This document shows positions 1 to 64,000 of a DNA stretch of 64,000 nucleotides, piece after piece. A program made the position numbers and the translations under genes. The notes beneath the pieces were generated by a model, which saw nothing but the letters and a program-made list of their open reading frames with translations, was not told where the DNA came from and did no database searches. Each line of letters starts with the position of its first letter. Within the stretch, counting starts at the first letter, position 1. Source of the DNA: Corynebacterium uberis (GTDB lineage Bacteria > Actinomycetota > Actinomycetes > Mycobacteriales > Mycobacteriaceae); the NCBI RefSeq assembly GCF_020616335.1, contig NZ_CP085051.1, positions 124,001-188,000 on the forward strand, read 5' to 3'.

Positions 1-2774
1 TCGCGGGTGCCGTATTCGAGGACCAGGTCTTGGCCCTTTTGCTCGATGCCGTTGATGTCGTGGTGGTGGATCTTGCCAAAGGCGGAGACCACGACGACGG
101 GGGTGGCGTCGCCGCCGCGGGGCAGGGTGTACCAGGCGGAGCGGGCCTTGGCGGGGCGCTGTTCGCCTTGCTGGTAGGAGCCCAGGACGGGGACCTTGGT
201 GTAGTCGATGTTGAAGGGCAGTTTTTGGGTGGAGCCGTTGGGGCCCTTTTGGGTTTGGGCGCGGCTGCCGCCGGAGGTGCCGGTGTCTTGGCCGGAGGAG
301 GTGGTGTGGTCGGTGGCGTCGTCGTCGGCAACCTGGTGGGCGATGGTGTCTGAGTTGCTGGCGGAGCTGGTGGAGGAGTCGGCGTCGCCGTTGATGCCCT
401 TGGGCAGTTGGTTGGGGCCGAATCCGCGGTTGCCGTCTTGGTCGAGGGAGTCGCCGAGGGGGGATCCGTCGGCGGGGGTGAGGAAGGACTCGTTGGTGTT
501 GGTTTCTACGAGCACGTCGTCGGCCAGCGCGCAGCCGTGTCCGGTGAGGTTGCGCAGGTTGCCTTTGCCCACGGAGTAGGCGGGGTATTGCTCGGCGAAG
601 CCCTTGGCAAAGCTGCCCAGGGACAGCACGAGCACGGCTGCGGACAGGACGGCGATGGGTGCGGCTGCCAGACCGCGCCAGGTGCGCTTATCGACGCCCC
701 CCTCGTCCACCTGTGCACGGCCGCGCCCGCGGCGCACCTCCCGCAGGAAGGACAGTGCCACGCCGCAGACGAGCACGGCGAGCGCCAGGTAGAGCACCAC
801 GGAGGTGGCAAAGATGGCGTGCAGCTGGATGGGCCGGTCCCACCAGGGCACCGCGAAGCTGGAGACGTACCACCAGCCATTCTTGCCGGCGAGCGCCAGG
901 GCGAAGATCATGAGGAAGGCCCCGCTGATCAGGGTCAGGGCGCGCGCGGATTTCAGCGCGGCGGCGCTGACGGCCACGGCGGCGATGGCGGCCAGGGCCG
1001 CGGCGATGCCGGCGTGGGCACCAAAGTGGTGGGTCCACTTGGTGGGGGTGAACATGAGGAAGAAGAAGGATCCGATGACGATGATGAGCAGCCGCACCGT
1101 CGGCGCGGTGGCCACCCCGGTGATCTCGCGGCGCCGCAGCAGCGTCACGCCCACGATCACCAGCGCTGCCAGGAAGATAAACACCGGGAAGCGCCGCGTG
1201 ATCGAGCCGTCCACGGAGTCGAGGGACAGCAGCGACTGGTAGCGGGCGAACTCCTCATACCAGGGCAGCGCGGGCCCGGTCTGGCTGCGCACCCGGGTGG
1301 CCTCGAGCACGCTGGCTAAGGTCTGGTGGCCGAACACGCCGACCAGGATGGCGGTGCCGGCGGCCAGGAAGGGCCCCACCAGGGCGAGGACGGCGCCGAT
1401 GCGCCGGCCCCGCGAGGCGTCCGGTCCCAGCTGCGGCAGGCGGGCGATGAGGATGCGCAGCAGCGGCGCCAGGGCGGCGACCAGTGCTGCCACGGCCATC
1501 AGGCCGGTGGGCCCGGCCGCCAGGGACAGGGTGGCCAGGATGACGCCGATGGCGGCGGGGAAGAGGCGTCGGGCGGCAATCGCATGCTCGAAGGCGACCC
1601 AGGCGGCCACCGCTCCCAGCGCCACGGCCGGCTCGGGGCGGGTGCCGTTGTTGTAGGGCAGCCAGAAGGTGAGGAACACCAGGGCGGCGGTCCACTGCGC
1701 CAGGCGGCGGCGCCCCAGCTGTCCGCCCAGCAGCGGCAGCAGGAACCGGGAGAGCAGCAGCCAGATGATCAGGGCGGCGATCAGCGCGGGCAGGCGCATC
1801 CACACGGAGGCGGTGGACACGCGGGTCATCAGGCCCAGCAGGTCATAGTAGGGCCAGCCAAACGGCGATTCGGGCACCCCGAACCAGCGGTAGTAGTTGG
1901 CCATGTAGCCGGCGTGGTCGGCGAGTCGGCCCATGGTCAGCAGGTAGCCGTCGTCGGAGGTGTTCGCGCCGAAGATGTGCCAGAAGGCCAGCACCCCGCC
2001 GACCACGGCGTCGATGCCGCGGGGGCGCCACCAGCCGGTGGGCATGACCCGGATGCGCCCGCGCCCATCGGCGCGGTCGAGCACCCGCAGCGCCCACAGG
2101 GAGATGACCAGGCACACGCCGCCGATGATCATCGCCGCGGCCTTCCAGGCGGTGGGTGACGTGGTGAAGCGGGAGTTGATCTGGATGTCGGTGCGCAGGC
2201 CGGCGTCGATAAGCGCGGGTGCCGAGGCCTCGGTGAGTTCCGTGAACACCCCGGCGACCTGCGGGCGCAGGTCTTCTTGCGCGGCATCCTCGTCGGAGGA
2301 GAACTGCGAGCCCGCATCCCCGGAGACCGCCACCGTCGCCCCATCCGGGGTCGTGGAGACCGTCACCAGCGTGTCCTGCGGCAGCGCGGCGACCTGGCGG
2401 GGCGACAGCTCAAAGATCACGTGCCCGCGGGTGACCACATCCATGCCGCCGTCGAAGGAGCGGACGAACAGCCCCCGGTTGAAAGCATCCGTCGAGTCGT
2501 TGGGCAGCGTGCCCAGGATCACCGACTCGTCCTTGCGCAGCTCATGGACCGCACGCACCGGAACCTGGGCCTCCAGCCGATCCGGCGCATAAGAAATCAG
2601 CGGGGCCGTCACCGAGGACACCCGCCCGTCCTGCGGCCATTGCAGCGACGACTGCACCTGGTGGACCGGCAGGAACGGAACCGCAACAAAGAACAAGAAA
2701 CCCACAACGCCGGCGATAGCCGCCACCCGGGCGGCCCACCGAGGTTGAGCTGAGGTCACGACGCTTTCAGACAC
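1..2774 (-). CDS. emb: Arabinosyltransferase Emb, C-terminus cut by window edge
   Basis: Membrane arabinosyltransferase that extends the arabinan of arabinogalactan from decaprenyl-phospho-arabinose; target family of ethambutol. The visible part (about 924 residues) starts with one N-terminal membrane segment (VAAIAGVVGFLFFVAVPFL), then an extracytoplasmic domain of about 170 residues, then a run of hydrophobic segments typical of Emb. The loop after the second segment carries the GANTSDDGYLLTMGR stretch with the paired Asp of GT-C Emb proteins, and a periplasmic C-terminal region begins after about residue 680. The chosen start is GTG at 2774; GTG at 2759 is an alternative and neither has a strong ribosome site. 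It is last in the dprE1-dprE2-aftA-emb series, as in C. glutamicum, which has a single emb rather than the mycobacterial three. The stop codon lies outside the window. Confidence 0.93.
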   Translation of the reverse strand, partial: MSESVVTSAQPRWAARVAAIAGVVGFLFFVAVPFLPVHQVQSSLQWPQDGRVSSVTAPLISYAPDRLEAQVPVRAVHELRKDESVILGTLPNDSTDAFNRGLFVRSFDGGMDVVTRGHVIFELSPRQVAALPQDTLVTVSTTPDGATVAVSGDAGSQFSSDEDAAQEDLRPQVAGVFTELTEASAPALIDAGLRTDIQINSRFTTSPTAWKAAAMIIGGVCLVISLWALRVLDRADGRGRIRVMPTGWWRPRGIDAVVGGVLAFWHIFGANTSDDGYLLTMGRLADHAGYMANYYRWFGVPESPFGWPYYDLLGLMTRVSTASVWMRLPALIAALIIWLLLSRFLLPLLGGQLGRRRLAQWTAALVFLTFWLPYNNGTRPEPAVALGAVAAWVAFEHAIAARRLFPAAIGVILATLSLAAGPTGLMAVAALVAALAPLLRILIARLPQLGPDASRGRRIGAVLALVGPFLAAGTAILVGVFGHQTLASVLEATRVRSQTGPALPWYEEFARYQSLLSLDSVDGSITRRFPVFIFLAALVIVGVTLLRRREITGVATAPTVRLLIIVIGSFFFLMFTPTKWTHHFGAHAGIAAALAAIAAVAVSAAALKSARALTLISGAFLMIFALALAGKNGWWYVSSFAVPWWDRPIQLHAIFATSVVLYLALAVLVCGVALSFLREVRRGRGRAQVDEGGVDKRTWRGLAAAPIAVLSAAVLVLSLGSFAKGFAEQYPAYSVGKGNLRNLTGHGCALADDVLVETNTNESFLTPADGSPLGDSLDQDGNRGFGPNQLPKGINGDADSSTSSASNSDTIAHQVADDDATDHTTSSGQDTGTSGGSRAQTQKGPNGSTQKLPFNIDYTKVPVLGSYQQGEQRPAKARSAWYTLPRGGDATPVVVVSAFGKIHHHDINGIEQKGQDLVLEYGTR

Positions 2775-2871
2775 AGCACGGTAGTCTACGGCAGGTCGGC
2801 GCCCACACCGCTTTCCGACGCCCCTGCTCACCGCTGACCCGCAGCCCGCAGCGCAGCCAGCGGTCCTGCCG

Positions 2872-4950
2872 CTAGGTGCGGATGGCCACCACGAAGGGGC
2901 CGACCTGGCGCACATCCCACAGCCGGGAATCCGCAAACGCCTGCGGGTTAAAGAACATGCCGCGGAAGCGAATGTTGGGGTGATTGGGGTAAATGTCCTC
3001 CACGATGTGAATCTTCAGCCCACTCGACGGGGTGCCCTTGCCGGGCGCGGCGGCGGCATCCTTGTCGGCCGCGGTGGCGGCGGTGACATCGCTGACATCG
3101 CCGCGGAAGAGCACCACATCCGGGTGCCGCCACGGCGCAGCGTCCATCGCCGCGACCAAATCCTTGGGGTTCGCCAGGTCGGTCCAGGAGCGCTGGGCCC
3201 AATCCTCAATCGCCGCGTTGCGCCGATCAAACTCCCCCAGCGGGTTGGCATAGTGGCTGGTAAAGGCCTGGAAGCCCAGGTAGGGGTAGAAGCTCATGAA
3301 ACGCGTCTCATCCGCCAACACCACCGTGGACGTCGGCTCGAAGCCGTGGGCACGGATCGCCTCATCCAGCTGCGCGTAATACTGCGTGGCATCCGGCGCG
3401 TAGCGGTCCGCCCGCTGCCCGTAGCCATCCGTATCCGAATAGGCGTGGTCAATGTTCTTCTGGTTGACCGTGGGAATATCCTGCGCATACTTCACCGCGG
3501 CCAGGGCCATCACCACCACAATCACGGTGCTAATCGCCCCCCGCGCCCGCCGGCCCAGCTGCTGCGGGTAGGCCCGCTCAAAGCCCACCGTGCGCAGGTG
3601 CGCGATCCCCAACACGCCCGCCGAGGCCAGCGCCACCGCCACCGGGATCTCCACCCGGAAGCCCAACAGCGTATCGCCCACCAGGGTGACCAGCATGGAG
3701 GCCACAATCCACCCATACATGGTTAGCACCGCCACGCTCAAGGCCCGGGCGTCCGCCTGGGCCAGCAGGCCCGGGGCGGGCGGCATAGTCGTGTCCACGC
3801 GCCGCTCGTCAGACTTAGCCGACGCGGCAGGCGCCGGGAAGCGCACGATGAGATACGCCAACCCCGCCATGCACAGCACACCCACCACCGAGGCGGACAA
3901 GAACGGGACCGGAACCTCCGCGCCCTCACCGGGAAGGTAGTGCATGGCCGTCGCGCCCGAATGGTTATTGCCCCGCAGCGTCGCCCACACGTACGGGCCC
4001 CACGTCACCAGCGCAATCAGCCCCGAGCACACGCCCACCACGGCCACCCGCAGCGCCGGGCCGAAGGAACGCTGAGTCCAGGACATCGCCAGCCCCAACA
4101 CCACCACGCCCAGGGCGGCCAGGCCCGTAAACAGCGTGTACATCGTGGCACTGACGCCCAAAAACACCGTCACGCCGGCCAGCGCGAACCACGAGCCCGC
4201 CAGTGCGCGCCGCGCAATAACCGCCAGCGCCGGCATCCCCACCGCCACGATCACCGCGTACGGCTCCTGGGGCGACAGGCGCAAAACAATGCACGTGCTG
4301 GCAATGGCAATAGCGGCAGCCACCGGCAGGGAACCGACGATTCGCTGCCACACCGGCACCAGCACGCAGCACGCTCCAGCCAAAGAGACCAGCGCCCACG
4401 GCTGGAAGACCTCCCAGCCCGGCAGATGCAACACGTTGGCCAGCCGGCCGCCCAGCCAAAACCACGTGGCCGGGTAGTAGGTGGGCATATCGGCATAATT
4501 CATGTCCGCCAGTGAGGTCGTGGTGGCCATGCGGGTGAGGAACTGGGTGCGAAAACCCTGATCAACCTGCAAACCGTCCGTATACAGCCGGGTTGCGGCC
4601 AGCGGGATTCCCGTCGAGGTGATCACCACGCCCGCCGGCGCCAGGTAGGCCACCGCGTGGGTCAGCCACACCCGCCACCGCGGGCGGCTTAGATTCGCGC
4701 TATCGCGCATCCACCACAGCGCCAGGCCCGCGACGAGGAACAGCACCGCCACGCTGCCCGCCGTGGCCAGCGCCCGGGTGACCATGGAAGTGTTAAACGC
4801 CGGCAGGCTAATCCGCTTGAGCACCAGCCAGCACACCAACGCGAAAGCGCCGCCGCCAAGCCCGGCGCCAGCCATGGCGCCCAGCAGCCCGGCCCGGGAG
4901 AGCCGGTCATCCGTGCGCGTCTGGTGGTGTACTGCCGTCGCTGAATCCAT
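2872..4950 (-). CDS. aftA: Arabinofuranosyltransferase AftA
   Basis: GT-C transferase that adds the first arabinose residue to galactan, priming the arabinan that Emb extends. The 692-residue protein has about a dozen hydrophobic segments in its first 480 residues, followed by an extracytoplasmic C-terminal domain, the layout of Rv3792. The loop after the early membrane segments (around residues 115-160) contains QVDQGFRTQFLTRM and DMPTYYPATWFWLGGR, acidic and aromatic positions expected of AftA. It starts at ATG and lies between dprE2 and emb on the same strand, so one transcript probably supplies the sugar donor and both transferases. Length is close to the family norm and no defect is visible. 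Confidence 0.94.
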   Translation of the reverse strand: MDSATAVHHQTRTDDRLSRAGLLGAMAGAGLGGGAFALVCWLVLKRISLPAFNTSMVTRALATAGSVAVLFLVAGLALWWMRDSANLSRPRWRVWLTHAVAYLAPAGVVITSTGIPLAATRLYTDGLQVDQGFRTQFLTRMATTTSLADMNYADMPTYYPATWFWLGGRLANVLHLPGWEVFQPWALVSLAGACCVLVPVWQRIVGSLPVAAAIAIASTCIVLRLSPQEPYAVIVAVGMPALAVIARRALAGSWFALAGVTVFLGVSATMYTLFTGLAALGVVVLGLAMSWTQRSFGPALRVAVVGVCSGLIALVTWGPYVWATLRGNNHSGATAMHYLPGEGAEVPVPFLSASVVGVLCMAGLAYLIVRFPAPAASAKSDERRVDTTMPPAPGLLAQADARALSVAVLTMYGWIVASMLVTLVGDTLLGFRVEIPVAVALASAGVLGIAHLRTVGFERAYPQQLGRRARGAISTVIVVVMALAAVKYAQDIPTVNQKNIDHAYSDTDGYGQRADRYAPDATQYYAQLDEAIRAHGFEPTSTVVLADETRFMSFYPYLGFQAFTSHYANPLGEFDRRNAAIEDWAQRSWTDLANPKDLVAAMDAAPWRHPDVVLFRGDVSDVTAATAADKDAAAAPGKGTPSSGLKIHIVEDIYPNHPNIRFRGMFFNPQAFADSRLWDVRQVGPFVVAIRT

Positions 4951-5030
4951 GTGCCTTAGTTTCCCACATCACCCCGGGCATGCGGACAGAGGCGTGCTGG
5001 GGTGCGAGCCTGCCGGGGCACCAATAGCAG

Positions 5031-5068
5031 GCACCCCTGCCACGTGAGCGCGTCAGTGGCAGGGGTGC
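5031..5068 (-). terminator. Strong hairpin between dprE2 and aftA
   Basis: A perfect 13-bp inverted repeat, GCACCCCTGCCAC and GTGGCAGGGGTGC, encloses a 12-base loop. It lies downstream of dprE2 and upstream of aftA on the minus strand. No T-run follows on either strand, so it may be a partial terminator, a processing or mRNA-stability element rather than a full Rho-independent terminator. Confidence 0.5.
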
Positions 5069-5101
5069 GGTGAGGGGTGCGGTGTGGAAGCCCGCTGCGG
5101 G

Positions 5102-5863
5102 CTAGAACGGCAGCTTGCGGAAGATCTGCCGAGGAATCAGGTTAAACACGGCGCTGACCAGCTGGAAGGCCGGGTGGACAAAGATGATGTCCTTGCCGTC
5201 AATCACGGCCTCGACGGCGGCCTTGCCCACGTCCTCGGGGTCGACGGTCAGCGGGGCCTCCTTGACGCCGGCGGACATGCGGGTGCGCACCTGGCCGGGG
5301 CGGATGGTCAGCACCTTCGCGCCGGTGTCGCGCAGGGCCTCGCCGAGCTGGGTGTAAAAGCCGTCCAGGCCGGCCTTGGAGGCGCCGTAGACAAAGTTGG
5401 AGCGGCGCACGCGCACGCCAGCCACCGAGGACATGGCGATGATGGTGCCGTGACCCTGGGCGGCGAAGCGCTGGCCCAGCAGCACGCCGACAGAGACCGG
5501 GCCGGTGTAGTTGACCTGCGCGGAGGCCACGGCCTTGGCCTGGTTCTGCCAGAGTTCTTCCTGGTCGCCCAGCGTGCCAAAGGCGACGATGGCCACGTCC
5601 ACGTCGCCGTGGCTGAAGGCCTGGTCAATGACGTCGGGGTGGGTGTCAAAGGCGGTGGCGTCGAAGTCGATGACCTCGACCTCGGTGGCGCCCTGCTCGC
5701 GGAGGCGGGCGGTGGCGGCGTCGATATGCGGGGAGTCCGGCAGAGCGGCCAGGGTGACGCGGGCGGGGCCGCGGTGGAGGAATTCGGCGACGATGGCCAG
5801 TCCGATTTCGGAGGTGCCGCCGAGCAGCAGGATGTTTTGGGCTTGGCCCACGGCGTTCAGCAT
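5102..5863 (-). CDS. dprE2: Decaprenylphosphoryl-2-keto-ribose reductase DprE2
   Basis: NADH-dependent short-chain reductase that completes the DprE1/DprE2 epimerisation of decaprenyl-phospho-ribose to decaprenyl-phospho-arabinose. The 253-residue product shows an N-terminal Rossmann motif, [13 protein letters not shown], the SDR catalytic Ser in [12 protein letters not shown], and [11 protein letters not shown] with the Tyr-xxx-Lys pair. The ATG at 5863 is preceded by AAGGAG at ideal spacing, so the longer open frame upstream is not coding. It follows dprE1 by 34 bases on the same strand. Length and motifs match the family. Confidence 0.95.
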
Positions 5864-5897
5864 GAAGGGATGCTCCTTAAGTTCAGCGTGGTGTTTC

Positions 5898-7313
5898 TTA
5901 GTGCAGTTCCAGGCGGCGGGACATGTCGGAGGCGAACACGCCGGTGGGGTCAATATCGTTGCGGGTCTTGAGCCAGCCCTCCATGCCGGGGTACATCTTG
6001 TGGAACTTCTCGGCGGAGGTGCGCGACTCCTTGGCCAGGTAGAGCCGGCCGCCGAACTCCATGACCTGGCGGTCCAGGTCGTCGAGGAACTCACCCAGGC
6101 CGGGTCGGATGGGGAAGTCCACGCACACGTTCCAGCCGGGCATGGGGTAAGACAGCGGCGCGCGGTTGCCGGGGCCGAACAGCTTGAACACGTTGAGCGC
6201 GGAGTAGTGCCCGGAGGCCTGCATCTGCTTGATGATGTCCTTGAACGGCTCGACCGCCTCGGTGGGCACCACGAACTGGTACTGCAGGAAGCCCTTGGAA
6301 CCGTAGCCGCGGTTCCACTCGCCGATCAGGTCGAGCGGTTGGTAGAACTGCGTGAGGTTCTTGATCTTGTTCCGCGCCGGCGCACCCATGAGGTAGTAGG
6401 CCTCGCCGATGGCGGACAGGGACAGCTTGTTCATGGTCCAGGACGGGAAGATGTCCGGGACGGTCATCAGCTGCGGGGCGTTGAACTTCAGCGGGTCCTT
6501 GGCCAGCTTCGGCGCGAACTCGCGCAGCTGGTCCAGGGTGGCCAGGGAGCCGCGCGAGATGGTGGCGCGACCCAGCTTGGGCTCGGGGGAGATGACGTCG
6601 AACCAGGCGGAAGAATAGGTGTAGTTGACCTCGGAGCCATCCGAATGGAAGGCCACCGTCTCATCGAGGGTGCCGGTGCGGTCCGTATCGGAGATGAAGT
6701 AGGCGGTCTCCGTCTTGGTCATGCGGATGGTGGCGCGCACGATGATGCCGGTCAAGCCCATGCCGCCGACGGTGGCCCAGAACAGGGTGCCGTCGGGGTC
6801 GTCCGCGGAGCCCTCGGGCTCGAGGTGGAGGATGCGCCCGTCGGCGACGAGCAGCTCCATGGAAACCACGTGGTCACCAAAAGACCCGGCGGAGTGGTGG
6901 TTCTTGCCGTGGATGTCCGGGCCGATGGCCCCTCCGATGGTCACCTGCCGGGTGCCGGGCAGCACCGGAACCCACAGGCCGTAGGGCAGGGCGGCCTTCA
7001 TCAGCTGGTCGAGGGTGACGCCGCCGTCGACGTCCACGAGCGCGGTGTCCGGGTCGATGGAGTGGATTCGGTTGAGCGGCTGCATGTCCACGACGATCCC
7101 GCCACCGTTTTGTGCCGGGTCGCCGTAGGAGCGGCCCATGCCGCGGGCGATGATGCCGCGCCGGGCGTGGGCGGGCTTGGTGGAGTTGTCATCGGCGACC
7201 TGCTTGACGGCCGCGACGATGGTCTCCAGGTCCGGGGTGGACAGCACGTGCGCGGTTGACGGCGCGGTGCGGCCCCATCCGTAGAGGGATTGTTCTGTGG
7301 TCTTGATGGCCAT
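5898..7313 (-). CDS. dprE1: Decaprenylphosphoryl-beta-D-ribose oxidase DprE1
   Basis: FAD-dependent oxidase of the VAO family that oxidises the ribose 2-hydroxyl of decaprenyl-phospho-ribose, the first step of arabinan donor synthesis. The 471-residue product has the FAD-binding region at about residues 45-215 ([13 protein letters not shown] near 57; [21 protein letters not shown]) and a C-terminal cap domain. The cysteine that covalently traps benzothiazinones in mycobacteria is conserved as Cys397 in [10 protein letters not shown]. The ATG at 7313 is preceded by GGAAAG; the longer upstream frame has no DprE1 character. It is the first gene of the minus-strand operon. Confidence 0.96.
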
Positions 7314-7728
7314 GTGGTTTTCTTTCCGAATCCTTGCGTAGCTGTTGCTTCCGTCCGCGTGCCAGCGCCCGGTGCGGGCCCCGGCGTGTGCAGGCGCTGC
7401 GGGTGGCAGGCTACCCGCGATAGGGCAGGCCTGCGGCACCGTAGCGTCGCCACCGGCTCCGATACGCCCCCACCATACCGAGAATGAGTGATGAAACCAT
7501 GATCCCGGCGGGGTCCTGTTGCAATCGTCACCCTAGCCGGATGACTGTACGGCTGGGTGTGCAGCGGCTCGCGGGTGCCGCAGGCGGGGTGTCCGGGAGT
7601 TTCTGGACGTGTTTGGATGTGCCCGAATGTGGGTCAGGGCGGGCCGGGGCACGCTAGGGCACGCCGCGTTACGCCGCGGCGCGCCGGGTGCCACCAAGCC
7701 GCCAGCAGGCCGCCAGCAGGCCAGCCCC
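7314..7728. other. Intergenic region upstream of dprE1
   Basis: About 415 bases with no convincing gene. It must hold the promoter of the dprE1 operon on the minus strand, but no clear -35/-10 pair stands out. Near 7695-7725 is a short GCCGCCAGCAG tandem. The small open frames here are arginine/proline-rich and look like GC-rich noise. Confidence 0.6.
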
Positions 7729-8010
7729 TTAAAGGTCCAATAGCTCGCGCACCCGCGCCGGTAGCTCCTCCTGGCTGGTAATCACCGGGCCATCATAGGC
7801 CGCAAGCTGCGCGTAGACCTCGCGGCGGCTGGTCGAATCCAGGATGGGCATCTCTTGGGCGACCAGGCGTGTCATAAAGTCATCGAGCGGCAGCTGGGTG
7901 TGCTGGGCGGCGATGTGCACCTGCCCATCCCCGTGCGCTGAGTGCGCTGAGCGCGCCGAGTTGCCAGAGCCGTTGCCAGAGTCATTCCTTGAGCCGCGTC
8001 GTCCCACCAT
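7729..8010 (-). CDS. Hypothetical protein, 93 aa
   Basis: I do not recognise this protein. It has a Ser/Asn/Gly/Arg-rich N-terminal third followed by a more ordinary, acidic helical C-terminal part (LPLDDFMTRLVAQEMPILDS, then EELPARVRELLDL). No membrane segment or signal peptide is visible. The ATG at 8010 is the likely start because the same frame upstream runs antisense through the next, well supported gene; the ribosome site is weak. It is divergent from the gene at 8050 with a 39-base gap, so the two probably share a promoter region. Confidence 0.55.
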   Translation of the reverse strand: MVGRRGSRNDSGNGSGNSARSAHSAHGDGQVHIAAQHTQLPLDDFMTRLVAQEMPILDSTSRREVYAQLAAYDGPVITSQEELPARVRELLDL

Positions 8011-8049
8011 GCCGCGCAGTCTACCCGCCGGTGAATTAGGGTAAATCCC

Positions 8050-8562
8050 ATGACCCAGCGCACGCCGAGCACCCCCCAGCACTCCCACGACACCGAACAA
8101 CCCGGCTCCCCCGACTCCTCCGACTACCCGGACTACTACGCCCTGGATGACACGCGCGCCGGGCGCCTGACCCAGGCCGGTCTCGCCGCCGCACTCCTGG
8201 CGGTGCATGATTGGGCGCCTAGCCCGCGGGCCGCCCGCGCCTGGCAGGCGGGCATCCTTACCGGTGGGGTGGGGCTGGTGGCCTACCTCAACGCCACGGA
8301 TGAGAATCCGGATAATGATGTCCACGCCATCGTCGAGCGCATGCGCGCGGAGCCGCACGGTGACGTCCTGTCCCCGGCGGCCACGTGGGGGCTGCTCGGC
8401 GGGGTGGTCGCTGGCGGTGTCCTTGCTGCGCGGGGGCTTGCCCGGGCGCGCCGGGCGGCTGCGGGAAGCTTGGGGCGCCGCGGCGTCGCAAAGCCGAATA
8501 CGGTGCTGGGGTTGGCCGTGGGCGCGGTGGTGTTCGCCGCCTCTGAGGTGGCAGCCCAGTGA
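8050..8562 (+). CDS. Hypothetical membrane protein, 170 aa
   Basis: The family is not recognised. The first 50 residues are polar and acidic. Hydrophobic stretches follow at about 75-90 (AGILTGGVGLVAYL), 118-135 (WGLLGGVVAGGVLAARGL) and 152-166 (VLGLAVGAVVFAASE), with a basic loop between the last two, which suggests an integral membrane protein with three short segments. The start is ATG with AGGG upstream. Its stop overlaps the GTG of the next gene by 4 bases (GTGA), indicating translational coupling. Confidence 0.7.
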   Translation: MTQRTPSTPQHSHDTEQPGSPDSSDYPDYYALDDTRAGRLTQAGLAAALLAVHDWAPSPRAARAWQAGILTGGVGLVAYLNATDENPDNDVHAIVERMRAEPHGDVLSPAATWGLLGGVVAGGVLAARGLARARRAAAGSLGRRGVAKPNTVLGLAVGAVVFAASEVAAQ

Positions 8563-8996
8563 TCGCCGTCGTGGATGGGCCGGTGATCTGGCACGTGCAG
8601 ACCACCGGCATTGACGCCGGCATCCTCACCGGGGCGTGGATCACCGAGGACCCCGCGGTCGCCGACTCCTTGCTTGCCGACGCCGCCGCGGTCATCCACC
8701 CCGGAGACGGCACCGTCGAGCGCATCACCGCCACCATCGAGGAGGCGCTCGCGGACTACACGCGGGTTGACGCCGAGGCCCGCTTCGCCGCGCTCGACGC
8801 CCCCGATACCGCCGAACTCACCCAGGCCTACACCGGAGAACCCATCGCCGCGCAGGCCTGGGCGTGCGCCACGGCGCTAGCCAGCCTGATCAGCCAATGG
8901 GCCAGTTATGAAAGCGCACGCAGAGCGCGCAAAAAACTGCAGGAAGCCTACGGAACGGAAGCCCGCGAGCTGCCTTATACCCCGCCGTCTGACTAG
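8559..8996 (+). CDS. Hypothetical protein, 145 aa
   Basis: The family is not recognised. It is an acidic, alanine-rich soluble protein. The N-terminal half has alternating strands and helices (VIWHVQTTGIDAGILTGAWI), and the C-terminal half is mainly helical with a basic RRARKKLQEAYG segment near residue 128. The GTG start lies inside the stop of the preceding membrane protein, so the pair is probably made together. No catalytic motif is visible. Confidence 0.68.
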   Translation: MIAVVDGPVIWHVQTTGIDAGILTGAWITEDPAVADSLLADAAAVIHPGDGTVERITATIEEALADYTRVDAEARFAALDAPDTAELTQAYTGEPIAAQAWACATALASLISQWASYESARRARKKLQEAYGTEARELPYTPPSD

Positions 8997-9021
8997 TGTC
9001 AACGTGTCTACCCTGGGGGGC

Positions 9022-9978
9022 ATGTCCACACAGCCAGGCGACCGCATGGCCCCGGTCATTGACCTCGACGCGGTACGCGGGGCCCATGATGCCCCCGTCA
9101 CCGCGGGAGTCAGCCACGCCTTCACCCGGCTCGCGCCCACCGACTCGCACAGCTGCGCCCGCACCGCGGTCCTCCAGGCGGCCTGCCTCCAGGCGGACGT
9201 GGAGGTCTACCGCCACATCGGGGTGGACACTGCGCTTTCCCTGGGGGAGCTGGCCCAGGTGGTCGACGTGTGCTTTGGCTTCGCCTCCGAGCGGGGGCCG
9301 CAGGTCAGCGGCGGGGAAGTCACCACCCCACACTTCTGCTTGTGTGGCACGCCACTGCCTTCAAGCGATCCCATCGCCGCCCACCTGCGCGAGCCGGGCG
9401 ACCAGCTGACCTACCACTGGGGTTTGTGGAAGGTCCAGCTCAACACCGTGGGCACCTACCCGCGTGACGAGCACACCCCGCGGGCCCTGTGCGTCGGAGG
9501 ATCCGGCAGCTTCACCGACCAGCCGCCGAGCATGCCGCTGATCAACGCGGAGCTGACCGGCCATGACGCCATCGCCACCGTCATGGCCCAAATCAAACCC
9601 GGCCTGGCCCGCGTCATCCGCCGCAGCGGGCTCACGGAGTTTGTCCAACTCCTCCAGGCCCTGGACCTCGACGCCCCTGTGTCATTGCCCGCCGCCACCG
9701 TCGCCGAGCTGCGCCGCCTGCCCGTCGAGGATGGCCCGGATGCCGACGCCTTCTGGGCCACCGCCCTGGCCCTGGCCTGCCTGTCCGCCCCCGCGACGGA
9801 CGAGATCACCCTGACCACCATGCGCGCTCTGGGACATACGCCCGCCACCGCAGCGGACGTCCACGCCGCGTGCGCGGCCTCCTTGGACGTCCTGGCCCGC
9901 GCGGGCGGCTGTGGAAAGGGGCGCCTGCCCGTCTTAGAGCGCATCGACGTCTACCGCGTGCTCTTTCACCGCGCATAA
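9022..9978 (+). CDS. pRiA4b ORF-3-like family protein (tentative)
   Basis: A 318-residue protein with weak resemblance to the plasmid pRiA4b ORF-3 fold. It has an N-terminal VYRHIGVDTALSLGELAQVV stretch like the VWRR..VP...TLaeLH part of that family, then CFGF, then YHWGLWKVQLNTV and TPRALCVGGSGSF, resembling the YdfGD.W.H and P.CLgGeg.cP motifs. The HFCLCGTPLP segment has two closely spaced cysteines. The rest is helical and alanine-rich with no known motif. The start may be ATG 9022 (upstream GGGGGG very close) or ATG 9046. The gene stands alone, upstream of the GtrA gene. The biochemical role is unknown. Confidence 0.6.
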   Translation: MSTQPGDRMAPVIDLDAVRGAHDAPVTAGVSHAFTRLAPTDSHSCARTAVLQAACLQADVEVYRHIGVDTALSLGELAQVVDVCFGFASERGPQVSGGEVTTPHFCLCGTPLPSSDPIAAHLREPGDQLTYHWGLWKVQLNTVGTYPRDEHTPRALCVGGSGSFTDQPPSMPLINAELTGHDAIATVMAQIKPGLARVIRRSGLTEFVQLLQALDLDAPVSLPAATVAELRRLPVEDGPDADAFWATALALACLSAPATDEITLTTMRALGHTPATAADVHAACAASLDVLARAGGCGKGRLPVLERIDVYRVLFHRA

Positions 9979-10001
9979 CCCCTGCGGTACGCTGACCGCT
10001 T

Positions 10002-10436
10002 GTGCACAACCAGCAGCCCGAACGTAGCGCCACTGCGCTGACCCTCCAGACCCAGATCTTTCGGTTCATTGTCAGCGGATGCGTCTCCGCGCTTCCGGAC
10101 CTCGGCCTGACCTGGCTGCTCAACATCGTCTTCGGCGTCAACGTGCCCATTTCCCGCACGGTGGGCTTCATCGTGGGCACCACCACCGCCTATCTGATCA
10201 ACCGGCGCTGGACCTTCCGGGCCGAGCCCTCCTGGCGCCGATTCTTCGCCGTCGCCGTGCTCTACACCATCACCTACGGCATCAACCTCGGCGGGCAGAC
10301 GCTGGGCCAGCACGTCTTCGCCGGCTGGGGGTGGAACGCCTCCGTGGGCCTGGTGGTGGCCTTCGTCCTGTCCCAGGGCACCGCGACGGTGGTCAACTTC
10401 ATCATCCAGCGCACCCTCATCTTCCGTGTGCGCTAG
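10002..10436 (+). CDS. GtrA-family membrane protein (Rv3789-like)
   Basis: A 144-residue protein with four predicted membrane helices and the GtrA-family pattern: FIVSGCVSALPDLGLTWLL, FIVGTTTAYLINRRWTF and a C-terminal VVNFIIQRTLIFR. GtrA proteins are proposed to move or present polyprenyl-linked sugars. The mycobacterial homologue lies beside dprE1 and has been linked to arabinogalactan assembly. Synteny here (dprE block on one side, glfT1 on the other) supports the same role. It starts at GTG. Its stop overlaps the convergent end of glfT1 by 4 bases. Confidence 0.85.
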   Translation: MHNQQPERSATALTLQTQIFRFIVSGCVSALPDLGLTWLLNIVFGVNVPISRTVGFIVGTTTAYLINRRWTFRAEPSWRRFFAVAVLYTITYGINLGGQTLGQHVFAGWGWNASVGLVVAFVLSQGTATVVNFIIQRTLIFRVR

Positions 10437-11347
10437 GGGCGCTGGAAACGCTCGGCGCGTCCCAGGCGGTGCAGCCGCAGCCACTCCTTAAAACCGGCGA
10501 GATCGCGGCGCTGCACCAGGAAGAACCACGCGAAGCGGGCGTATTCCTGCGGCAACAGGCGGCGCATGCCGGGCTGGTTCATCAGGTAGCCGCGATTGCG
10601 GTACGTGAAATAGCGTTTGCCCTGGTTATCCGGGTATTGGGTGTGCATCCTCCCGCCGAGGATCGGCTTGAACTCCTCCGAGCCGTCCGGGTGCACGTAC
10701 GCGGTGGTCAGGGCGGTGCCAAACTCCAGCCCGGAGCGCACCAGACGGCGGTGGTACTCCACCTCGTCGCCGCGGATAAACAGCCGGTAGTCCGGCACCC
10801 CGATGACCTCCATCGCGCGCGCGCTGATCAAAGCACCGTTAAACAGGCTGGCTATTCCCTTAACGACGTCCCCCTCCAACTCATCCCTGCGCCGCTTCCA
10901 CGTCAGCCCCTGCCGCAGGGGGAAGGCCAACAACTCCGGGTCTGCGATGTTGCAGACAACCGGGGAGACTTCGTGCAGACCGTGGGTGGCGGCGACGTCG
11001 AAAAGCGTGGACAGCACGTGGGTGTCGGCGGGGTGGCCGTCATCATCGGCGCACCAGATGGCCTGGGCGCCCAGCGCCAGCGCGGTGAGGAACCCGTAGG
11101 CAAAGCCCCCCGCCCCGCCCAGGTTGGTGGCGCTGGGCAGGTAAACACCGCGATCGCCCGCAACCTCACCCAGCAGGTCGCGCACCGCGGACTCGTTGCC
11201 GTTGTCCACCACGATCACCCAGTCCACCGGCTTATCCTGCGAGCACACCATCTCTAGCGAGGTGCGCAGCAGGTCAACGCGGCGATGGGTGACGATGACG
11301 GCGGCGACCGTCTGCGAGGGGTTCAGCGGCGGGATCATGGCAGTCAT
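10433..11347 (-). CDS. glfT1: Galactofuranosyltransferase GlfT1
   Basis: GT2-family transferase that adds the first galactofuranose residues to the decaprenyl-linked GlcNAc-rhamnose acceptor. The 304-residue protein has the nucleotide-sugar fold: VAAVIVTHRR at the N-terminus, NLGGAGGFAYG around residue 75, the metal-binding DDDG at about 101-104 (WCADDDGHP), and DYRLFIRGDEVEY with the catalytic acidic cluster near 188. Length and motifs match Rv3782. In mycobacteria it lies between the wzt and wzm homologues. Here it is separated from wzt by the small-gene cassette at 11.4-13.2 kb. The start may be ATG 11347 or 11338. Confidence 0.93.
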   Translation of the reverse strand: MTAMIPPLNPSQTVAAVIVTHRRVDLLRTSLEMVCSQDKPVDWVIVVDNGNESAVRDLLGEVAGDRGVYLPSATNLGGAGGFAYGFLTALALGAQAIWCADDDGHPADTHVLSTLFDVAATHGLHEVSPVVCNIADPELLAFPLRQGLTWKRRRDELEGDVVKGIASLFNGALISARAMEVIGVPDYRLFIRGDEVEYHRRLVRSGLEFGTALTTAYVHPDGSEEFKPILGGRMHTQYPDNQGKRYFTYRNRGYLMNQPGMRRLLPQEYARFAWFFLVQRRDLAGFKEWLRLHRLGRAERFQRP

Positions 11348-11410
11348 TGTGCCACGGCTGGTTGCCCGTCGAGCGCTGCGCGTGCCGTGGGGTGCGGAGC
11401 AGGCAACAAT

Positions 11411-11779
11411 CTAGGCGGAGGTCTCGTCGAGGGTGCTGTAGGTCATTTGCGGATCAGTTTCGGGGGTTGAGGAAAGGAATTTTTCCATGAGGCCACTGGA
11501 GAGGAGAACGGCGTCAAAATTCCATTCCACGGTTCCGTCTGCGTCGACGCGATAGTCATCGGGAACTTGATCGATGGGCAGTTCGATGGTGAGGTCTACC
11601 GGCCGACCATCGTGTTTGTCGTCGCGTTGGCAGGTGATGCGCAGCGTGCAGGTCTGCTCATTCTTGGAAATCGTCCACGATTTCAGGCAATCTGCCTCCA
11701 GAGAGCTTTCGAGAATGTTCTCGATTGTGAGGTGGTAGAATTTGACCATGTGTGAAACTTTAGACTGTTCTCTTTTCAT
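11411..11779 (-). CDS. Small cytoplasmic protein, copy 1 of duplicated pair
   Basis: This family is not recognised. The 122-residue acidic protein has no signal or membrane segment. It aligns without gaps over its length to the protein at 12356-12715 at roughly 60% identity. Shared stretches include FYHL.IE, KNEQ.CTLRITCQ, GRPVDLTI.LPI, PDDYR.D.DGTVEWN and EKFL.STPE. Two cysteines in the central beta-like part are conserved between the copies. The start ATG follows AGGATAGG. It is the last gene of the cassette that separates glfT1 from wzt and has visibly lower GC than its neighbours. A role as immunity or binding partner of the adjacent secreted protein is only a guess. Confidence 0.8.
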   Translation of the reverse strand: MKREQSKVSHMVKFYHLTIENILESSLEADCLKSWTISKNEQTCTLRITCQRDDKHDGRPVDLTIELPIDQVPDDYRVDADGTVEWNFDAVLLSSGLMEKFLSSTPETDPQMTYSTLDETSA

Positions 11780-11872
11780 GGTAAGCCTATCCTCGCATTG
11801 AAACAGTGAAGGTAATAGCGTGGCTTATTTGCGCCTAGGGATAGTTTTGATGTCAGTGACAAGTAGTGGCTG

Positions 11873-12350
11873 TCATGTAAGGGACATGTCTTCCTTTAGT
11901 GGGGTCACTCGAGGATAGTTGAAGAAATTTATCCCTGAATTCTTAGCACGTTTCCAATCCGTCAAACCGGGCACCAGGCACGTCTGGGTACCGGTGGGTA
12001 TGGCTATCTTAAGGTTCAAGGAGAAGACATTCGGAATCTGGACCAAAAGCCACGATAACCTTAAGGCGAATAGGTGTTTTGCAACCGTTGACTACATCGA
12101 TAAAACGATATGAAATATGGTTCTCAGCTTCCTCAGGTCCTCGCTGAGTCTCAGTGACGCACGAGGCGACCGGATTTACCGCTCCCATAAAGTCCAGTGG
12201 GGGGTGTAGGGATGATCCGAATTGTGAGGAAACAGCTGCCAGGTTTGTGGATGCAGGGGATTCTGTGGCAGCGTGATGGGTGCCGAGCACTAAGGATGTT
12301 GGTGTGTACATGGCCAGAATGAGGGGCAGGGCCACTTGAGCAATAGTCAT
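11873..12350 (-). pseudogene. Frameshifted copy of the small secreted protein
   Basis: The ATG at 12350, preceded by GAAGG, opens a 113-codon frame with a signal-like start (MTIAQVALPLILAMYTPTS) that stops at 12009. Just upstream of that stop another minus-strand frame continues open to 11873 and encodes LKIAIPTGTQTC, which resembles MKVVVTGNTRDV in the intact paralogue at 12743-13180. The first frame contains HISYRFIDVVNGC, resembling DIEYVIYHAPGC of the same paralogue. I therefore read this as one secreted gene broken by a frameshift near 12010-12060. If the shift is a sequencing error, the gene is intact. It starts just after the stop of the 12356 gene. Confidence 0.55.
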
Positions 12351-12355
12351 GGTAA

Positions 12356-12715
12356 TCAACCTTCAAGCCTGGAGTAGGTCATGTACGGACATTTTTCGGG
12401 TGTTGATGTGAGGAACTTTTCAATAAACCCGCTGGCCTGAAGCATGGCGCTGAGGTTCCATTCTACGGTTCCATCGTCGTCGATGCGATAATCATCAGGG
12501 ATACGCTCAATGGGTAGTTTGATGGTGAGGTCCACAGGGCGTCCTTCGTGCTTGTCATCGCTCTGGCAGGTGATACGCAGTGTACAGATCTGCTCATTCT
12601 TGATGATTGTCCACTGTTTGATGCACTCTGCGTCGGAAGAAGTTTCGATCATGTACTCAATGATGAGGTGATAGAACCTGACCAGGTGCTCAAGTTTGGT
12701 CTTATCTCTTTTCAT
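12356..12715 (-). CDS. Small cytoplasmic protein, copy 2 of duplicated pair
   Basis: A 119-residue paralogue of the protein at 11411-11779, with the same blocks: FYHLIIE, KNEQICTLRITCQ, GRPVDLTIKLPI, PDDYRIDDDGTVEWN and EKFLTSTPE. It has no signal peptide and no membrane segment. The ATG at 12715 follows GAGGAG at good spacing. It lies between the two secreted-protein copies, 27 bases downstream of the first, and its TGA is 5 bases before the ATG of the second. The order secreted-cytoplasmic-secreted-cytoplasmic suggests a tandem duplication of a two-gene unit. Confidence 0.82.
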   Translation of the reverse strand: MKRDKTKLEHLVRFYHLIIEYMIETSSDAECIKQWTIIKNEQICTLRITCQSDDKHEGRPVDLTIKLPIERIPDDYRIDDDGTVEWNLSAMLQASGFIEKFLTSTPEKCPYMTYSRLEG

Positions 12716-12742
12716 GGCTCCGATCTCCTCGAGGTGAAGTTG

Positions 12743-13180
12743 CTAGATATAGAAGGCGGTGATCACTCCGAGCGGTCTTCCATTGGGTACATCCCTGGTG
12801 TTTCCCGTGACGACCACTTTCATTCGGTGACCGTCAATCTCAGCAGTGCACTCGGTATTTTTGTCCGTAAGAACAAGATCGTTACCGCAGCCGGGAGCGT
12901 GGTAGATCACGTATTCGATATCGTGCGCTTCGGGGACGAAACCGCCATGACCATCTTGGATGTGTGCGATGCCAAAACCTTCATATACCGCAGCATCGTG
13001 TTGCCCTTTCCGCAAGGGAATATCCTCGCCGTTCGGGCCGATGATGGTGGACACTACCTGCCAATTGACGGGGTTCGGGTTGATTCCGCGCTCTCCCGCG
13101 AGCGCGGGGATGGGCAGTGTCAGGGCCGCGCAGATGAGGGCGGCGCAGGCGGCAGCTGGTGTACGGGTAGCGCTGTTCCT
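12743..13180 (-). CDS. Small secreted protein with AGG at the expected start
   Basis: The conventional frame begins at GTG 13054 (103 codons). In the same frame upstream, however, the sequence encodes a classical signal peptide (ACAALICAALTLPIPALA, then GERGINP). This is preceded by AAGGAGG (13187-13193) with exactly 6 bases before an AGG codon at 13178-13180, where an ATG would be expected. The natural start may thus be mutated, misread, or non-canonical. The mature protein is about 117 residues with two cysteines (PGCGND and TECTAE) and no known motif. It is first in the cassette, downstream of wzt. Translation from GTG 13054 would give an unexported protein. Confidence 0.6.
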   Translation of the reverse strand, partial: RNSATRTPAAACAALICAALTLPIPALAGERGINPNPVNWQVVSTIIGPNGEDIPLRKGQHDAAVYEGFGIAHIQDGHGGFVPEAHDIEYVIYHAPGCGNDLVLTDKNTECTAEIDGHRMKVVVTGNTRDVPNGRPLGVITAFYI

Positions 13181-13288
13181 GCCAGGCCTCCTTAGTGCCT
13201 GTGGGTGTGGGTGTGACCGTTACGCTAATACAGCTGCACGCAGGGGACAAGAAGGGGACCCTAAGAAGTACGGTGCCCCCGCGCCCAC

Positions 13289-14089
13289 CTATTCCGCCTG
13301 GAACTCCTTGATCATGGTGCGCACCCGGTCGGCGGCCTCCTTGCCTTCGTAGGCCTCCACCACCTCGTCGACGAGCCCGGCCTGGCGGACCTCGCCGTGG
13401 TCGATCCACAGGGCGGTGTTGCACAGCTGGGCCAAAAAGTCGTTGGAGTGGGAGGCAAAGACCAGGATGCCGGAGCGCTTGACCAGTTCTTGGAGGCGGA
13501 CGCGGGCCTTGGCCATGAAGGCGGCGTCGACGGCGCCGATGCCTTCGTCCAGAAGCAGGATTTCGGGCTCGATGGAGGTGACCACTCCGAGCGCCAGGCG
13601 CACGCGCATGCCGGTGGAGTAGGTGCGCAGCGGCATGTTCAGGTATTCGCCAAGTTCGGAGAATTCGGCAATCTCATCCATTTTGGCTTTCATGGAGCGC
13701 CGGGTCTGGCCCAGGAACAGGCCGCGGATGATGATGTTTTCATAGCCGGAGATCTCCGGGTCCATGCCCACGCCCAGGTCAAAGACGGGGGCCACGCGGC
13801 CGCGCACGATGGCGGAGCCGCGGGTGGGTTCATAGATGCCGGACAGTAGCCGCAGCAGCGTGGATTTCCCGGCGCCGTTGTGGCCGACCAGGCCTACGCG
13901 GTCGCCTTCGCGCAGGTGGAGGTTGATGTCGCGCAGGGCTTCCACAACCACGGTGTTGTTGGAGTTGCGGCCAATGGCGCCGCCGGCGGCGCCGAGGAAG
14001 GCCTTTTTTAGCGAGCGGGTTTTGGCGTCGAAGATGGGGAAGTCAACGCACGCGTTGTGGGTATCAATTGAGACCATAGTGGGGGACAT
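13289..14089 (-). CDS. wzt: Galactan/polysaccharide ABC exporter ATPase Wzt (Rv3781-like)
   Basis: The ATPase partner of the permease just upstream. The Wzm/Wzt pair exports the lipid-linked galactan across the membrane. The 266-residue protein contains Walker A GHNGAGKST (about residue 68), an extended loop FDLGVGMDPEISGYENI typical of polysaccharide exporters, a signature-like YSTGMRVRLALG, Walker B ILLLDEGIGAVD and the switch FASHS. It lacks the C-terminal carbohydrate-binding domain of some Wzt proteins, as does the mycobacterial homologue. The start is ATG 14089 or ATG 14077 (MVSIDTHN), neither with ideal Shine-Dalgarno spacing. Confidence 0.92.
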   Translation of the reverse strand: MSPTMVSIDTHNACVDFPIFDAKTRSLKKAFLGAAGGAIGRNSNNTVVVEALRDINLHLREGDRVGLVGHNGAGKSTLLRLLSGIYEPTRGSAIVRGRVAPVFDLGVGMDPEISGYENIIIRGLFLGQTRRSMKAKMDEIAEFSELGEYLNMPLRTYSTGMRVRLALGVVTSIEPEILLLDEGIGAVDAAFMAKARVRLQELVKRSGILVFASHSNDFLAQLCNTALWIDHGEVRQAGLVDEVVEAYEGKEAADRVRTMIKEFQAE

Positions 14090-14125
14090 TCTCCTGGGTG
14101 GACAAGTGGGGGAACAACAAGGCTG

Positions 14126-15022
14126 TTACACCCAGTAGCTGACGCGGTAGCGCCATTGCCGCATGGCAAACAGCGCGAGGATGAGCCCGGCGAGGGTAAA
14201 GCCGATGACAATCCACCAGTGGTAGGCGGGCAGCGGTGCGCCGATCATGGGGGCGCGCACGATTTCCAAATAGTGGTAGAGCGGGTTGAGTTGGGCGAGC
14301 TTGGCGCGCGAGCCCATATCCGCCATGTTGTTTTGCAGCGTGGAGGTCATCCACACGATGGGGGTGACGTAGAAGAGCAGCTGGGTGCCGGCTTCCAGGA
14401 GGGGGGAGACATCCCGGTAGCGGGTGGCGATGATGCCAAAGAACATGGCCACCCACACGCCGTTGGCTATGAGCAGCGCGAACGCGGGGATCATGAGCAG
14501 GATGTCCCAGCCCAGTGGCCGCGGGAAGATGATCACCAGCAGGAGCCAGATGACCAGGTTGTGGGCCAAGAACAGGGCCTGCTTCCACACCAGCCGGTAG
14601 ACGTGGACGGACAGCGCTGAGGGCAGTTGTTTGATCAGGCCCTCGTTATCAATGAAGATGTCCGCGCCTTCTTTGATGCACCCGGAGATAAATCCCCACA
14701 GGATCAGGCCCACGGTGACGTGGGGCAGGAAGACGGAGATCTCAATTTTGAACAGGACGGAATACAGCAAACCCAGGGCCAGGGCCATGACGCCGGTGGC
14801 GATGGTGATCCATAATGGTCCCAGCACGGAGCGCTTGTAGCGTTGTTTGATGTCTTGCCAGCCCAGTTGCAGCCATAGTTCGCGTTGTTGGAATCCGCGA
14901 ACTAGGTCGGCCCAGGCGGCGCGCAGTGTCCGCGATTGGGAGGGGACTGCGGTGCCGGTGTCGCTTGCGGTGATGCGGGCGACGTCGGCACGCAGGGCTT
15001 TTTTCTGAGTCTCTTCCTGCAC
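14126..15022 (-). CDS. wzm: Galactan/polysaccharide ABC exporter permease Wzm (Rv3783-like)
   Basis: ABC-2 type permease that forms the channel for lipid-linked galactan export with the ATPase encoded 36 bases downstream. The protein has an amphipathic N-terminal region (LWLQLGWQDIKQRYKRSVLGPLW, the interface helix of this family) and about six membrane helices. A PLPAYHWWIVIGF stretch precedes the last helix and a basic tail follows. The start is uncertain: GTG 15022 gives 298 residues, and TTG 15058 would add 12. It begins the wzm-wzt-(cassette)-glfT1 series on the minus strand. Confidence 0.9.
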   Translation of the reverse strand: MQEETQKKALRADVARITASDTGTAVPSQSRTLRAAWADLVRGFQQRELWLQLGWQDIKQRYKRSVLGPLWITIATGVMALALGLLYSVLFKIEISVFLPHVTVGLILWGFISGCIKEGADIFIDNEGLIKQLPSALSVHVYRLVWKQALFLAHNLVIWLLLVIIFPRPLGWDILLMIPAFALLIANGVWVAMFFGIIATRYRDVSPLLEAGTQLLFYVTPIVWMTSTLQNNMADMGSRAKLAQLNPLYHYLEIVRAPMIGAPLPAYHWWIVIGFTLAGLILALFAMRQWRYRVSYWV

Positions 15023-15267
15023 GGTGCCCAAGCCTAGCGGTCTTGGCCCCCAAGACAATTCTTTAAGCCCCGTACAGGGGGCTCTATGCTGGTGGAGTGC
15101 CGGTGCAGTGCACGCGGTACCGATGCGCTATCAGCGCTGTATCAGTCGGCGGTCGTACAGGTGAGGGTCCGCTGTAGTCAGGATTACTGGCGGCTTATAC
15201 ACTCTGGTGCGTAAGAGCGACTTCTCCGGATCCGGCCGGGCGTTTTTTTAGAGGAAATGAGGAAGAG

Positions 15268-16440
15268 ATGGCCTACGATGTCGCGGTTGTTCGCGGCCGC
15301 TATGGCTCGCTGGGGGACGGCTGGACGTATCTGAATGCGCATGATCGGCCGCAGCTGCCGGTGCGGGTATCGGGCGGTGTCAATAAGGCATTCCGCGCAG
15401 CGCCCACACCCACTTTCGGCGCCCATACGCAGGCGGAGGATACGCTGGCGCAGGCCCGCGAGGCGATTGCGGACCTCGTGGGTTCCACCCCGGAGCTGGT
15501 GGTGTTGGGGGCGAGCCTGGAGGGCCTGTACGCGGCCCTGGCTCGGGAGATGCACTCGATGCTGCGCCACGGGTCGTCGATAGTGCTCTCGCACCAGGAT
15601 TCCCCGCGGCTGTCGCGGGCCCTGGAGGGGGTGGCCACGGACGTGCGCTGGGCGCACCCGGACCTGGGCACCGGCGAGCTGCCGGCGTTCCAATTCAGCG
15701 AGATCATTGACTCCACCACCCGGCTGGTATCCATCCCGGCCGCCCACGAGCTGCTGGGCACCGTCACCCCGGTCCGCGAGATCGTCGAGCGCGCCCACCA
15801 GCGGGCCCGCCTGTGGGTCCTGGTTGATGTGTCCGCGTACGCGCCGTACAAGCTTATCGACGTCGACGACTGGGACGCAGACATCCTCGCCATCGATCTC
15901 GCACAGATGGGGGGACCTGAAGTTTCCGCCCTGATTTTCCGCACCAACCGCATGCTCGGCAGGCTGGACAACCCCGAGGCCCTTGCCAGCCGGGTCTCCG
16001 CCGGACTTGCCGGCGGGGTGGCCCCCCTGGTCGACCACTACGCCAACCTTGTCGACGACGCCTCCGGCACCCGCCGCGACCGGCTGCGCTACAGCCTGCC
16101 CCAGCTGGACAACTACCTGCACTCCCTGGGCCGCGACCTCACCTTCTTCCTCGGCGCGCTGCCGTCGGTCCACATCTTTGGAGTCAGCGGGGAAGTAGCC
16201 GCCGGCGCGCAGGCGGACCGCACCGCCCGCATCTCCTTTGCGGTCAAGGGTGTCCCCGCGGAAACCGTCCAGGGGCGACTACTAGACAACGGCCTATTTA
16301 CCGCGCTAACCCCCCACACCCCGCTGCTGCGCGACATGGGGGCAGAAGAAATCGGCGGGGCCGTCACCGTATCGCTGGCGCCGTTTAACACCAACCATGA
16401 CATCGACCACCTCACCCGGGTGGTCGCCTCCCTGGCCTAA
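15268..16440 (+). CDS. Cysteine-desulfurase-like protein lacking the PLP lysine
   Basis: A fold-type I (class V aminotransferase) protein of 390 residues, syntenic with Rv3778c. Family features are the WTYLNAHDRPQLP start, LVVLGASLEGLYAAL, and VLVDVSAYAPYKLIDVDDWDADILAIDL. Where active enzymes have S-x-H-K-l-x-G-P carrying the PLP Schiff-base lysine, this protein reads DLAQMGGPEVSAL, with Gln213 at the lysine position and Ala at the histidine position. The usual desulfurase Cys loop was not found either. It is therefore probably not a PLP enzyme of the usual kind; a regulatory or scaffold role is possible. It is divergent from wzm. Confidence 0.82.
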   Translation: MAYDVAVVRGRYGSLGDGWTYLNAHDRPQLPVRVSGGVNKAFRAAPTPTFGAHTQAEDTLAQAREAIADLVGSTPELVVLGASLEGLYAALAREMHSMLRHGSSIVLSHQDSPRLSRALEGVATDVRWAHPDLGTGELPAFQFSEIIDSTTRLVSIPAAHELLGTVTPVREIVERAHQRARLWVLVDVSAYAPYKLIDVDDWDADILAIDLAQMGGPEVSALIFRTNRMLGRLDNPEALASRVSAGLAGGVAPLVDHYANLVDDASGTRRDRLRYSLPQLDNYLHSLGRDLTFFLGALPSVHIFGVSGEVAAGAQADRTARISFAVKGVPAETVQGRLLDNGLFTALTPHTPLLRDMGAEEIGGAVTVSLAPFNTNHDIDHLTRVVASLA

Positions 16441-16457
16441 GGCCGTGTCTTAAGGTC

Positions 16458-17456
16458 TTAAGCGTTCGGCTGACCTTCCGGCTGCTCCACCGTCAGCACG
16501 ATCTTGCCCCGATTGTCGCCGCTGGTGAGCGCGGCGTGGGCGGCGGCGGCGTCGGCAAGCGGGAACGTGCGCACCGCGTGACGCACCGCACCCGCGGCGA
16601 CCATCGGCCACACATTCTCCACCGTCTGCGCCACGATGCGCGCCTTGTCCTCCACGGCTCGCGCCCGCAGCGTGGTGGCCAAGACCGACTGGCGGCGCGG
16701 CAGCATCGCGCCCAGATTCAGCTCCGCCTTGCGCCCGCCCTGCAAACCGATGATCACCAGCCGGCCGTCCAGGGCCAGGCAGCGCATGTTGGAATCCAGA
16801 TACTTCGCCCCGATGATGTCCAGAATCACATCACAGGACCCGCCCAGCTCTTCGACGAAGTCCTGGGTGCGGTAATTGATCACCGTATCCGCCCCCAGCT
16901 CGCGGCAATAGTCCGCATTGGCCTGCGAGCCCACCGTCACCGCCACCTTGGCGCCCAGCGCCTTGGCTACCTGAATTGCCATCGTGCCAATGCCCCCGGC
17001 GCCGCCATGAATGAGCACCCGCTCACCGGCGCGCAGCCGGGCCGTCATCACCAGGTTCGACCACACCGTGCAGGCGGTCTCCACAAACCCGGCGGCCTCC
17101 ACCACGCTCATCCCCTGCGGGATCGGCGTGAGCTGGCCAGCGGGCACGGCCACGAACTGCGCATACCCACCCCCGGCGAGCAGGCAGCCGACCTGGCTAC
17201 CTACGGCCACATCCGTATCCCCGGCATCCACGACCGTGCCCGCGCACTCCAAGCCCAGGATCTCACTGGCACCCGGCGGCGGCGGATAATGCCCAGCCAC
17301 CTGCAACACGTCACCCCGGTTGACCCCCGCCGCGGCGACACGCACCAGCACCTCGCCGGGCGCCAACTGCGGAACCGCCACGTCCGTCAGTTCCAGGGTG
17401 TGGGTATCCGTTGCCTTCATCGTTGCCGCCGCTGCGGGCGTTGAGGTGGTAGTCAT
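16458..17456 (-). CDS. NADPH:quinone oxidoreductase, PIG3 type (Rv3777-like)
   Basis: Medium-chain dehydrogenase/reductase without zinc, 332 residues. The N-terminal GroES-like half contains VRVAAAGVNRGDVLQ and GHYPPPPGASEILGLECAG, typical of PIG3/QOR members. The Rossmann part carries LIHGGAGGIGTMAIQ for NADPH binding at about residue 150 and VAVTVGSQAN. It is expected to reduce quinones with NADPH in the cytoplasm; the physiological substrate is unknown. It converges on the preceding gene with a 17-base gap, and the same two genes neighbour each other in mycobacteria. An alternative start at the internal MKATDTHTLEL is possible. Confidence 0.88.
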   Translation of the reverse strand: MTTTSTPAAAATMKATDTHTLELTDVAVPQLAPGEVLVRVAAAGVNRGDVLQVAGHYPPPPGASEILGLECAGTVVDAGDTDVAVGSQVGCLLAGGGYAQFVAVPAGQLTPIPQGMSVVEAAGFVETACTVWSNLVMTARLRAGERVLIHGGAGGIGTMAIQVAKALGAKVAVTVGSQANADYCRELGADTVINYRTQDFVEELGGSCDVILDIIGAKYLDSNMRCLALDGRLVIIGLQGGRKAELNLGAMLPRRQSVLATTLRARAVEDKARIVAQTVENVWPMVAAGAVRHAVRTFPLADAAAAHAALTSGDNRGKIVLTVEQPEGQPNA

Positions 17457-17530
17457 GGCCCCACACTAGGCCAGCCGGCCCGGGTCAGGTAGTCTGTTGG
17501 CCGTGGCTTTCCCAGCAGGAAAGCCCGCTA

Positions 17531-17615
17531 GGAGACGTGGCAGAGCGGCCGAATGCACTGGTCTTGAAAACCAGCGACGGGCAACCGTCCGCGGGTTCAA
17601 ATCCCGCCGTCTCCG
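17531..17615 (+). tRNA. tRNA-Ser (anticodon TGA)
   Basis: An 85-base cloverleaf with acceptor GGAGACG/CGTCTCC and discriminator G. The anticodon stem CTGGT/ACCAG encloses CTTGAAA (anticodon TGA). It has the long variable arm typical of tRNA-Ser and the T-loop GGTTCAAATC. It reads UCA and, by wobble, UCG and UCU. Confidence 0.96.
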
Positions 17616-17630
17616 CTCGTGAAGGCACAT

Positions 17631-17664
17631 GCCTGCTGCCGATAGTCCGGTGAGCAGGCTTTTT
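17631..17664 (+). terminator. Rho-independent terminator after tRNA-Ser(TGA)
   Basis: GCCTGCT and AGCAGGC form a 7-bp stem with a 15-base loop followed by TTTTTG, 15 bases downstream of the tRNA. Confidence 0.8.
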
Positions 17665-17786
17665 GCTTGCCAGCCAGCATTGCCGCGCGCTTGTCGACGC
17701 CGCCGCCCCCAGGCCTGCGGAGAAGGTCTCGGAGACAACTGGGGAGTTAAGGGATTTCTTGCAGGATTCCTTCGGATGAAAGACTC

Positions 17787-18086
17787 ATGGCCATGACATA
17801 TTTCTCACTGACCTGGGATGGAGAACGGGAAGAATTCACCCTCACTAACACGAGTTCCTATGTGCTCGAAGAAATCATGGTCTACGCCGTCAAGGACGGC
17901 ACAGTGTTCTTCCCGCGCTTCCAGGTGGCATGGGAGGGGATACCGCCAGGGGGATCCCGCTCCTTCACGATTCCGGAAGAGGTACGCGGGCACAGGCTCC
18001 GCTCCGACTTCTTAGTCCGTCTACCTGCTCTGCACGAGCGGCAGGAGTGGCCATCACCGACCGGCTCCGAGCAGGACGAAGAGTAA
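17787..18086 (+). CDS. Hypothetical protein, 99 aa
   Basis: The family is not recognised. The protein is soluble, rich in aromatic and acidic residues, and likely beta-structured: YFSLTWDGEREEFTLTNTSS, then EEIMVYAVKDGTVFFPRFQV, and PPGGSRSFTIPEEVRGH, a layout resembling small immunoglobulin-like or FixG-like folds. It ends in an acidic tail. The start could be ATG 17787 or the ATG two codons later; GGATGAAAG lies upstream. It stands alone after the tRNA-Ser terminator. Moderately likely to be real because codon use and composition look ordinary. Confidence 0.55.
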   Translation: MAMTYFSLTWDGEREEFTLTNTSSYVLEEIMVYAVKDGTVFFPRFQVAWEGIPPGGSRSFTIPEEVRGHRLRSDFLVRLPALHERQEWPSPTGSEQDEE

Positions 18087-18252
18087 ACCCACGCCGGTGG
18101 GGCAGGGGTGATGCTCTTGGAGGTAATGCCCAGACTGCCGCAAGTAGCTGGGCATTGGCCGGATTTGCGCGCTGCGCACCGGATGCCTACAAGGAAGTTG
18201 TGGCTGTTTGTGCCATGCCCAGAGTGATGATGCTGTCGATGCTGGGGTGGCC

Positions 18253-19269
18253 CTACGCCACCCGTACGACGGTGCGCCCGTGCCCGCGTCCGGCGAGGAG
18301 TTCGGCGCCGGCGGCGGGGGCGTCGGCAAGCACAATTTCTTGGGTGAGCCCGGCCAGTTTCTCCAGGTCGAGGTGCTGGGCCAGCAGCGCCCAGGCGTGC
18401 TCGCGCAGCGGCTTGGGCGCGTCGACGGAGTTGATGCCCACCAGGCGTACGGCGCGCAGGATGAAGGGCAGGACGCTGGCGGGCAGGTCGGGGCCTTGGG
18501 CCAGGCCGCAGGCGGTGACCACGCCGCCCCAGCGGGTGGCGGCCAGTGCGCCGGCCAGGCCGTGGGAGCCTAGGGTGTCTACCGCTCCGGCGAAGCGGCC
18601 CTTGGTCAGGGGGCGGGGGTTGTCGGTCAGCTCGGCGCGGTCGATGATGTCGCTGGCGCCCAGGCCGCGCAGGTAGTCGCTGTGTTCGGCGGCGCGCCCG
18701 GTGGCGGCGGTGACTTCATATCCCAGTGCGGCAAGCAGCATGATGGCCACGGATCCCACGCCGCCGGTGGCGCCGGTGACCAGGATGGGGCCTTCGGGGG
18801 CGGCGATGCCCTCGCCCAGGTCTGCCCAGGTGGCGCGGTGGCGCTCGAGGGCGTCGACGCACAGGGCGGCGGTGAATCCGGCGGTGCCGATGGCCGCGGC
18901 GTGCCAGGCGTCGATGCCGTCGGGCAGGGCGATGGTGGAGGCGGCGTCGACACGCAGGCGTGGGGTGTAGCCGCCGTGGCGGAACTCGCCGAGCCCCGCC
19001 CCGTTGACCAGCACTGTTTGGCCCTCGGTGAACTCTGGGCTGGAGGATTCGCGGACCGTTCCCACCGCGTCGATACCGGGGATGAGCGGGCTGACGCGCA
19101 TGACGCCCTTGTCGCCGGCCAGCGCCATGGCGTCCTTGTAGTTCAGGCTCGAATACTCCACGTCAATGAGCACGTCGCCGGCGCCCAGGAAGTCCGGCTC
19201 CGCGGTGGTATCGCGCAGCTGCGTGGTCGCGTCGGCGTCGGTGCGGGTGACAATCAGTGAATCGCTCAT
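18253..19269 (-). CDS. YhdH/AcuI-type quinone oxidoreductase
   Basis: Medium-chain reductase of the YhdH/YhfP/AcuI group, 338 residues. Family features are SSLNYKDAMALAGDKGVMR, PLIPGIDAVGTV, the NADPH site ILVTGATGGVGSVAIMLL and CGLAQGPDLPASVLPFILR. AcuI members reduce acryloyl-CoA with NADPH; other members act on quinones or unsaturated carbonyls, so the substrate here is open. The ATG at 19269 is chosen over a start three codons upstream because it matches the family N-terminus (SLIVTRTD). It precedes no obvious partner; pat lies 18 bases upstream in the same orientation. Confidence 0.9.
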   Translation of the reverse strand: MSDSLIVTRTDADATTQLRDTTAEPDFLGAGDVLIDVEYSSLNYKDAMALAGDKGVMRVSPLIPGIDAVGTVRESSSPEFTEGQTVLVNGAGLGEFRHGGYTPRLRVDAASTIALPDGIDAWHAAAIGTAGFTAALCVDALERHRATWADLGEGIAAPEGPILVTGATGGVGSVAIMLLAALGYEVTAATGRAAEHSDYLRGLGASDIIDRAELTDNPRPLTKGRFAGAVDTLGSHGLAGALAATRWGGVVTACGLAQGPDLPASVLPFILRAVRLVGINSVDAPKPLREHAWALLAQHLDLEKLAGLTQEIVLADAPAAGAELLAGRGHGRTVVRVA

Positions 19270-19287
19270 GGGGCCCAAGTGTAGGTG

Positions 19288-20364
19288 CTAGTCAGCGCGT
19301 GGGTTGCTTATCGACGTCCCTCCTACCGCAGCCTCCCACGCCGCGAGCACCGCGTCCGTTTCCTCTTCGGTGGTCACGGTGATGCGCAGGCCTTCCGGGA
19401 AGGCGCGCACCAGCACGTTGTGGTCGGCCAGGGCTGCGGCAGTGCGGGCGGGAAACTCGGGATCCTCGGCCGGGGTGGGCACCCACACGAAGTTGGCTTG
19501 GGAGTCCAGCGCCCCATAGGGGCGCAACGCGGCGGCCAGCCGGGCGCGTTGGACTACTACTTCCTCGGTGCGCTGAAGCAGCTCGGCGCTCGCCTCCAGG
19601 CTGGCCACCGCGCCGGCCTGTCCCACGGCGTTGACGCCGAAGGGAATGGCCACCTTGTTCAGCGCCGCAATGACGTCTGCCGGGCCGAACGCGTAGCCCA
19701 CGCGCACCCCCGCCAGCCCGTAGGCCTTGGAGAAGGTCCGCAGGCCCACCAGGTTGGGGTAGTCCGCGGTGGCGGCGCGGGCGTCCGGGGTGTCCGAGTT
19801 GCGGTGAAACTCCGTGTACGCCTCATCCAGGGCCACCAGCACGTTGTCCGGGACGCGCGCCATGAACTGCGCAAATTCTGCCTGCGTGATCGTGGTGCCG
19901 GAGGGGTTGTTCGGGTTGCACACAAAGATCAGCCGGGTGCGCGGCGTGATGGCCTGCGCCATGGCATCCAGGTCATGCTTGCCCGCCGCATCCAGCGGCA
20001 CCTTCACCGGCCGAGCGCCGACAACCTGGGCGAAGATGGGGTAGGCCTCGAAGCTGCGCCAGGCGAAGATGACCTCGTCTCCGGGGGTGCAGGTGATCTG
20101 CACCAGCTGTTGGCACAGTGCGGAGGATCCGCAGCCCACCGCGATGCGGTCCGGGTCCAGGTCCAGGTGGGCGCCCAGGGCTGTGCGCAGCTGCTGGGTT
20201 CCCATGTCCGGGTATCTATTGGCCCCGGCGGCGGCCGCCGCCATCGCCGCGGCCACCCCCGGCAGCGGCGGATGGGCCGACTCGTTGGAGGAAATCTTTA
20301 CCGCCCCTTCCCGGCGCACGCCGGGGACGTAGGTGGGAATGGAAGACAAGTCAGCGCGGATCAT
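19288..20364 (-). CDS. pat: Aromatic (phenylalanine/histidinol-phosphate type) aminotransferase
   Basis: PLP-dependent class I aminotransferase of the HisC-like Pat group, 358 residues. Pat catalyses the last transamination in phenylalanine synthesis and can accept other aromatic keto acids. Visible motifs are KISSNESAHPP, FVCNPNNPSGTTI (PLP pocket), LDEAYTEF, the Schiff-base lysine in TFSKAYGLAGVRVGYA (about residue 215), and the C-terminal FPEGLRITV carrying the carboxylate-binding Arg. The ATG start begins MIRADLSSIPTYVPG, the family N-terminus. It fits functionally with tyrA, 3 kb away. hisC is the main alternative. Confidence 0.9.
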   Translation of the reverse strand: MIRADLSSIPTYVPGVRREGAVKISSNESAHPPLPGVAAAMAAAAAGANRYPDMGTQQLRTALGAHLDLDPDRIAVGCGSSALCQQLVQITCTPGDEVIFAWRSFEAYPIFAQVVGARPVKVPLDAAGKHDLDAMAQAITPRTRLIFVCNPNNPSGTTITQAEFAQFMARVPDNVLVALDEAYTEFHRNSDTPDARAATADYPNLVGLRTFSKAYGLAGVRVGYAFGPADVIAALNKVAIPFGVNAVGQAGAVASLEASAELLQRTEEVVVQRARLAAALRPYGALDSQANFVWVPTPAEDPEFPARTAAALADHNVLVRAFPEGLRITVTTEEETDAVLAAWEAAVGGTSISNPRAD

Positions 20365-20566
20365 GCAGGGAGTCTACCGCGTAACCGCGGATTGAGCGGG
20401 GGCTGAGCGGGGGTGCGGGGTGTGGAGTGGGTGAGGGGAGGGGGCGTCGATAAGCACCAAACAGGCGCCACGGCACGCGGTTGGACCCGCGGCCGGGAAT
20501 TGGGGTAGCATTCATCACGGTTCATGGTGCGCGCCCGTGGGGTGTGTGCAATGAGCTTGTTTACGC

Positions 20567-20655
20567 GGAGACGTGCCAGAGCGGCCGAATGGGGCTCACT
20601 GCTAATGAGTTGTCCTCTTAACGGAGGACCGGAGGTTCAAATCCTCTCGTCTCCG
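20567..20655 (+). tRNA. tRNA-Ser (anticodon GCT)
   Basis: An 89-base gene with acceptor GGAGACG/CGTCTCC and discriminator G. CTCACTGCTAATGAG gives anticodon GCT. A long variable arm (TCCTC..GAGGA) and the T-loop GGTTCAAATC are present. It reads AGC/AGU. Confidence 0.96.
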
Positions 20656-20659
20656 CCAC

Positions 20660-20732
20660 GCGCCCGTAGCTCAACGGATAGAGCATCTGACTACGGATCA
20701 GAAGGTTGGGGGTTCGAATCCCTCCGGGCGCA
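20660..20732 (+). tRNA. tRNA-Arg (anticodon ACG), copy 1
   Basis: A 73-base gene with acceptor GCGCCCG/CGGGCGC and discriminator A. The anticodon loop CTACGGA gives ACG. It lies 4 bases after tRNA-Ser(GCT). A34 should be deaminated to inosine by the TadA encoded in this window, allowing decoding of CGU, CGC and CGA. The gene is identical to the one at 22339-22411. Confidence 0.97.
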
Positions 20733-20740
20733 CTCATCGT

Positions 20741-20785
20741 CGCCCCGCCGCTGTCTGTACCCCAGGCAGTGGCGGGGCTTCTTCG
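20741..20785 (+). terminator. Rho-independent terminator after tRNA-Ser/tRNA-Arg
   Basis: A long stem, GCCCCGCCGCTGTCTG pairing with CAGGCAGTGGCGGGGC (with internal wobble), followed by TTCTT, directly after tRNA-Arg and before the mgtE ribosome site. Confidence 0.8.
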
Positions 20786-20824
20786 TAGTGTCGGTAAATC
20801 GATGCGCAGCGTGAAGGAGGAACA

Positions 20825-22192
20825 ATGGCTCTCCAAGAATCCATGGACGCCCAGGTAGACCAGCTGGAAAAGATGCTGCGAGCACGAAAACTGGAACCCG
20901 CGGAAGCCCGCGAGCTCGCGCAGCTAGCCGCCGTTCCTCCCATCCAAGAGCTCGTGCGCCTGGTGGAGCGCTCGGACCCGCCGCGCGCCGCCAAACTCCT
21001 GCGGCTGCTCTCCCGCGACCGCTCCATCGACGTCTTCGACGCCCTGGACCCCGGCCAGCAGGCAGACCTGCTCGACGCGCTGCTCGACGAGGAGACCGTA
21101 GAGTTCTTCGCCGCCCTGGACCCCGACGACCGGGTCTCCCTCCTCGACGAACTGCCCGTCGAGGTCGCCCAGCAACTGCTGCGCCACCTGGACAAAGATG
21201 AGCGCGACGTCACCGGCATCCTCATGGGCTACCCCAAGGGGTCCGTCGGCCGCCGCATGTCGCCTGAGGTGCCCACCATCGTGGAAACCATGACCGCCGA
21301 GGAAGCCCTCACAGAGCTGCACCGCTCCGCCGATGAAGTAGAAACTATCTACTCCATCCCCGTGGTCACCCGCGACCGCGTCCTGCGCGGCATCTGCTCC
21401 CTGCGCACGGTCTTCACCGCGGACCCGCAGGAACGCGTCGGCGACCTCATGGTCCACGCCGTCAGCGCCAACGCCCACGACGACGCCGAGGAAACCGCCC
21501 GCTGGTTCTTGCCCCTGGACTACCTGGCGCTGCCGGTTGTCGATGACTCCAAACGCCTGGTAGGCATCCTCACCTTCGACGACGCCCAAGACATCGTCGA
21601 GGAAGCCGACAGCGAAGACACCGCCCGCTCCGGTGGCGCCGAACCACTCCACCAGCCCTACCTGACCATCCCCCTGTTCAAGCTGGTGCGCTCCCGCGTG
21701 GTGTGGCTGCTCGTCCTGGCCGTCTCCGCGCTGCTCACCGTCAAGGTGCTCGACTCCTTCGAGGCCACGCTGGCATCCGCGGTGGTGCTCTCCCTGTTCA
21801 TTCCGCTGCTCACCGGCACCGGCGGCAACACCGGCAACCAGGCCGCCACCACCGTCACCCGAGCGCTGGCGCTTGGCGATGTCGGCAGCTCCGACATCGG
21901 CCGCGTCCTGTGGCGCGAACTGCGCGTCGGCCTGACCCTGGGCCTGCTGCTCGGCTCCCTGGGCTTCTGCGCCGCGTGGGCGGTCTACGGCTGGCACCTG
22001 GGCATAGTCATCGGATGCACCCTGCTGGCCGTCTGCGCCATGTCCGCCACCGTCGGCGGCGCGATGCCGATCCTGGCCAAGACCGTGGGTGCCGACCCAG
22101 CGGTGTTCTCCAACCCGTTCATCTCCACGTTCTGCGACGCCACCGGCCTGATCATCTACTTCCTCATCGCCAAAACGGTGCTGGGGATCTAG
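20825..22192 (+). CDS. mgtE: Magnesium transporter MgtE
   Basis: Mg2+ channel/transporter of 455 residues. The domain order is an N-terminal helical domain (about 10-130, with LDPGQQADLLDALLDEE and LLDELPVEVAQQLLRHL), two CBS domains (about 135-255, RRMSPEVPTIVETMTAEEAL and WFLPLDYLALPVVDDSKRLVGI), a plug helix, then five membrane helices. The pore motif FIPLLTGTGGNTGNQA, with the selectivity acidic/polar residues, lies near 335. ATG 20825 is preceded by GAAGGAGG. It is monocistronic, between two tRNA-Arg genes, with a terminator on each side. Confidence 0.96.
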   Translation: MALQESMDAQVDQLEKMLRARKLEPAEARELAQLAAVPPIQELVRLVERSDPPRAAKLLRLLSRDRSIDVFDALDPGQQADLLDALLDEETVEFFAALDPDDRVSLLDELPVEVAQQLLRHLDKDERDVTGILMGYPKGSVGRRMSPEVPTIVETMTAEEALTELHRSADEVETIYSIPVVTRDRVLRGICSLRTVFTADPQERVGDLMVHAVSANAHDDAEETARWFLPLDYLALPVVDDSKRLVGILTFDDAQDIVEEADSEDTARSGGAEPLHQPYLTIPLFKLVRSRVVWLLVLAVSALLTVKVLDSFEATLASAVVLSLFIPLLTGTGGNTGNQAATTVTRALALGDVGSSDIGRVLWRELRVGLTLGLLLGSLGFCAAWAVYGWHLGIVIGCTLLAVCAMSATVGGAMPILAKTVGADPAVFSNPFISTFCDATGLIIYFLIAKTVLGI

Positions 22193-22210
22193 GGGCTTCC
22201 GCGCCCCAAT

Positions 22211-22223
22211 GCTTATCGACGCC
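22211..22223 (+). repeat. One copy of the dispersed motif GCTTNTCGACGCC
   Basis: Representative intergenic copy of a 13-base motif found 14 times in the window. Plus orientation starts: 686, 17689, 22211, 28055, 34244, 37494, 40143, 58390. Minus orientation starts: 2202, 20443, 24059, 36710, 38763, 45217. The N is A in eight copies, C in four, G in one and T in one. Several copies extend to GCTTATCGACGCCCCC. Copies occur inside genes in different frames and between genes. Near matches with one change include 15852, 19308, 54358 and 62825. The function is unknown; see the finding. Confidence 0.85.
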
Positions 22224-22338
22224 CCCGCCCCCTCACCACCCCCAGTTAGGGGCGCTGGCCTGCGGATTTGTTCCTCCGCTGAGGCGGGGAGTAAGGTAAT
22301 TCCACGTTGCACAGGAGAGCAATTCTCCACCGCGACCT

Positions 22339-22411
22339 GCGCCCGTAGCTCAACGGATAGAGCATCTGACTACGGATCAGAAGGTTGGGGGTTCGAATCC
22401 CTCCGGGCGCA
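22339..22411 (+). tRNA. tRNA-Arg (anticodon ACG), copy 2
   Basis: Base-for-base identical to the tRNA-Arg at 20660-20732: acceptor GCGCCCG/CGGGCGC, loop CTACGGA, discriminator A. The flanks differ, so this is a gene duplication rather than a duplication of a longer block. It is followed 9 bases later by a strong terminator. Confidence 0.97.
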
Positions 22412-22420
22412 CGTGTGATC

Positions 22421-22447
22421 AACCCCGGCCAAGCGGCCGGGGTTTTT
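22421..22447 (+). terminator. Rho-independent terminator after tRNA-Arg copy 2
   Basis: AACCCCGGCC and GGCCGGGGTT form a 10-bp stem around a short AAGC loop, followed by a run of T. Textbook form. Confidence 0.92.
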
Positions 22448-22490
22448 CGTTTGCCTGCGTGGGGGCGGGGGCGCGGGGCTTGGCGGCGCC

Positions 22491-22602
22491 GGGGGCCGCG
22501 TCTTTTTGCACCGTGTGACTGGTGGGGTTTACACGGTGCGTTTTCGGGGGTGATTTGTGCACTTGCCCTGTCACACCAGTCACACGTCGCATGAGGACGA
22601 GG
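22491..22602. repeat. Structured intergenic repeat, copy 1
   Basis: About 112 bases sharing long identical blocks with 22729-22862. It contains a perfect 12-bp inverted repeat, GTGTGACTGGTG (22513-22524) and CACCAGTCACAC (22574-22585). It also has a second, overlapping pair, GCACCGTGT (22508-22516) and ACACGGTGC (22531-22539). The two pairings share bases and so exclude each other. It lies 44 bases after the tRNA-Arg terminator. Confidence 0.85.
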
Positions 22603-22728
22603 GGAGGGCGAGTGCAGGGCGAGGGGAGGGGAGGCGACGGGTGGGCGTGGACATAGGGATGGGCACGTGGCGTTCGCACGGTACGGCGGTCGGGGGATCG
22701 TGCCGTGTGGTGGGCCGTGCTTGGCAGC

Positions 22729-22862
22729 GGGGGCCGCGTCTTTTTGCACCGTGTGACTGGTGGGGTTTACAGGGTGCGTTTTCGGGGGTGAAAACCCGGC
22801 TTTTCGGGGGTGATTTGTGCACTTGCTCTGTCACACCAGTCACACGTCGCATGAGGGCGAGG
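22729..22862. repeat. Structured intergenic repeat, copy 2 with internal duplication
   Basis: Second copy of the element. The outer 12-bp inverted repeat is retained perfectly (22751-22762 and 22834-22845). The competing short pair is weakened by one change (ACAGGGTGC). It carries an extra 22-base duplication of the TTTTCGGGGGTG segment with AAAACCCGGC between. Conservation of the outer arms despite changes inside suggests the arms matter. Confidence 0.85.
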
Positions 22863-23090
22863 GCGAGGAGGAGGGCGAGGCGAGGGGAGGGCGAGGGTGA
22901 GGGGAAGAGAGGGGCAGGGGGCTTGTCCCCGCAGCCCCAGCACCATTACAGTCCGCGGTAGGTAAAATTGCGCCTAGGCTTTTACCCCGTGTTGGTGTGA
23001 CAAGCTTGGGGCCCCGCAGCGCAGGCGCGGAGCTGGGCTCGCCACGCATATGTGGCAGCTTTCAACCCCGGCAATGGAAGGAAAACAGCT

Positions 23091-23297
23091 GTGACGAGCC
23101 AAAGCCACAACGTCCACGAGCGCGGTCTGAAAAACTGGCACGTCCCCTTGCTGATCGGGGCGGTAGTCCTGCTGCTTCCGCTTGTCCATGTCATCTCGTG
23201 GAGCGCCGCGGCGATGACCTTTTCCACGATGCTGATCGCGTCAGCGGCGATATACGGCGCCACCCGGGCGCGCCGCCGCCGCGGAGCGGGTGACTAG
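23091..23297 (+). CDS. Small membrane protein, 68 aa
   Basis: Predicted to cross the membrane twice. A short polar N-terminus (VTSQSHNVHERGLKN) is followed by WHVPLLIGAVVLLLPLVHVIS and AAAMTFSTMLIASAAIYGA, then a basic RARRRR tail. The GTG start is preceded by GGAAGG at good spacing; the longer frame upstream has no ribosome site. Its stop overlaps the convergent tyrA stop by 4 bases. The function is unknown; it resembles other small two-helix actinobacterial membrane proteins only in layout. Confidence 0.68.
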   Translation: MTSQSHNVHERGLKNWHVPLLIGAVVLLLPLVHVISWSAAAMTFSTMLIASAAIYGATRARRRRGAGD

Positions 23298-24316
23298 GAC
23301 ACCTCGATGCGCGCGCCCAGGCTTTCGGCCTGCACGAGGGTGCGGATCCACCCGGGCCCGCCGGGGTTGATGCGCAGCACGGGGCGGGAGGAGACCTTGA
23401 TGGGGCTGACGGATTCTTTGAAGGAGCCGGTGCGGGCGTCGAAGCGCTGCCGGGAGCGGTGGCCGGAATCCACGAGCTCTTCGATGGTTGGCTCGGCGGC
23501 GGTGAGGCCGGCGCGGGCCTGGGTGAGCAGCTCGATGGCTTCGTCAAGTGCGGTGACCAGGGCGGGGGCGTTGGATTCGCACATGGCGCGCACGAGGTGG
23601 GGGGCGGTTCCGGCGACGCGGGTGCCGTCGCGGAAGCTGCCGGCGGCGAGGGAGAGGGCGAGTGCGCCGCCGTTGTCGCCGACGGTGGCGAGCGTTTCGG
23701 CGAGTATGTGGGGGAGGTGACTGATGCGCGCGACGGTGGCGTCGTGGGCGTCGACACGCGCGGGGATGGCTTCGGCGCGCACGGCCTTGATCAGGCGTGC
23801 GACGTCGGCCCACAGGGAGATCCAGGAGGAGCTGGGTTCGCTGGTGGTGGTGTCGGCGGCGTGGTCGAAGGTGATGACCCAGGCGGCGCCGGCGAACAGG
23901 CCGGTGGTGGAGGCTTTCCAGCCGGATTCTTCGGTGCCGGACATGGGGTGGCTGCCCACGTAGCGGTCGGCCATGCCGCGCTCGCGCACGAGCCGGTAGA
24001 CCTCTTTTTTGACGGAGACGACGTCGGTGAAGCCGCAGCTGGGGGCGTGGGCGGCGAGGGCGTCGAGAAGCTCGGGGATGGCGGTCATGGGGGTGGCCAG
24101 GACGATGAGTGCGCCGTCGGATTCGGCGCGCGCGAGTGTGGCGGGAAGGTCGGCGCTGACGTCGAAGCCTTCCTTGGTGCCGGCGCGGGCGCCGGATTGG
24201 GAGCGGTTGTAGCCATAAACGTCCTGGTCGAGCGCGTGCAGGTCGCGCAGCAGCGAGCCGCCGATGAGCCCGAGGCCAAGGATGCACACGGGACGGGAAA
24301 TGAGCTTCAGAGTCAC
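23294..24316 (-). CDS. tyrA: Prephenate/arogenate dehydrogenase TyrA
   Basis: Oxidative decarboxylase of tyrosine synthesis, 340 residues. The N-terminal nucleotide-binding motif is ILGLGLIGGSLLRDL. TDVVSVKKEVYRL and RYVGSHPMSGTEESGW (with the catalytic His) are TyrA hallmarks. SRISHLPHILAETLA-type helices and AAGSFRDGTRVAGT follow in the dimerisation domain. In corynebacteria this enzyme acts mainly on arogenate. No ACT domain is visible. The start is GTG with a weak ribosome site, divergent from the gene at 24355 with a 38-base gap. Confidence 0.92.
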   Translation of the reverse strand: MTLKLISRPVCILGLGLIGGSLLRDLHALDQDVYGYNRSQSGARAGTKEGFDVSADLPATLARAESDGALIVLATPMTAIPELLDALAAHAPSCGFTDVVSVKKEVYRLVRERGMADRYVGSHPMSGTEESGWKASTTGLFAGAAWVITFDHAADTTTSEPSSSWISLWADVARLIKAVRAEAIPARVDAHDATVARISHLPHILAETLATVGDNGGALALSLAAGSFRDGTRVAGTAPHLVRAMCESNAPALVTALDEAIELLTQARAGLTAAEPTIEELVDSGHRSRQRFDARTGSFKESVSPIKVSSRPVLRINPGGPGWIRTLVQAESLGARIEVS

Positions 24317-24354
24317 GTGACAAGCATGACATATTCCGACTAGCGTTACCCGGT

Positions 24355-24876
24355 ATGAAGCCGTGGGACCCGCAAGATGACGAGCACGACGATGATCGCG
24401 ACGATGACGTCACCTTTGCCGTGACGGTGGTGCGCACCGAGGAGCTCCAGTGGCAGGTGCGCGAGTACGACGATCCGCTCGATTCGATCGACGACGCCAC
24501 CGCCGCCGTGCGTGCCCTGCGCGCTCCCGGCCCCGCCTTCGCGTTGGTGTGCGTGGAGGATGACTACTTTGTCATCGTGCGCCCCACCCCCCGCGATACG
24601 CGCGTGTTCATCTCTGATGCGGCCGCGGCGGTGGAAGACGACTACGCCGCCAGCGCTCTCGAGGAGATGGGGGCGGACATCCCGGAGGATGTCGCCGACG
24701 ATGAATCCTGGCCCGACGGCGACTTTGACATCCTCGCTGACCTGGGCCTATCCGAGGAGGTCTTGGGGGTCATCGTCAGCGACGAAGACGCCTGGGCCTC
24801 CGAACTGGTGCTGCGCGTCGCCGAGGAACTGGGCTTCGACGAGGAGCTGGGCACCGCCGTCGATGTGGACTTCTAG
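24355..24876 (+). CDS. Acidic tRNA-adenosine-deaminase-associated protein
   Basis: A 173-residue, very acidic protein of the actinobacterial family encoded next to tadA. The N-terminus is Asp-rich (DEHDDDRDDD), followed by FAVTVVRTEELQWQV and the core FALVCVEDDYFVIVRPTP, VFISDAAAA and the C-terminal LGLSEEVLGVIVSDEDAWASE. The function is unknown; constant linkage to tadA suggests a role in tRNA editing or complex stability. The ATG at 24355 begins a run of translated acidic codons. The tadA start lies within its last codons. Confidence 0.85.
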   Translation: MKPWDPQDDEHDDDRDDDVTFAVTVVRTEELQWQVREYDDPLDSIDDATAAVRALRAPGPAFALVCVEDDYFVIVRPTPRDTRVFISDAAAAVEDDYAASALEEMGADIPEDVADDESWPDGDFDILADLGLSEEVLGVIVSDEDAWASELVLRVAEELGFDEELGTAVDVDF

Positions 24877-25369
24877 GGTGCCCGCAGGCCTGCCCCCGCA
24901 GCGCCGCGCCGTGGAAGCCCACGAGCGCATGGGCACCGCCCTCGCCGTGGCGCGCACCACTCCGCTTGCCGACGTCCCCGTCGGCGCCGTCGTCTTCGAT
25001 CCTCACGGCCGGCCGCTAGCCTGCGCCACCAACCAGCGCGAAACCTGCGGCGACCCCACGGCGCACGCAGAAGTCCTGGCGCTGCGCGCCGCCGCAGCCC
25101 GCTTCGGCGACGGCTGGCGGCTCACCGGATGCAGCCTCTACGTCACCTTAGAACCCTGCACGATGTGCGCCGGGGCCATCCTGGGTGCGCGGATCTCCGA
25201 GGTTGTCTTTGGCGCCTGGGAGCCCAAGACCGGGGCCGTGGGATCCCTCTATGACGTGCTACGCGACTCCAGCGTGCGGCCCCCCATCGCCGTGGTCGGA
25301 GGGGTGCGAGAAGAAGAATGCGCCGCGCTATTAAAAAAGTTCTTTGCTGGTGCCCGTGAGCAGGGATAA
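24863..25369 (+). CDS. tadA: tRNA adenosine(34) deaminase TadA
   Basis: Zinc deaminase that converts A34 of tRNA-Arg(ACG) to inosine. Its likely substrate genes lie at 20660 and 22339. The 168-residue protein has the zinc and catalytic motifs HAE (DPTAHAEVLAL) and PCxxC (TLEPCTMCAGA), plus VPVGAVVFD and the family C-terminus with EEECAALLKKFF. The start is ATG 24863 (overlapping the previous gene by 14 bases) or GTG 24878 just after its stop; neither has an ideal ribosome site, so coupling to the upstream gene is likely. Confidence 0.93.
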   Translation: MWTSRVPAGLPPQRRAVEAHERMGTALAVARTTPLADVPVGAVVFDPHGRPLACATNQRETCGDPTAHAEVLALRAAAARFGDGWRLTGCSLYVTLEPCTMCAGAILGARISEVVFGAWEPKTGAVGSLYDVLRDSSVRPPIAVVGGVREEECAALLKKFFAGAREQG

Positions 25370-25511
25370 TCGATTAACTACAGGGCAACGGTGTGTGGGG
25401 GGTAACAATTTGGGAAAAAGTTCTGCGCGATGGTGGCGGGGTACTCAGAAGCGCCGTTACAATGGGGCGCGGTAACTGTAGTTGATGAAAAGAAAAGGAG
25501 AGTGATCGCCC

Positions 25512-25673
25512 ATGGGTCTTCTGGACGACGCCAAGGACAAGGTCAACGAGGCTAAGGACGCTCTTGCTGGCACCGACGCTGACGAGGTCAAGGACAAGGC
25601 CCAGGAGGTCGCTGGCCAGGCCAAGGACAAGGCTGAGGATGCCGTCAACGACGTCAAGGACAAGCTCAACTAA
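25512..25673 (+). CDS. Small Lys/Asp/Ala-rich stress-type protein, 53 aa
   Basis: A short protein made almost entirely of A, K, D, E and V in amphipathic repeats: MGLLDDAKDKVNEAKDAL, then DADEVKDKAQEVAGQAKDKA. This is the pattern of CsbD-like and MT0933-type small proteins, which are often general-stress induced or annotated as putative antitoxins. The ATG is preceded by AAAAGGAG. No partner toxin gene is adjacent, so an antitoxin role is doubtful. A similar small gene follows at 25816. Confidence 0.75.
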   Translation: MGLLDDAKDKVNEAKDALAGTDADEVKDKAQEVAGQAKDKAEDAVNDVKDKLN

Positions 25674-25703
25674 GAGAGCGCCCGTGACCGTCTAGCGGTC
25701 GTC

Positions 25704-25751
25704 GGCGGCGGGAACCTGCCCCCAACACGGTGGGCGGGAACCGCCGCCTCG
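25704..25751 (+). terminator. Stem-loop after the 53-aa gene
   Basis: GGCGGCGG (25704-25711) pairs with CCGCCGCC (25741-25748), and inner CTGCCC/GGGCGG can extend the fold. Only a weak T-rich tail follows (TCGTTACT), so termination may be partial, with read-through to the CsbD gene. Confidence 0.45.
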
Positions 25752-25815
25752 TTACTATCGTTTCTTTTATAAAAGCAGCAATGAGCTGAACTTTTCCTAC
25801 AGAAAGGAGCCCCAC

Positions 25816-26019
25816 ATGGGCGATCTTGGAGACAAGGCAGAGGGCCTGGCCGGAAAGGCCAAGGAGGCGTTCGGCGACGCCACCGATAACAAGGACCTGG
25901 AGAACGAGGGCAAGGCCGATCAGGTCAAGTCCGACGTCAAGGAAGCCATCACCGACGCCGGTGAGAAGATCAAGGACAAGGCCAACGAGATCATCGGCTC
26001 CTTCAAGAAGGACGACTAG
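25816..26019 (+). CDS. CsbD-family stress protein, 67 aa
   Basis: Matches the CsbD pattern: GLAGKAKEAFGDATDNKDLENEGKADQ followed by a second amphipathic helix (VKEAITDAGEKIKDKANEI). CsbD proteins are abundant small general-stress proteins in many bacteria; the biochemical role is unknown. ATG 25816 is preceded by AGAAAGGAG at ideal spacing. It follows the related 53-aa gene and is closed by a strong terminator. Confidence 0.9.
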   Translation: MGDLGDKAEGLAGKAKEAFGDATDNKDLENEGKADQVKSDVKEAITDAGEKIKDKANEIIGSFKKDD

Positions 26020-26035
26020 TTCTCTCGCCGCATCC

Positions 26036-26084
26036 CACGCGGGGTAGGTCACCAGCGAAGCAGGCTGGTCCTACCCCGCGTTTT
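26036..26084 (+). terminator. Rho-independent terminator after CsbD gene
   Basis: ACGCGGGGTAGG pairs perfectly with CCTACCCCGCGT (12 bp), with an inner ACCAGC/GCTGGT stem, followed by TTTTG. Very stable. Confidence 0.93.
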
Positions 26085-26119
26085 GTGTGCGCCCCGATGT
26101 TTCCTATACCCTATGGGGC

Positions 26120-26207
26120 GGTGGCGTGTCCGAGCGGCCGAAGGTGCTCGCCTCGAAAGCGAGTGTTGGGTAACCCCCAACCGCGGGTTCAAATCCCGCC
26201 GCCACCG
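26120..26207 (+). tRNA. tRNA-Ser (anticodon CGA)
   Basis: An 88-base gene with acceptor GGTGGCG/CGCCACC and discriminator G. CTCGCCTCGAAAGCGAG gives anticodon CGA. It has a long variable arm and the T-loop GGTTCAAATC. It reads UCG. Confidence 0.96.
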
Positions 26208-26603
26208 CCAATTTTTTCCACCAACGTCTCGCCCCAGTGCGTCTTTGCGCGCGGGCGGGGCGTTGGTTTTTGTGTAGCGGCAGGGGGAGCCGTCGGCCGG
26301 GGACACCCCGCGTGAGCTGTTGGGCGTGGTTTGTTGCGTGTGAGCTATTGCGCGTGAGCTGCCGGGAGGTTGCGCTCTCCGGGCCCGCGGCGCGCGCACT
26401 CGGCGGCAATGCTTACGGCGGGTCTGTGCGCTGAGCGCCGCCCGCAGGAAGGGCGCAGGCGAACCTGTTAGCGTGGGTGAGTAATTGCGTCCGGCGTCGG
26501 CTCTTGGTGCACTGGGGCAGCGGCGTACACTCGGTACGCTATGCGCGCCGGGGTGTTGGCGGGCGGTCACACTGACCTATCTGGTGATTGAGGAGTAAGC
26601 CCA
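26208..26603. other. Intergenic region upstream of the MMPL gene
   Basis: About 395 bases without a gene. Near 26330-26362 is an imperfect 15-base tandem (TTGCGTGTGAGCTA, TTGCGCGTGAGCTG) with a third partial GCGTGAGCTGTTG just before. No convincing promoter or operator was identified. The ribosome site of the next gene (GAGGAG) lies at 26590-26595. Confidence 0.6.
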
Positions 26604-29090
26604 GTGGCAAAAATGCTGTATGCGCTCGGTCGATGGTGCTACCACAAAAAGTGGTGGGTCCTTACCGCGTGGCTGCTTATTCTGGGCTGCGTGGCCACGT
26701 CCGCGCTGCTGCTCATGAAGCCTTTTACCAGCCAATTCTCCATTAATAATTCGCCCGCGATTGAAGCAACTCGGTCCTTGGTGCGCAATTTCCCGGAGGG
26801 CGGAAACCCGGTGACCGCGGCGTCGGTGACTTTGGTGTTTCGGGCGCCGGAGGGCCAGCTGTTAAGCGATCCGCATAATTCTCAGGCCATTGATGCCGTG
26901 GTGGATGGTGTTCGCCGGGATTTGGATGGCCAATTGGCCGATACGCTGCGTTTTGGCAATCCGGTGGTGCTGTCCGATCAGTTGGCCGAACAGGTGGCCA
27001 AGGTGTCCATGGATAGTGGCCTTCCGGAGGCCACCGCGCGGGAGGATGCTGACAATCTGCGGCTGTTGTCTCAGGATGGGCGCACCGGGTACACCACCTT
27101 TACCCTTGATGCCCCCACGAACATGGACGTCACCCAGGAGCAGCGCGATGCGGTGAAGTCGGCCATGGAGATTGGCCGGCAGGCTGGCTTACAGGTGGAG
27201 GCCGGGGGGCAGGGGTTCGGCGATCCGATTGAGGTGAAGGCCTCCAGCGAGGTGGTCGGCCTTGTGGTGGCGTTTGTGGTGCTGATTTTCACCTTCGGCT
27301 CGTTGATGGCCGCCGGTTTGCCGTTGATTACTGCGGTCATTGGGGTGGGAATTGGCGTATTGGGCATTTTTATTACCACACATTTTGTGGAGCTCAATGA
27401 TGTGACGCCCACGTTGGCGGTCATGATTGGCCTGGCTGTGGGCATCGATTATGCCCTGTTTATTTTGTCGCGGTATCGCTCAGAACGTCAGCGAATGCCT
27501 GACGATCAAGCCGCGGGTATGGCCACCGGTACGGCGGGTTCAGCCGTGGTATTTGCGGCCACGACGGTGATTGTTGCTTTGGCTGCGCTGTCGGTGGCCA
27601 ATATTGGGTTCCTTACGGCGATGGGCCTGCTGGCGGCGCTGACGGTGTTCGTGGCGTCGTTGGTGGCGGTCACCCTGGTTCCGGCTTTGTTGGGAATTGT
27701 GGGCTCGCGGGCCTTCGGCGGCGCTATTCCGGGCATTGCGGGCAATAGGAAGCGTTCGGGCGGGATGTCGCGTGCTTTCCGCCGGGGGCGGTCGATGGGG
27801 CAGTCCTGGGTGAAGTTTGTTCATCGGGTGCCTGGCTTAGTTGTTGCCGTGGTGGTCCTTGGTTTGGGCGCGCTGACGTTGCCGGTGACGCAGCTGGAAA
27901 TGGCGCTGCCGTCCGATTCGACGTCGAATATTGAAACCACGCAGCGCAAGGCCGCTGATTTGTTGGCGGATGGTTTTGGCGCTGGCATTAATGCGCCATT
28001 TTTGTTGGTGGTGGATGCGCATCAGGTGGCTGCTGACGCCCCGGCGTTGCGTCCGCTTATCGACGCCCAGCGGGCCGGCGTCCCCGAGGCAGAGTTCGAC
28101 GAGCGCCACGCCGCCGCGCAGGCATCCTTCCTGTACACGGTCGATGTCATCGACGGGATGGCCGGGGTGAAGAATGCCCAGTTGGTGGGCATGAACGGGG
28201 ACACCACGGCCGCGCAGGTGATGGTCACCCCGCTGACCGGGCCGGATGAGCAGGAAACGGTCGCGGTATCGCATGCGCTGCGGGAGCGGGCGCATGAGAT
28301 TTCTGCGGCGACGGGCACGCAGGTGGGCCTGACGGGCCTGACGGCCGTGCAGATGGACATCACTGAGACCCTCAGTGGGGCGATGCCGCTGTACCTGTCC
28401 ATCGTGGTGGGTCTGGCTATTGTGCTGCTGCTGGTGATCTTCCGGTCCGTCATGGTCCCGCTGGTCGCCGGGCTGGGGTTCCTGTTGTCTGTGGGTGCCG
28501 CGTTCGGCGTGACCGTGTTGGTCTGGCAGCAGGGGTTGTGGGGCCTGGTTTCCTCGCCCGCCCCGCTGATTTCCTTTATGCCCATCTTCCTCATCGGCGT
28601 GACGTTTGGTTTGGCCATGGACTACCAGGTGTTTTTGGTCACGCGCATGCGGGAGCACTTCACCCACCATGGCGGCCGGACCCGGGAGGATTCCCGCTAT
28701 ACGGCGGTGGAGGAATCGGTTATTGCGGGCTTCTCCCAGTCCGCCCGGGTGGTCACCGCCGCGGCTTTGATCATGATCGCCGTGTTCGTGGCGTTTATTG
28801 ATCAGCCGTTGCCGTTCATCCAGATCTTCGGCTTTGCCCTGGGCATGGGTGTGCTCTTTGATGCGTTCTTTATCCGCCTCGCGTTGGTTCCGGCGGCCAT
28901 GTTTATTCTGGGCCGGGCGACGTGGTGGATGCCGCGCTGGTTGGATCGCATATTGCCGTCGTTGGATGTGGAAGGCGCGGCATTGCAGGATCAGGCCCGG
29001 CGGGCGGAGCAGGAGTACCGGGAGCAGCAGGCTGCTGCCTCGGCGCGCAGCGCGGGGGCGCATCGTTTGCGCCGGACGGGTCGCAGGTAG
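26604..29090 (+). CDS. MMPL-family RND transporter
   Basis: An 828-residue RND-type transporter of the MMPL/ActII-3 group, driven by the proton gradient. It has an N-terminal membrane helix (WWVLTAWLLILGCVATSALLL), a large extracytoplasmic loop (about 45-200), six helices with the GLAVGIDYALFILSRYRSE motif near 280, a second helix-loop unit, and the matching FGLAMDYQVFLVTRMREH motif near 670. The paired Asp residues in these motifs carry protons. Corynebacterial relatives export mycolates or other lipids, but the substrate cannot be read here. The C-terminus is a short Arg-rich tail. GTG start with GAGGAG upstream. Confidence 0.9.
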   Translation: MAKMLYALGRWCYHKKWWVLTAWLLILGCVATSALLLMKPFTSQFSINNSPAIEATRSLVRNFPEGGNPVTAASVTLVFRAPEGQLLSDPHNSQAIDAVVDGVRRDLDGQLADTLRFGNPVVLSDQLAEQVAKVSMDSGLPEATAREDADNLRLLSQDGRTGYTTFTLDAPTNMDVTQEQRDAVKSAMEIGRQAGLQVEAGGQGFGDPIEVKASSEVVGLVVAFVVLIFTFGSLMAAGLPLITAVIGVGIGVLGIFITTHFVELNDVTPTLAVMIGLAVGIDYALFILSRYRSERQRMPDDQAAGMATGTAGSAVVFAATTVIVALAALSVANIGFLTAMGLLAALTVFVASLVAVTLVPALLGIVGSRAFGGAIPGIAGNRKRSGGMSRAFRRGRSMGQSWVKFVHRVPGLVVAVVVLGLGALTLPVTQLEMALPSDSTSNIETTQRKAADLLADGFGAGINAPFLLVVDAHQVAADAPALRPLIDAQRAGVPEAEFDERHAAAQASFLYTVDVIDGMAGVKNAQLVGMNGDTTAAQVMVTPLTGPDEQETVAVSHALRERAHEISAATGTQVGLTGLTAVQMDITETLSGAMPLYLSIVVGLAIVLLLVIFRSVMVPLVAGLGFLLSVGAAFGVTVLVWQQGLWGLVSSPAPLISFMPIFLIGVTFGLAMDYQVFLVTRMREHFTHHGGRTREDSRYTAVEESVIAGFSQSARVVTAAALIMIAVFVAFIDQPLPFIQIFGFALGMGVLFDAFFIRLALVPAAMFILGRATWWMPRWLDRILPSLDVEGAALQDQARRAEQEYREQQAAASARSAGAHRLRRTGRR

Positions 29091-29110
29091 GCAGGTAAGG
29101 CAGGTAGACG

Positions 29111-30397
29111 ATGAGCGTAGGACATGAGGAAGGCGTGGACATGGGCACGGAGGATCTTTCTTTTGAGGTCGGGCACCGCCTGCCCGAAGGGCCGGGCAAG
29201 CACGGCCGGACCGGCGTGATTTCTACCCCGCACGGGCCCATTGCCACGCCGGCGTTTATTCCGGTGGCCACCAAGGCCACCGTGAAGACGCTGACTCCGG
29301 AGCAGATCCGGCAGACCGGCGCCCAGGCGATCCTGTCTAACGCCTATCACCTGTATTTGCAGCCTGGCCCGGATATCGTCGATGAGGCCGGCGGGTTGGC
29401 CACGTTTGAGAATTGGCACGGGCCCACCTACACCGACTCCGGCGGATTCCAGGTGATGAGCCTGGGCGTGGGGTTTAAAAAGGTGCTGGCCATGGACGTG
29501 GCCAATCTCACGGAGAAGGACGTCCGGGCGGCAAAGAAGGAGCGCCTGGCCAAGGTCGATGAAGACGGCGTTGATTTCCGTTCGGTGATCAACGGGTCGC
29601 GGCACCGCTTTACCCCAGAGCGTTCCATGCAGATCCAGCACGAGCTCGGCGCGGATATCATGTTCGCTTTTGATGAGCTGACCACCCTGGTGGATTCGCG
29701 CGAGTACCAAGAGCAATCCCTGCGCCGGACGACGCGCTGGGCGCAGCGCTGCCTGGTGGAGCATGACCGGCTGACGCGGGAGCGCGCGGAGAAGCCCAAG
29801 CAGTCCCTGTGGGGGGTGGTGCAGGGCGCCCAGTATGAGGATTTGCGGCGCACTGCTGCTCGTGACTTGGTGGCGCTGTCTGATCAGGCGCAGCGAAGCG
29901 GGGCCCGCGGTTTTGGCGGCTTTGGCATTGGTGGGGCCCTGGAGAAGGAGAATCTGGGCACCATCGTGGGCTGGGTGTGCGATGAGTTGCCGGAGGATAA
30001 GCCGCGGCACTTGTTGGGCATCTCGGAGCCGGATGATCTGTTTGTGGCGATTGAGGCTGGGGCGGATACGTTTGATTGCGTGGCCCCGACGCGCCTGGGC
30101 CGCCGCGGCGGGGTGTACACGCTGGATGGGCGCATGAATCTGGGGACTGCCCGGTTCAAGCGGGACTTCCGGGGTATTGATGAGGAGTTCGGCGGCTACG
30201 TGTCGCAGAATTATTCGCGGGCCTATATCCACCATTTGCTTAAGGCCCGGGAGTTTCTGGCGGGCACGTTGTGTACGTTGCACAATCTCACGTTCATGGT
30301 GGGTCTGGTTGATCGGATTAGGCAGTCGATCTCGGAGGGGGACTATGAGGCGTTTCGGGATGAGTTTCTTGGGCGGTATTACGCGTCGCGGGGGTGA
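29111..30397 (+). CDS. tgt: tRNA-guanine(34) transglycosylase lacking zinc-site cysteines
   Basis: Exchanges G34 of GUN tRNAs for a queuosine precursor base. The 428-residue TIM barrel has the general acid/base Asp109 (TYTDSGGFQVMSL), pocket residues Asp188-Glu-Leu190, WGVVQGAQYEDLR, and the nucleophile Asp322 (DTFDCVAPTR). In E. coli-type enzymes zinc is bound by CxCxxC and a later His (PECDCYTCRNYSRAYL). Here the same place reads EEFGGYVSQNYSRAYI, so all three cysteines are replaced (Phe360, Gly362, Ser365), while His391 remains. Leu190 replaces the Cys of preQ1-using enzymes, suggesting a different substrate such as queuine. It lies near yhhQ- and gluQ-type genes. Confidence 0.9.
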   Translation: MSVGHEEGVDMGTEDLSFEVGHRLPEGPGKHGRTGVISTPHGPIATPAFIPVATKATVKTLTPEQIRQTGAQAILSNAYHLYLQPGPDIVDEAGGLATFENWHGPTYTDSGGFQVMSLGVGFKKVLAMDVANLTEKDVRAAKKERLAKVDEDGVDFRSVINGSRHRFTPERSMQIQHELGADIMFAFDELTTLVDSREYQEQSLRRTTRWAQRCLVEHDRLTRERAEKPKQSLWGVVQGAQYEDLRRTAARDLVALSDQAQRSGARGFGGFGIGGALEKENLGTIVGWVCDELPEDKPRHLLGISEPDDLFVAIEAGADTFDCVAPTRLGRRGGVYTLDGRMNLGTARFKRDFRGIDEEFGGYVSQNYSRAYIHHLLKAREFLAGTLCTLHNLTFMVGLVDRIRQSISEGDYEAFRDEFLGRYYASRG

Positions 30398-30568
30398 GTG
30401 GGTGCGCGTAGGTGAGGCGCTGGTGTGTGCGTGGCGGCGTGTAAGGTGAAGTGGTCATGCTCGTGATGGCCGTCGGTGATAACTGTGTGCGGTGTTTTGT
30501 TCGCGGGCAGTTGGAGTTAGTGCACGCCAGTTAGGGCCCTTCGTGTGGGCTCAGTCAGCAAGGTAGCG

Positions 30569-32497
30569 ATGACCTCAAGAAACCAATTCCGATACGCAAC
30601 ACCGACGCGCCGGCCGGCCACACAGGCGGGGGGCCGGCATCGCCATCGTTCGGCGCGACCGTCGCGGAGGGCGACGGGGCGCCCGCAAGGCTGGTCCACA
30701 ACGGTGTCCACTATTTCCGCGATGATGATGACGCTGGATATCACCATCGTGTTGGTGGCTCTTCCTGCCATTTCGGAAGATCTGAAGTTGACCTTGTCCG
30801 GCGGCCAGTGGGTGATTAACGCCTATTCGCTGGCTTTCGCCTCCTTGATGCTGAGCGTGGGCTCCATTTCGGATCTCATTGGCAGGCGCACAATTTTCCT
30901 CATCGGCCATGTGCTCTTCCTCGCGGCGTCGGTGGGCTGTTTGCTCGCGGATTCGCAAACGCTCCTGGTCGCCTCCCGGGCTGTGCAGGGTGCGGGCGGC
31001 GCGTTGGTTTTTGGTACCTCGGTGCCGTTGCTTTCTGACGCCTTCTCTCCCGCAGAAAAGAAGGAGCGCACGCGCGCGATCGCCATCCTCATGGGCCTGT
31101 CGGCCGCGGCCAGCGCCATCGGCCCGCTCATCGGCGGGGCGCTGGTAGAAAACGGCGCGTGGGAGTGGATTTTTGCCATCAATATCCCGATTGGCCTGTT
31201 CGTGATTGTCACGACCATGCTGTTCATCCCGGATCTGCACAAGCAGGCCCGGCTGGCGGGCAAGCGCGATATGCCGCCGGTGGATATTCCCACGACGATC
31301 CTGGCTGCGGGGATGCTGTTTGCGCTCAATTACGCCATCATTTCCGGCCCGGAGCGCGGGTGGACCCACTGGGTGGTGGTGGTCAGCTTTGCGGTCTCGC
31401 TCCAGCTGGGGGTGATCATGGCGTGGATCCAGACCGTCAAGGGGGATTCGGCGATGATCGATATCCGACTATTTAAGATCCCCTCCTTTTCCACGGTTTC
31501 TTTCTCCGCGTTTGCGGCGCGACTATTTAGCTTTGGAATGATGCCCTTCCTGGTGCTGTGGCTAGCGGGCCAGGCGGGGCTTTCTGCACTTCAGATCGGC
31601 TACGTCTCCATGGCGCTGGCGCTGCCGATCGTGCTGTTTTCTGGGGTGGGGCTGGTTATGGGGAAGTTCATGCGCCTGGGGTGGGTGCAGGCGGTGGGGA
31701 TGCTCATCGTGGGGGCGGGCCTGCTGTTGGGCCTGCTGGTGCACTGGGATTCGGATTGGCCGGATTTGATCCCGTCCTACGTGGTCATCGGTATTGGCAC
31801 GGGCATCATGCTGCCGCACCTGATGGATCTGTCGGTGTCCGTGGTGCCGCCAGAGAAGACGGGCACGGCCTCGGGCATTGCCAACACGTCGATGCCCCTG
31901 GGCACCAGCTTTGGTGTGGCCCTCTACGGCGCGTACCTGTCTAACCACATTGGGGACAAGTTCGATGGCGTGCCACAGCAGCTCATCGACGCCACCGAGG
32001 CCGCCCGGTTTGACCTGATTGACATGTATGCCCCGCAGTATGGGGAGCTGGCGCGCACCACCTTCGTGGAGGGCTTGCACGGCATTTTCATCATGGCGGC
32101 CATTTTTGCCACGATCGGGGCGCTGGCGTGTGCGTTGTTTATCCGGGAAAAGGATATCCGGACTGCCGAACAGGACATGGGTGTCTCCCGCCCGCGTTCC
32201 GGGCAGGCGCCTTCCCCGCGCCGCGGCGAGGCTGGGCGGGCCCGCCGCGCCCCGCAGCAGCGCACCAGAATCCCGGGAAAGCCGGGCACCCCGGCCGCCC
32301 CGGGGGCGGCCCCGCGCCCGCGGCCGCAGCACCACCCTGAGCAGCGGCGCGGGCTGCCTCGCCAGCAGTTCCCGGGCAGGGCGGCCGGGGCGCCTGGTTT
32401 GCCGGGTGGGCCGAGCGCGCAGCCGCAACGGTACCGCCGGGCGGTGCCGCAGGGGCGTCGAGAAGCGCTGCCTCCGGCTCAGGATTGGCGCCGCTGA
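30569..32497 (+). CDS. MFS transporter, DHA2-type, with basic C-terminal tail
   Basis: A 642-residue major facilitator with about 14 membrane segments. Motifs include LDITIVLVALPAI with the early Asp of drug:H+ antiporter-2 proteins, WVINAYSLAFASLMLSVGSI, GRRTIFLIGH (motif A) and ASAIGPLIGGALVE (motif C of exporters). The last 110 residues are a Pro/Arg/Gly/Gln-rich, strongly basic tail without membrane segments, unusual for the family. The ATG at 30569 follows AAGG; the frame is open further upstream from GTG 30545. The N-terminal 45 residues are basic and possibly not all translated. Substrate unknown. Its 3' end overlaps yhhQ convergently by 19 bases. Confidence 0.87.
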   Translation: MTSRNQFRYATPTRRPATQAGGRHRHRSARPSRRATGRPQGWSTTVSTISAMMMTLDITIVLVALPAISEDLKLTLSGGQWVINAYSLAFASLMLSVGSISDLIGRRTIFLIGHVLFLAASVGCLLADSQTLLVASRAVQGAGGALVFGTSVPLLSDAFSPAEKKERTRAIAILMGLSAAASAIGPLIGGALVENGAWEWIFAINIPIGLFVIVTTMLFIPDLHKQARLAGKRDMPPVDIPTTILAAGMLFALNYAIISGPERGWTHWVVVVSFAVSLQLGVIMAWIQTVKGDSAMIDIRLFKIPSFSTVSFSAFAARLFSFGMMPFLVLWLAGQAGLSALQIGYVSMALALPIVLFSGVGLVMGKFMRLGWVQAVGMLIVGAGLLLGLLVHWDSDWPDLIPSYVVIGIGTGIMLPHLMDLSVSVVPPEKTGTASGIANTSMPLGTSFGVALYGAYLSNHIGDKFDGVPQQLIDATEAARFDLIDMYAPQYGELARTTFVEGLHGIFIMAAIFATIGALACALFIREKDIRTAEQDMGVSRPRSGQAPSPRRGEAGRARRAPQQRTRIPGKPGTPAAPGAAPRPRPQHHPEQRRGLPRQQFPGRAAGAPGLPGGPSAQPQRYRRAVPQGRREALPPAQDWRR

Positions 32498-33150
32498 CCT
32501 TCGTGCGCTTTCACCCACCTGATGACGGCGTAGGTGATGGGCAGGACAACGGCTTCTATTCCGGTTTTCCAGATAAATCCCACGATGATGTAGTTGAGGG
32601 CATCTGTTGTGGAACTAATCCCAATGGCGGGTGCTGCGATGATGCAGAAAAGCAGCGTGTCGCCGAATTCCCCGACCACGGTGGAGCCCAAAAGGCGCGC
32701 CCATAAGGAGCGCTCCCCAGTACGCTTTTTCATGGCCACCAGCACGTAGGAATTGAGCAGTTGTCCTACCAGGTAGCCGGCCAGGGAGGCTGTAACAATG
32801 CGGGGGATCAGGCCTAAGACCAGCGAGAATTCTTCCTGGTTGTCGTAGAAGTCCGCGGCGGGCAGGGCAATGGCGATGTAAAAGGACGCCACGGCGATAA
32901 GGGTGGCGGCAAAGCCGGTCCAGATGACGCGGCGGGCGGCGGCGAATCCGTAGCATTCGGAGAGGACATCGCCAAGAATGTAGGCGGCGGGGAACAGGAA
33001 AAACGCCCCGTCGGTGACCAGGGGGCCAATGCTGACACCCTTGGTGGCTGTGATGTTGGACACCAAAAAGACGGTGACAAAGAGGATCCCCAGCACGGGG
33101 TACAACGAGCGCTGGACCGGGATGAACTGTGGCGTATTGGCGGAACTCAC
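32479..33150 (-). CDS. YhhQ-type queuosine precursor transporter
   Basis: A 223-residue protein with about six membrane helices of the VUT/YhhQ (DUF165) family, which imports preQ1, preQ0 or queuine. Typical features are [36 protein letters not shown] (with the conserved acidic and Cys residues), and [21 protein letters not shown] 33150 is chosen because it is preceded by GGAG and gives the family N-terminus; ATG 33168 is possible. It lies between an MFS gene and gluQ, 2 kb from tgt, which supports a role in salvage. Confidence 0.9.
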
Positions 33151-33298
33151 AGCACTCCATGCTGCCATGACAGGCGGGTACAGGCGGGTACAGGACGGCG
33201 CAGAAAGGTGCAGACCGCCGCAGACCGCCGCCAATACGGACGCACAAGGGCCGGGTCCGCGTTGGGGCGGGGCGGAGCGGACAATTATCCTGTGGGCC

Positions 33299-34234
33299 AT
33301 GAGCAGCCCCCCTATGACTTCCGGCCCGGCCGGAAGATTCGCCCCCTCGCCCAGCGGGGATCTGCATTGCGGCAACCTGCGCACGGCGGTGCTGGCGTGG
33401 CTGTGGGCGCGCACGACGGGGCGGCGTTTCTTGCTGCGCATTGAGGACGTGGATTCCCAGCGTTCCTCCGTGGAGTCCGCCGAGCGCCAGTGCGCTGACC
33501 TGGCACGCATCGGGTTGAGCTGGGATGAGCCGCTGTGGTGGCAGTCGCGGCGTGGCGATCGTTACGCGGAGGTCCTGGAATCGCTTGCGTCCCGCGGCCT
33601 GGTCTACGAGTGTTACTGTTCGCGCAAGGAAATCCAGGAGGCCGCCCGCGCCCCGCACGCCATCCCCGGCTCCTATCCCGGCACCTGCCGGGAGCTTTCT
33701 GCCACTACCCGCGCCGCCCGCCGCGCTGAGCTTGCCGCCAAGGGCCGGGTGCCGGCGCTGCGGCTGCGGGCGCAGGTGCGGCAGTGGAGTGTGCGGGATG
33801 CGCTGGTGGGGGACTACGCCGGCGAGGTGGATGACATGGTGCTGCGCCGCGGCGGGCAGGCGGGCCAGCCCCGGGACTGGGCCTATAACTTTGCGGTGGT
33901 CATCGATGATGCCGATAGTGGTGTTGACCAGGTGGTGCGCGGCGATGACCTGCTGTTTTCCGCACCCCGGCAGGCGTATCTTGCCCATGTGCTGGGGTGG
34001 GAGGCGCCGGGGTACGTCCACGTTCCGCTCGTGGTCAACGCGCAGGGACGCAGGTTGTCTAAGCACGACGGGGCGGTGACCCTGCGCGAGCTGCTTGAGG
34101 ATCGCTCCGTGGAAGACATCGTGGGCATGCTGGGCGAATCGATCGGCTGCCCCGGGGCGGATTGCGTGGATCAGTTGCGCAGCCGCTGGGACCCGGAGCT
34201 GCTGCCGCGCGAGCCCTGGGTGTGGCGGGGATAA
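33299..34234 (+). CDS. gluQ: Glutamyl-queuosine tRNA(Asp) synthetase GluQ
   Basis: A truncated glutamyl-tRNA synthetase homologue that attaches glutamate to queuosine in tRNA-Asp. The 311-residue product has [18 protein letters not shown] (HIGH-like motif), RIEDVD, a zinc site formed by YECYCSRKE plus [21 protein letters not shown], and [10 protein letters not shown] (KMSKS-like). It has no anticodon-binding domain, as usual for GluQ. ATG 33299 or 33314 may start it. Its product acts only on queuosine-modified tRNA, so its presence implies that the organism makes or salvages queuosine. Confidence 0.93.
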
Positions 34235-34305
34235 GGCGAGTTCGCTTCTCGACGCCCCGCGCCTCCCGCTCCCGCGCAGCCTGCGGGCAGTCTGGGGCGG
34301 GCGCA

Positions 34306-34340
34306 CAAAAAACTCCCTGACCCGGCCGGGTCAGGGAGTT
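34306..34340 (-). terminator. Rho-independent terminator after tRNA-Ser(GGA)
   Basis: On the minus strand AACTCCCTGACCC and GGGTCAGGGAGTT form a 13-bp stem around a CGGCC-type loop, followed by TTTTG. It ends transcripts of the tRNA on the minus strand. Confidence 0.9.
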
Positions 34341-34348
34341 GTCCTTGG

Positions 34349-34434
34349 CGGAGGATGTGGGATTTGAACCCACGAGGGGCGTGAACCCCGCACGCGTTCC
34401 AGGCGTGTGACATAGGCCGCTAGTCGAATCCTCC
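34349..34434 (-). tRNA. tRNA-Ser (anticodon GGA)
   Basis: An 86-base gene on the minus strand with acceptor GGAGGAT/ATCCTCC and discriminator G. CACGCCTGGAACGCGTG gives anticodon GGA. It has a long variable arm and the T-loop GGTTCAAATC. It reads UCC/UCU and completes the serine set in this window. Confidence 0.96.
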
Positions 34435-34562
34435 TCGTGCGCGCAGGCGCCGCAGTGCGACGCTGGCGTACGGGCAAGACTGTACACAATCTGTCTGCCT
34501 GGGGCAAAACCGCACGTCCTGGTGGGGATTGGTGGTGCCGGGTGCGTTCGGCTACCATGGGA

Positions 34563-34656
34563 GTCCGGATCTCGCGCGGCGTGTATCTTGTGAACTCCCC
34601 CAGGGCAGGAATGCAGCAAGGGTCAACGAGCTCTACCGGGTGCGCGGGATCCCCTT
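34563..34656 (+). ncRNA. ffs: Signal recognition particle RNA, small (4.5S) type
   Basis: The core reads AGGGCAGGAATGCAGCAAGGG, with a GGAA tetraloop on a GGC/GCAG helix, the SRP domain IV signature. It is followed by AACGAGCTCTACCGGGTGCG. The outer helix pairs GGATCTCGCGC (34567-34577) with GCGCGGGATCC (34642-34652), followed by CCTTTTT. The ends are estimated from this pairing. Its product binds Ffh. Confidence 0.88.
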
Positions 34657-34760
34657 TTTCTTTTTCGGGCTGGGGCCTGGGGGCGGCGAGGTGGGCTGCA
34701 GCATGGGTACTATAAATCCAGTGTGTGAATCTCGGTAGCCACGAGGAAGGAAACCCCGTT

Positions 34761-36029
34761 TTGTCTCTGCTGGAATTGGATGCTGATCAGCGCGCAGAAT
34801 GCGCAGCTGCCGCCCGCCGTGCGTATGAGGAGCTCAAGGCCAAGAACCTGGATTTGAACCTCACGCGGGGTAAGCCGTCGACGGAGCAACTGGATTTGTC
34901 TCGTGAGCTGCTCAGCTTGCCGGGGGATGATCCGGTGGCCGCCGATGGCACGGATGTGCGCAATTACGGTCAGGGGGCCGGGATCATTGATATCCGCTCA
35001 TTGTGGGCGGAGGTCCTGGGAATTGATGTTGAGAATCTTATTGCTGCGGATTCTTCCTCGCTGAATATCATGTTTGATCTCATCAGCTTCGTGTGGCTGT
35101 GGGGCACTCCGGATTCGCCGCAGCCGTGGGGGCGCGAGGAGAAGGTGCGGTGGATCTGCCCGGTCCCGGGCTATGATCGCCACTTCACCATCACCGAAAA
35201 GTTTGGCATTGAGATGGTGCCGGTGCCCATGCTTGACGATGGCCCGGATATGGATGCAGTGCGCAACCTCGCCCAGGATCCCACGGTCAAGGGCATGTGG
35301 ACGGTGCCGGTGTTTGGCAATCCCACGGGCGTGAGCTTCAGCAAGGCGGTCACTGAGGAGCTGGCCAGCATGGATACGGCCGCGCCGGACTTCCGCATCG
35401 TGTGGGATAACGCCTACGCGGTGCACACGCTGACTGACTCTTTCCCCGAGGTCTACAACGTCATCGAATTGGCACGCCAGGCGGGCAACCCGAATCGTTT
35501 TTGGTTTATGTCCTCGACGTCCAAGATCACCCATGCGGGTTCGGGCGTGAGCTTTTTCGCCTCTTCAAAGGAGAACCTGGAGTGGTACCAATCCATCGCC
35601 TCAGTTCGCGGAATTGGGCCTAACAAGGTCAATCAGCTCGCGCATGCGCGTTTCTTTGGTTCGGCGCAGGGCGTGTTTGACCATATGAAACGCCACGCGG
35701 AGTCTTTGGCTCCGAAGTTCCAGCGGGTACAGCAGATCCTTGATGATCGACTTTCGGAATACGATGTAGCACACTGGACCAAACCGGATGGTGGTTATTT
35801 CATCTCCTTGGATGTGGTGGATGGCACGGCATCTCGGGTGGTGCAGTTGGCCAAGGAGGCTGGTATTGCGTTGACGCAGGCCGGTTCTTCTTTCCCGCTG
35901 CATGAAGATCCGAATGATCGCAACATCCGGTTGGCCCCCTCGATGCCTCCGCTGGAGGAGCTTGAGGTGGCTATGGACGGTGTGGCCACCTGCGTGTTGG
36001 TGGCTGCTTTGGAGAAATTGGGCGCCTGA
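34761..36029 (+). CDS. aspT: Aspartate aminotransferase, class Ic (AspT)
   Basis: Main aspartate aminotransferase of corynebacteria, 422 residues, subgroup Ic. Motifs are LNLTRGKPSTEQLD, GTDVRNYGQ, ICPVPGYDRHF, PVFGNPTGV, FRIVWDNAYAVHTL and the PLP lysine in SSTSKITHAGSGVSFF; the C-terminus RLAPSMPPLEELEVAMDGVA is typical. It supplies aspartate for the lysC-asd pathway 26 kb downstream. TTG 34761 is chosen: it follows GGAAGGAAACC and gives the expected family N-terminus (SLLELD); GTG further upstream at 34725 is unlikely. It precedes dnaX, as in related genomes. Confidence 0.94.
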   Translation: MSLLELDADQRAECAAAARRAYEELKAKNLDLNLTRGKPSTEQLDLSRELLSLPGDDPVAADGTDVRNYGQGAGIIDIRSLWAEVLGIDVENLIAADSSSLNIMFDLISFVWLWGTPDSPQPWGREEKVRWICPVPGYDRHFTITEKFGIEMVPVPMLDDGPDMDAVRNLAQDPTVKGMWTVPVFGNPTGVSFSKAVTEELASMDTAAPDFRIVWDNAYAVHTLTDSFPEVYNVIELARQAGNPNRFWFMSSTSKITHAGSGVSFFASSKENLEWYQSIASVRGIGPNKVNQLAHARFFGSAQGVFDHMKRHAESLAPKFQRVQQILDDRLSEYDVAHWTKPDGGYFISLDVVDGTASRVVQLAKEAGIALTQAGSSFPLHEDPNDRNIRLAPSMPPLEELEVAMDGVATCVLVAALEKLGA

Positions 36030-36108
36030 TTATCGGCGCACGCTTCCTTCGCGGCGCTAGGGCCCGGTTGGCCTAAGACCGGGTCTTCGAAAGGAGTACC
36101 ACACAACC

Positions 36109-36720
36109 GTGGACAGGAACGAGACCGAAGTTTGGCTGGGTGATTTCATGCCAGCCCAGCTCGATGTGTTTCCGGGTGGGGCATTCCATGTGGGGGTGTC
36201 CCAGTTTGATGGCCAGTCCATTGCCTGTACCACGGACTTTGCGCGGATTGATACCGGTTTGCAGGTTGACGGCGCCGCAGAGCTGACTGATGTGCGCAGT
36301 GAGTTGTTTGTGGTGGCGGAGGCGGATGTCTTTCCTGCGGTGATGGCCGTGGGTACGGCCGCTGACGTACTGCGGCAGAATGCGCAGGTTATTCCCGCGG
36401 AGCCGGGGACGATGTTGCCGGGTTTGGCGGCCAAGGCGGGGTTGTTGACGGACCAGTATGGTTTTGCCACCGATGTGACGGTGCGCCACGGGTTGTTGGT
36501 GCCCCCGTTTATGTGGGGTGGCCCGGTGCCCCAGTTCGCGGAGGCTGCGGGCGATGTTCATGGTGAGGGTGTGACGCCGGGGGCGGGCCGCCTGACGGTG
36601 ATGTTGCAGTTGATTTTGCTCACTGATGCGGAGCGGGCGTGGGTCCTGGATGAGGGGATGGCGCCGCTGTTGGCTCAGGTGGAGGCGGAGTTGCTTCCGG
36701 TGCACGACTGGCGTCGATAA
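36109..36720 (+). CDS. Conserved hypothetical, possibly suppressor-of-fused-like domain
   Basis: A 203-residue soluble protein between aspT and dnaX. Features are WLGDFMPAQLDVFPGGAFHVG, RSELFVVAEADVFPAVMAVG, VRHGLLVPPFMW and the C-terminal LQLILLTDAERAWVLDEGM. The last segment resembles the end of bacterial SUFU-like proteins (LLPLTEEEyeya...G), which are of unknown function in bacteria and sometimes act as immunity proteins. The assignment is tentative. The start is GTG with AAAGGAG 12 bases upstream. Its stop lies 33 bases before the dnaX start; a GCTTATCGACGCC copy (reverse) spans its stop codon. Confidence 0.75.
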   Translation: MDRNETEVWLGDFMPAQLDVFPGGAFHVGVSQFDGQSIACTTDFARIDTGLQVDGAAELTDVRSELFVVAEADVFPAVMAVGTAADVLRQNAQVIPAEPGTMLPGLAAKAGLLTDQYGFATDVTVRHGLLVPPFMWGGPVPQFAEAAGDVHGEGVTPGAGRLTVMLQLILLTDAERAWVLDEGMAPLLAQVEAELLPVHDWRR

Positions 36721-36753
36721 GCGTCGCGGCGTCGGCTGGGTAGGCTGGTGGGC

Positions 36754-39264
36754 GTGTCGCTTTACCGGAAGTATCGCCCCGCGTCGTTTGCTGAGGTCGT
36801 AGGCCAGGAGCAGGTAACCAAGCCGCTGTCGGCGGCCCTGGATTCGGGCCGCATTAATCATGCCTACCTGTTTTCGGGGCCGCGCGGGTGCGGTAAGACC
36901 TCGTCGGCGCGGATTTTGGCGCGTTCGCTCAATTGTGCAGAGGGCCCAACATCGACGCCGTGTGGGCGGTGCGATTCGTGCCGTTCTTTGGCGCCGGGCG
37001 GACCGGGCAATTTGGATGTCACTGAGCTGGATGCCGCGAGCCATAATGGCGTGGAGGACATGCGTGAGCTGCGCGATCGTGCCTATTACGCCCCCGCGGA
37101 TTCCCGGTATCGGGTTTTTATTATTGATGAAGCCCACATGATCTCTAATGCGGGTTCTAATGCGCTGCTGAAGATTGTTGAGGAGCCGCCGGAGCACCTC
37201 ATTTTCATTTTTGCTACCACCGAGCCGGAGAAAGTCATTGGGACGATCCGCTCGCGGACGCACCATTATCCTTTCCGGCTGCTCACGCCTCAGGCGATGC
37301 GCGGATTGTTGCAGCGCACGGCGCAGGCGGAAGGGGTTCATGTTGATGATGCCGTCTATCCGCTGGTCATCCGCGCCGGCGGGGGCTCGCCGCGCGATTC
37401 GCTGTCCATTTTGGATCAGCTGCTCGCCGGCGCAGGTACGCAGGGGCTGACCTATGAGGCGGCGTTGCCGCTGCTGGGGGTCACCGATGTCACGCTTCTC
37501 GACGCCACCGTCGATGCGCTAGCCGACGGCGACAAGGCCGCGCTCTTTGCCGGTATTGATGAAGTCATTGAGACCGGAATTGAGCCGCGCAGATTTGTCA
37601 CGGACCTTCTTGACCGGCTGCGCGACCTGATGGTGATGCAGGCGGTGCCGGAGGCCCTGGAGATGGGCCTGGTTGATGCGCCCACCGATCGCGCGGACGT
37701 GCTGCGCGCCCAGGCGCAGCGTTTCACCGGCCCGCAGATCACCCGGCTTGCCAGCGAGGTCAACGCGCGCATCCCGGAGATGCGCGGGGCAACCTCCCCG
37801 CGCCTGCTTTTGGAGATCCTGTGCGCGCACCTCGTCGCCGGCCCGACCCCAGCGACGGCACCTGCGGCCGCTGAGGCATCCGCACCTGCCGCCGCCGCTT
37901 CGCAGACCCCCCGCGCGGCCCGGGTTACCGGGGCGGGGGGCCGGATCTACGAGCGCCGCTCCGCGCGGCTAGCCCGGGAGCAGGCCGAACGCCAGCAGCG
38001 GGAGCAGCAGGCCCAACAACAGGCACAGCAGCCGCAGCAGGATGCGCAGCCCCCCGCTGAGCGCACAGAACAGGCCCCGCAGGCCCAGCACACCCCACAC
38101 ACTGAGCAAGCCCCGCAGGCGCCACACACTGACCAGGAGCATGAGGCGGAGCGGGAGCACCAGGTCGAGCAGGCCCGCCAGGCCGAGCAGTCCCAGCCCC
38201 CGGCCCCGGAAACCACCCGTGACCCGGAGCCAGAGCAGGAGACGCAGCCGCATTCTGATTCGGCGGCAGGCTCAGCGAACGTGCCTGCGCAGTCGGCTCC
38301 GGCGCCCCAGGCCCCGGATGCGGCGCAGCGGGCGGCGGGCGCGGAGCACCCCGCCCAGCCGGAGGAGCAGGCAGCGCAGGCGGCCGACGCCCCGGAGGAT
38401 CTGGTGGAAAAGATCCGCGATAATTGGGCGGTCGTGCGCGAGCAGGTGGGCAAGCGCAACCGGGTCGCCCAGATCATGCTCACCGAGGCGACGGTGCTGC
38501 GGCTGGAAGAGTCCACCCTGGTCATCGGGCATAACACGGGCGCGTTGGCGCAGCGGCTTAATGCGCAGAGCAATAACGCGGACATTGTTGCCGTGGTGCA
38601 GGGGTTGACTAATACCCAGTTGCAGGTGCGCTGCGAGGTCGGCAGGTCGGGCGGTGCGGGGGCGCAGCAGCGCTCGGCGCAGGCAAAGCCGTGGGCGCCG
38701 GAGGGATCCCCCCGGGAGCATCGCGCGCCCCAGACGAGTGCTGGGGACGATGCTGATGGGGAGGCGTCGATAAGCGATACCCCCGCGCCCACCGTGTGGG
38801 GAACGCCGGCGGCGATCGGTGGAGCGCCAGAGTCGCAGAAGCAGGCGCAGGCGCAGGACCGGGCAGCTCAGGCGAAGCCGGAGGCGCCGGCGCGCCCGCC
38901 GCGGCGCACCTACACCATTCCGGGGGCGGCGCGCCGGGCGCAGGCCGCAGCAGCGCCAACGTTTGGTGACGGCACCCCGCTGCCGCCCGAGCCGGATGAT
39001 GATGCCGCCGCGCCCCCAGATTTTCACGATGACAGCCCCGCCGCCCCCGGGCCCCGCGTTGCCGCACCGCCGACGCCGCAGGCCCCGGCGACTGAGCGAC
39101 CCGCGGCCCCAGCCCCGACCCCTGCGGCGGCGGAGGCGGAGGAGGATCCTGAGGAGCGGGAGATGCGGGAGGCAGCCCGCCAGCCGGGAACCCTGGATCG
39201 CAGAGACGCGTTAACTATGGCGATAGATCTTGTCGCCCAGGAGCTCGGGGCACGCCCGGTGTGA
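36754..39264 (+). CDS. dnaX: DNA polymerase III subunit gamma/tau with long low-complexity linkers
   Basis: Clamp-loader ATPase, 836 residues. The N-terminal AAA+ module has SLYRKYRPASFAEVVGQ, Walker A GPRGCGKTSSARIL, a zinc module ending CGRCDSC, IDEAHMIS, and the sensor IFATTEPEKVIGTIRSR. Domain III ends near residue 365. An Ala/Pro/Gln/Glu-rich linker (about 366-546) precedes a recognisable tau domain (DLVEKIRDNWAVVREQVGKRNRVAQIML). A second disordered stretch (about 640-800) precedes the final helix. GTG 36754 gives the usual MSLYRKYRP start; GTG 36748 is possible. No slippery A-run frameshift site was noticed. Confidence 0.95.
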   Translation: MSLYRKYRPASFAEVVGQEQVTKPLSAALDSGRINHAYLFSGPRGCGKTSSARILARSLNCAEGPTSTPCGRCDSCRSLAPGGPGNLDVTELDAASHNGVEDMRELRDRAYYAPADSRYRVFIIDEAHMISNAGSNALLKIVEEPPEHLIFIFATTEPEKVIGTIRSRTHHYPFRLLTPQAMRGLLQRTAQAEGVHVDDAVYPLVIRAGGGSPRDSLSILDQLLAGAGTQGLTYEAALPLLGVTDVTLLDATVDALADGDKAALFAGIDEVIETGIEPRRFVTDLLDRLRDLMVMQAVPEALEMGLVDAPTDRADVLRAQAQRFTGPQITRLASEVNARIPEMRGATSPRLLLEILCAHLVAGPTPATAPAAAEASAPAAAASQTPRAARVTGAGGRIYERRSARLAREQAERQQREQQAQQQAQQPQQDAQPPAERTEQAPQAQHTPHTEQAPQAPHTDQEHEAEREHQVEQARQAEQSQPPAPETTRDPEPEQETQPHSDSAAGSANVPAQSAPAPQAPDAAQRAAGAEHPAQPEEQAAQAADAPEDLVEKIRDNWAVVREQVGKRNRVAQIMLTEATVLRLEESTLVIGHNTGALAQRLNAQSNNADIVAVVQGLTNTQLQVRCEVGRSGGAGAQQRSAQAKPWAPEGSPREHRAPQTSAGDDADGEASISDTPAPTVWGTPAAIGGAPESQKQAQAQDRAAQAKPEAPARPPRRTYTIPGAARRAQAAAAPTFGDGTPLPPEPDDDAAAPPDFHDDSPAAPGPRVAAPPTPQAPATERPAAPAPTPAAAEAEEDPEEREMREAARQPGTLDRRDALTMAIDLVAQELGARPV

Positions 39265-39313
39265 CCCGGCTAGACTTGCTGGGACGTACTAACTAGAAGG
39301 GGAACCCACACAC

Positions 39314-39634
39314 ATGTCTGAACCGAACATGGATATGCAGGCGTTGCTGTCGCAGGCGCAGGAGATGCAGGCGCAGCTCCAGCGCGCGCAGAAGGAAATC
39401 TTGGCCTCCCAGGTCACCGGGCAGGCCGGCGGCGGCCTGGTCTCTGTGACCATGACCGGCGGCGGGGAGGTCACGGATGTGGCCATTGACCCGAAGGTCG
39501 TGGACCCGGAGGACGTTGATACCCTCCAGGATCTGATCACCGGCGCGTTCGCGGACGCCCACCAGAAGGTTGGCGCCTTGGCAGAAGAGAAGATGGGCCC
39601 GCTATCGCAGGGCCTCGGCGGCGGCCTGTTCTAG
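39314..39634 (+). CDS. YbaB/EbfC-family nucleoid-associated protein
   Basis: Small DNA-binding protein of 106 residues. It has an N-terminal helix of Gln/Met/Ala-rich heptads ([21 protein letters not shown]), then strands [18 protein letters not shown], then [16 protein letters not shown]. It usually forms dimers and binds DNA. The dnaX-ybaB-recR order is widely conserved. ATG preceded by AAGGGG. Confidence 0.95.
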
Positions 39635-39702
39635 GGCCCGCGCGGGGGGACACAACACGTTGTGGGGGTGCACAACAGTCGACGGCGTAGAAAGGCCCCA
39701 GC

Positions 39703-40359
39703 TTGTTCGAAGGACCCCTGCAAGACCTCATCGATGAGTTCTCCCGGCTTCCGGGAGTGGGGCCCAAATCTGCCCAACGCATTGCGTTTCACCTGCTCAA
39801 CGTGGAACCGGAGGACATCATTCGCCTCCAGGAGGCGTTGGGCGCGGTGCGCGATGGGGTGCGTTTCTGCCGGATTTGCTGCAACATTTCCCGCGACGAG
39901 GTCTGCCGCATCTGCGCGGATTCCTCCCGCGACGCCACGGTGATCTGCGTGGTGGAGGAGCCGAAGGACATCCAGGTCATCGAGCGCACCGGCGAGTATT
40001 CCGGGCGGTACCACGTGCTCGGCGGGGCGCTGGACCCGCTGGCCAATGTGGGCCCCCGGGAGCTGAACATCACCTCCCTGCTGCAACGCATCGGCGGGGT
40101 GCTGCCGGATCGTGAGCTTGCGGATTCCACCCCGGACAATCCGCTTTTCGACGCCGTCCCGCAAGTCCGCGAGGTCATCTTAGCCACCGACCCCAACACG
40201 GAAGGCGAGGCCACGGCCTCCTACCTGGTGCGCCTGCTGCGCGATTTTCCGGACCTGACCATCTCTAAGCTGGCCTCCGGCATGCCGCTGGGCGGTGATC
40301 TGGAGTTTGTTGATGAGCTCACGCTCTCGCGCGCGCTCAGCGGGCGGCTGACCCTGTGA
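39703..40359 (+). CDS. recR: Recombination mediator RecR
   Basis: DNA repair protein that acts with RecF/RecO to load RecA. The 218-residue product has the helix-hairpin-helix [17 protein letters not shown], a zinc finger [16 protein letters not shown], and a Toprim domain beginning [15 protein letters not shown], with [16 protein letters not shown]. It starts at TTG after AGAAAGG. Its stop overlaps the next GTG by 4 bases. Confidence 0.95.
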
Positions 40360-40745
40360 GGCCACTTGTCCGGCAGCTGACTGCATTCACGGCTGTTGGT
40401 GTCGGCGGCGCGGTGGTGGACTACTCCACCCGCCTGCTGTGCCTGGGGCTGGGCATGCCCAGCTCGGCGGCGCGTGGGGTCAGCTACATCGCGGGCTCGA
40501 CGTTCGCTTACCTGGCTAACAGCGTGGTCACCTTCTCCGGGCAACGCTCCCGGGAGGAGGTGCGCCGGGCGGCGATCAGTTACCTGTTGTGTTTCCTGGT
40601 GGCGGTGGGCGTCGACCGGGTGGTGCTGACCGTGGGAGACGGGTGTGACCACATCTTGGTGTGGTCCTGGGTGGTCTCCCAGGCGGCGGCAACCGTGCTG
40701 AACTTTATGCTCCAGCGGCTGTGGGTGTTTCGCGCGCCGAAGTAG
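40356..40745 (+). CDS. GtrA-family membrane protein, second copy in window
   Basis: A 129-residue protein with four membrane helices: [60 protein letters not shown] and [20 protein letters not shown]. This is the GtrA pattern, with an Asn before the second loop and Phe-Met-Leu-Gln-Arg at the end. It presumably handles a polyprenyl-phosphate sugar. The overlap with recR (GTGA) implies coupling. It is distinct in sequence from the GtrA protein at 10002. Confidence 0.85.
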
Positions 40746-40750
40746 CGGTG

Positions 40751-41515
40751 CTACTTCTGGCCCAGCCGCTCCAGGCGCAGCCGATCGATGATGGGGATTT
40801 CCAGGGGCTCGAGTTCGTCGAGCCGGATGCCCATGGCGCGGGCCAGGAGGAGATCCGCCAGCTGGGGGTTGCGGGCGAGCGCGGGGCCGTGCATGTAGGT
40901 GGCAATGACGCTGCCTTGGACGGCGCCCTCGGCGCTGGTTTGGGCGGTGGCGTCGCTCAGTCCGGCAGCGCCGGTGGAGTCGCAGTTGCCGGTGCCGCGG
41001 GTGACGGTGCCCAGGGGTTGGGCCTGGGGGCCGAGCACGGTGGCGCCCATGTGGTTTTCAAACCCGGTCAGCGGTTCGGTCAGCTCGGAGGTGATGCCGG
41101 CCCGGGTGGGGGTGGAGGCAACCTCGCCGATGGCCCGGGTGGCCAGGCCGGCGGTGGTGGCGTCCACCAGGCCAACACCGTCAACGATGCGGTCGCCGGC
41201 ACGGAAGGATTCGCCGAGGACCTGAAGCCCGGCGCAGATGGCCAGGATCGGGCGGCCGGCCTCCGCCGCGCGGGTCAGGCCGCGGTCGGCGATGAGGTGT
41301 TCTGCCGCCAGGATCTGGGCGGTGTCCTCGCCGCCGCCCAGGGTGTACAGGTCCAGGGTCTCTGGCACGGGCTCGCCCAGGCGGATGCGCTGGATCTGCG
41401 CGGTGATGCCGCGCATGCGGGCGCGCTGGCGCAGCACCAGGGCGTTGCCGTCATCGCCGTAGGTGCCCAGGACGTCCGGGAGGACCAGGCCGATGGTCAA
41501 GGTGGTGCTGCTCAT
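40751..41515 (-). CDS. gatD: Lipid II isoglutaminyl synthase, glutaminase subunit GatD
   Basis: Glutamine amidotransferase subunit that supplies ammonia to MurT for amidating the D-glutamate of peptidoglycan stem peptides. The 254-residue CobB/CobQ-like protein has LVLPDVLGTYGDDGNALVLRQRA at the start, the nucleophile Cys in LAICAGLQVLG (about residue 94), and the catalytic His in ATYMHGPALARNPQLAD. Its start overlaps the murT stop by 4 bases, the usual arrangement. Confidence 0.95.
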   Translation of the reverse strand: MSSTTLTIGLVLPDVLGTYGDDGNALVLRQRARMRGITAQIQRIRLGEPVPETLDLYTLGGGEDTAQILAAEHLIADRGLTRAAEAGRPILAICAGLQVLGESFRAGDRIVDGVGLVDATTAGLATRAIGEVASTPTRAGITSELTEPLTGFENHMGATVLGPQAQPLGTVTRGTGNCDSTGAAGLSDATAQTSAEGAVQGSVIATYMHGPALARNPQLADLLLARAMGIRLDELEPLEIPIIDRLRLERLGQK

Positions 41516-42819
41516 CGTGCGGTCTCCTCAGCGGTCAGGCGGGCGAGGTCTTTCTTCAAATCTCTAAAGGCGGTGTAGTTGGCCAACACTTCAACCCGCC
41601 CGGGTGGGCAGGCGCGGATGGCCGCCACGGGGTCGGGGATGTGCTCGTGGTCAATGTCCGCGTAGGTCAGGCGCACGGCAAGGTCGGTGCCGCGCTGCCC
41701 GGCGGCCTTGACGGACAGGGACTCGAAGTCCTCGAAGCGCACGTCCCACAGCCAGGACAGGTCCTCGCCGTCGGCAACCTGCCCGTTGACGGCGATGACC
41801 AGGCCGTCGGCGCTGCGGTCCACCATGGACAGGGCCTCCTGCCACCCGGCCGGGTTTTTGGCCAGCAGCAGGTGGATCTGGTGGTCGCCCAGGGTGACGG
41901 TGGAGTAGCGCCCGGCGACGTTGTCTACGCCCTCGGCGGCGCGCACGGCGTCCGTCAGGGGGATGTTGCAGGCGCCCACGGCGGCGGCGATGGCCTGGGC
42001 GGCGTTGCCGCGGTTGGCCCGCCCAGGAAGGGTCAGGGTGAGTTCGGTGTCGCCCTCGGGGGTGTGCAGGCCGGCGTCGTCGACGCTCCAGGTGGGGGTG
42101 GGGCGGCGGAAGGGGCGGCCGTCGGGAAGCGGTTTGACGGCGTACCAGTCGTCCCCATCGTGGACGATGTGCCCGCCGGTGCGGGGGCAGGATACGGCGT
42201 CGCCGACCCAGCCGGCGCCCGCGGATACCCACACGACGTTGGGGGCGTCATAGGCCACGGAGGTCATCAGGACGTCATCGCAGTTGGCCACCACCAGCAT
42301 GTCCGGGTGGGCGGCCACGGCGCCGCGCAGCGCGCGTTCGATCTTGTTGATCTCGCCCACGCGGTCGAGCTGGTCGCGGGTGAGGTTGAGCAGCACCAGG
42401 GCGGTGGGGTGGAGGCGATCAGCCACGGCCGGGACGTGGAGTTCATCGCACTCCAGGACCAGGGTCTCGGCGTCGCGGTGCGCCAACAGCGCGGAGATGA
42501 TGCCGGCGTCCATGTTGTCGCCGCCGTCATTGGTGGCCACGGTGGAGTGGGTACGCACCGCCGCGGCGAGCATCCGGGTGGTGGTGGATTTGCCGTTGGT
42601 CCCGGTCACCAGGAGGCAGGGCCGCCCGCCGCCGAGGTTCTCCATGATGGTGGGGTCGATGGCTTGGGCGATTAGCCCGCCGATCATGCCTCCGGCGCCG
42701 CGTCCGGAGACTCGGGATGCGGTGGTGGCTAGCCGCGCGGAGGATACCGCCGCTAGTCCGCGCAGCCGGCGCAGCCGGCGCGTTACGAAGTCAGGGGCCG
42801 GTCTGAATTCGGGACTCAT
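41512..42819 (-). CDS. murT: Lipid II isoglutaminyl synthase, Mur-ligase subunit MurT
   Basis: ATP-dependent ligase subunit, 435 residues. The P-loop is CLLVTGTNGKSTTTRM, the central domain has LVLECDELHVPAVADRLHPTALVLLNLTRDQLDR, and the C-terminal DUF1727 domain has LLLAKNPAGWQEAL. Staphylococcal MurT carries a four-cysteine zinc ribbon in the middle domain. Here only one cysteine of that insertion remains (VSCPRTGGHIVHDGDDW), so the ribbon is lost or metal-free. ATG 42819 is chosen; the frame upstream adds 8 codons from a non-ATG start. It overlaps gatD. Confidence 0.93.
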   Translation of the reverse strand: MSPEFRPAPDFVTRRLRRLRGLAAVSSARLATTASRVSGRGAGGMIGGLIAQAIDPTIMENLGGGRPCLLVTGTNGKSTTTRMLAAAVRTHSTVATNDGGDNMDAGIISALLAHRDAETLVLECDELHVPAVADRLHPTALVLLNLTRDQLDRVGEINKIERALRGAVAAHPDMLVVANCDDVLMTSVAYDAPNVVWVSAGAGWVGDAVSCPRTGGHIVHDGDDWYAVKPLPDGRPFRRPTPTWSVDDAGLHTPEGDTELTLTLPGRANRGNAAQAIAAAVGACNIPLTDAVRAAEGVDNVAGRYSTVTLGDHQIHLLLAKNPAGWQEALSMVDRSADGLVIAVNGQVADGEDLSWLWDVRFEDFESLSVKAAGQRGTDLAVRLTYADIDHEHIPDPVAAIRACPPGRVEVLANYTAFRDLKKDLARLTAEETAR

Positions 42820-42839
42820 GGTCTCTAACCCTAGTAGGT

Positions 42840-44213
42840 TCACTCCTGCGTGCGCGGGTTCGGCTTAGTTTGTGTATTGCTTGCCGGTTGGTTGCGCCCC
42901 GCGCCGCCGCGCCCGGACCGGGAGCCGCGCCCAGAGCGCCGTCCGCGACCGCCCCGCCGGGCCTGGCCACCGCGTCCCCCGCGCCCGCCACGCCCACCCT
43001 GGGAGCGGCGTTCACCCTTCTCACCCTTCTCACCCTTTTCGCCCTTCCCGCCGCGCGCGGCGCGGGGGCGCTCATCGGGGGTGGGTGCGGCATCCGGCTT
43101 CGCTGCCGTGGGCGTGTCGGCCGCCTGCGCTGCGGTGCGCGCGGCGGTGAGGAAGGCGGCGTCGGCAAGCAGGGGGATGCCCTTGCGGGCGGCGTGCATG
43201 GCCTTGCCCCGCAGGTTCGTGGTGGCGTTGCACACCACCAGGGAGGTCGCCCGGCTGAGCTTTTCGGAGTAGGCGAGTCCGGCGTCCTGGGCGGCGGCGA
43301 TGAGGACGTCCGGGTCGATGGCCGTTTCGGGGGCGAGGACAACTTCCATGCCGGGCAGCAGCGGGGTGCCGGGGCGCCAGGTGCCGGGGTTGTCCGTGGT
43401 GCGGGGCGCGGCGGCGGCGCTCACGCGCAGGTCGCTGCGTTGCAGGCCGACGGCGTCGGCACGCAGGGTCTGCGGATCGATGCGCGTGAGCGGGTGGTCC
43501 CCATCTGCGGCGAGCGCCAGGTAGGTGGCGATGAGCAGTTCAGTGGCGGCGCGGGTGGTCGCCGCCTCCGGCTGGGCCGCCCGGGCGAGGCTGGCGGTGG
43601 GCGGCTCCACATCCGCAACCCCCGCAACGGCGGCGAGGTGCGCCAGGCGGGTATCGCTCAGCGGAATCTCGGCGCGCCGGGCGGTGGCCAAGACGTCAAT
43701 GATCGCGGTGGGCGTGGGGATGTGGCCGACGCGCTGGCGGCGCGCCCCCTTCCCGGAGCGGGCGCCATCGCGGCGGTTGCGGCCCCGCGAACGGTTAGCA
43801 CGGGCGGCGGCGTTCATGGTTCGGCGCGCCTCGCTGATGATAAATCCCCAGGTAAACGCGGCATCGTGGACAACCAGCTCGCGGCCGTCTAAGAGTTTGT
43901 CCAGCTGCTTGAGCAGCGTGGTCCACCGGCGCCCGTGGTGGATGTCCTCCGGGGTCAGCCCGTGATAATGCACCGGCCCGAGGTTGGTGTCCGGGCCGGG
44001 GTTGACCACGGCGTGGAATTCCTCCACGATGCGCGGCGCCGCACTCGCCTGCGGCGTGGCCGACTCCTCCGCCGCGGCGGGGTCACACACGAGCGCGTCA
44101 ATGGCGACGATCCTCCCCGTGCTGGGGTGGATGCCGGTGGTCTGGAGGGTGAGGGCCACGAACTGCCCGGCGGGGGCGTGCGAGGTGGCCTGGGCGGCAT
44201 CGTGAGTAGTCAT
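42840..44213 (-). CDS. Degenerate exonuclease domain protein with BRCT-like domain and RGG tail
   Basis: A 457-residue protein in the position of the mycobacterial dnaQ homologue (Rv3711c). The N-terminal part follows the DnaQ exonuclease fold, but FVALTLQTTGIHPSTGRIV replaces the catalytic D-x-E with T-x-Q. The second motif reads VVHDAAFTWGFI without its Asp, and no H-x-A-x-x-D motif is seen. A BRCT-like region follows at about 290-345 (VLIAAAQDAGLAYSEKLSRATSLVVCN), then a KGE repeat and a long Arg/Gly tail. It is probably not a nuclease; nucleic acid or protein binding is more likely. ATG 44213 has GGGGGC upstream. Confidence 0.85.
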   Translation of the reverse strand: MTTHDAAQATSHAPAGQFVALTLQTTGIHPSTGRIVAIDALVCDPAAAEESATPQASAAPRIVEEFHAVVNPGPDTNLGPVHYHGLTPEDIHHGRRWTTLLKQLDKLLDGRELVVHDAAFTWGFIISEARRTMNAAARANRSRGRNRRDGARSGKGARRQRVGHIPTPTAIIDVLATARRAEIPLSDTRLAHLAAVAGVADVEPPTASLARAAQPEAATTRAATELLIATYLALAADGDHPLTRIDPQTLRADAVGLQRSDLRVSAAAAPRTTDNPGTWRPGTPLLPGMEVVLAPETAIDPDVLIAAAQDAGLAYSEKLSRATSLVVCNATTNLRGKAMHAARKGIPLLADAAFLTAARTAAQAADTPTAAKPDAAPTPDERPRAARGGKGEKGEKGEKGERRSQGGRGGRGGRGGQARRGGRGRRSGRGSRSGRGGAGRNQPASNTQTKPNPRTQE

Positions 44214-44247
44214 GGTTGCCCCCATGGTAGTGGTGCCGGGTGGGACA

Positions 44248-46143
44248 TTAATCGCGTGGGCGGAACATGAACCACAGGCTGCCCAGGACCAGCAGGATGC
44301 CGCTGCCCAGCAGGATCAGCGCGGTGGAGGTGCCCAGGGACAGGTCGTCGGTGATCTTGAAGTACCCCAGGGTGGCCACGGTCACCGCCAGCGCACCGGC
44401 GATCACGCCCAGCGCCGCCAGCCAGGACATGCCATCCATCGATCCGCCGTCCTTGCTCACCCTGCTTGCCGACGCCCCACTGACCTTGCGGTGCGAGCCC
44501 GTCACCGGCGCAGGCTCGGGGTCCGGCACGCGCGGAATCATTGCGGTTTCAAAGTCGTCCGCCGGGGCCGCCGGGGCGGGAGCCTCCGCGAAATGGGAGC
44601 CCAGGCGCGCATTGGGGTAGGGCAGCGGCGGGTAGGCGTCATCGACCTTATCGTCGGTGAACTGCGAATAGTAGGCGTCCTGCTGCGGCTCCTCGGCCTG
44701 GGGTTCCGGCTGCGGGGCAGCCGGCGCGGGCTCGGGCGCCTGCACCTCCGGTTGGGCAGCGTAGGACTGCGCATAGGAGGAGGCCTCATAAGAGGGGGCC
44801 TCGTAGGTGGCGGGCTCATAGTGGTGCGCGCCGCCTTGCTGCTCGTAGCTGGGCTGGCTGTAACCCTGTTGCTCGTACGCGGCGTGGCCGTAGCCCTGCT
44901 GCTCATAGCTGGGCTGGTCATATTCAGCGGCCGCCGGCTGTTGCGCCGCGGGCGCCTCCGGCTGCCAGTAGGGGGCCGCCCCGTGCCGCGGCTGCTGGGC
45001 GGCGGAATAGTCCTCGTAGGAAGAATACGGCGTGGCCGGGGCGATCGGCTCCGCCTCCACCACGGGTTCCGGGGTGGGCTCCGGCTCCGGCTCCGGATCC
45101 GGGGCTGCGTGGCGAGCAACAGACTCCACCGCGGGGAGGGGAGCCGGCTCCGGGTTGCGCACCGCGGTGGCCCAGCCCGTGGTCGGGGAGGCGGGCCAGC
45201 TTCCGGTGCCAAAGGGGGCGTCGAGAAGCGAATCAGAATGCGCGGACTCCGTGGACGGAGACGACGGCGAACTAATCGCCTTCAGGGGGCCGCCGATGGG
45301 GGTGTGCAGCGGCTCCGCAAGCTCCTCGCCGGAGACCGTCACCGCCCAAGTGTTGGGGGTATGGGAGGAGACGATCATGGGGAACTCGCCGGTGGCCGGC
45401 TGGTAGGGGTCGAGCGCCGGCAGCGGAGAGATCGTCGGCTCCAAAGCAGACTCATCCATCCGCGTCGTCGAGGCGGCGCTGATGATCACCCGGCGCTGGC
45501 CATCGGAGTCATAACAGAACGCGCGGGCCACCGGAACCAGGCCCAACATCTCATAATGGTCTACGATGCCCCGGATGTCCGCGGAGTCATAGGCAGACAG
45601 TGGGCCAAAGACGCGATCATCCGCGATGGCAACCACGGCGTCATCGACCACCGTCAACGTCACCAACCACTGCGAAGGAATGTTGAGATCGATCAGCCGC
45701 TGCGCGTCACCAGCCGTGACATCAATATCCCGCAACTCGCCCTCAGGCAGCAGCGCCCACTCCCCAGTAGGCGGAACATTAGTGGGCATAACAAAAACCG
45801 GGGCCGGGAAATACAACTCGCCGCTGAGCGTTCCGCTGCCAGGAGTCAGCGCAATCCGCGCGTTGACCTCGGGGGTAGCCCCCCGGTTGAGTAGGTGATC
45901 CAACTGCGGATACGTTTGGCGCAGGTTGCGCGGCAGCCGCCCAATACGGGTCTTGCCGTGGCTGACCAGCAGGCCCCCGGTCACCGGGTCCGGGGTGAGA
46001 CTAAAGGTAGTAGAAGTAACCCCATCGCGGGCCACTTGCGCGCCTAAGAGCGAAAACAGGATCGCTTGGCTAGAACCCTCGACAGGGACCGCTGCTCCGC
46101 CGTCCTCATAGAACGCAGGCAACAGGTACGGGGTCGTACTCAT
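44248..46143 (-). CDS. Large low-complexity membrane-anchored protein, 631 aa
   Basis: The family is not recognised. The N-terminal ~300 residues are folded and acidic (TTPYLLPAFYEDGGAAVPV, TTFSLTPDPVTGGLLVSHGKT, LINDL-like helices). A Pro/Glu/Ala region follows, then about 130 residues rich in Tyr, Gln, Ser and Ala with YEQQGY and YEAPSY repeats, and another Pro/Glu stretch. The C-terminus has two membrane helices (MSWLAALGVIAGALAVTVATLGYF and ALILLGSGILLVLGSLWFMF) and a short RPRD tail. This suggests a protein anchored by its C-terminus with most of it in the cytoplasm. ATG 46143 follows GAGGAG. It may interact with envelope or division proteins, but nothing proves it. Confidence 0.82.
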   Translation of the reverse strand: MSTTPYLLPAFYEDGGAAVPVEGSSQAILFSLLGAQVARDGVTSTTFSLTPDPVTGGLLVSHGKTRIGRLPRNLRQTYPQLDHLLNRGATPEVNARIALTPGSGTLSGELYFPAPVFVMPTNVPPTGEWALLPEGELRDIDVTAGDAQRLIDLNIPSQWLVTLTVVDDAVVAIADDRVFGPLSAYDSADIRGIVDHYEMLGLVPVARAFCYDSDGQRRVIISAASTTRMDESALEPTISPLPALDPYQPATGEFPMIVSSHTPNTWAVTVSGEELAEPLHTPIGGPLKAISSPSSPSTESAHSDSLLDAPFGTGSWPASPTTGWATAVRNPEPAPLPAVESVARHAAPDPEPEPEPTPEPVVEAEPIAPATPYSSYEDYSAAQQPRHGAAPYWQPEAPAAQQPAAAEYDQPSYEQQGYGHAAYEQQGYSQPSYEQQGGAHHYEPATYEAPSYEASSYAQSYAAQPEVQAPEPAPAAPQPEPQAEEPQQDAYYSQFTDDKVDDAYPPLPYPNARLGSHFAEAPAPAAPADDFETAMIPRVPDPEPAPVTGSHRKVSGASASRVSKDGGSMDGMSWLAALGVIAGALAVTVATLGYFKITDDLSLGTSTALILLGSGILLVLGSLWFMFRPRD

Positions 46144-46608
46144 GGGGCGGATCTCCTCGCGGTTGGTCGTCAACCCTTGAAAGTCTAACCTCCAATACTG
46201 CCATGGCAAGAGGTAGGTAGGTCACCGGCAACACCTAACGGTGAGACCTCACGCCAGGCGCCCCGCCTACAACCGATACGCCTGGTCCCGGCGCGCCGGG
46301 CGAACCGGGCGCGCCCGGCAGATAAGACAACTCGGCGGCGAAACCTGCCGGCGCGTGCCGGTCGGGGTGGGAGCGGCGGATCGTCGGCGGACAGTCGTCG
46401 CGCGGTGTGGATAGCGGGGGCGGTGGCGGCAGGTGAGGCAACCGTGCCGTGCCGCCTGCGGTGGTGGCGCTGGCGCGCGCGTGCAGGGTGCCGGTGACCC
46501 GGGTGGGAATGGGCGGCCCGGGTGGCCTGGGTGGTCCGTGGTGGCCCGGGGCACTGGACCGGGCGGGAATGGGTGCCCATTGGTATAGGTGGCGTGGTCA
46601 CCGCAGCG
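46144..46608. other. Intergenic region at edge of transporter block
   Basis: About 465 bases with no convincing gene; open frames are Arg/Pro/His-rich noise. It contains the promoter region of the 631-aa gene (minus strand) and the downstream end of the Drr-type operon. It marks one edge of the accessory transporter block; no insertion-sequence ends or direct repeats were noticed. Confidence 0.55.
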
Positions 46609-47445
46609 CTAAGACATCACCGGGCGCCGGAACGTGCCAGCAGCCGCGAGCAACACCACCGTCAGTCCCACCATCCAGATCAGGAACATCCACACGGGCG
46701 CGCCGGGCTGGCCGGCCTCGAGGATCTGGGAGGCCGGGGATCCGTCGATGGTGGTGGCGGCGCGAACGGCAAAAGTCAGTGGATTCCAGCGGGCCAGCGG
46801 CTGGACTACTCCGGCGAAGCGCTCCACGGGCACGAGCCCGCCGTTGAGTGTCATCGCCGCCATGATGATGGGGGCCGGGCCCATCGCGGACTCCGGGGTG
46901 GAGCCCATCGCGCCGACGGCCGCCGATAGCGAGGCCGCAGTCATCGCACCCAGCACGATGACAACGAGGATCCAGCCGGCGCCAGCCCACGAGTGGATGC
47001 GCAACCCGGACAGCAGGGCGGCCACGAGCACGGAGCAGCCGGACAGGGCGCTGCGCAGGCCGTCATATCCCCAGCGCCCCAGCATTTCCGGAGCCGTGCC
47101 ATAGCGGGTGGTGGCAATGCGGGCGGTGATGCCGCGCTGCCGCTCCCGGAGGATGTGCGCAGCAGCCGAGGTGCCGTTCATGAGCTCGCACGACAGGATC
47201 AAAGCGATGGTCAGGGGTAAAAGATCGAGCTGGTTGGTGCCCTGGGATGCGGCGATGAGATCACCGAACAGCCAGCGCATCACCATAAACATGAGGAAGG
47301 GTACGGCCAGGGTGTTCATGACCACGGCGCTATCCCGGCGGGCGGCGCGCAGGTGTCGGGTGAAGTGAGCGGCCGCGGTAGCCGCCCAGCTGGCGTCCTG
47401 GCGCATGCCAGAAGCTGTGCGGGTGAGAGTTGAGGTACTAGGCAT
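46609..47445 (-). CDS. ABC-2 type exporter permease (DrrB/C-like), second subunit
   Basis: A 278-residue permease with six predicted helices. It has AVPFLMFMVMRWLFGDLI, LSCELMNGTSAAAHILRERQRGITARIATTR (the conserved cytoplasmic ERxxGI motif of ABC-2 permeases), and PLARWNPLTFAVRA before the last helix. It pairs with the permease and ATPase encoded upstream. ATG 47445 with GGGGAGG upstream overlaps the previous gene by 8 bases. The substrate is unknown; such systems usually export drugs, lipids or peptides. Confidence 0.86.
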   Translation of the reverse strand: MPSTSTLTRTASGMRQDASWAATAAAHFTRHLRAARRDSAVVMNTLAVPFLMFMVMRWLFGDLIAASQGTNQLDLLPLTIALILSCELMNGTSAAAHILRERQRGITARIATTRYGTAPEMLGRWGYDGLRSALSGCSVLVAALLSGLRIHSWAGAGWILVVIVLGAMTAASLSAAVGAMGSTPESAMGPAPIIMAAMTLNGGLVPVERFAGVVQPLARWNPLTFAVRAATTIDGSPASQILEAGQPGAPVWMFLIWMVGLTVVLLAAAGTFRRPVMS

Positions 47446-48199
47446 GTTTCCTCCCCTGCAGGGCGACGGTGAAGCCCCAGACACCGATGATGGTCATGGC
47501 GATCAGCCAGCACAGCGCCTCGATCCCGCGGGTGCCGGTGGCGGCGCCGCTAAGCAGGTTGCGGGCCGTATCCAGGATGGGCGACAGCGGCACGTGCCGG
47601 ATGACAGGGCCGATGCCGGAGGGCAGGGCGTCTGCTGGCACGAAGGCGGTAGAGAACAGGATCAGCACCAACACGAGGTTCTGGAACAACAGTGAGGTAG
47701 ACACTGGCTTGGGGGAAAGCAGGCAGGCGCCATCGGCACACGCCGAGAAGATGATGGTCAGCGCCGCGAAGAGCGCCGCAGTCAGGAGGATGCGGCCAGG
47801 GCCGCCGTCGAAGTGGGCACCAAGCAGCAGCGCGACTACCACGACGATGGCGCAGGACCAGGCGGCGCGCGTGAGGTCCGCCAGCAACCGGCCGCAGACG
47901 ATCGTCCAGGCCGGGGCACCGGTGGTGCGGATGCGGTCATGGAGGCCGTTTTCGGCGTCATGGGTGATGGCCAGCGAGGATCCGCTGGCGGTGAACACGA
48001 TGGCCTGCACGACACCGGCTGGCAGCAGAAACGCGGCGTAGTCCACGCCGATCTCCCGGGCGGCCTTGGCAAACGTGGCGTAGAAAATGGCCACGAACAG
48101 GCTGGGAATAGCCACGGCGGAGACCATCACGGCCTTGTTGCGGATGGTGCGCAGGACGTCGCGCCGCCAGGCGGCAGCGACGGCGCTCCACGGGCTCAC
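47438..48199 (-). CDS. ABC-2 type exporter permease (DrrB/C-like), first subunit
   Basis: A 253-residue permease, six helices, with RTIRNKAVMVSAVAIPSLFVAIFY at the start, THDAENGLHDRIRTTGAPAWTIVCGRLLADL (ABC-2 cytoplasmic motif) and IGPVIRHVPLSPILDTARNLL. Its GTG start overlaps the ATPase stop by 4 bases. With the second permease it probably forms a heterodimeric channel. Confidence 0.87.
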   Translation of the reverse strand: MSPWSAVAAAWRRDVLRTIRNKAVMVSAVAIPSLFVAIFYATFAKAAREIGVDYAAFLLPAGVVQAIVFTASGSSLAITHDAENGLHDRIRTTGAPAWTIVCGRLLADLTRAAWSCAIVVVVALLLGAHFDGGPGRILLTAALFAALTIIFSACADGACLLSPKPVSTSLLFQNLVLVLILFSTAFVPADALPSGIGPVIRHVPLSPILDTARNLLSGAATGTRGIEALCWLIAMTIIGVWGFTVALQGRKHA

Positions 48200-49263
48200 C
48201 GGGAGCCCCCAGCGTCGGCAGGCGAATTGCCACCTGCGGCGGCGATGTCCCCGCTGCCAGCGATGGCAAAGTAGACGTCGTCAAGCGTGGGCGGGACAAG
48301 CGAGACATCGGTGATGGCATCATCCTCGCCGTCCCACAGCTCGAGGGCGCGCACGAGGGTGCGGTGGCCGTCGGGAGCATCCACCCGCACAGCGACGCCC
48401 TCGCGGCGCGCCGCCATGCCGTGCTCACCCGCCATGGCCTCTAGGCGCTCGGCGTCTTCTGGGGAGGCCATGGTGATCAGGCACACCGTGGTGCCGTAGC
48501 GCTCCTTGAGCTCGCCCGGGGTGCCCTCGTCGAGGACCCGGCCGCCGGCGAGCACGGCGACGCGGTCGGCGAGCTGGTCGGCTTCATCCAGATACTGGGT
48601 GGTCAGCAGGATCGATGTGCCATCAGCCGCGAGGTTGCGCACCGTGTCCCACACGGAGTTGCGGGCCGCAGGATCCAGGCCGGTCGTCGGCTCATCAAGA
48701 AACAGCAGGGCAGGAGGCACGGTCAGCGACGCGGCGATGTCCAGGCGCCGGCGCATGCCGCCGGAGTATTCAGACACCAGGCGCCCGCCGGCCGCGACGA
48801 GGTCGAACCGCTCCAACAGGGCATCGGCGCGCGCCCCCGCGTCGCGGGCCCGCAGCCCAGCAAGACGGCCGAAGTACACGAGGTTTTCCTGCCCGGTCAG
48901 CTCCTCATCGACCGCCGCATACTGGCCGGTCAGCGCGATGGCGGAGCGCACTCCGGCAGGCTCATCGGCCAGGTTGTGGCCGTCCACGATCACGGTGCCG
49001 TCGGAGGCGGGCAGCAGGGTAGAAAGCACGTTGACCAGCGTGGTCTTGCCGGCGCCATTAGCGCCGAGTACCGCGAGGATCCCGCCGCGGGGGATATCTA
49101 GATCAACGCCGCGCAGGATCTCTGCGCGCGTCTTTTTCTTCCCCAGGTGGCACCGCAGTCCCCGGACCGTGAGGACCAGGTTGGGTTCGTCGTCGGTGGC
49201 CGGTACCGGCGCGACGCTGCTCGTGGGGGCGTCTCTGTGTGTGAGATGTCGTGCGTCTTTCAT
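48196..49263 (-). CDS. Daunorubicin-resistance-type ABC transporter ATPase
   Basis: A 355-residue ATPase of the DrrA group. It has Walker A LGANGAGKTTLVNVLSTLL, Q-loop LTGQYAAVDEELTG, signature YSGGMRRRLDIAASL, Walker B ALLFLDEPTTGLDP, and TTQYLDEADQLADRVAVL. The C-terminal DrrA extension is present (LERWR-like ALELWDGEDDAITDVSLVPPTLDDVYFAI). First of a three-gene operon with its two permeases. It is divergent from the exporter-fold gene at 49599. Confidence 0.92.
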   Translation of the reverse strand: MKDARHLTHRDAPTSSVAPVPATDDEPNLVLTVRGLRCHLGKKKTRAEILRGVDLDIPRGGILAVLGANGAGKTTLVNVLSTLLPASDGTVIVDGHNLADEPAGVRSAIALTGQYAAVDEELTGQENLVYFGRLAGLRARDAGARADALLERFDLVAAGGRLVSEYSGGMRRRLDIAASLTVPPALLFLDEPTTGLDPAARNSVWDTVRNLAADGTSILLTTQYLDEADQLADRVAVLAGGRVLDEGTPGELKERYGTTVCLITMASPEDAERLEAMAGEHGMAARREGVAVRVDAPDGHRTLVRALELWDGEDDAITDVSLVPPTLDDVYFAIAGSGDIAAAGGNSPADAGGSR

Positions 49264-49598
49264 CTTTTACCTCTGGTAGCCAGTCAGCACTATGCACGGG
49301 AAAATGTGCACCGCCGCCCGCCCGTCCGCCAGAGGAGCTCACCTGCGACAGGACAGGAGCACGGTCGCGCGCATCTGGTGGCAGCAATGGCGTCGGTGGC
49401 GTCGGGGCTGCGGTCAACAAATCCTATCATGATTAAGTAATACGGGTTAGTAGAACCTAAAAGAGGCGTAGGCTTGCCTCGGAATCATCGTGGTGGACAG
49501 CACCCGGAACGGGGGCTGTCCTGCATCCGCGCAATCCGTGCTCGCAGATCGAGTTAGGGATCCGACCCAGCCGATTGTTGTACCCCACCGAGGACCCC
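49264..49598. other. Divergent promoter region between two ABC systems
   Basis: About 335 bases that must contain promoters for the Drr-type operon (minus) and the exporter-fold pair (plus). The only recognisable element is the DtxR-like site at 49442-49460, annotated separately. AT-rich sequence around 49420-49465 contrasts with the GC-rich flanks. Confidence 0.6.
49442..49460. promoter_or_regulatory. Candidate DtxR iron box upstream of exporter-fold ABC pair
   Basis: Reads ACGGGTTAGTAGAACCTAA and matches the 19-base DtxR consensus TTAGGTTAGSCTAACCTAA at 13 positions, including the complete GGTTAG and AACCTAA half-sites. It lies about 140 bases upstream of the ATG at 49599. DtxR would repress it when iron is plentiful. 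Confidence 0.45.
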
Positions 49599-51368
49599 AT
49601 GGCCGACACACAACAACGCCCCACATCCTTCTGGCAGATCTCGCAGCCTGCCCACGCACAGATCGCCCTGTCAATAGTGCTCGCGATTCTTGCGGCCGTG
49701 CTTTCGCTTGCCCCGGTCGTGGTGCTGGTGGAACTGGTGCGCACCGTCATGCCCGCCCTCGACGGGCAGCCTATTAACGCCCAGCGGCTGTGGCTGCTCG
49801 TTGCGGCACTGGCGCTTGCCACTGTTGTGCACGGCGAGGCCACCGTGACAAGCCTCCAGATCAGCCATAAGGCCGACGGCCTGCTGGGCCAGCACCTGCG
49901 CCAGCGGCAGATCACCACGCTGGGACGCCTGCCGCTGTCCTGGTTTACCCGCACCCCCTCGGGCACGGTCAAGACCTATGTGGAAGATGACGTCACCAAG
50001 ATCCACCAGCTCATCGCCCACGCGCCGCATGACTATTCCGCCGGAATCCTCGTGCCGCTGCTCAGCTTGGGCTACATGTTTTTCGTGGACTGGCGCATCG
50101 GCCTGCTCGGCCTGATCCCGCTGCTGCTGGCCGTGGCAACGATGCCGCTGATGATGCGCCAGTTTGAACAAAAGGCGGAGAAGTTCACCACCAGCCAGAA
50201 GCAACTCGATGCTGCGGTGGTGGAACTCGTGCGCGGCATCCCGGTGATCAAGGTGTTCGTGCCGCAGGGCTTTGACCAAAGCATGTTTCTTGAACGCTCG
50301 AGGCGCTTTGGCCGGTTCTACCGCGATTGGGTGCGCTCCACGGTCCACCCCACCGCGTTGATGAAGATCTTTACCTCCACCGGCTTTGGGCTGCTCGTGG
50401 TGGCGGTGGCCAGCCCTTGGCTGATCACGTCGGTAGGGCTCCCGGTGTCTGACGTGTTGGCGGCGTTCCTGCTGATCAACAACATTGCCGCGCCGCTTGT
50501 GATGCTCTCGCGCACGAACATCATGTTCAGCGAGGCCAAGGCCGCCGCCGCGGAGCTGACCGAGTTCTTTAATATCCCGGTCCTGCCGCCGGCAGCGGGT
50601 GACACTGAACCCGCCGACGCCGGAATTGAGCTAGAGCAGGTGGGCTTTTCTTATGTGCCGGGCATCCCGGTGCTCAGGGGCATCAGTGAAAAGCTCACGC
50701 CCGGCAGTATTACTGCGGTGGTGGGACCATCTGGCTCTGGCAAGTCCACGCTGGCGTCCCTGATTCCTCGGCTGCTTGATCCCACGGAGGGGGCGGTGCG
50801 CATTGGTGGCGTTCCCAGTACCCAGCTGCGGCCCGATCAGCTCTATGGCCGGGTCGGATTTGTTTTCCAGGACGCCTATGTGATGCGCATGAGCGTGCGC
50901 GACAACATTCGGCTGGCGCACCCGCAGGCCTCCGATGAGGACGTTATCCGTGCGGCGCGTGCCGCCCAGATCCATGAGCGCATCATGCATCTGCCGCGCG
51001 GCTATGACTCCGTGGTGGGCGAGGACGCGCAGCTGTCCGGCGGTGAGCAGCAACGCCTGGCCATCGCCCGATCCATCCTGCTCGACGCGCCGATTCTGGT
51101 GTTGGACGAGGCCACCGCCTTCGCCGACCCGGATTCTGAGGCCGCGATCCAACAGGCCATCACCCAACTTGTGGAGGGGCGCACCCTGGTGGTGATCGCC
51201 CACCGGCTGCATACCATCACCGGAGCGGACACAATACTCATGTTGGAACGCGGTGAAGTCACCGAATCGGGCACCCACGATCAGCTGGTTGCCGCAGGTC
51301 AGGGCTATGCCACGATGTGGGCGCGCTACCAAGCGGCGCAGGCGGGCATCCGCGGGGAGGAAGACTAG
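49599..51368 (+). CDS. Exporter-fold ABC transporter, subunit 1 (siderophore/heme-type candidate)
   Basis: A 589-residue fused permease-ATPase. Six membrane helices (about 20-300) are followed by an NBD with Walker A VVGPSGSGKSTLASL, FVFQDAYVMRMSVRDNIRLA, signature LSGGEQQRLAIARSIL, Walker B ILVLDEATAFAD and VIAHRLHTI. Half-size pairs of this fold include IrtAB and YbtPQ, which import siderophores despite the exporter architecture. The DtxR-like site upstream and the ECF genes downstream make an iron or heme role plausible but unproven. ATG 49599 with GAGG upstream is chosen. Confidence 0.85.
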   Translation: MADTQQRPTSFWQISQPAHAQIALSIVLAILAAVLSLAPVVVLVELVRTVMPALDGQPINAQRLWLLVAALALATVVHGEATVTSLQISHKADGLLGQHLRQRQITTLGRLPLSWFTRTPSGTVKTYVEDDVTKIHQLIAHAPHDYSAGILVPLLSLGYMFFVDWRIGLLGLIPLLLAVATMPLMMRQFEQKAEKFTTSQKQLDAAVVELVRGIPVIKVFVPQGFDQSMFLERSRRFGRFYRDWVRSTVHPTALMKIFTSTGFGLLVVAVASPWLITSVGLPVSDVLAAFLLINNIAAPLVMLSRTNIMFSEAKAAAAELTEFFNIPVLPPAAGDTEPADAGIELEQVGFSYVPGIPVLRGISEKLTPGSITAVVGPSGSGKSTLASLIPRLLDPTEGAVRIGGVPSTQLRPDQLYGRVGFVFQDAYVMRMSVRDNIRLAHPQASDEDVIRAARAAQIHERIMHLPRGYDSVVGEDAQLSGGEQQRLAIARSILLDAPILVLDEATAFADPDSEAAIQQAITQLVEGRTLVVIAHRLHTITGADTILMLERGEVTESGTHDQLVAAGQGYATMWARYQAAQAGIRGEED

Positions 51369-53092
51369 TGATTCGCACACTCTATGCACTCGGTAGTCCC
51401 GCTAATCGACGCCGCCTAATTCTGGTTCTCACTCTCATTGCGGTGTCAGCTCTCGCCCTGGCCATCGGACTGATCCTCATCGCCTTGTTCCTGGATACGT
51501 TGTTTAGCGCGGGGCCGGCGCAGGCGGCGGGGTGGCTGCCGTGGATCGTGGCGGCGGTGCTCATCTACGCTGCCGTTGATTGGCCCACCGAGGTCATCGC
51601 CCAGGATCTGGGCCATGATTACGTGCTGCGCATCCATGAGCTCATCGCCGAGCGCACCGTGGAGCTGCCCCTGGGCTTTTTTGATGAGGATCGCTCCGGG
51701 CAGATCGGCGTCACGGCGACCAGTGGCGCGCTCTTTGCCGCGAACGCGCCGGCGATGATGCTGCGGCCGATGATGCACGGCGCCGCGGCGGCGGGCCTGG
51801 CCAGTGTGTTCCTCATCGCCGTGGACTGGCGGTTGGGCCTGGCAGCCGTGGGGGTGGCCGCCGTGGTGTGGGTGACCTACCACCGGCTGATGGCGCAGTA
51901 CCGCATCGCGGAACGGCACAAGGGTGAGCGCAACGAACACGGTGCTGCCCAGGTGTTGGAGTTCGCGCAAGTGCAGCCGGTGCTGCGTGCGGCGGGGCCA
52001 GATTCCTTGGGTGAGCGTGCCATCCGCGCCGCCATCCGCGAGCAGTTCACCGCGCAGCGCCATACCCAAAAGACAGGCGAGATGATCATGGGCCGACTGG
52101 CCACGATCATCATGATCGGCACCGTGGTTATCGACGCGCTGGCCACCGTCTTGCTCTTGCACCACTGGTTGGAGGTGGGCACCTACATCGGCGTCATCGT
52201 GCTGGTGTTCATCCTCGCCCGCGTCGCCATGGCCGGCCTGCCCTATGGCGAAGGGCTCCAGGCGGCCCGCAATACGCTCGCTGAGATCCAAAAGATCCTC
52301 GACGCGCACGTGCTGCCGGAGCCGCACACCCCGCAGCACCCCAAGGACAACGGCATTGAGCTAGACGGCGTGGGCTTTGGCTACGCGCCCGATACCCCGG
52401 TGGTCGGGGGCGTGAGCTTCACGGTTCCACCCGGTACCACCACCGCGCTGGTTGGACCCAGCGGCTGCGGCAAAACCACGCTGCTTAAGCTGGTCGCCCG
52501 CTTCTACGACGTGGACCGCGGCGCCGTGCGCATCGGTGGGGTAGACGTGCGTGACCTGGGCACCCGTGCGGTTCTTGACTCGCTGGCCATGGTGTTCCAG
52601 GACGTCTACCTCTTTGAAGCCACGCTCTATGAGAACATCCGCTTAGGCCGCCACGATGCCACCCGTCAGGAGGTGCTTCGGGCCGCGGAGCTGGCCGGCG
52701 TCACCGAGATTGCCGCTGGCCTGCCCGACGGCTTTGACACGCTGATCAGCGAAGGCGGATCCAACCTGTCTGGCGGTGAGCGCCAGCGCGTGTCCATCGC
52801 CCGCGCGCTGCTCAAGGACGCGCCGATCGTGCTGCTTGACGAGGCCACCAGTTCCCTCGACGTCAACAACGAACACCTGGTGATGCGCGGTATGCAGGCG
52901 CTATCCCACAAGCGCACCACCATTGTCATCGCCCATCGGCTGCACACCATCCGGGATGCGGACCAGATCGTGGTGATGAGCCCGAACGGCAGCGTCGAGG
53001 CGATCGGTAGCCACGACGAGCTGATGGAAAGCTCGCCGCGCTACCGGGGCTTTTGGGGAGAAAAGACCGACGCCAACAGCTGGAGGCTGTAG
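51368..53092 (+). CDS. Exporter-fold ABC transporter, subunit 2
   Basis: A 574-residue partner of the preceding protein, starting at GTG inside its stop codon (TAGTG). Membrane helices are at about 15-290. The NBD has Walker A LVGPSGCGKTTLLKL, VFQDVYLFEATLYENIRLG, signature LSGGERQRVSIARALL, Walker B IVLLDEATSSLD and IAHRLHTIRDADQ. Both NBDs keep the catalytic Glu, so the heterodimer should have two active ATP sites. Its stop directly abuts the convergent end of the ECF ATPase gene. Confidence 0.88.
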   Translation: MIRTLYALGSPANRRRLILVLTLIAVSALALAIGLILIALFLDTLFSAGPAQAAGWLPWIVAAVLIYAAVDWPTEVIAQDLGHDYVLRIHELIAERTVELPLGFFDEDRSGQIGVTATSGALFAANAPAMMLRPMMHGAAAAGLASVFLIAVDWRLGLAAVGVAAVVWVTYHRLMAQYRIAERHKGERNEHGAAQVLEFAQVQPVLRAAGPDSLGERAIRAAIREQFTAQRHTQKTGEMIMGRLATIIMIGTVVIDALATVLLLHHWLEVGTYIGVIVLVFILARVAMAGLPYGEGLQAARNTLAEIQKILDAHVLPEPHTPQHPKDNGIELDGVGFGYAPDTPVVGGVSFTVPPGTTTALVGPSGCGKTTLLKLVARFYDVDRGAVRIGGVDVRDLGTRAVLDSLAMVFQDVYLFEATLYENIRLGRHDATRQEVLRAAELAGVTEIAAGLPDGFDTLISEGGSNLSGGERQRVSIARALLKDAPIVLLDEATSSLDVNNEHLVMRGMQALSHKRTTIVIAHRLHTIRDADQIVVMSPNGSVEAIGSHDELMESSPRYRGFWGEKTDANSWRL

Positions 53093-54571
53093 CTACTCGT
53101 CTTGGCCGCGCAAGAACCGCACCGTGCGTTCGAGCGCCGCGCTGGTGCAGGTCTCGGCAGCGGCCAGCTTGCCTGCCGTCACGTGCAGGAGGCAGTCGCA
53201 GCAGCGGGCCAAAAGCTCCACGTCGTGGGTGACCACCAGGACGGAGGCGCCCTGGTTAGCCAAGGTAGCTAAGAGCTGGGCTACCTGATCCATGCGGCGC
53301 AGGTCGAGCCCGCTGGTGGGTTCGTCGAAAACGATCACCTCGCGCTGGCTGAGTACCGCGGAGGCAATGGCGACGCGCTGGCGCTCACCGCCAGACAGGG
53401 ACATTGGGTGCCGATCGCGCTGATCGGCCAGGTCTAGCGCGCCAAGTACCTCGGCCAGTCGAGCATCATCTGCCGCAGGCTTCCCACCGGTACCGATCAT
53501 CACGTCCGCGTCGACGCTCTCCCCGAACAGCTGGTGGTTGACATCCTGCATCACCAGGTAGGAGTGGCGCAGCCGGTGCCGCGGCGAGGCCAGGGTCTGT
53601 TCCCCGATCCGCACGGTGCCCCGTGCTCGTGGCTCGATACCCGTCAGTGCGCGAACAAAGGTGGACTTACCGGCGCCATTGCGCCCAACCACCCCGATCA
53701 CCTGGCCCCGTGGTAGCTGCGCATGTCTGATGTCCAGGGCAGGAGCACTGGCCTGTGGGTACGTCAGGCGCAGGTTGTTCAGCGTCAGGGTGTCCTCCAC
53801 GGCCCGGGGTTGACGATGGACCTCGGGCACCACCCGTGTGGAGCGCAGCCCCAGGTGGTGCAGCTCATCGTCGCTCAGGGCCCGGAACTGCTCGCCGGTG
53901 AGGTCGTGGGCGATGGCACCGTGGCTTAAGACCAGGACCCGGTCGGCCAGATCCGCCAGGTACGAGAGCCGATGCTCAGCCACCAGGATGGTCCGGCCCT
54001 GGGCCTTCCACCGGGCGATAACCTCGTGGAGCTCATCGACGGCCGCCAGGTCGAGGTTTGCCGATGGCTCGTCGAGCAGCAGCACATCAGGGTGCATCGC
54101 CGCCACGGAGGCGCACGCCACCTTCTGCTTCTGCCCGCCCGAGAGCGCAAACAGGCTCCGGTCGAGCAGGTCCGTCATGTGGAAGTCCGCGCTCACCGCG
54201 CCGATTCGCCGCCGGATCTCCGTAGGCGCTACGCCCAGGTTCTCGCAGCCAAACGCCAGCTCGCTGCTGACCTCCAGGGTGAAGAACTGTGACTTGGGGT
54301 TTTGGAAAACCGAACCGACGCGCTCGGCGATCTGTTGTGGGGGAGCGTGCGTGATGGGGGCGTCGTTAAGCAGAACCTCCCCAGAGATGTGGGCCTGACC
54401 GAAAGCGAAAGCCACCCCATTGATCAGGCGAAGCATGCTGGATTTTCCGCAGCCGGACTCGCCGCACACCACCACCAGCTGCCCCGCGGCAATAGACACA
54501 GACAGATCGCGGAGCACCGGCTCGGCGTCGTCCTCGCCGTAGCGCATCGACACGTCGCGCAACTCAATCAT
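53093..54571 (-). CDS. ECF transporter ATPase with two fused ABC domains
   Basis: A 492-residue protein with two complete ABC domains. The first has VVCGESGCGKSSMLRLING, LSGGQKQKVACASVAAM and LLLDEPSANLD. The second (from about 265) has VVGRNGAGKSTFVRALTG, LSGGERQRVAIASAVL and VIVFDEPTSGLD. It corresponds to EcfA and EcfA' fused in one chain and powers the importer with the T and S components encoded upstream. Overlaps the EcfT gene by 4 bases. Confidence 0.92.
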   Translation of the reverse strand: MIELRDVSMRYGEDDAEPVLRDLSVSIAAGQLVVVCGESGCGKSSMLRLINGVAFAFGQAHISGEVLLNDAPITHAPPQQIAERVGSVFQNPKSQFFTLEVSSELAFGCENLGVAPTEIRRRIGAVSADFHMTDLLDRSLFALSGGQKQKVACASVAAMHPDVLLLDEPSANLDLAAVDELHEVIARWKAQGRTILVAEHRLSYLADLADRVLVLSHGAIAHDLTGEQFRALSDDELHHLGLRSTRVVPEVHRQPRAVEDTLTLNNLRLTYPQASAPALDIRHAQLPRGQVIGVVGRNGAGKSTFVRALTGIEPRARGTVRIGEQTLASPRHRLRHSYLVMQDVNHQLFGESVDADVMIGTGGKPAADDARLAEVLGALDLADQRDRHPMSLSGGERQRVAIASAVLSQREVIVFDEPTSGLDLRRMDQVAQLLATLANQGASVLVVTHDVELLARCCDCLLHVTAGKLAAAETCTSAALERTVRFLRGQDE

Positions 54572-55314
54572 AAGTGCATCACCCCACCGGCGATCAGCAG
54601 GATCACGGCCACAGCCAGAACCACGATGACTACCGCATCACCTGCGCGGAAGCCGATGTCGCACAGCGTAGTGCGCCGGTGCGCCGAGCCCAGCCCACGG
54701 GTGACCGCAGACATAGCGAGCTCGTTGCCAATGCCCACCACCGAGACCAACAGCGGCACAAACCGATACTCCAGCATGGCAACGGGATTGCGCACACCAG
54801 AAATACCCCGCATCCGCATCGCGGTGCGGATATCGCGGTACTCCTCGGCGATGGTGGGGAAAAACCGGAAAATAATGGACGCAGGGATAGCCAACGCATC
54901 AGGACAGTGAATACGCTGCATCGCGGCGACGAACTCGCTGGCAGAGACCGTGCGAAGCAGGTACCAGCAGCACGTGATACCGGGGACGATCAGCGATACA
55001 CCGCCGCACCACGTGGCGCAGATATCCACGATGAGCGGGCGGTCCGGCCACCCCCGCACCACCAGCACGGGAAGCCCCGCCAGCACCGCGAACGTCACCG
55101 CGTAGCGCACGGCTGGCGCAACCAGACCCGAAGCGAGGAAGAGCGCGCCGGGAACGGCGATGAGCAGCCACCGCCCAGCCTGCCCCAGCGTGCTGCCCGA
55201 GCCAAAAGAAGAAAGCAGCACCGTAGACACCGCAAGAATGACGAGCACCGTGGTGCGCGGATCCAGATGCAGCCCGACGCCGCGGTGCCCGGCCCCAGGC
55301 ATCGTGGGCGACAT
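54568..55314 (-). CDS. ECF transporter transmembrane component EcfT
   Basis: A 248-residue protein with about five helices and the coupling-helix motifs of EcfT: FFPTIAEEYRDIRTAMRMRGISG, carrying the A-x-R-x-R-G motif, and AVTRGLGSAHRR, the second Arg-Gly-type motif. Starts one base into the stop of the S-component gene, so the three are cotranslated. Confidence 0.9.
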   Translation of the reverse strand: MSPTMPGAGHRGVGLHLDPRTTVLVILAVSTVLLSSFGSGSTLGQAGRWLLIAVPGALFLASGLVAPAVRYAVTFAVLAGLPVLVVRGWPDRPLIVDICATWCGGVSLIVPGITCCWYLLRTVSASEFVAAMQRIHCPDALAIPASIIFRFFPTIAEEYRDIRTAMRMRGISGVRNPVAMLEYRFVPLLVSVVGIGNELAMSAVTRGLGSAHRRTTLCDIGFRAGDAVVIVVLAVAVILLIAGGVMHL

Positions 55315-55940
55315 CAGGCGATGCCCGCCCGCTGAAAGTGCTTGGTAAAGATGCGCCGGCCCAGCAGCCCGCCGAGGATGCCGCAGACGAACGTGACGCC
55401 AACGATGATCCCGAACAGCCAGCTCATCTGTCCAAGAGAACCCAGACCGTCGGCGAAGCTGGACCCGTACTTGGCCTGCATATCGCTACTGTCTAGGTAC
55501 TGCTGCGTGGTGAAAAATAACGGGATGTAGGACGCGGTGGGGCTCACAGCCATGAACGCGTAGGCCAGCACGCTGTGGGCAGCGCTGCGGTAGGTGCCCG
55601 CGCGCAGCACCAACTCGGCGATGACCGCCATCACCAGGCTCATCACCAACGGCCACACGCCTAGCCCCAGCAGCAGGCTGGCAATGCCACTGAGCGCCAG
55701 AAAAATAAAGACCATGCCTGGCTTGTGCACCTTGGCCAGGAACAGCATCATCGGGATGCCCAGGACAAGCGCCTGGATGCTGGTGATCATGACGTAGGTG
55801 ATGGGGGTGATTCCGATGAACGCGATGGCGACGCCGGCCACCATGTTGATGACAAAAAAGATGCCAATGGTCATCAGATCGGGGATGGTCAGCCGCTGCA
55901 TCCGCGCCGCGCCGGGGGTGGTGTCAGCAGTGGTAGGCAT
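55314..55940 (-). CDS. ECF transporter S component, MptD/Trep_Strep family
   Basis: A 208-residue, six-helix substrate-binding component. LTIPDLMTIGIFFVINMVAGVAIAF at the N-terminus, YVMITSIQALVLGIPMMLFLAKVHKPG and FIFLALSGIASLLLGLG are typical of the Trep_Strep/MptD group, whose substrate is not firmly known; a heme-uptake role has been proposed for related systems in lactobacilli. ATG 55940 is preceded by AAAGGAACC. It begins the ECF operon; a DtxR-like site lies 65 bases upstream. Confidence 0.88.
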   Translation of the reverse strand: MPTTADTTPGAARMQRLTIPDLMTIGIFFVINMVAGVAIAFIGITPITYVMITSIQALVLGIPMMLFLAKVHKPGMVFIFLALSGIASLLLGLGVWPLVMSLVMAVIAELVLRAGTYRSAAHSVLAYAFMAVSPTASYIPLFFTTQQYLDSSDMQAKYGSSFADGLGSLGQMSWLFGIIVGVTFVCGILGGLLGRRIFTKHFQRAGIA

Positions 55941-56004
55941 GATGGTTCCTTTCGGCGAATGCTGCGTGCGTGCAGCCGAGCAGGCCACGCCAGGGGCGCT
56001 CCAA

Positions 56005-56023
56005 TGAGGTTAGGGTACTCTGC
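56005..56023. promoter_or_regulatory. Candidate DtxR iron box upstream of the ECF operon
   Basis: Reads TGAGGTTAGGGTACTCTGC and matches the DtxR consensus TTAGGTTAGSCTAACCTAA at 13 of 19 positions, with AGGTTAGG fully kept in one half and a weaker second half. It lies about 65 bases upstream of the S-component ATG on the minus strand. Confidence 0.4.
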
Positions 56024-56144
56024 GCTACGCAAGGGGACAATGGCTAGCGCTGTTCGGATAGCCCCGCTTACGCGCGGGGCGCCCCGTAGCCCCCGTCGCC
56101 CCAATCCCCCGACAAGACCCCCGACAAGACCCCCAGAACAGCCG

Positions 56145-56172
56145 AAAGCCCGGCGCCGCAGCGCGCCGGGCT
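56145..56172 (-). terminator. Terminator after leuA
   Basis: AGCCCGGCGC and GCGCCGGGCT form a perfect 10-bp stem with a 6-base loop, followed on the minus strand by TTTCGG, about 55 bases after the leuA stop. Confidence 0.7.
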
Positions 56173-56225
56173 CGGTGCTACGAGTGGGGCTCGGCGCTAG
56201 GGGGCGCGGCCGAGTCCAGGGCTGG

Positions 56226-58156
<1,931 letters not shown>

Positions 58157-58182
58157 ACCGTGGGGTGTGACGGATTGTGGCC

Positions 58183-58239
58183 TTAAGGGTTCGGGATCCC
58201 GCCGCGGCGAAGAAGAAGGAGGTTCTCGCACGCGAACAT
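58183..58239 (-). CDS. leuL: leuA leader peptide (leucine attenuation)
   Basis: An 18-codon open frame, MFACENLLLLRRGGIPNP, with four consecutive leucine codons (CTC CTT CTT CTT), ending 115 bases before leuA. Leu-rich leaders ahead of leuA are known in actinobacteria: ribosome stalling when leucine-charged tRNA is scarce alters folding of the mRNA downstream. A TACACT -10 hexamer ends 7 bases before the ATG, so the message may be leaderless, with translation starting at the 5' end. This frame is too short for ordinary gene finders. Confidence 0.8.
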   Translation of the reverse strand: MFACENLLLLRRGGIPNP

Positions 58240-58246
58240 GGTGGAC

Positions 58247-58252
58247 AGTGTA
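58247..58252 (-). promoter_or_regulatory. -10 element of the leuL-leuA promoter
   Basis: TACACT on the minus strand, preceded by GGGT, 7 bases before the leader ATG. No good -35 is seen, which is common in corynebacteria. It implies transcription starting at or next to the ATG. Confidence 0.45.
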
Positions 58253-58308
58253 ACCCATCACACATCCGTCGCGCATGTTCTTCCCGCTTGGACCTCCCGT
58301 GGTTTAGC

Positions 58309-59505
58309 ATGACCCAGGTGAATGCCGCACCGGAGAGCCTGCCTGCCCAGGGGGGCGTCGATACGCGCCCCGTAGCGCCCGCCATCGATGCTTATCGACG
58401 CCCCCTCCCCCCGCAATCCATCTGGCTTGCGGCAGTGCTCATCTTCCTGATCACCCTGCTCACGCGCATTATTGTGCTGGCAGTCATGGCCCACGCCAAC
58501 GATGCCAGCGTGGCGCATCAGCTCACCCGCTGGGACGCCGGGCACTACGATCGCATCGCCCGGCGCGGCTACTTCGACGGCCCGGATATTTCCCAGCGCG
58601 CCCCCGAGCGCACCCTGCTGGCCTTCTTCCCCGCGCTGCCCATGATCATGCGCGCCGGGCACGCGGTGCTGGGCCTAGACACGGTCACCGTGGCGCTGCT
58701 GTTCAACGCCGTGATGACCGTGGCGCTCATCGCCGCGGCCATGGCCATCGCGGTGCGGATGGGCGCGGGCCTGCGGGGCCGACTAGCCGCCGGCATCCTC
58801 GTGTCCGCCGCGCCGATGACCCTGACCTACACCATGCCGTACACGGAGGCCGCCTTCGGTGCGATCGCCTTCTGGGCGGTGGTGGCCATGATGGACCGCC
58901 GCTGGTGGCTCGCCGGGCTGCTGACCTTTGTGTGCGGATTCTTCCGCCTGACTGCCGTGGACCTGTGGCTGGTGCTGGCGGTGGTCGTGGCGGTGACGGC
59001 GCGCCGGGATTGGCGAGCGTGGGTGGCGGTGGCGCTCTCCCCACTGTCCATCGTGGGCTTTTTGGGGTGGGCCTCTGCGCGGACCGCGGACTACGGCGGC
59101 TACTTTGGCATTCAGAAAGAGGGCTGGCATTCCGGCTTTGACCTGGGGGTGGCCACGGTGAAGTTCTGCTGGAAGACGCTGACCACGGGCAATGAGGTGG
59201 GCTATCTGCTCAGCGTGGGGGTCATGCTCCTCGCCGCCGGATCGGTGGCGCTGACCATCGGGCGGGCCCCGCTGCCGGTGTGGCTCTTCGGCGCCGCGAT
59301 CACCGCCAACGTGTTGCTATCTGACGGCATCATGCATTCGCGCCCCCGGCTGCTGCTGCCCGCCGTGATTCTGCTCATCCCGCTGGCCGTGCGCCGGGTG
59401 CGCACCACCGGGTGGACGTTCTATTGGGCGTTCATGGTCGGCTGGGTGGCCTTCGGGGCGTGGTTTTCTGCCTACATGATGGTGGTGTTCAAGTGGGCGA
59501 TTTAG
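58309..59505 (+). CDS. Membrane protein, PIG-V-like mannosyltransferase candidate
   Basis: A 398-residue protein with about ten hydrophobic segments. The first extracytoplasmic loop carries LTRWDAGHYDRIARRGYFDG, which matches the W-D-x-x-x-Y-x-x-I-A-x-x-G-Y pattern of PIG-V/GT-C mannosyltransferases that use polyprenyl-phospho-mannose. MPYTEAAFGAIAFWAV (P-Y-x-E) is also a PIG-V feature. In C. glutamicum an unassigned membrane gene lies at this place between leuA and lysC. ATG 58309 has no clear ribosome site and might be leaderless; the frame is open further upstream, antisense to the leuL leader. Role in glycolipid mannosylation is inferred. Confidence 0.8.
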   Translation: MTQVNAAPESLPAQGGVDTRPVAPAIDAYRRPLPPQSIWLAAVLIFLITLLTRIIVLAVMAHANDASVAHQLTRWDAGHYDRIARRGYFDGPDISQRAPERTLLAFFPALPMIMRAGHAVLGLDTVTVALLFNAVMTVALIAAAMAIAVRMGAGLRGRLAAGILVSAAPMTLTYTMPYTEAAFGAIAFWAVVAMMDRRWWLAGLLTFVCGFFRLTAVDLWLVLAVVVAVTARRDWRAWVAVALSPLSIVGFLGWASARTADYGGYFGIQKEGWHSGFDLGVATVKFCWKTLTTGNEVGYLLSVGVMLLAAGSVALTIGRAPLPVWLFGAAITANVLLSDGIMHSRPRLLLPAVILLIPLAVRRVRTTGWTFYWAFMVGWVAFGAWFSAYMMVVFKWAI

Positions 59506-59544
59506 CCTGGAGCGCCGACCGCTAGTGCACCTGCCGCGAGTGCG

Positions 59545-59576
59545 CCTGGCGGCTAGCGCTCCTGGCGGCTAGCGCT
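59545..59576. repeat. 16-bp direct tandem repeat
   Basis: CCTGGCGGCTAGCGCT occurs twice in direct succession, the second copy touching the stop codon of the DMT transporter gene. It contains the palindrome AGCGCT and might fold into alternative short hairpins between two convergent genes. Confidence 0.7.
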
Positions 59577-60438
59577 AGTGCACCCCGCGGCTGGACAGCA
59601 CGATGGTGGACACGATCATCACCACGAGGGCGGCGCCCATGGCCAACCACCCCAGCACGGAGCTGACCTGGAAGCTCTCGCCCAGGACCACGTAGCCCAG
59701 GGAGAAGGCGACAATGGGCTCGGTGATTGTCATAGCGGGCAGGGAGTTCTTCAGCGCCCCGGCATTAAACGAATACTGCTGCACGATGGTGCCCAGCGTT
59801 GCCCCGGCGATGAGCCCGTAGGTCTCCCAGTTGGTGATCAGCCCCCAGAACCCGGCGTGCACGAACACGTCCACCACGGCCTTAGACAGCACGGCCACGT
59901 AGCCGAATAGGGCGCCGGTGACCACGCCGAGGAGCAGGGCCTTTTCTCGGCGGATCTGTAGCTGCGCGAGGCGCTCTAGGCCGATGAGCACCACGGCGCC
60001 GACGAGCAGTGCGGGCACCCAGCGCTCTAGCGGGGGGTGGGGGTTTCCGGCCTGGGGCTGGCCCACCACCACGAGCACCGCGACGGCGGCGGTGAGCAGG
60101 CCTGCCCACCGCATCTCAATGCGGGAGATGCGCCGGCCGTCGGCGTAGGCGGACAGCGGCAGGGTGAACATTAGGGAAAGCACCAGGATGGGTTGGACCA
60201 CCAGCAGGGTGCCAAAGGCTAAGGCGATGACCTGGAGTCCATAGCCCAGCAGTGCGGTTCCGGTGCCGGCCCACCACAGGGGGCGGCTGATGGCGTTCCA
60301 GAAGGGTGAGCCTTTCAAGGAACCGTCGGCGGGGGCGTCTTCGGCGATGCGGTGGCGCACCACGGTTCCCCAGGCGATGGTGAGGGCCGAAGACAGTGCG
60401 AAGGCGATGGCTAGAACATTGCTGTGCACTTCCGCCAC
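59575..60438 (-). CDS. DMT-superfamily transporter
   Basis: A 287-residue protein with about nine to ten membrane helices, related to the EamA/DMT group of actinobacteria. Features are LAIAFALSSALTIAWGTVVRH, WWAGTGTALLGYGLQVIALAFGTLLVVQPIL, NAGALKNSLPAMTITEPIVAFSLGYVVLGE (the typical second-repeat end with Pro-Glu) and a final VLGWLAMGAALVVMIVSTIVL. The substrate is unknown. GTG start. It is divergent from lysC. Confidence 0.87.
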   Translation of the reverse strand: MAEVHSNVLAIAFALSSALTIAWGTVVRHRIAEDAPADGSLKGSPFWNAISRPLWWAGTGTALLGYGLQVIALAFGTLLVVQPILVLSLMFTLPLSAYADGRRISRIEMRWAGLLTAAVAVLVVVGQPQAGNPHPPLERWVPALLVGAVVLIGLERLAQLQIRREKALLLGVVTGALFGYVAVLSKAVVDVFVHAGFWGLITNWETYGLIAGATLGTIVQQYSFNAGALKNSLPAMTITEPIVAFSLGYVVLGESFQVSSVLGWLAMGAALVVMIVSTIVLSSRGVH

Positions 60439-60667
60439 TTTACTGGCGGGGGCTACCTATTTATCGCGCGGCCCGCATCTGTGTGTGGGCGCCCGTGTGC
60501 GCGGTGCGCGGGTGTTGGTGACATACCCTGCGTGGTTCTGCATGTCGATAGGTATTGTAGAGAGGGCCGAAACGCGCCGCGTGCGCGGCGCCCGCCTCCC
60601 GCGGGGTGTGACTTCGGTACGCGCATGACCCCGCGTGAATCCCGATACGAAAGGCAGCTGGTCACCG

Positions 60668-61933
60668 GTGGCACTGATCGTCCAAAAATATGGCGGCTCC
60701 TCTTTGGAGACCGCAGCAAGAATCCGCAATGTCGCGGAGAGAATCGTGGCCACCAAGAAGAAGGGCAATGACGTTGTCGTCGTGTGCTCCGCTATGGGGG
60801 ATACCACCGATGACCTGCTGGATCTGGCGGCCCAGGTGTCCCCGGTCCCGCCGGCCCGGGAGATGGACATGCTGTTGACCGCCGGGGAGCGGATCTCTAA
60901 CGCCCTGGTGGCCATGGCCATCGATTCCTTGGGCGCCAAGGCGCAGTCTTTCACCGGCTCCCAGGCGGGGGTGCTCACCACGGAGCGCCACGGCAACGCC
61001 CGGATTGTTGATGTCACCCCGGGCCGGGTGCAGGAGGCCCTGGATAAGGGGCGGATCTGCATCGTGGCCGGCTTCCAGGGCGTGAATAAGGAGTCGCGCG
61101 ATGTGACCACCCTGGGCCGCGGCGGTTCGGACACCACGGCGGTGGCCTTGGCGGCGGCGCTGGGGGCGGATGTGTGTGAAATTTATTCAGACGTGGACGG
61201 GGTGTACACCGCCGATCCGCGGATCGTTCCTAACGCGTGCAAGCTGGACAAGATCTCTTTTGAGGAGATGCTGGAGCTGGCGGCCGTTGGTTCGAAGATC
61301 TTGGTGTTGCGCAGCGTGGAGTACGCTCGGGCTTTCGATGTGCCGCTGCGCGTGCGTTCGTCTTATAGCAATGATCCCGGCACGCTGGTGGCCGGGTCGA
61401 TGGAGGATATTCCTGTGGAAGAAGCAGTTCTCACTGGCGTGGCCACCGACATGTCGGAGGCGAAGATCACCGTGCTTGGTATCCCGGATAATCCGGGTGA
61501 GGCGGCGAAGGTGTTCCGGGTGCTGGCGGACGCGGAGATCAATATTGACATGGTGTTGCAGAATGTGTCCTCCCTGGAGGACAACACCACGGATATCACG
61601 TTTACGTGCCCGCGCTCTGATGGTCCGCGCGCGATGGAGATGATGAAGAAGCTCCAGGCGGAGGGCCAGTGGGCCAACGTGCTCTATGACGACCAGATTG
61701 GCAAGGTCTCCCTGGTGGGTGCGGGGATGAAGTCCCACCCCGGGGTGACTGCGGATTTCGCGGAGGCGTTGCGCGATGTGGGGATCAACATCGAATTGAT
61801 CACCACCTCGGAGATTCGTATTTCTGTGCTCATCCGCGAAAGTGACATTGATAACGCGGCGCGCGCGTTGCATGAAAAGTTTGAATTGGGCGGCGATGAC
61901 ATCGCCACCGTCTACGCTGGTACGGGCCGCTAA
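60668..61933 (+). CDS. lysC: Aspartate kinase LysC, alpha subunit
   Basis: Phosphorylates aspartate, the entry to lysine, threonine, methionine and diaminopimelate. The 421-residue protein equals the C. glutamicum length. The catalytic domain has [51 protein letters not shown] and [15 protein letters not shown]. Two ACT domains (from about residue 260) have [34 protein letters not shown], forming the lysine plus threonine feedback site. GTG 60668 is chosen because it gives the family N-terminus and follows AAAGG; the frame upstream to 60635 is not typical. Operon with asd. Confidence 0.97.
61415..61933 (+). CDS. lysC: Aspartate kinase beta subunit (internal start in lysC)
   Basis: An in-frame GTG at codon 250 of lysC is preceded by GGAGG 8 bases upstream. 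It would produce the 172-residue regulatory beta subunit made of the two ACT domains, exactly the arrangement established in C. glutamicum, where the enzyme is alpha2beta2. The beta subunit binds threonine and lysine at the interface with alpha. Confidence 0.75.
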
Positions 61934-63025
<1,092 letters not shown>

Positions 63026-63043
63026 GACCAGGGCGAGCGCTCG

Positions 63044-63589
63044 CTATTGGGCGAGCAGATCGGCGCGGGCGCGCGCGACGCGGGAGCGGATTGTTCCCAC
63101 GCGCACGCCCGCGATTTTTGCTGCTTCCTCATAGGTGTGCCCGAGGACCTGGGTGAGGATGAGTGCCTCGCGGCGTTCGGGAGGCAGGGCGTCGATACGC
63201 GAGCGCACGTCGATCCATTCGGACCAGGTGGCCTCGGTGGAGTCGGTAGAGGCGCGGGTGGCGGCGGCGTCCTCATATTCGGTGGCGGATTTGCGGGGGC
63301 GGGCCATGTCGTGGCGGATGTTGTCTACCCAGACGCGCCGGGCGATGGCCAGCAGCCAGGTGCGGGCGGGTGCGGCGGCGGCGAAGCGGGGTAGTGCGGT
63401 GATGACGCGCAGGTAGGTTTCTTGGGTGAGGTCGTCGGCGAGGTCGGGGTCGCCGAGGTGCGCGAGGAGGCGCCAGACGTCGTTTTGGGTGGCGCGGATG
63501 AACTCCGTGAGCGCGCGGCGGTCGCCACGGCCGGCCTTGAGGGCCAGGTCGGTGACGCGGGCGTCGTCGCGCTCGGAGTGGTGTTTCAC
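63044..63589 (-). CDS. sigC: ECF sigma factor SigC
   Basis: A 181-residue extracytoplasmic-function sigma factor. Region 2 has DVWRLLAHLGDPDLADDLTQETYLRVI and ARTWLLAIARRVWVDNIR. Region 4 has ALPPERREALILTQVLGHTYEEAAKIAGVRVGTIRSRVARAR, a clear helix-turn-helix. No anti-sigma gene is adjacent, consistent with SigC of C. glutamicum, which senses respiratory-chain defects. GTG start. It is convergent with asd and divergent from katA. Confidence 0.92.
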   Translation of the reverse strand: MKHHSERDDARVTDLALKAGRGDRRALTEFIRATQNDVWRLLAHLGDPDLADDLTQETYLRVITALPRFAAAAPARTWLLAIARRVWVDNIRHDMARPRKSATEYEDAAATRASTDSTEATWSEWIDVRSRIDALPPERREALILTQVLGHTYEEAAKIAGVRVGTIRSRVARARADLLAQ

Positions 63590-63760
63590 GTACCGAAACG
63601 TTACCAGTAGTGCTTTTTTACGTTATTAGCTGGGAAAATACGTAGCGTACGTCGAAAGAATGAGTTGGGTGACCTTCCTTGCTGAAAATCTAGTGGGGAC
63701 TTAGGCTCGTTGGCAAGAGCTATTAATCGATCCGGGCTAATTAAGGGAGGCTATCAAACC

Positions 63761-64000
63761 ATGGCTCAGAACCAGCCCAAGACCACAGACGAGATCCTGG
63801 CGCACGGTCGCACAGACACCATCGCGGAGAACACTCGCCGCGAAAACGGCGCCCCCGTGCCCTCCGAGCACTTCTCCGTCACCGCAGGCCCGCAGGGGCC
63901 CACCATCCTCAATGACATCCAGCTCATTGAAAAGCTCGCCCACTTCAACCGCGAGCGCGTCCCGGAGCGCAACCCCCACGCCAAGGGCAACGGCGCCTTC
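63761..64000 (+). CDS. katA: Catalase KatA, N-terminal part (cut by window edge)
   Basis: The first 80 residues of a monofunctional heme catalase. [25 protein letters not shown] and [10 protein letters not shown] are diagnostic of clade catalases; the next residues (PHAKGNGAF) lead into the missing active-site His. ATG 63761 follows AAGGGAGG. The active-site heme residues lie beyond the edge. Beside sigC, as in C. glutamicum. Confidence 0.94.

Follow-up and report, generated by a model that had tools for sequence, protein, structure and literature searches.

A short DNA word dispersed in Corynebacterium chromosomes has dialects and resembles a DNA-uptake sequence

In most of the Corynebacterium species that we studied, each genome has from hundreds to about two thousand dispersed copies of a short DNA word, which is probably a DNA-uptake-type self-tag of the genus, working through ComEA/ComEC and a Tad (Flp) pilus. 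The copy numbers of this motif, its symmetry between both strands, its dialects, the conservation of its sites, its scarcity in the six plasmids and two phages counted, and the presence of machinery genes were observed directly. In the 2.53-Mb genome of C. uberis, we counted 534 copies of the 13-base word GCTTNTCGACGCC (267 per strand) and 0 of a reversed-pattern control, together with 1011 copies of the core GCTTNNCGACG (control 58), which has 9 fixed bases within an 11-mer and a density of ~1 per 2.5 kb. A 464-kb sample of this genome contained 96 full words, whereas a 4th-order Markov model built from the same sample predicts 0.29, a 330-fold excess; the core was enriched ~37-fold. The word was first described from the 64-kb stretch of C. 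uberis DNA analyzed here (the window), and these counts show both that it lies far above the Markov expectation and that its enrichment extends well past that stretch. Positions 7–11 and 13 had zero single-base variants in the 464-kb sample, and positions 14–16, after the motif, formed a weak C-rich tail. We rejected a mobile repeat, as the flanks contained no strong conserved extension beyond this tail and C-rich third codon positions. With this genus-wide core, the motif is broader than the 13-mer first noted.

The window contained 15 exact copies of GCTTNTCGACGCC on both strands (8 plus, 7 minus; Table 1), whereas 100 dinucleotide-preserving shuffles of the window contained none (mean 0, largest count 0), in keeping with the claim of the first-pass annotation that far fewer than one copy would arise by chance. 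That annotation listed 14 sites, all of which we recovered, but its total of 14 missed a 15th copy on the minus strand (32454–32466). Its observation that eight copies have one spelling held, with 8/15 reading GCTTATCGACGCC. It also named two near matches, both of which are cores reading GCTTATCGACG; the one at 15852 was placed correctly, whereas the one given as 19308 starts at 19306.

Table 1. Full motifs and additional cores in the 64-kb window.
Feature	Position	Strand	Remark
Full motif GCTTATCGACGCC	686–698	+	exact match
Full motif GCTTATCGACGCC	2202–2214	−	exact match
Full motif GCTTGTCGACGCC	17689–17701	+	exact match
Full motif GCTTATCGACGCC	20443–20455	−	exact match
Full motif GCTTATCGACGCC	22211–22223	+	exact match
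Full motif GCTTCTCGACGCC	24059–24071	−	exact match
Full motif GCTTATCGACGCC	28055–28067	+	exact match
Full motif GCTTCTCGACGCC	32454–32466	−	exact match, absent from earlier list
Full motif GCTTCTCGACGCC	34244–34256	+	exact match
Full motif GCTTATCGACGCC	36710–36722	−	exact match
Full motif GCTTCTCGACGCC	37494–37506	+	exact match
Full motif GCTTATCGACGCC	38763–38775	−	exact match
Full motif GCTTTTCGACGCC	40143–40155	+	exact match
Full motif GCTTCTCGACGCC	45217–45229	−	exact match
Full motif GCTTATCGACGCC	58390–58402	+	exact match
Core GCTTNNCGACG only	2810–2820	+	
Core GCTTNNCGACG only	8484–8494	−	
Core GCTTNNCGACG only	8672–8682	+	
Core GCTTNNCGACG only	10996–11006	−	
Core GCTTATCGACG	15852–15862	+	near match of earlier note
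Core GCTTNNCGACG only	16550–16560	−	
Core GCTTNNCGACG only	18321–18331	−	
Core GCTTATCGACG	19306–19316	+	near match of earlier note (given there as 19308)
Core GCTTNNCGACG only	24964–24974	+	
Core GCTTNNCGACG only	42120–42130	−	
Core GCTTNNCGACG only	43160–43170	−	
Core GCTTNNCGACG only	44464–44474	+	
Core GCTTNNCGACG only	48276–48286	−	
Core GCTTNNCGACG only	54361–54371	−	
Core GCTTNNCGACG only	62824–62834	+	

Related Corynebacterium species share the word, a question raised when it was first described: the core was present at ≥3 times the control level in 173 of 242 Corynebacterium genomes, with a median of 1076 copies and balanced strands. Among the genomes searched, the motif was limited to this genus, as 24 genomes from 15 other families of the order contained 0–13 copies of the 13-mer, roughly the control level. 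A second dialect, GCTTNNCGATG (CGATG), occurred in 490–1337 copies in 14/242 genomes, and in 13 of these 14 GCTTNNCGACG (CGACG) was at background (26–97 copies). One main dialect or the other was present in 186/242 genomes (173 with the main core and 13 more with CGATG) and neither in 56/242, with the motif at background in some species. On a ComEC tree of 50 genomes, the CGATG label changed at least 3 times; these changes are gains or reversions, and may reflect one gain and two losses. Conversion between dialects at the same site emerged clearly only when non-independent comparisons were pooled (78:8 vs 201:282); the ratios were 3:0 and 2:0 in single pairs, and 1:1, 1:0, and 1:1 in a further comparison.

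Motif sites were conserved between species beyond the level of composition-matched words. At 80–85% identity, 452/816 sites were kept compared to 202/1066 matched words, and at 85–90% identity these values were 192/230 and 96/354, with non-independent pairs in both cases. By contrast with chromosomes, six plasmids contained 8 copies vs 75.5 expected from host chromosomal density (a value uncorrected for the lower GC of the plasmids), and 7 of these 8 copies were in the 5.8–13.1 kb region of pTP10, which carries tetAB and, after it, chromosome-type genes. The phages BFK20 and phi674 (42–43 kb each) contained 1 and 0 copies, respectively.

Genes for competence and pilus machinery were nearly universal. 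ComEC was found in 241/242 Corynebacterium genomes, a Tad ATPase in 80/80 genomes tested (79 over the cut-off), ComEA over the cut-off in 75/80 genomes tested, and Flp plus two TadE-like pseudopilins in 31/31 loci. Genomes with neither main dialect encoded ComEC in 55/56 cases, and all 29 of them that were tested had a Tad ATPase and a ComEA-type match. Thus, the competence machinery does not discriminate between motif classes, and gain or loss of ComEC, the Tad ATPase, or ComEA is unsupported as a cause of motif loss because all three are so widespread. As a weak hint, ComEA was below the cut-off in 5/39 genomes without dialect I compared to 0/41 with it (p = 0.024, kinship ignored). Inspection by eye of Flp/TadE alignments from the 31 loci revealed no residue obviously tied to dialect. 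Among the literature matches listed, which included few subscription papers and no preprints, we found no report of natural transformation of a Corynebacterium, and none that describes the motif or any uptake sequence for the genus.

We infer uptake, its dependence on the motif, a protein that reads the motif, and a drive by recombination, as follows. A surface DNA receptor would prefer duplex DNA carrying the motif, and this receptor would most likely be part of, or be served by, a Tad (Flp-type) pilus that crosses the mycolate outer layer. DNA would then be passed to ComEA, enter as a single strand through ComEC, and recombine with the chromosome, thereby spreading and repairing motif alleles. 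If uptake favors fragments with the motif, then motif alleles would spread, accumulate in the chromosome, and follow the preference of the receptor; copies would thus build up in shared chromosomal DNA while plasmids and phages keep few of them, and a shift in receptor preference would produce a new dialect.

Chi and KOPS are short, dispersed chromosomal words that are polarized by replication direction. The Corynebacterium motif is also short, dispersed, and chromosomal but is unpolarized: its strand was independent of replichore in the 464-kb sample (55 plus and 52 minus vs 32 plus and 37 minus; Fisher p = 0.54), and 0 of 173 Corynebacterium genomes had a strand imbalance of |z| > 3. These results led us to reject a KOPS-like role, which the first-pass annotation had offered beside DNA uptake and recombination hotspots; they also weigh against a Chi-like signal or recombination/repair hotspot, in which a nuclease-helicase of the RecBCD or AdnAB type, or some other recombination factor, would read the motif inside the cell and switch from degradation to recombination, so that self DNA is spared. 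Known Chi words are G-rich, have 5–8 bases, and favor one strand with respect to the direction of replication. Scarcity in the counted phages and plasmids, a core density of the same order as that of Chi, and mild enrichment near position 1 are compatible with such a signal, but the motif is longer than Chi words, is enriched ~37-fold (core) to 330-fold (full word), and changes its spelling within one genus, for which we know of no precedent in Chi. A Chi-like or hotspot role is therefore unlikely and explains less than DNA uptake, which accords with the copy number, equal strands, genus restriction, dialects, plasmid and phage scarcity, and competence genes. Motif copies were present in each of 21 sampled stretches, and their spacing in the C. 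uberis genome was more even than random (gap CV 0.77 vs 0.935 simulated, P = 0.0016). Even spacing, a slight excess toward position 1, conservation of sites between species, and scarcity in extrachromosomal DNA would suit a nucleoid or chromosome-organizing protein that binds the motif chromosome-wide, in principle like matS, SBS, or Noc sites. In known cases, a genome has from tens to about a hundred sites of those types, with a marked ori or ter distribution, whereas the motif has about a thousand copies found in every sampled stretch and is at background in some Corynebacterium species, making an organizing role quite improbable.

A mark by which a defense system recognizes self DNA, through modification or exemption from a nuclease rather than uptake, could account for scarcity in phages and plasmids, and the dialects could track changing defense genes. 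However, such a mark predicts neither site conservation nor even spacing, we know of no defense system with an exempting word of 9–13 bases, and we consider this reading very unlikely. The notion that protein coding or codon-pair bias generates the word is scarcely credible. The commonest placement was indeed one sense frame (CTT NTC GAC GCC; 41/96 copies in the sample), but the other 55/96 were antisense, in another frame, partially overlapping, or outside genes called by a crude caller, as anticipated by the initial remark that copies lie in different frames and between genes. This frame spread, the excess over the 4th-order Markov model, and the dialects, with a spelling changed by one base at 490–1337 places in 14 genomes, led us to reject coding bias.

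The uptake reading invites comparison with the DUS of Neisseriaceae and the USS of Pasteurellaceae. The USS has a weaker flanking part beside its core, and the dependence of uptake on it is experimental. The Corynebacterium motif resembles the USS in its short core, copy number, two versions, and C-leaning positions 14–16 but differs in word, phylum, and machinery, and we infer uptake dependence where the USS has experiments. Likewise, the DUS, which is read by the minor pilin ComP, has many copies, dialects, and a distribution in mobile DNA unlike that in the chromosome; Corynebacterium, however, belongs to Actinomycetota, has an unrelated word, a mycolate envelope, and Tad/Flp pilus genes where the DUS goes with classical type IV pili, and its uptake is presumed. 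Close inverted pairs, which are frequent but not essential at terminators for DUS and USS, were not seen here (1 gap <60 bp vs 3.7 expected). Passages of the literature describe about 1300 USS copies in H. influenzae (PMC5217627), two USS versions within Pasteurellaceae and thousands of DUS copies accumulated in the core genome of Neisseriaceae, with eight dialects along the phylogeny (PMC3630211), and an atypical DUS distribution in mobile elements when these are compared with the chromosome (PMC7371117). Micrococcus luteus, an actinobacterium and thus of the same phylum, requires tad genes for transformation, and the portion of that paper cited here mentions no uptake sequence (PMC4322843); Corynebacterium encodes a tad locus, ComEA, and ComEC but is known in this respect from genes alone.

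According to a passage of a 2025 paper, sequence-selective DNA uptake is known only in Neisseriaceae and Pasteurellaceae (PMC12616744). We lean toward the view that Corynebacterium independently evolved sequence-specific DNA uptake by a Tad pilus that reaches through the mycolate outer membrane. Uptake sequences with evolving dialects would then be known from a third bacterial family, the first one that lies outside Proteobacteria. The genomic signature resembles DUS/USS and occurs in a genus whose members include skin commensals, pathogens, and industrial producers. If the uptake reading is correct, then Corynebacterium is, or recently was, naturally transformable, selective DNA exchange among its species is accounted for, ~186 of 242 species become available for finding the receptor and testing the evolution of uptake specificity, and C. 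glutamicum gains simple genetics.

Further observations concern individual genomes. Near position 1 of the C. uberis sequence, we observed a mild excess of motifs (4.9 vs 3.3 per 10 kb, p = 0.014), which the uptake reading does not predict, and in genome G118 the plus-strand sites listed gave a CV of 1.16 and one 250-kb gap, and thus no even spacing, with 0 cores in 10 kb within that gap. A de novo word search of 28 low-core genomes (ten covered over 80–120 kb, eighteen over 40 kb) yielded nothing convincingly related in 12 (G030, G172, G085, G070, G084, G014, G234, G244, G253, G257, G088, G124), and local repeats dominated G077, G164, and G033. A different candidate word emerged in G071, related words in G015, G010, and G131, and weaker ones in G066, G181, and G265; G083 had CGATG among its top words, and CGATG or a piece of it was the leading word in G006, G144, G063, G152, and G237.

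The full motif, GCTTNTCGACGCC, is present in 15 exact copies in the window, 8 on the plus strand and 7 on the minus strand; the first-pass annotation had reported 14 copies on both strands, and its strand assignment stands while its total does not. The shorter core, GCTTNNCGACG (an 11-mer with nine fixed bases), occurred 30 times, 15 per strand, compared to 0.87 expected from shuffles. Across the single contig of 2,533,318 bases, in which the window spans bases 124001–188000, we counted 534 full motifs, 267 on either strand, and 1011 cores, compared to 0 and 58, respectively, for the same patterns read backwards. In a 464-kb sample consisting of the window and twenty 20-kb stretches, the full word occurred 96 times against 0.29 expected under a fourth-order Markov model, bearing out the excess over chance claimed in the first-pass annotation, and the core occurred 176 times against 4.8 (third-order model). 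When contiguous words of 9 to 12 bases present 14 or more times in this sample were ranked, pieces of the motif came first in every list. The sample contained no single-base variants at motif positions 7–11 and 13, slight variation at positions 3, 6, and 12, and a free position 5 (A commonest, then C, G, and T). Positions 14–16, 3′ of the motif, prefer C.

Cores in the sample were divided into 87 on the plus strand and 89 on the minus strand, and strand was independent of replichore (Fisher p 0.54); the strand bias relative to replication that had been considered earlier was not seen in these 464 kb. The sign of GC skew turns from largely positive to largely negative in the interval 1.21–1.36 Mb, suggesting a terminus region there. 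Among the 96 full motifs, 41 were read in the sense frame CTT NTC GAC GCC, 4 in another sense frame, and 23 antisense, with 27 wholly and 1 partly outside the called genes, a non-coding share that is probably overstated because the gene caller was crude (coding fraction 0.78). Cores in the sample were spaced more evenly than random (gap CV 0.77 compared to 0.935 simulated, P 0.0016), with gaps below 500 bp depleted (9.7% compared to 18.6% simulated, P 0.0008). Motif density was somewhat raised in the 250 kb around position 1 (4.9 vs 3.3 per 10 kb elsewhere, p 0.014, sample of the window's genome).

Most of the related corynebacteria examined share the motif, a point that the first-pass annotation had proposed to check: 173 of the 242 Corynebacterium genomes had 3 or more times as many cores as reversed controls (median 1076, range 115–1964), with forward and reverse copies balanced (z mean −0.01, SD 0.79; none of the 173 beyond 3). 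Counts of the full 13-mer ranged from 0 to 779 per genome across the 242, and were at control level in 24 genomes from other families in the order. A second spelling, GCTTNNCGATG, with CGATG in place of the CGACG of the main core (dialect I), was present at 490–1337 copies in 14 of the 242 genomes; 13 of these carried only 26–97 CGACG cores, and both spellings were abundant in G080. By the thresholds used, 56 of the 242 had neither main dialect, including four (G084, G088, G191, and G215) with CGACG at background and 159–223 CGATG copies, sets that are possibly decaying. In 70 genomes examined, TNNTCGACGCCAC numbered 124–157 in G015, G010, and G241 and 61–70 in G066, G033, G093, and G181 (all seven belonging to the 56 with neither main dialect, reversed control 2–9), 62–88 in three genomes of dialect I, a motif that can itself contain this word, and at most 35 in the rest; in G131, TTNNTGACGCC occurred 16 times against 0.9 expected (80 kb). 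Several low-core genomes therefore rely on related words; others seem to lack one. Separately, a TGACGNCGCGG-type word, possibly a further dialect or unrelated, was strongly enriched in G071 (loci L223–L224; CGCGNCGTCA 26 vs 1.2 expected, 40 kb), a ACCCGGATAACCC-type repeat was enriched in G131 (L071–L074; CCGGATAACCC 9 vs 0.04 expected), and a repeat around ACCAAACCAGGAGACCC headed the word list of G242 (L091–L094, 80 kb).

Examples of core copies by strand in named genomes (50 such genomes among the 80 loci fetched)
Genome	Forward	Reverse	Level
C. striatum	575	560	
C. glaucum	769	784	
C. pilosum	919	972	
C. aurimucosum	609	570	
C. tuberculostearicum	431	444	
C. propinquum	594	602	
C. macginleyi	29	13	low
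Corynebacterium sp. KPL1814	26	64	low
C. spheniscorum	21	14	low
C. phocae	7	16	low

The genus was assigned to Corynebacterium through named loci: their genomes gave forward and reverse counts identical to those of genomes in the window's genus. Matching by identical counts placed five named genomes in the CGATG set: C. macginleyi (G148), KPL1814 (G188), MSK130 (G183), J010B-136 (G196), and C. phoceense (G170). When the 50 named genomes were placed on a ComEC tree, with bootstrap not fully settled and a short C. phoceense row on a long branch, the CGATG label required three changes, each forced by well-supported branches. Three gains would account for them, as might, for example, a single gain with two losses. 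The KPL1814, C. macginleyi, and MSK130 group is nested in an otherwise CGACG clade, with C. tuberculostearicum and C. kefirresidentii as its neighbours. In alignments between these groups, motif CGACG stood opposite CGATG 78 times and opposite CGACG 8 times, compared to 201 and 282 for other CGACG words (related loci pooled). Single locus pairs gave 3:0 and 2:0, and one CGATG-dialect stretch gave 1:1, 1:0, and 1:1 against three relatives. Because related loci were pooled and single-pair counts were small, these numbers suggest, and go no further than suggesting, in-place conversion between dialects. Counting each pair among 80 comEC loci once (pairs non-independent), the core was intact in the partner in 784/5145 cases at 70–80% identity, 452/816 at 80–85%, 192/230 at 85–90%, and 68/81 at 90–95%, compared to 407/7672, 202/1066, 96/354, and 61/130, respectively, for 60 composition-shuffled words; a second control, neighbouring words in the same phase, was concordant.

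In 203 kb read from six plasmids whose host species are rich in the core (plasmid GC 0.52–0.59), there were 8 cores, compared to 75.5 predicted, without GC correction, from the chromosomal density of a sequenced genome of each host species. Seven of the 8 lay at 5777–13119 of pTP10 from C. striatum (L209), where tetAB is followed by genes for dihydroorotate dehydrogenase, undecaprenyl-diphosphatase, mshC, and phosphoribosyl-ATP diphosphatase (annotation of 5.8–13.1 kb); the other 42 of the 50 kb read, with transposases and other resistance genes, had none. Confinement of all seven cores to this block suggests that it derives from a Corynebacterium chromosome. Phage BFK20 had 1 core and phi674 had 0. 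In G118 (3,309,401 bases, 1183 cores), probably C. glutamicum ATCC 13032 judging by its length, the largest gap among 96 listed of the 111 plus-strand GCTTRTCGACGCC sites was 249,561 bases at 1.76–2.01 Mb (P 0.018 under uniform sites), a region where C. glutamicum carries the CGP3 prophage. Ten kilobases from within this gap had no cores, and 3 of 6 proteins there matched PHROG families (ATPase, HNH endonuclease, and transglycosylase/endolysin), consistent with, but no proof of, a prophage. Even spacing was not seen among the 96 listed sites in G118 (CV 1.16).

Like the Neisseriaceae and Pasteurellaceae uptake sequences (DUS and USS), the motif is many-copied, non-polar, and present in several reading frames, has a strict core and a weaker tail, is lineage-restricted with one-base dialects, is scarce in mobile DNA, and is accompanied by competence genes. 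Corynebacteria generally have an outer mycolate layer, and DNA must therefore cross a second barrier, as in Gram-negatives, where DUS and USS act at that outer barrier. A report on Micrococcus luteus describes tad genes as required for its transformation (PMC4322843). Given this likeness, the tad requirement, and the mycolate barrier, a putative receptor for the motif is most likely pilus-associated. We infer every step from receptor to recombination drive: the receptor would read the motif, which would have spread by biased uptake and recombination. Literature searches found nothing on this motif among the papers listed; the literal 13-mer matched no paper, and shorter forms matched three, on Salmonella and tuberculosis to judge by their titles. 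A spaced-motif scan that took in Corynebacterium genomes among others reports CRISPR pairs for them (PMC5217627). Pending proof of uptake, which is putative, we regard the motif as of a known, DUS/USS-like kind that is new in Corynebacterium.

A ComEC match was obtained for 241 of the 242 genomes; the exception (G215) is 90% complete. All 80 genomes searched for the actinobacterial Tad ATPase gave a match, which exceeded the cut-off in 79. ComEA exceeded its curated cut-off in 75 of 80, and all 80 matched its profile at E 0.001, although this profile also matches a second, long-framed protein in many of them. The five below the cut-off (G084, G085, G170, G179, and G234) were 5 of 39 without dialect I vs 0 of 41 with it; in C. 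phoceense (G170) the best match is the long-framed protein, leaving ComEA unsure, and in the named genome that corresponds to it the ComEC frame is only 263 aa. All 31 tad loci examined contained Flp and two TadE-like pseudopilins. Among the genomes tested, none of the ComEC, Tad ATPase, ComEA, or Flp/TadE genes separated motif genomes from the rest. The weakest Tad ATPase matches (E 1e-109 to 1e-123; 15 of 80) were confined to genomes lacking both main dialects, including the TNNTCGACGCCAC genomes G015, G010, G066, G033, and G181, and may reflect kinship. In the window's genome, the Tad ATPase maps to contig positions 219373–220404 and ComEA to 1846325–1846513; comEA adjoins comEC in the loci inspected, e.g. 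G019. Among the matches listed, ComEC frames were ~450–700 aa in most genomes and 727–810 aa in several without either main dialect; that of G019, a dialect I genome, is 741 aa, with Competence as its sole Pfam domain.
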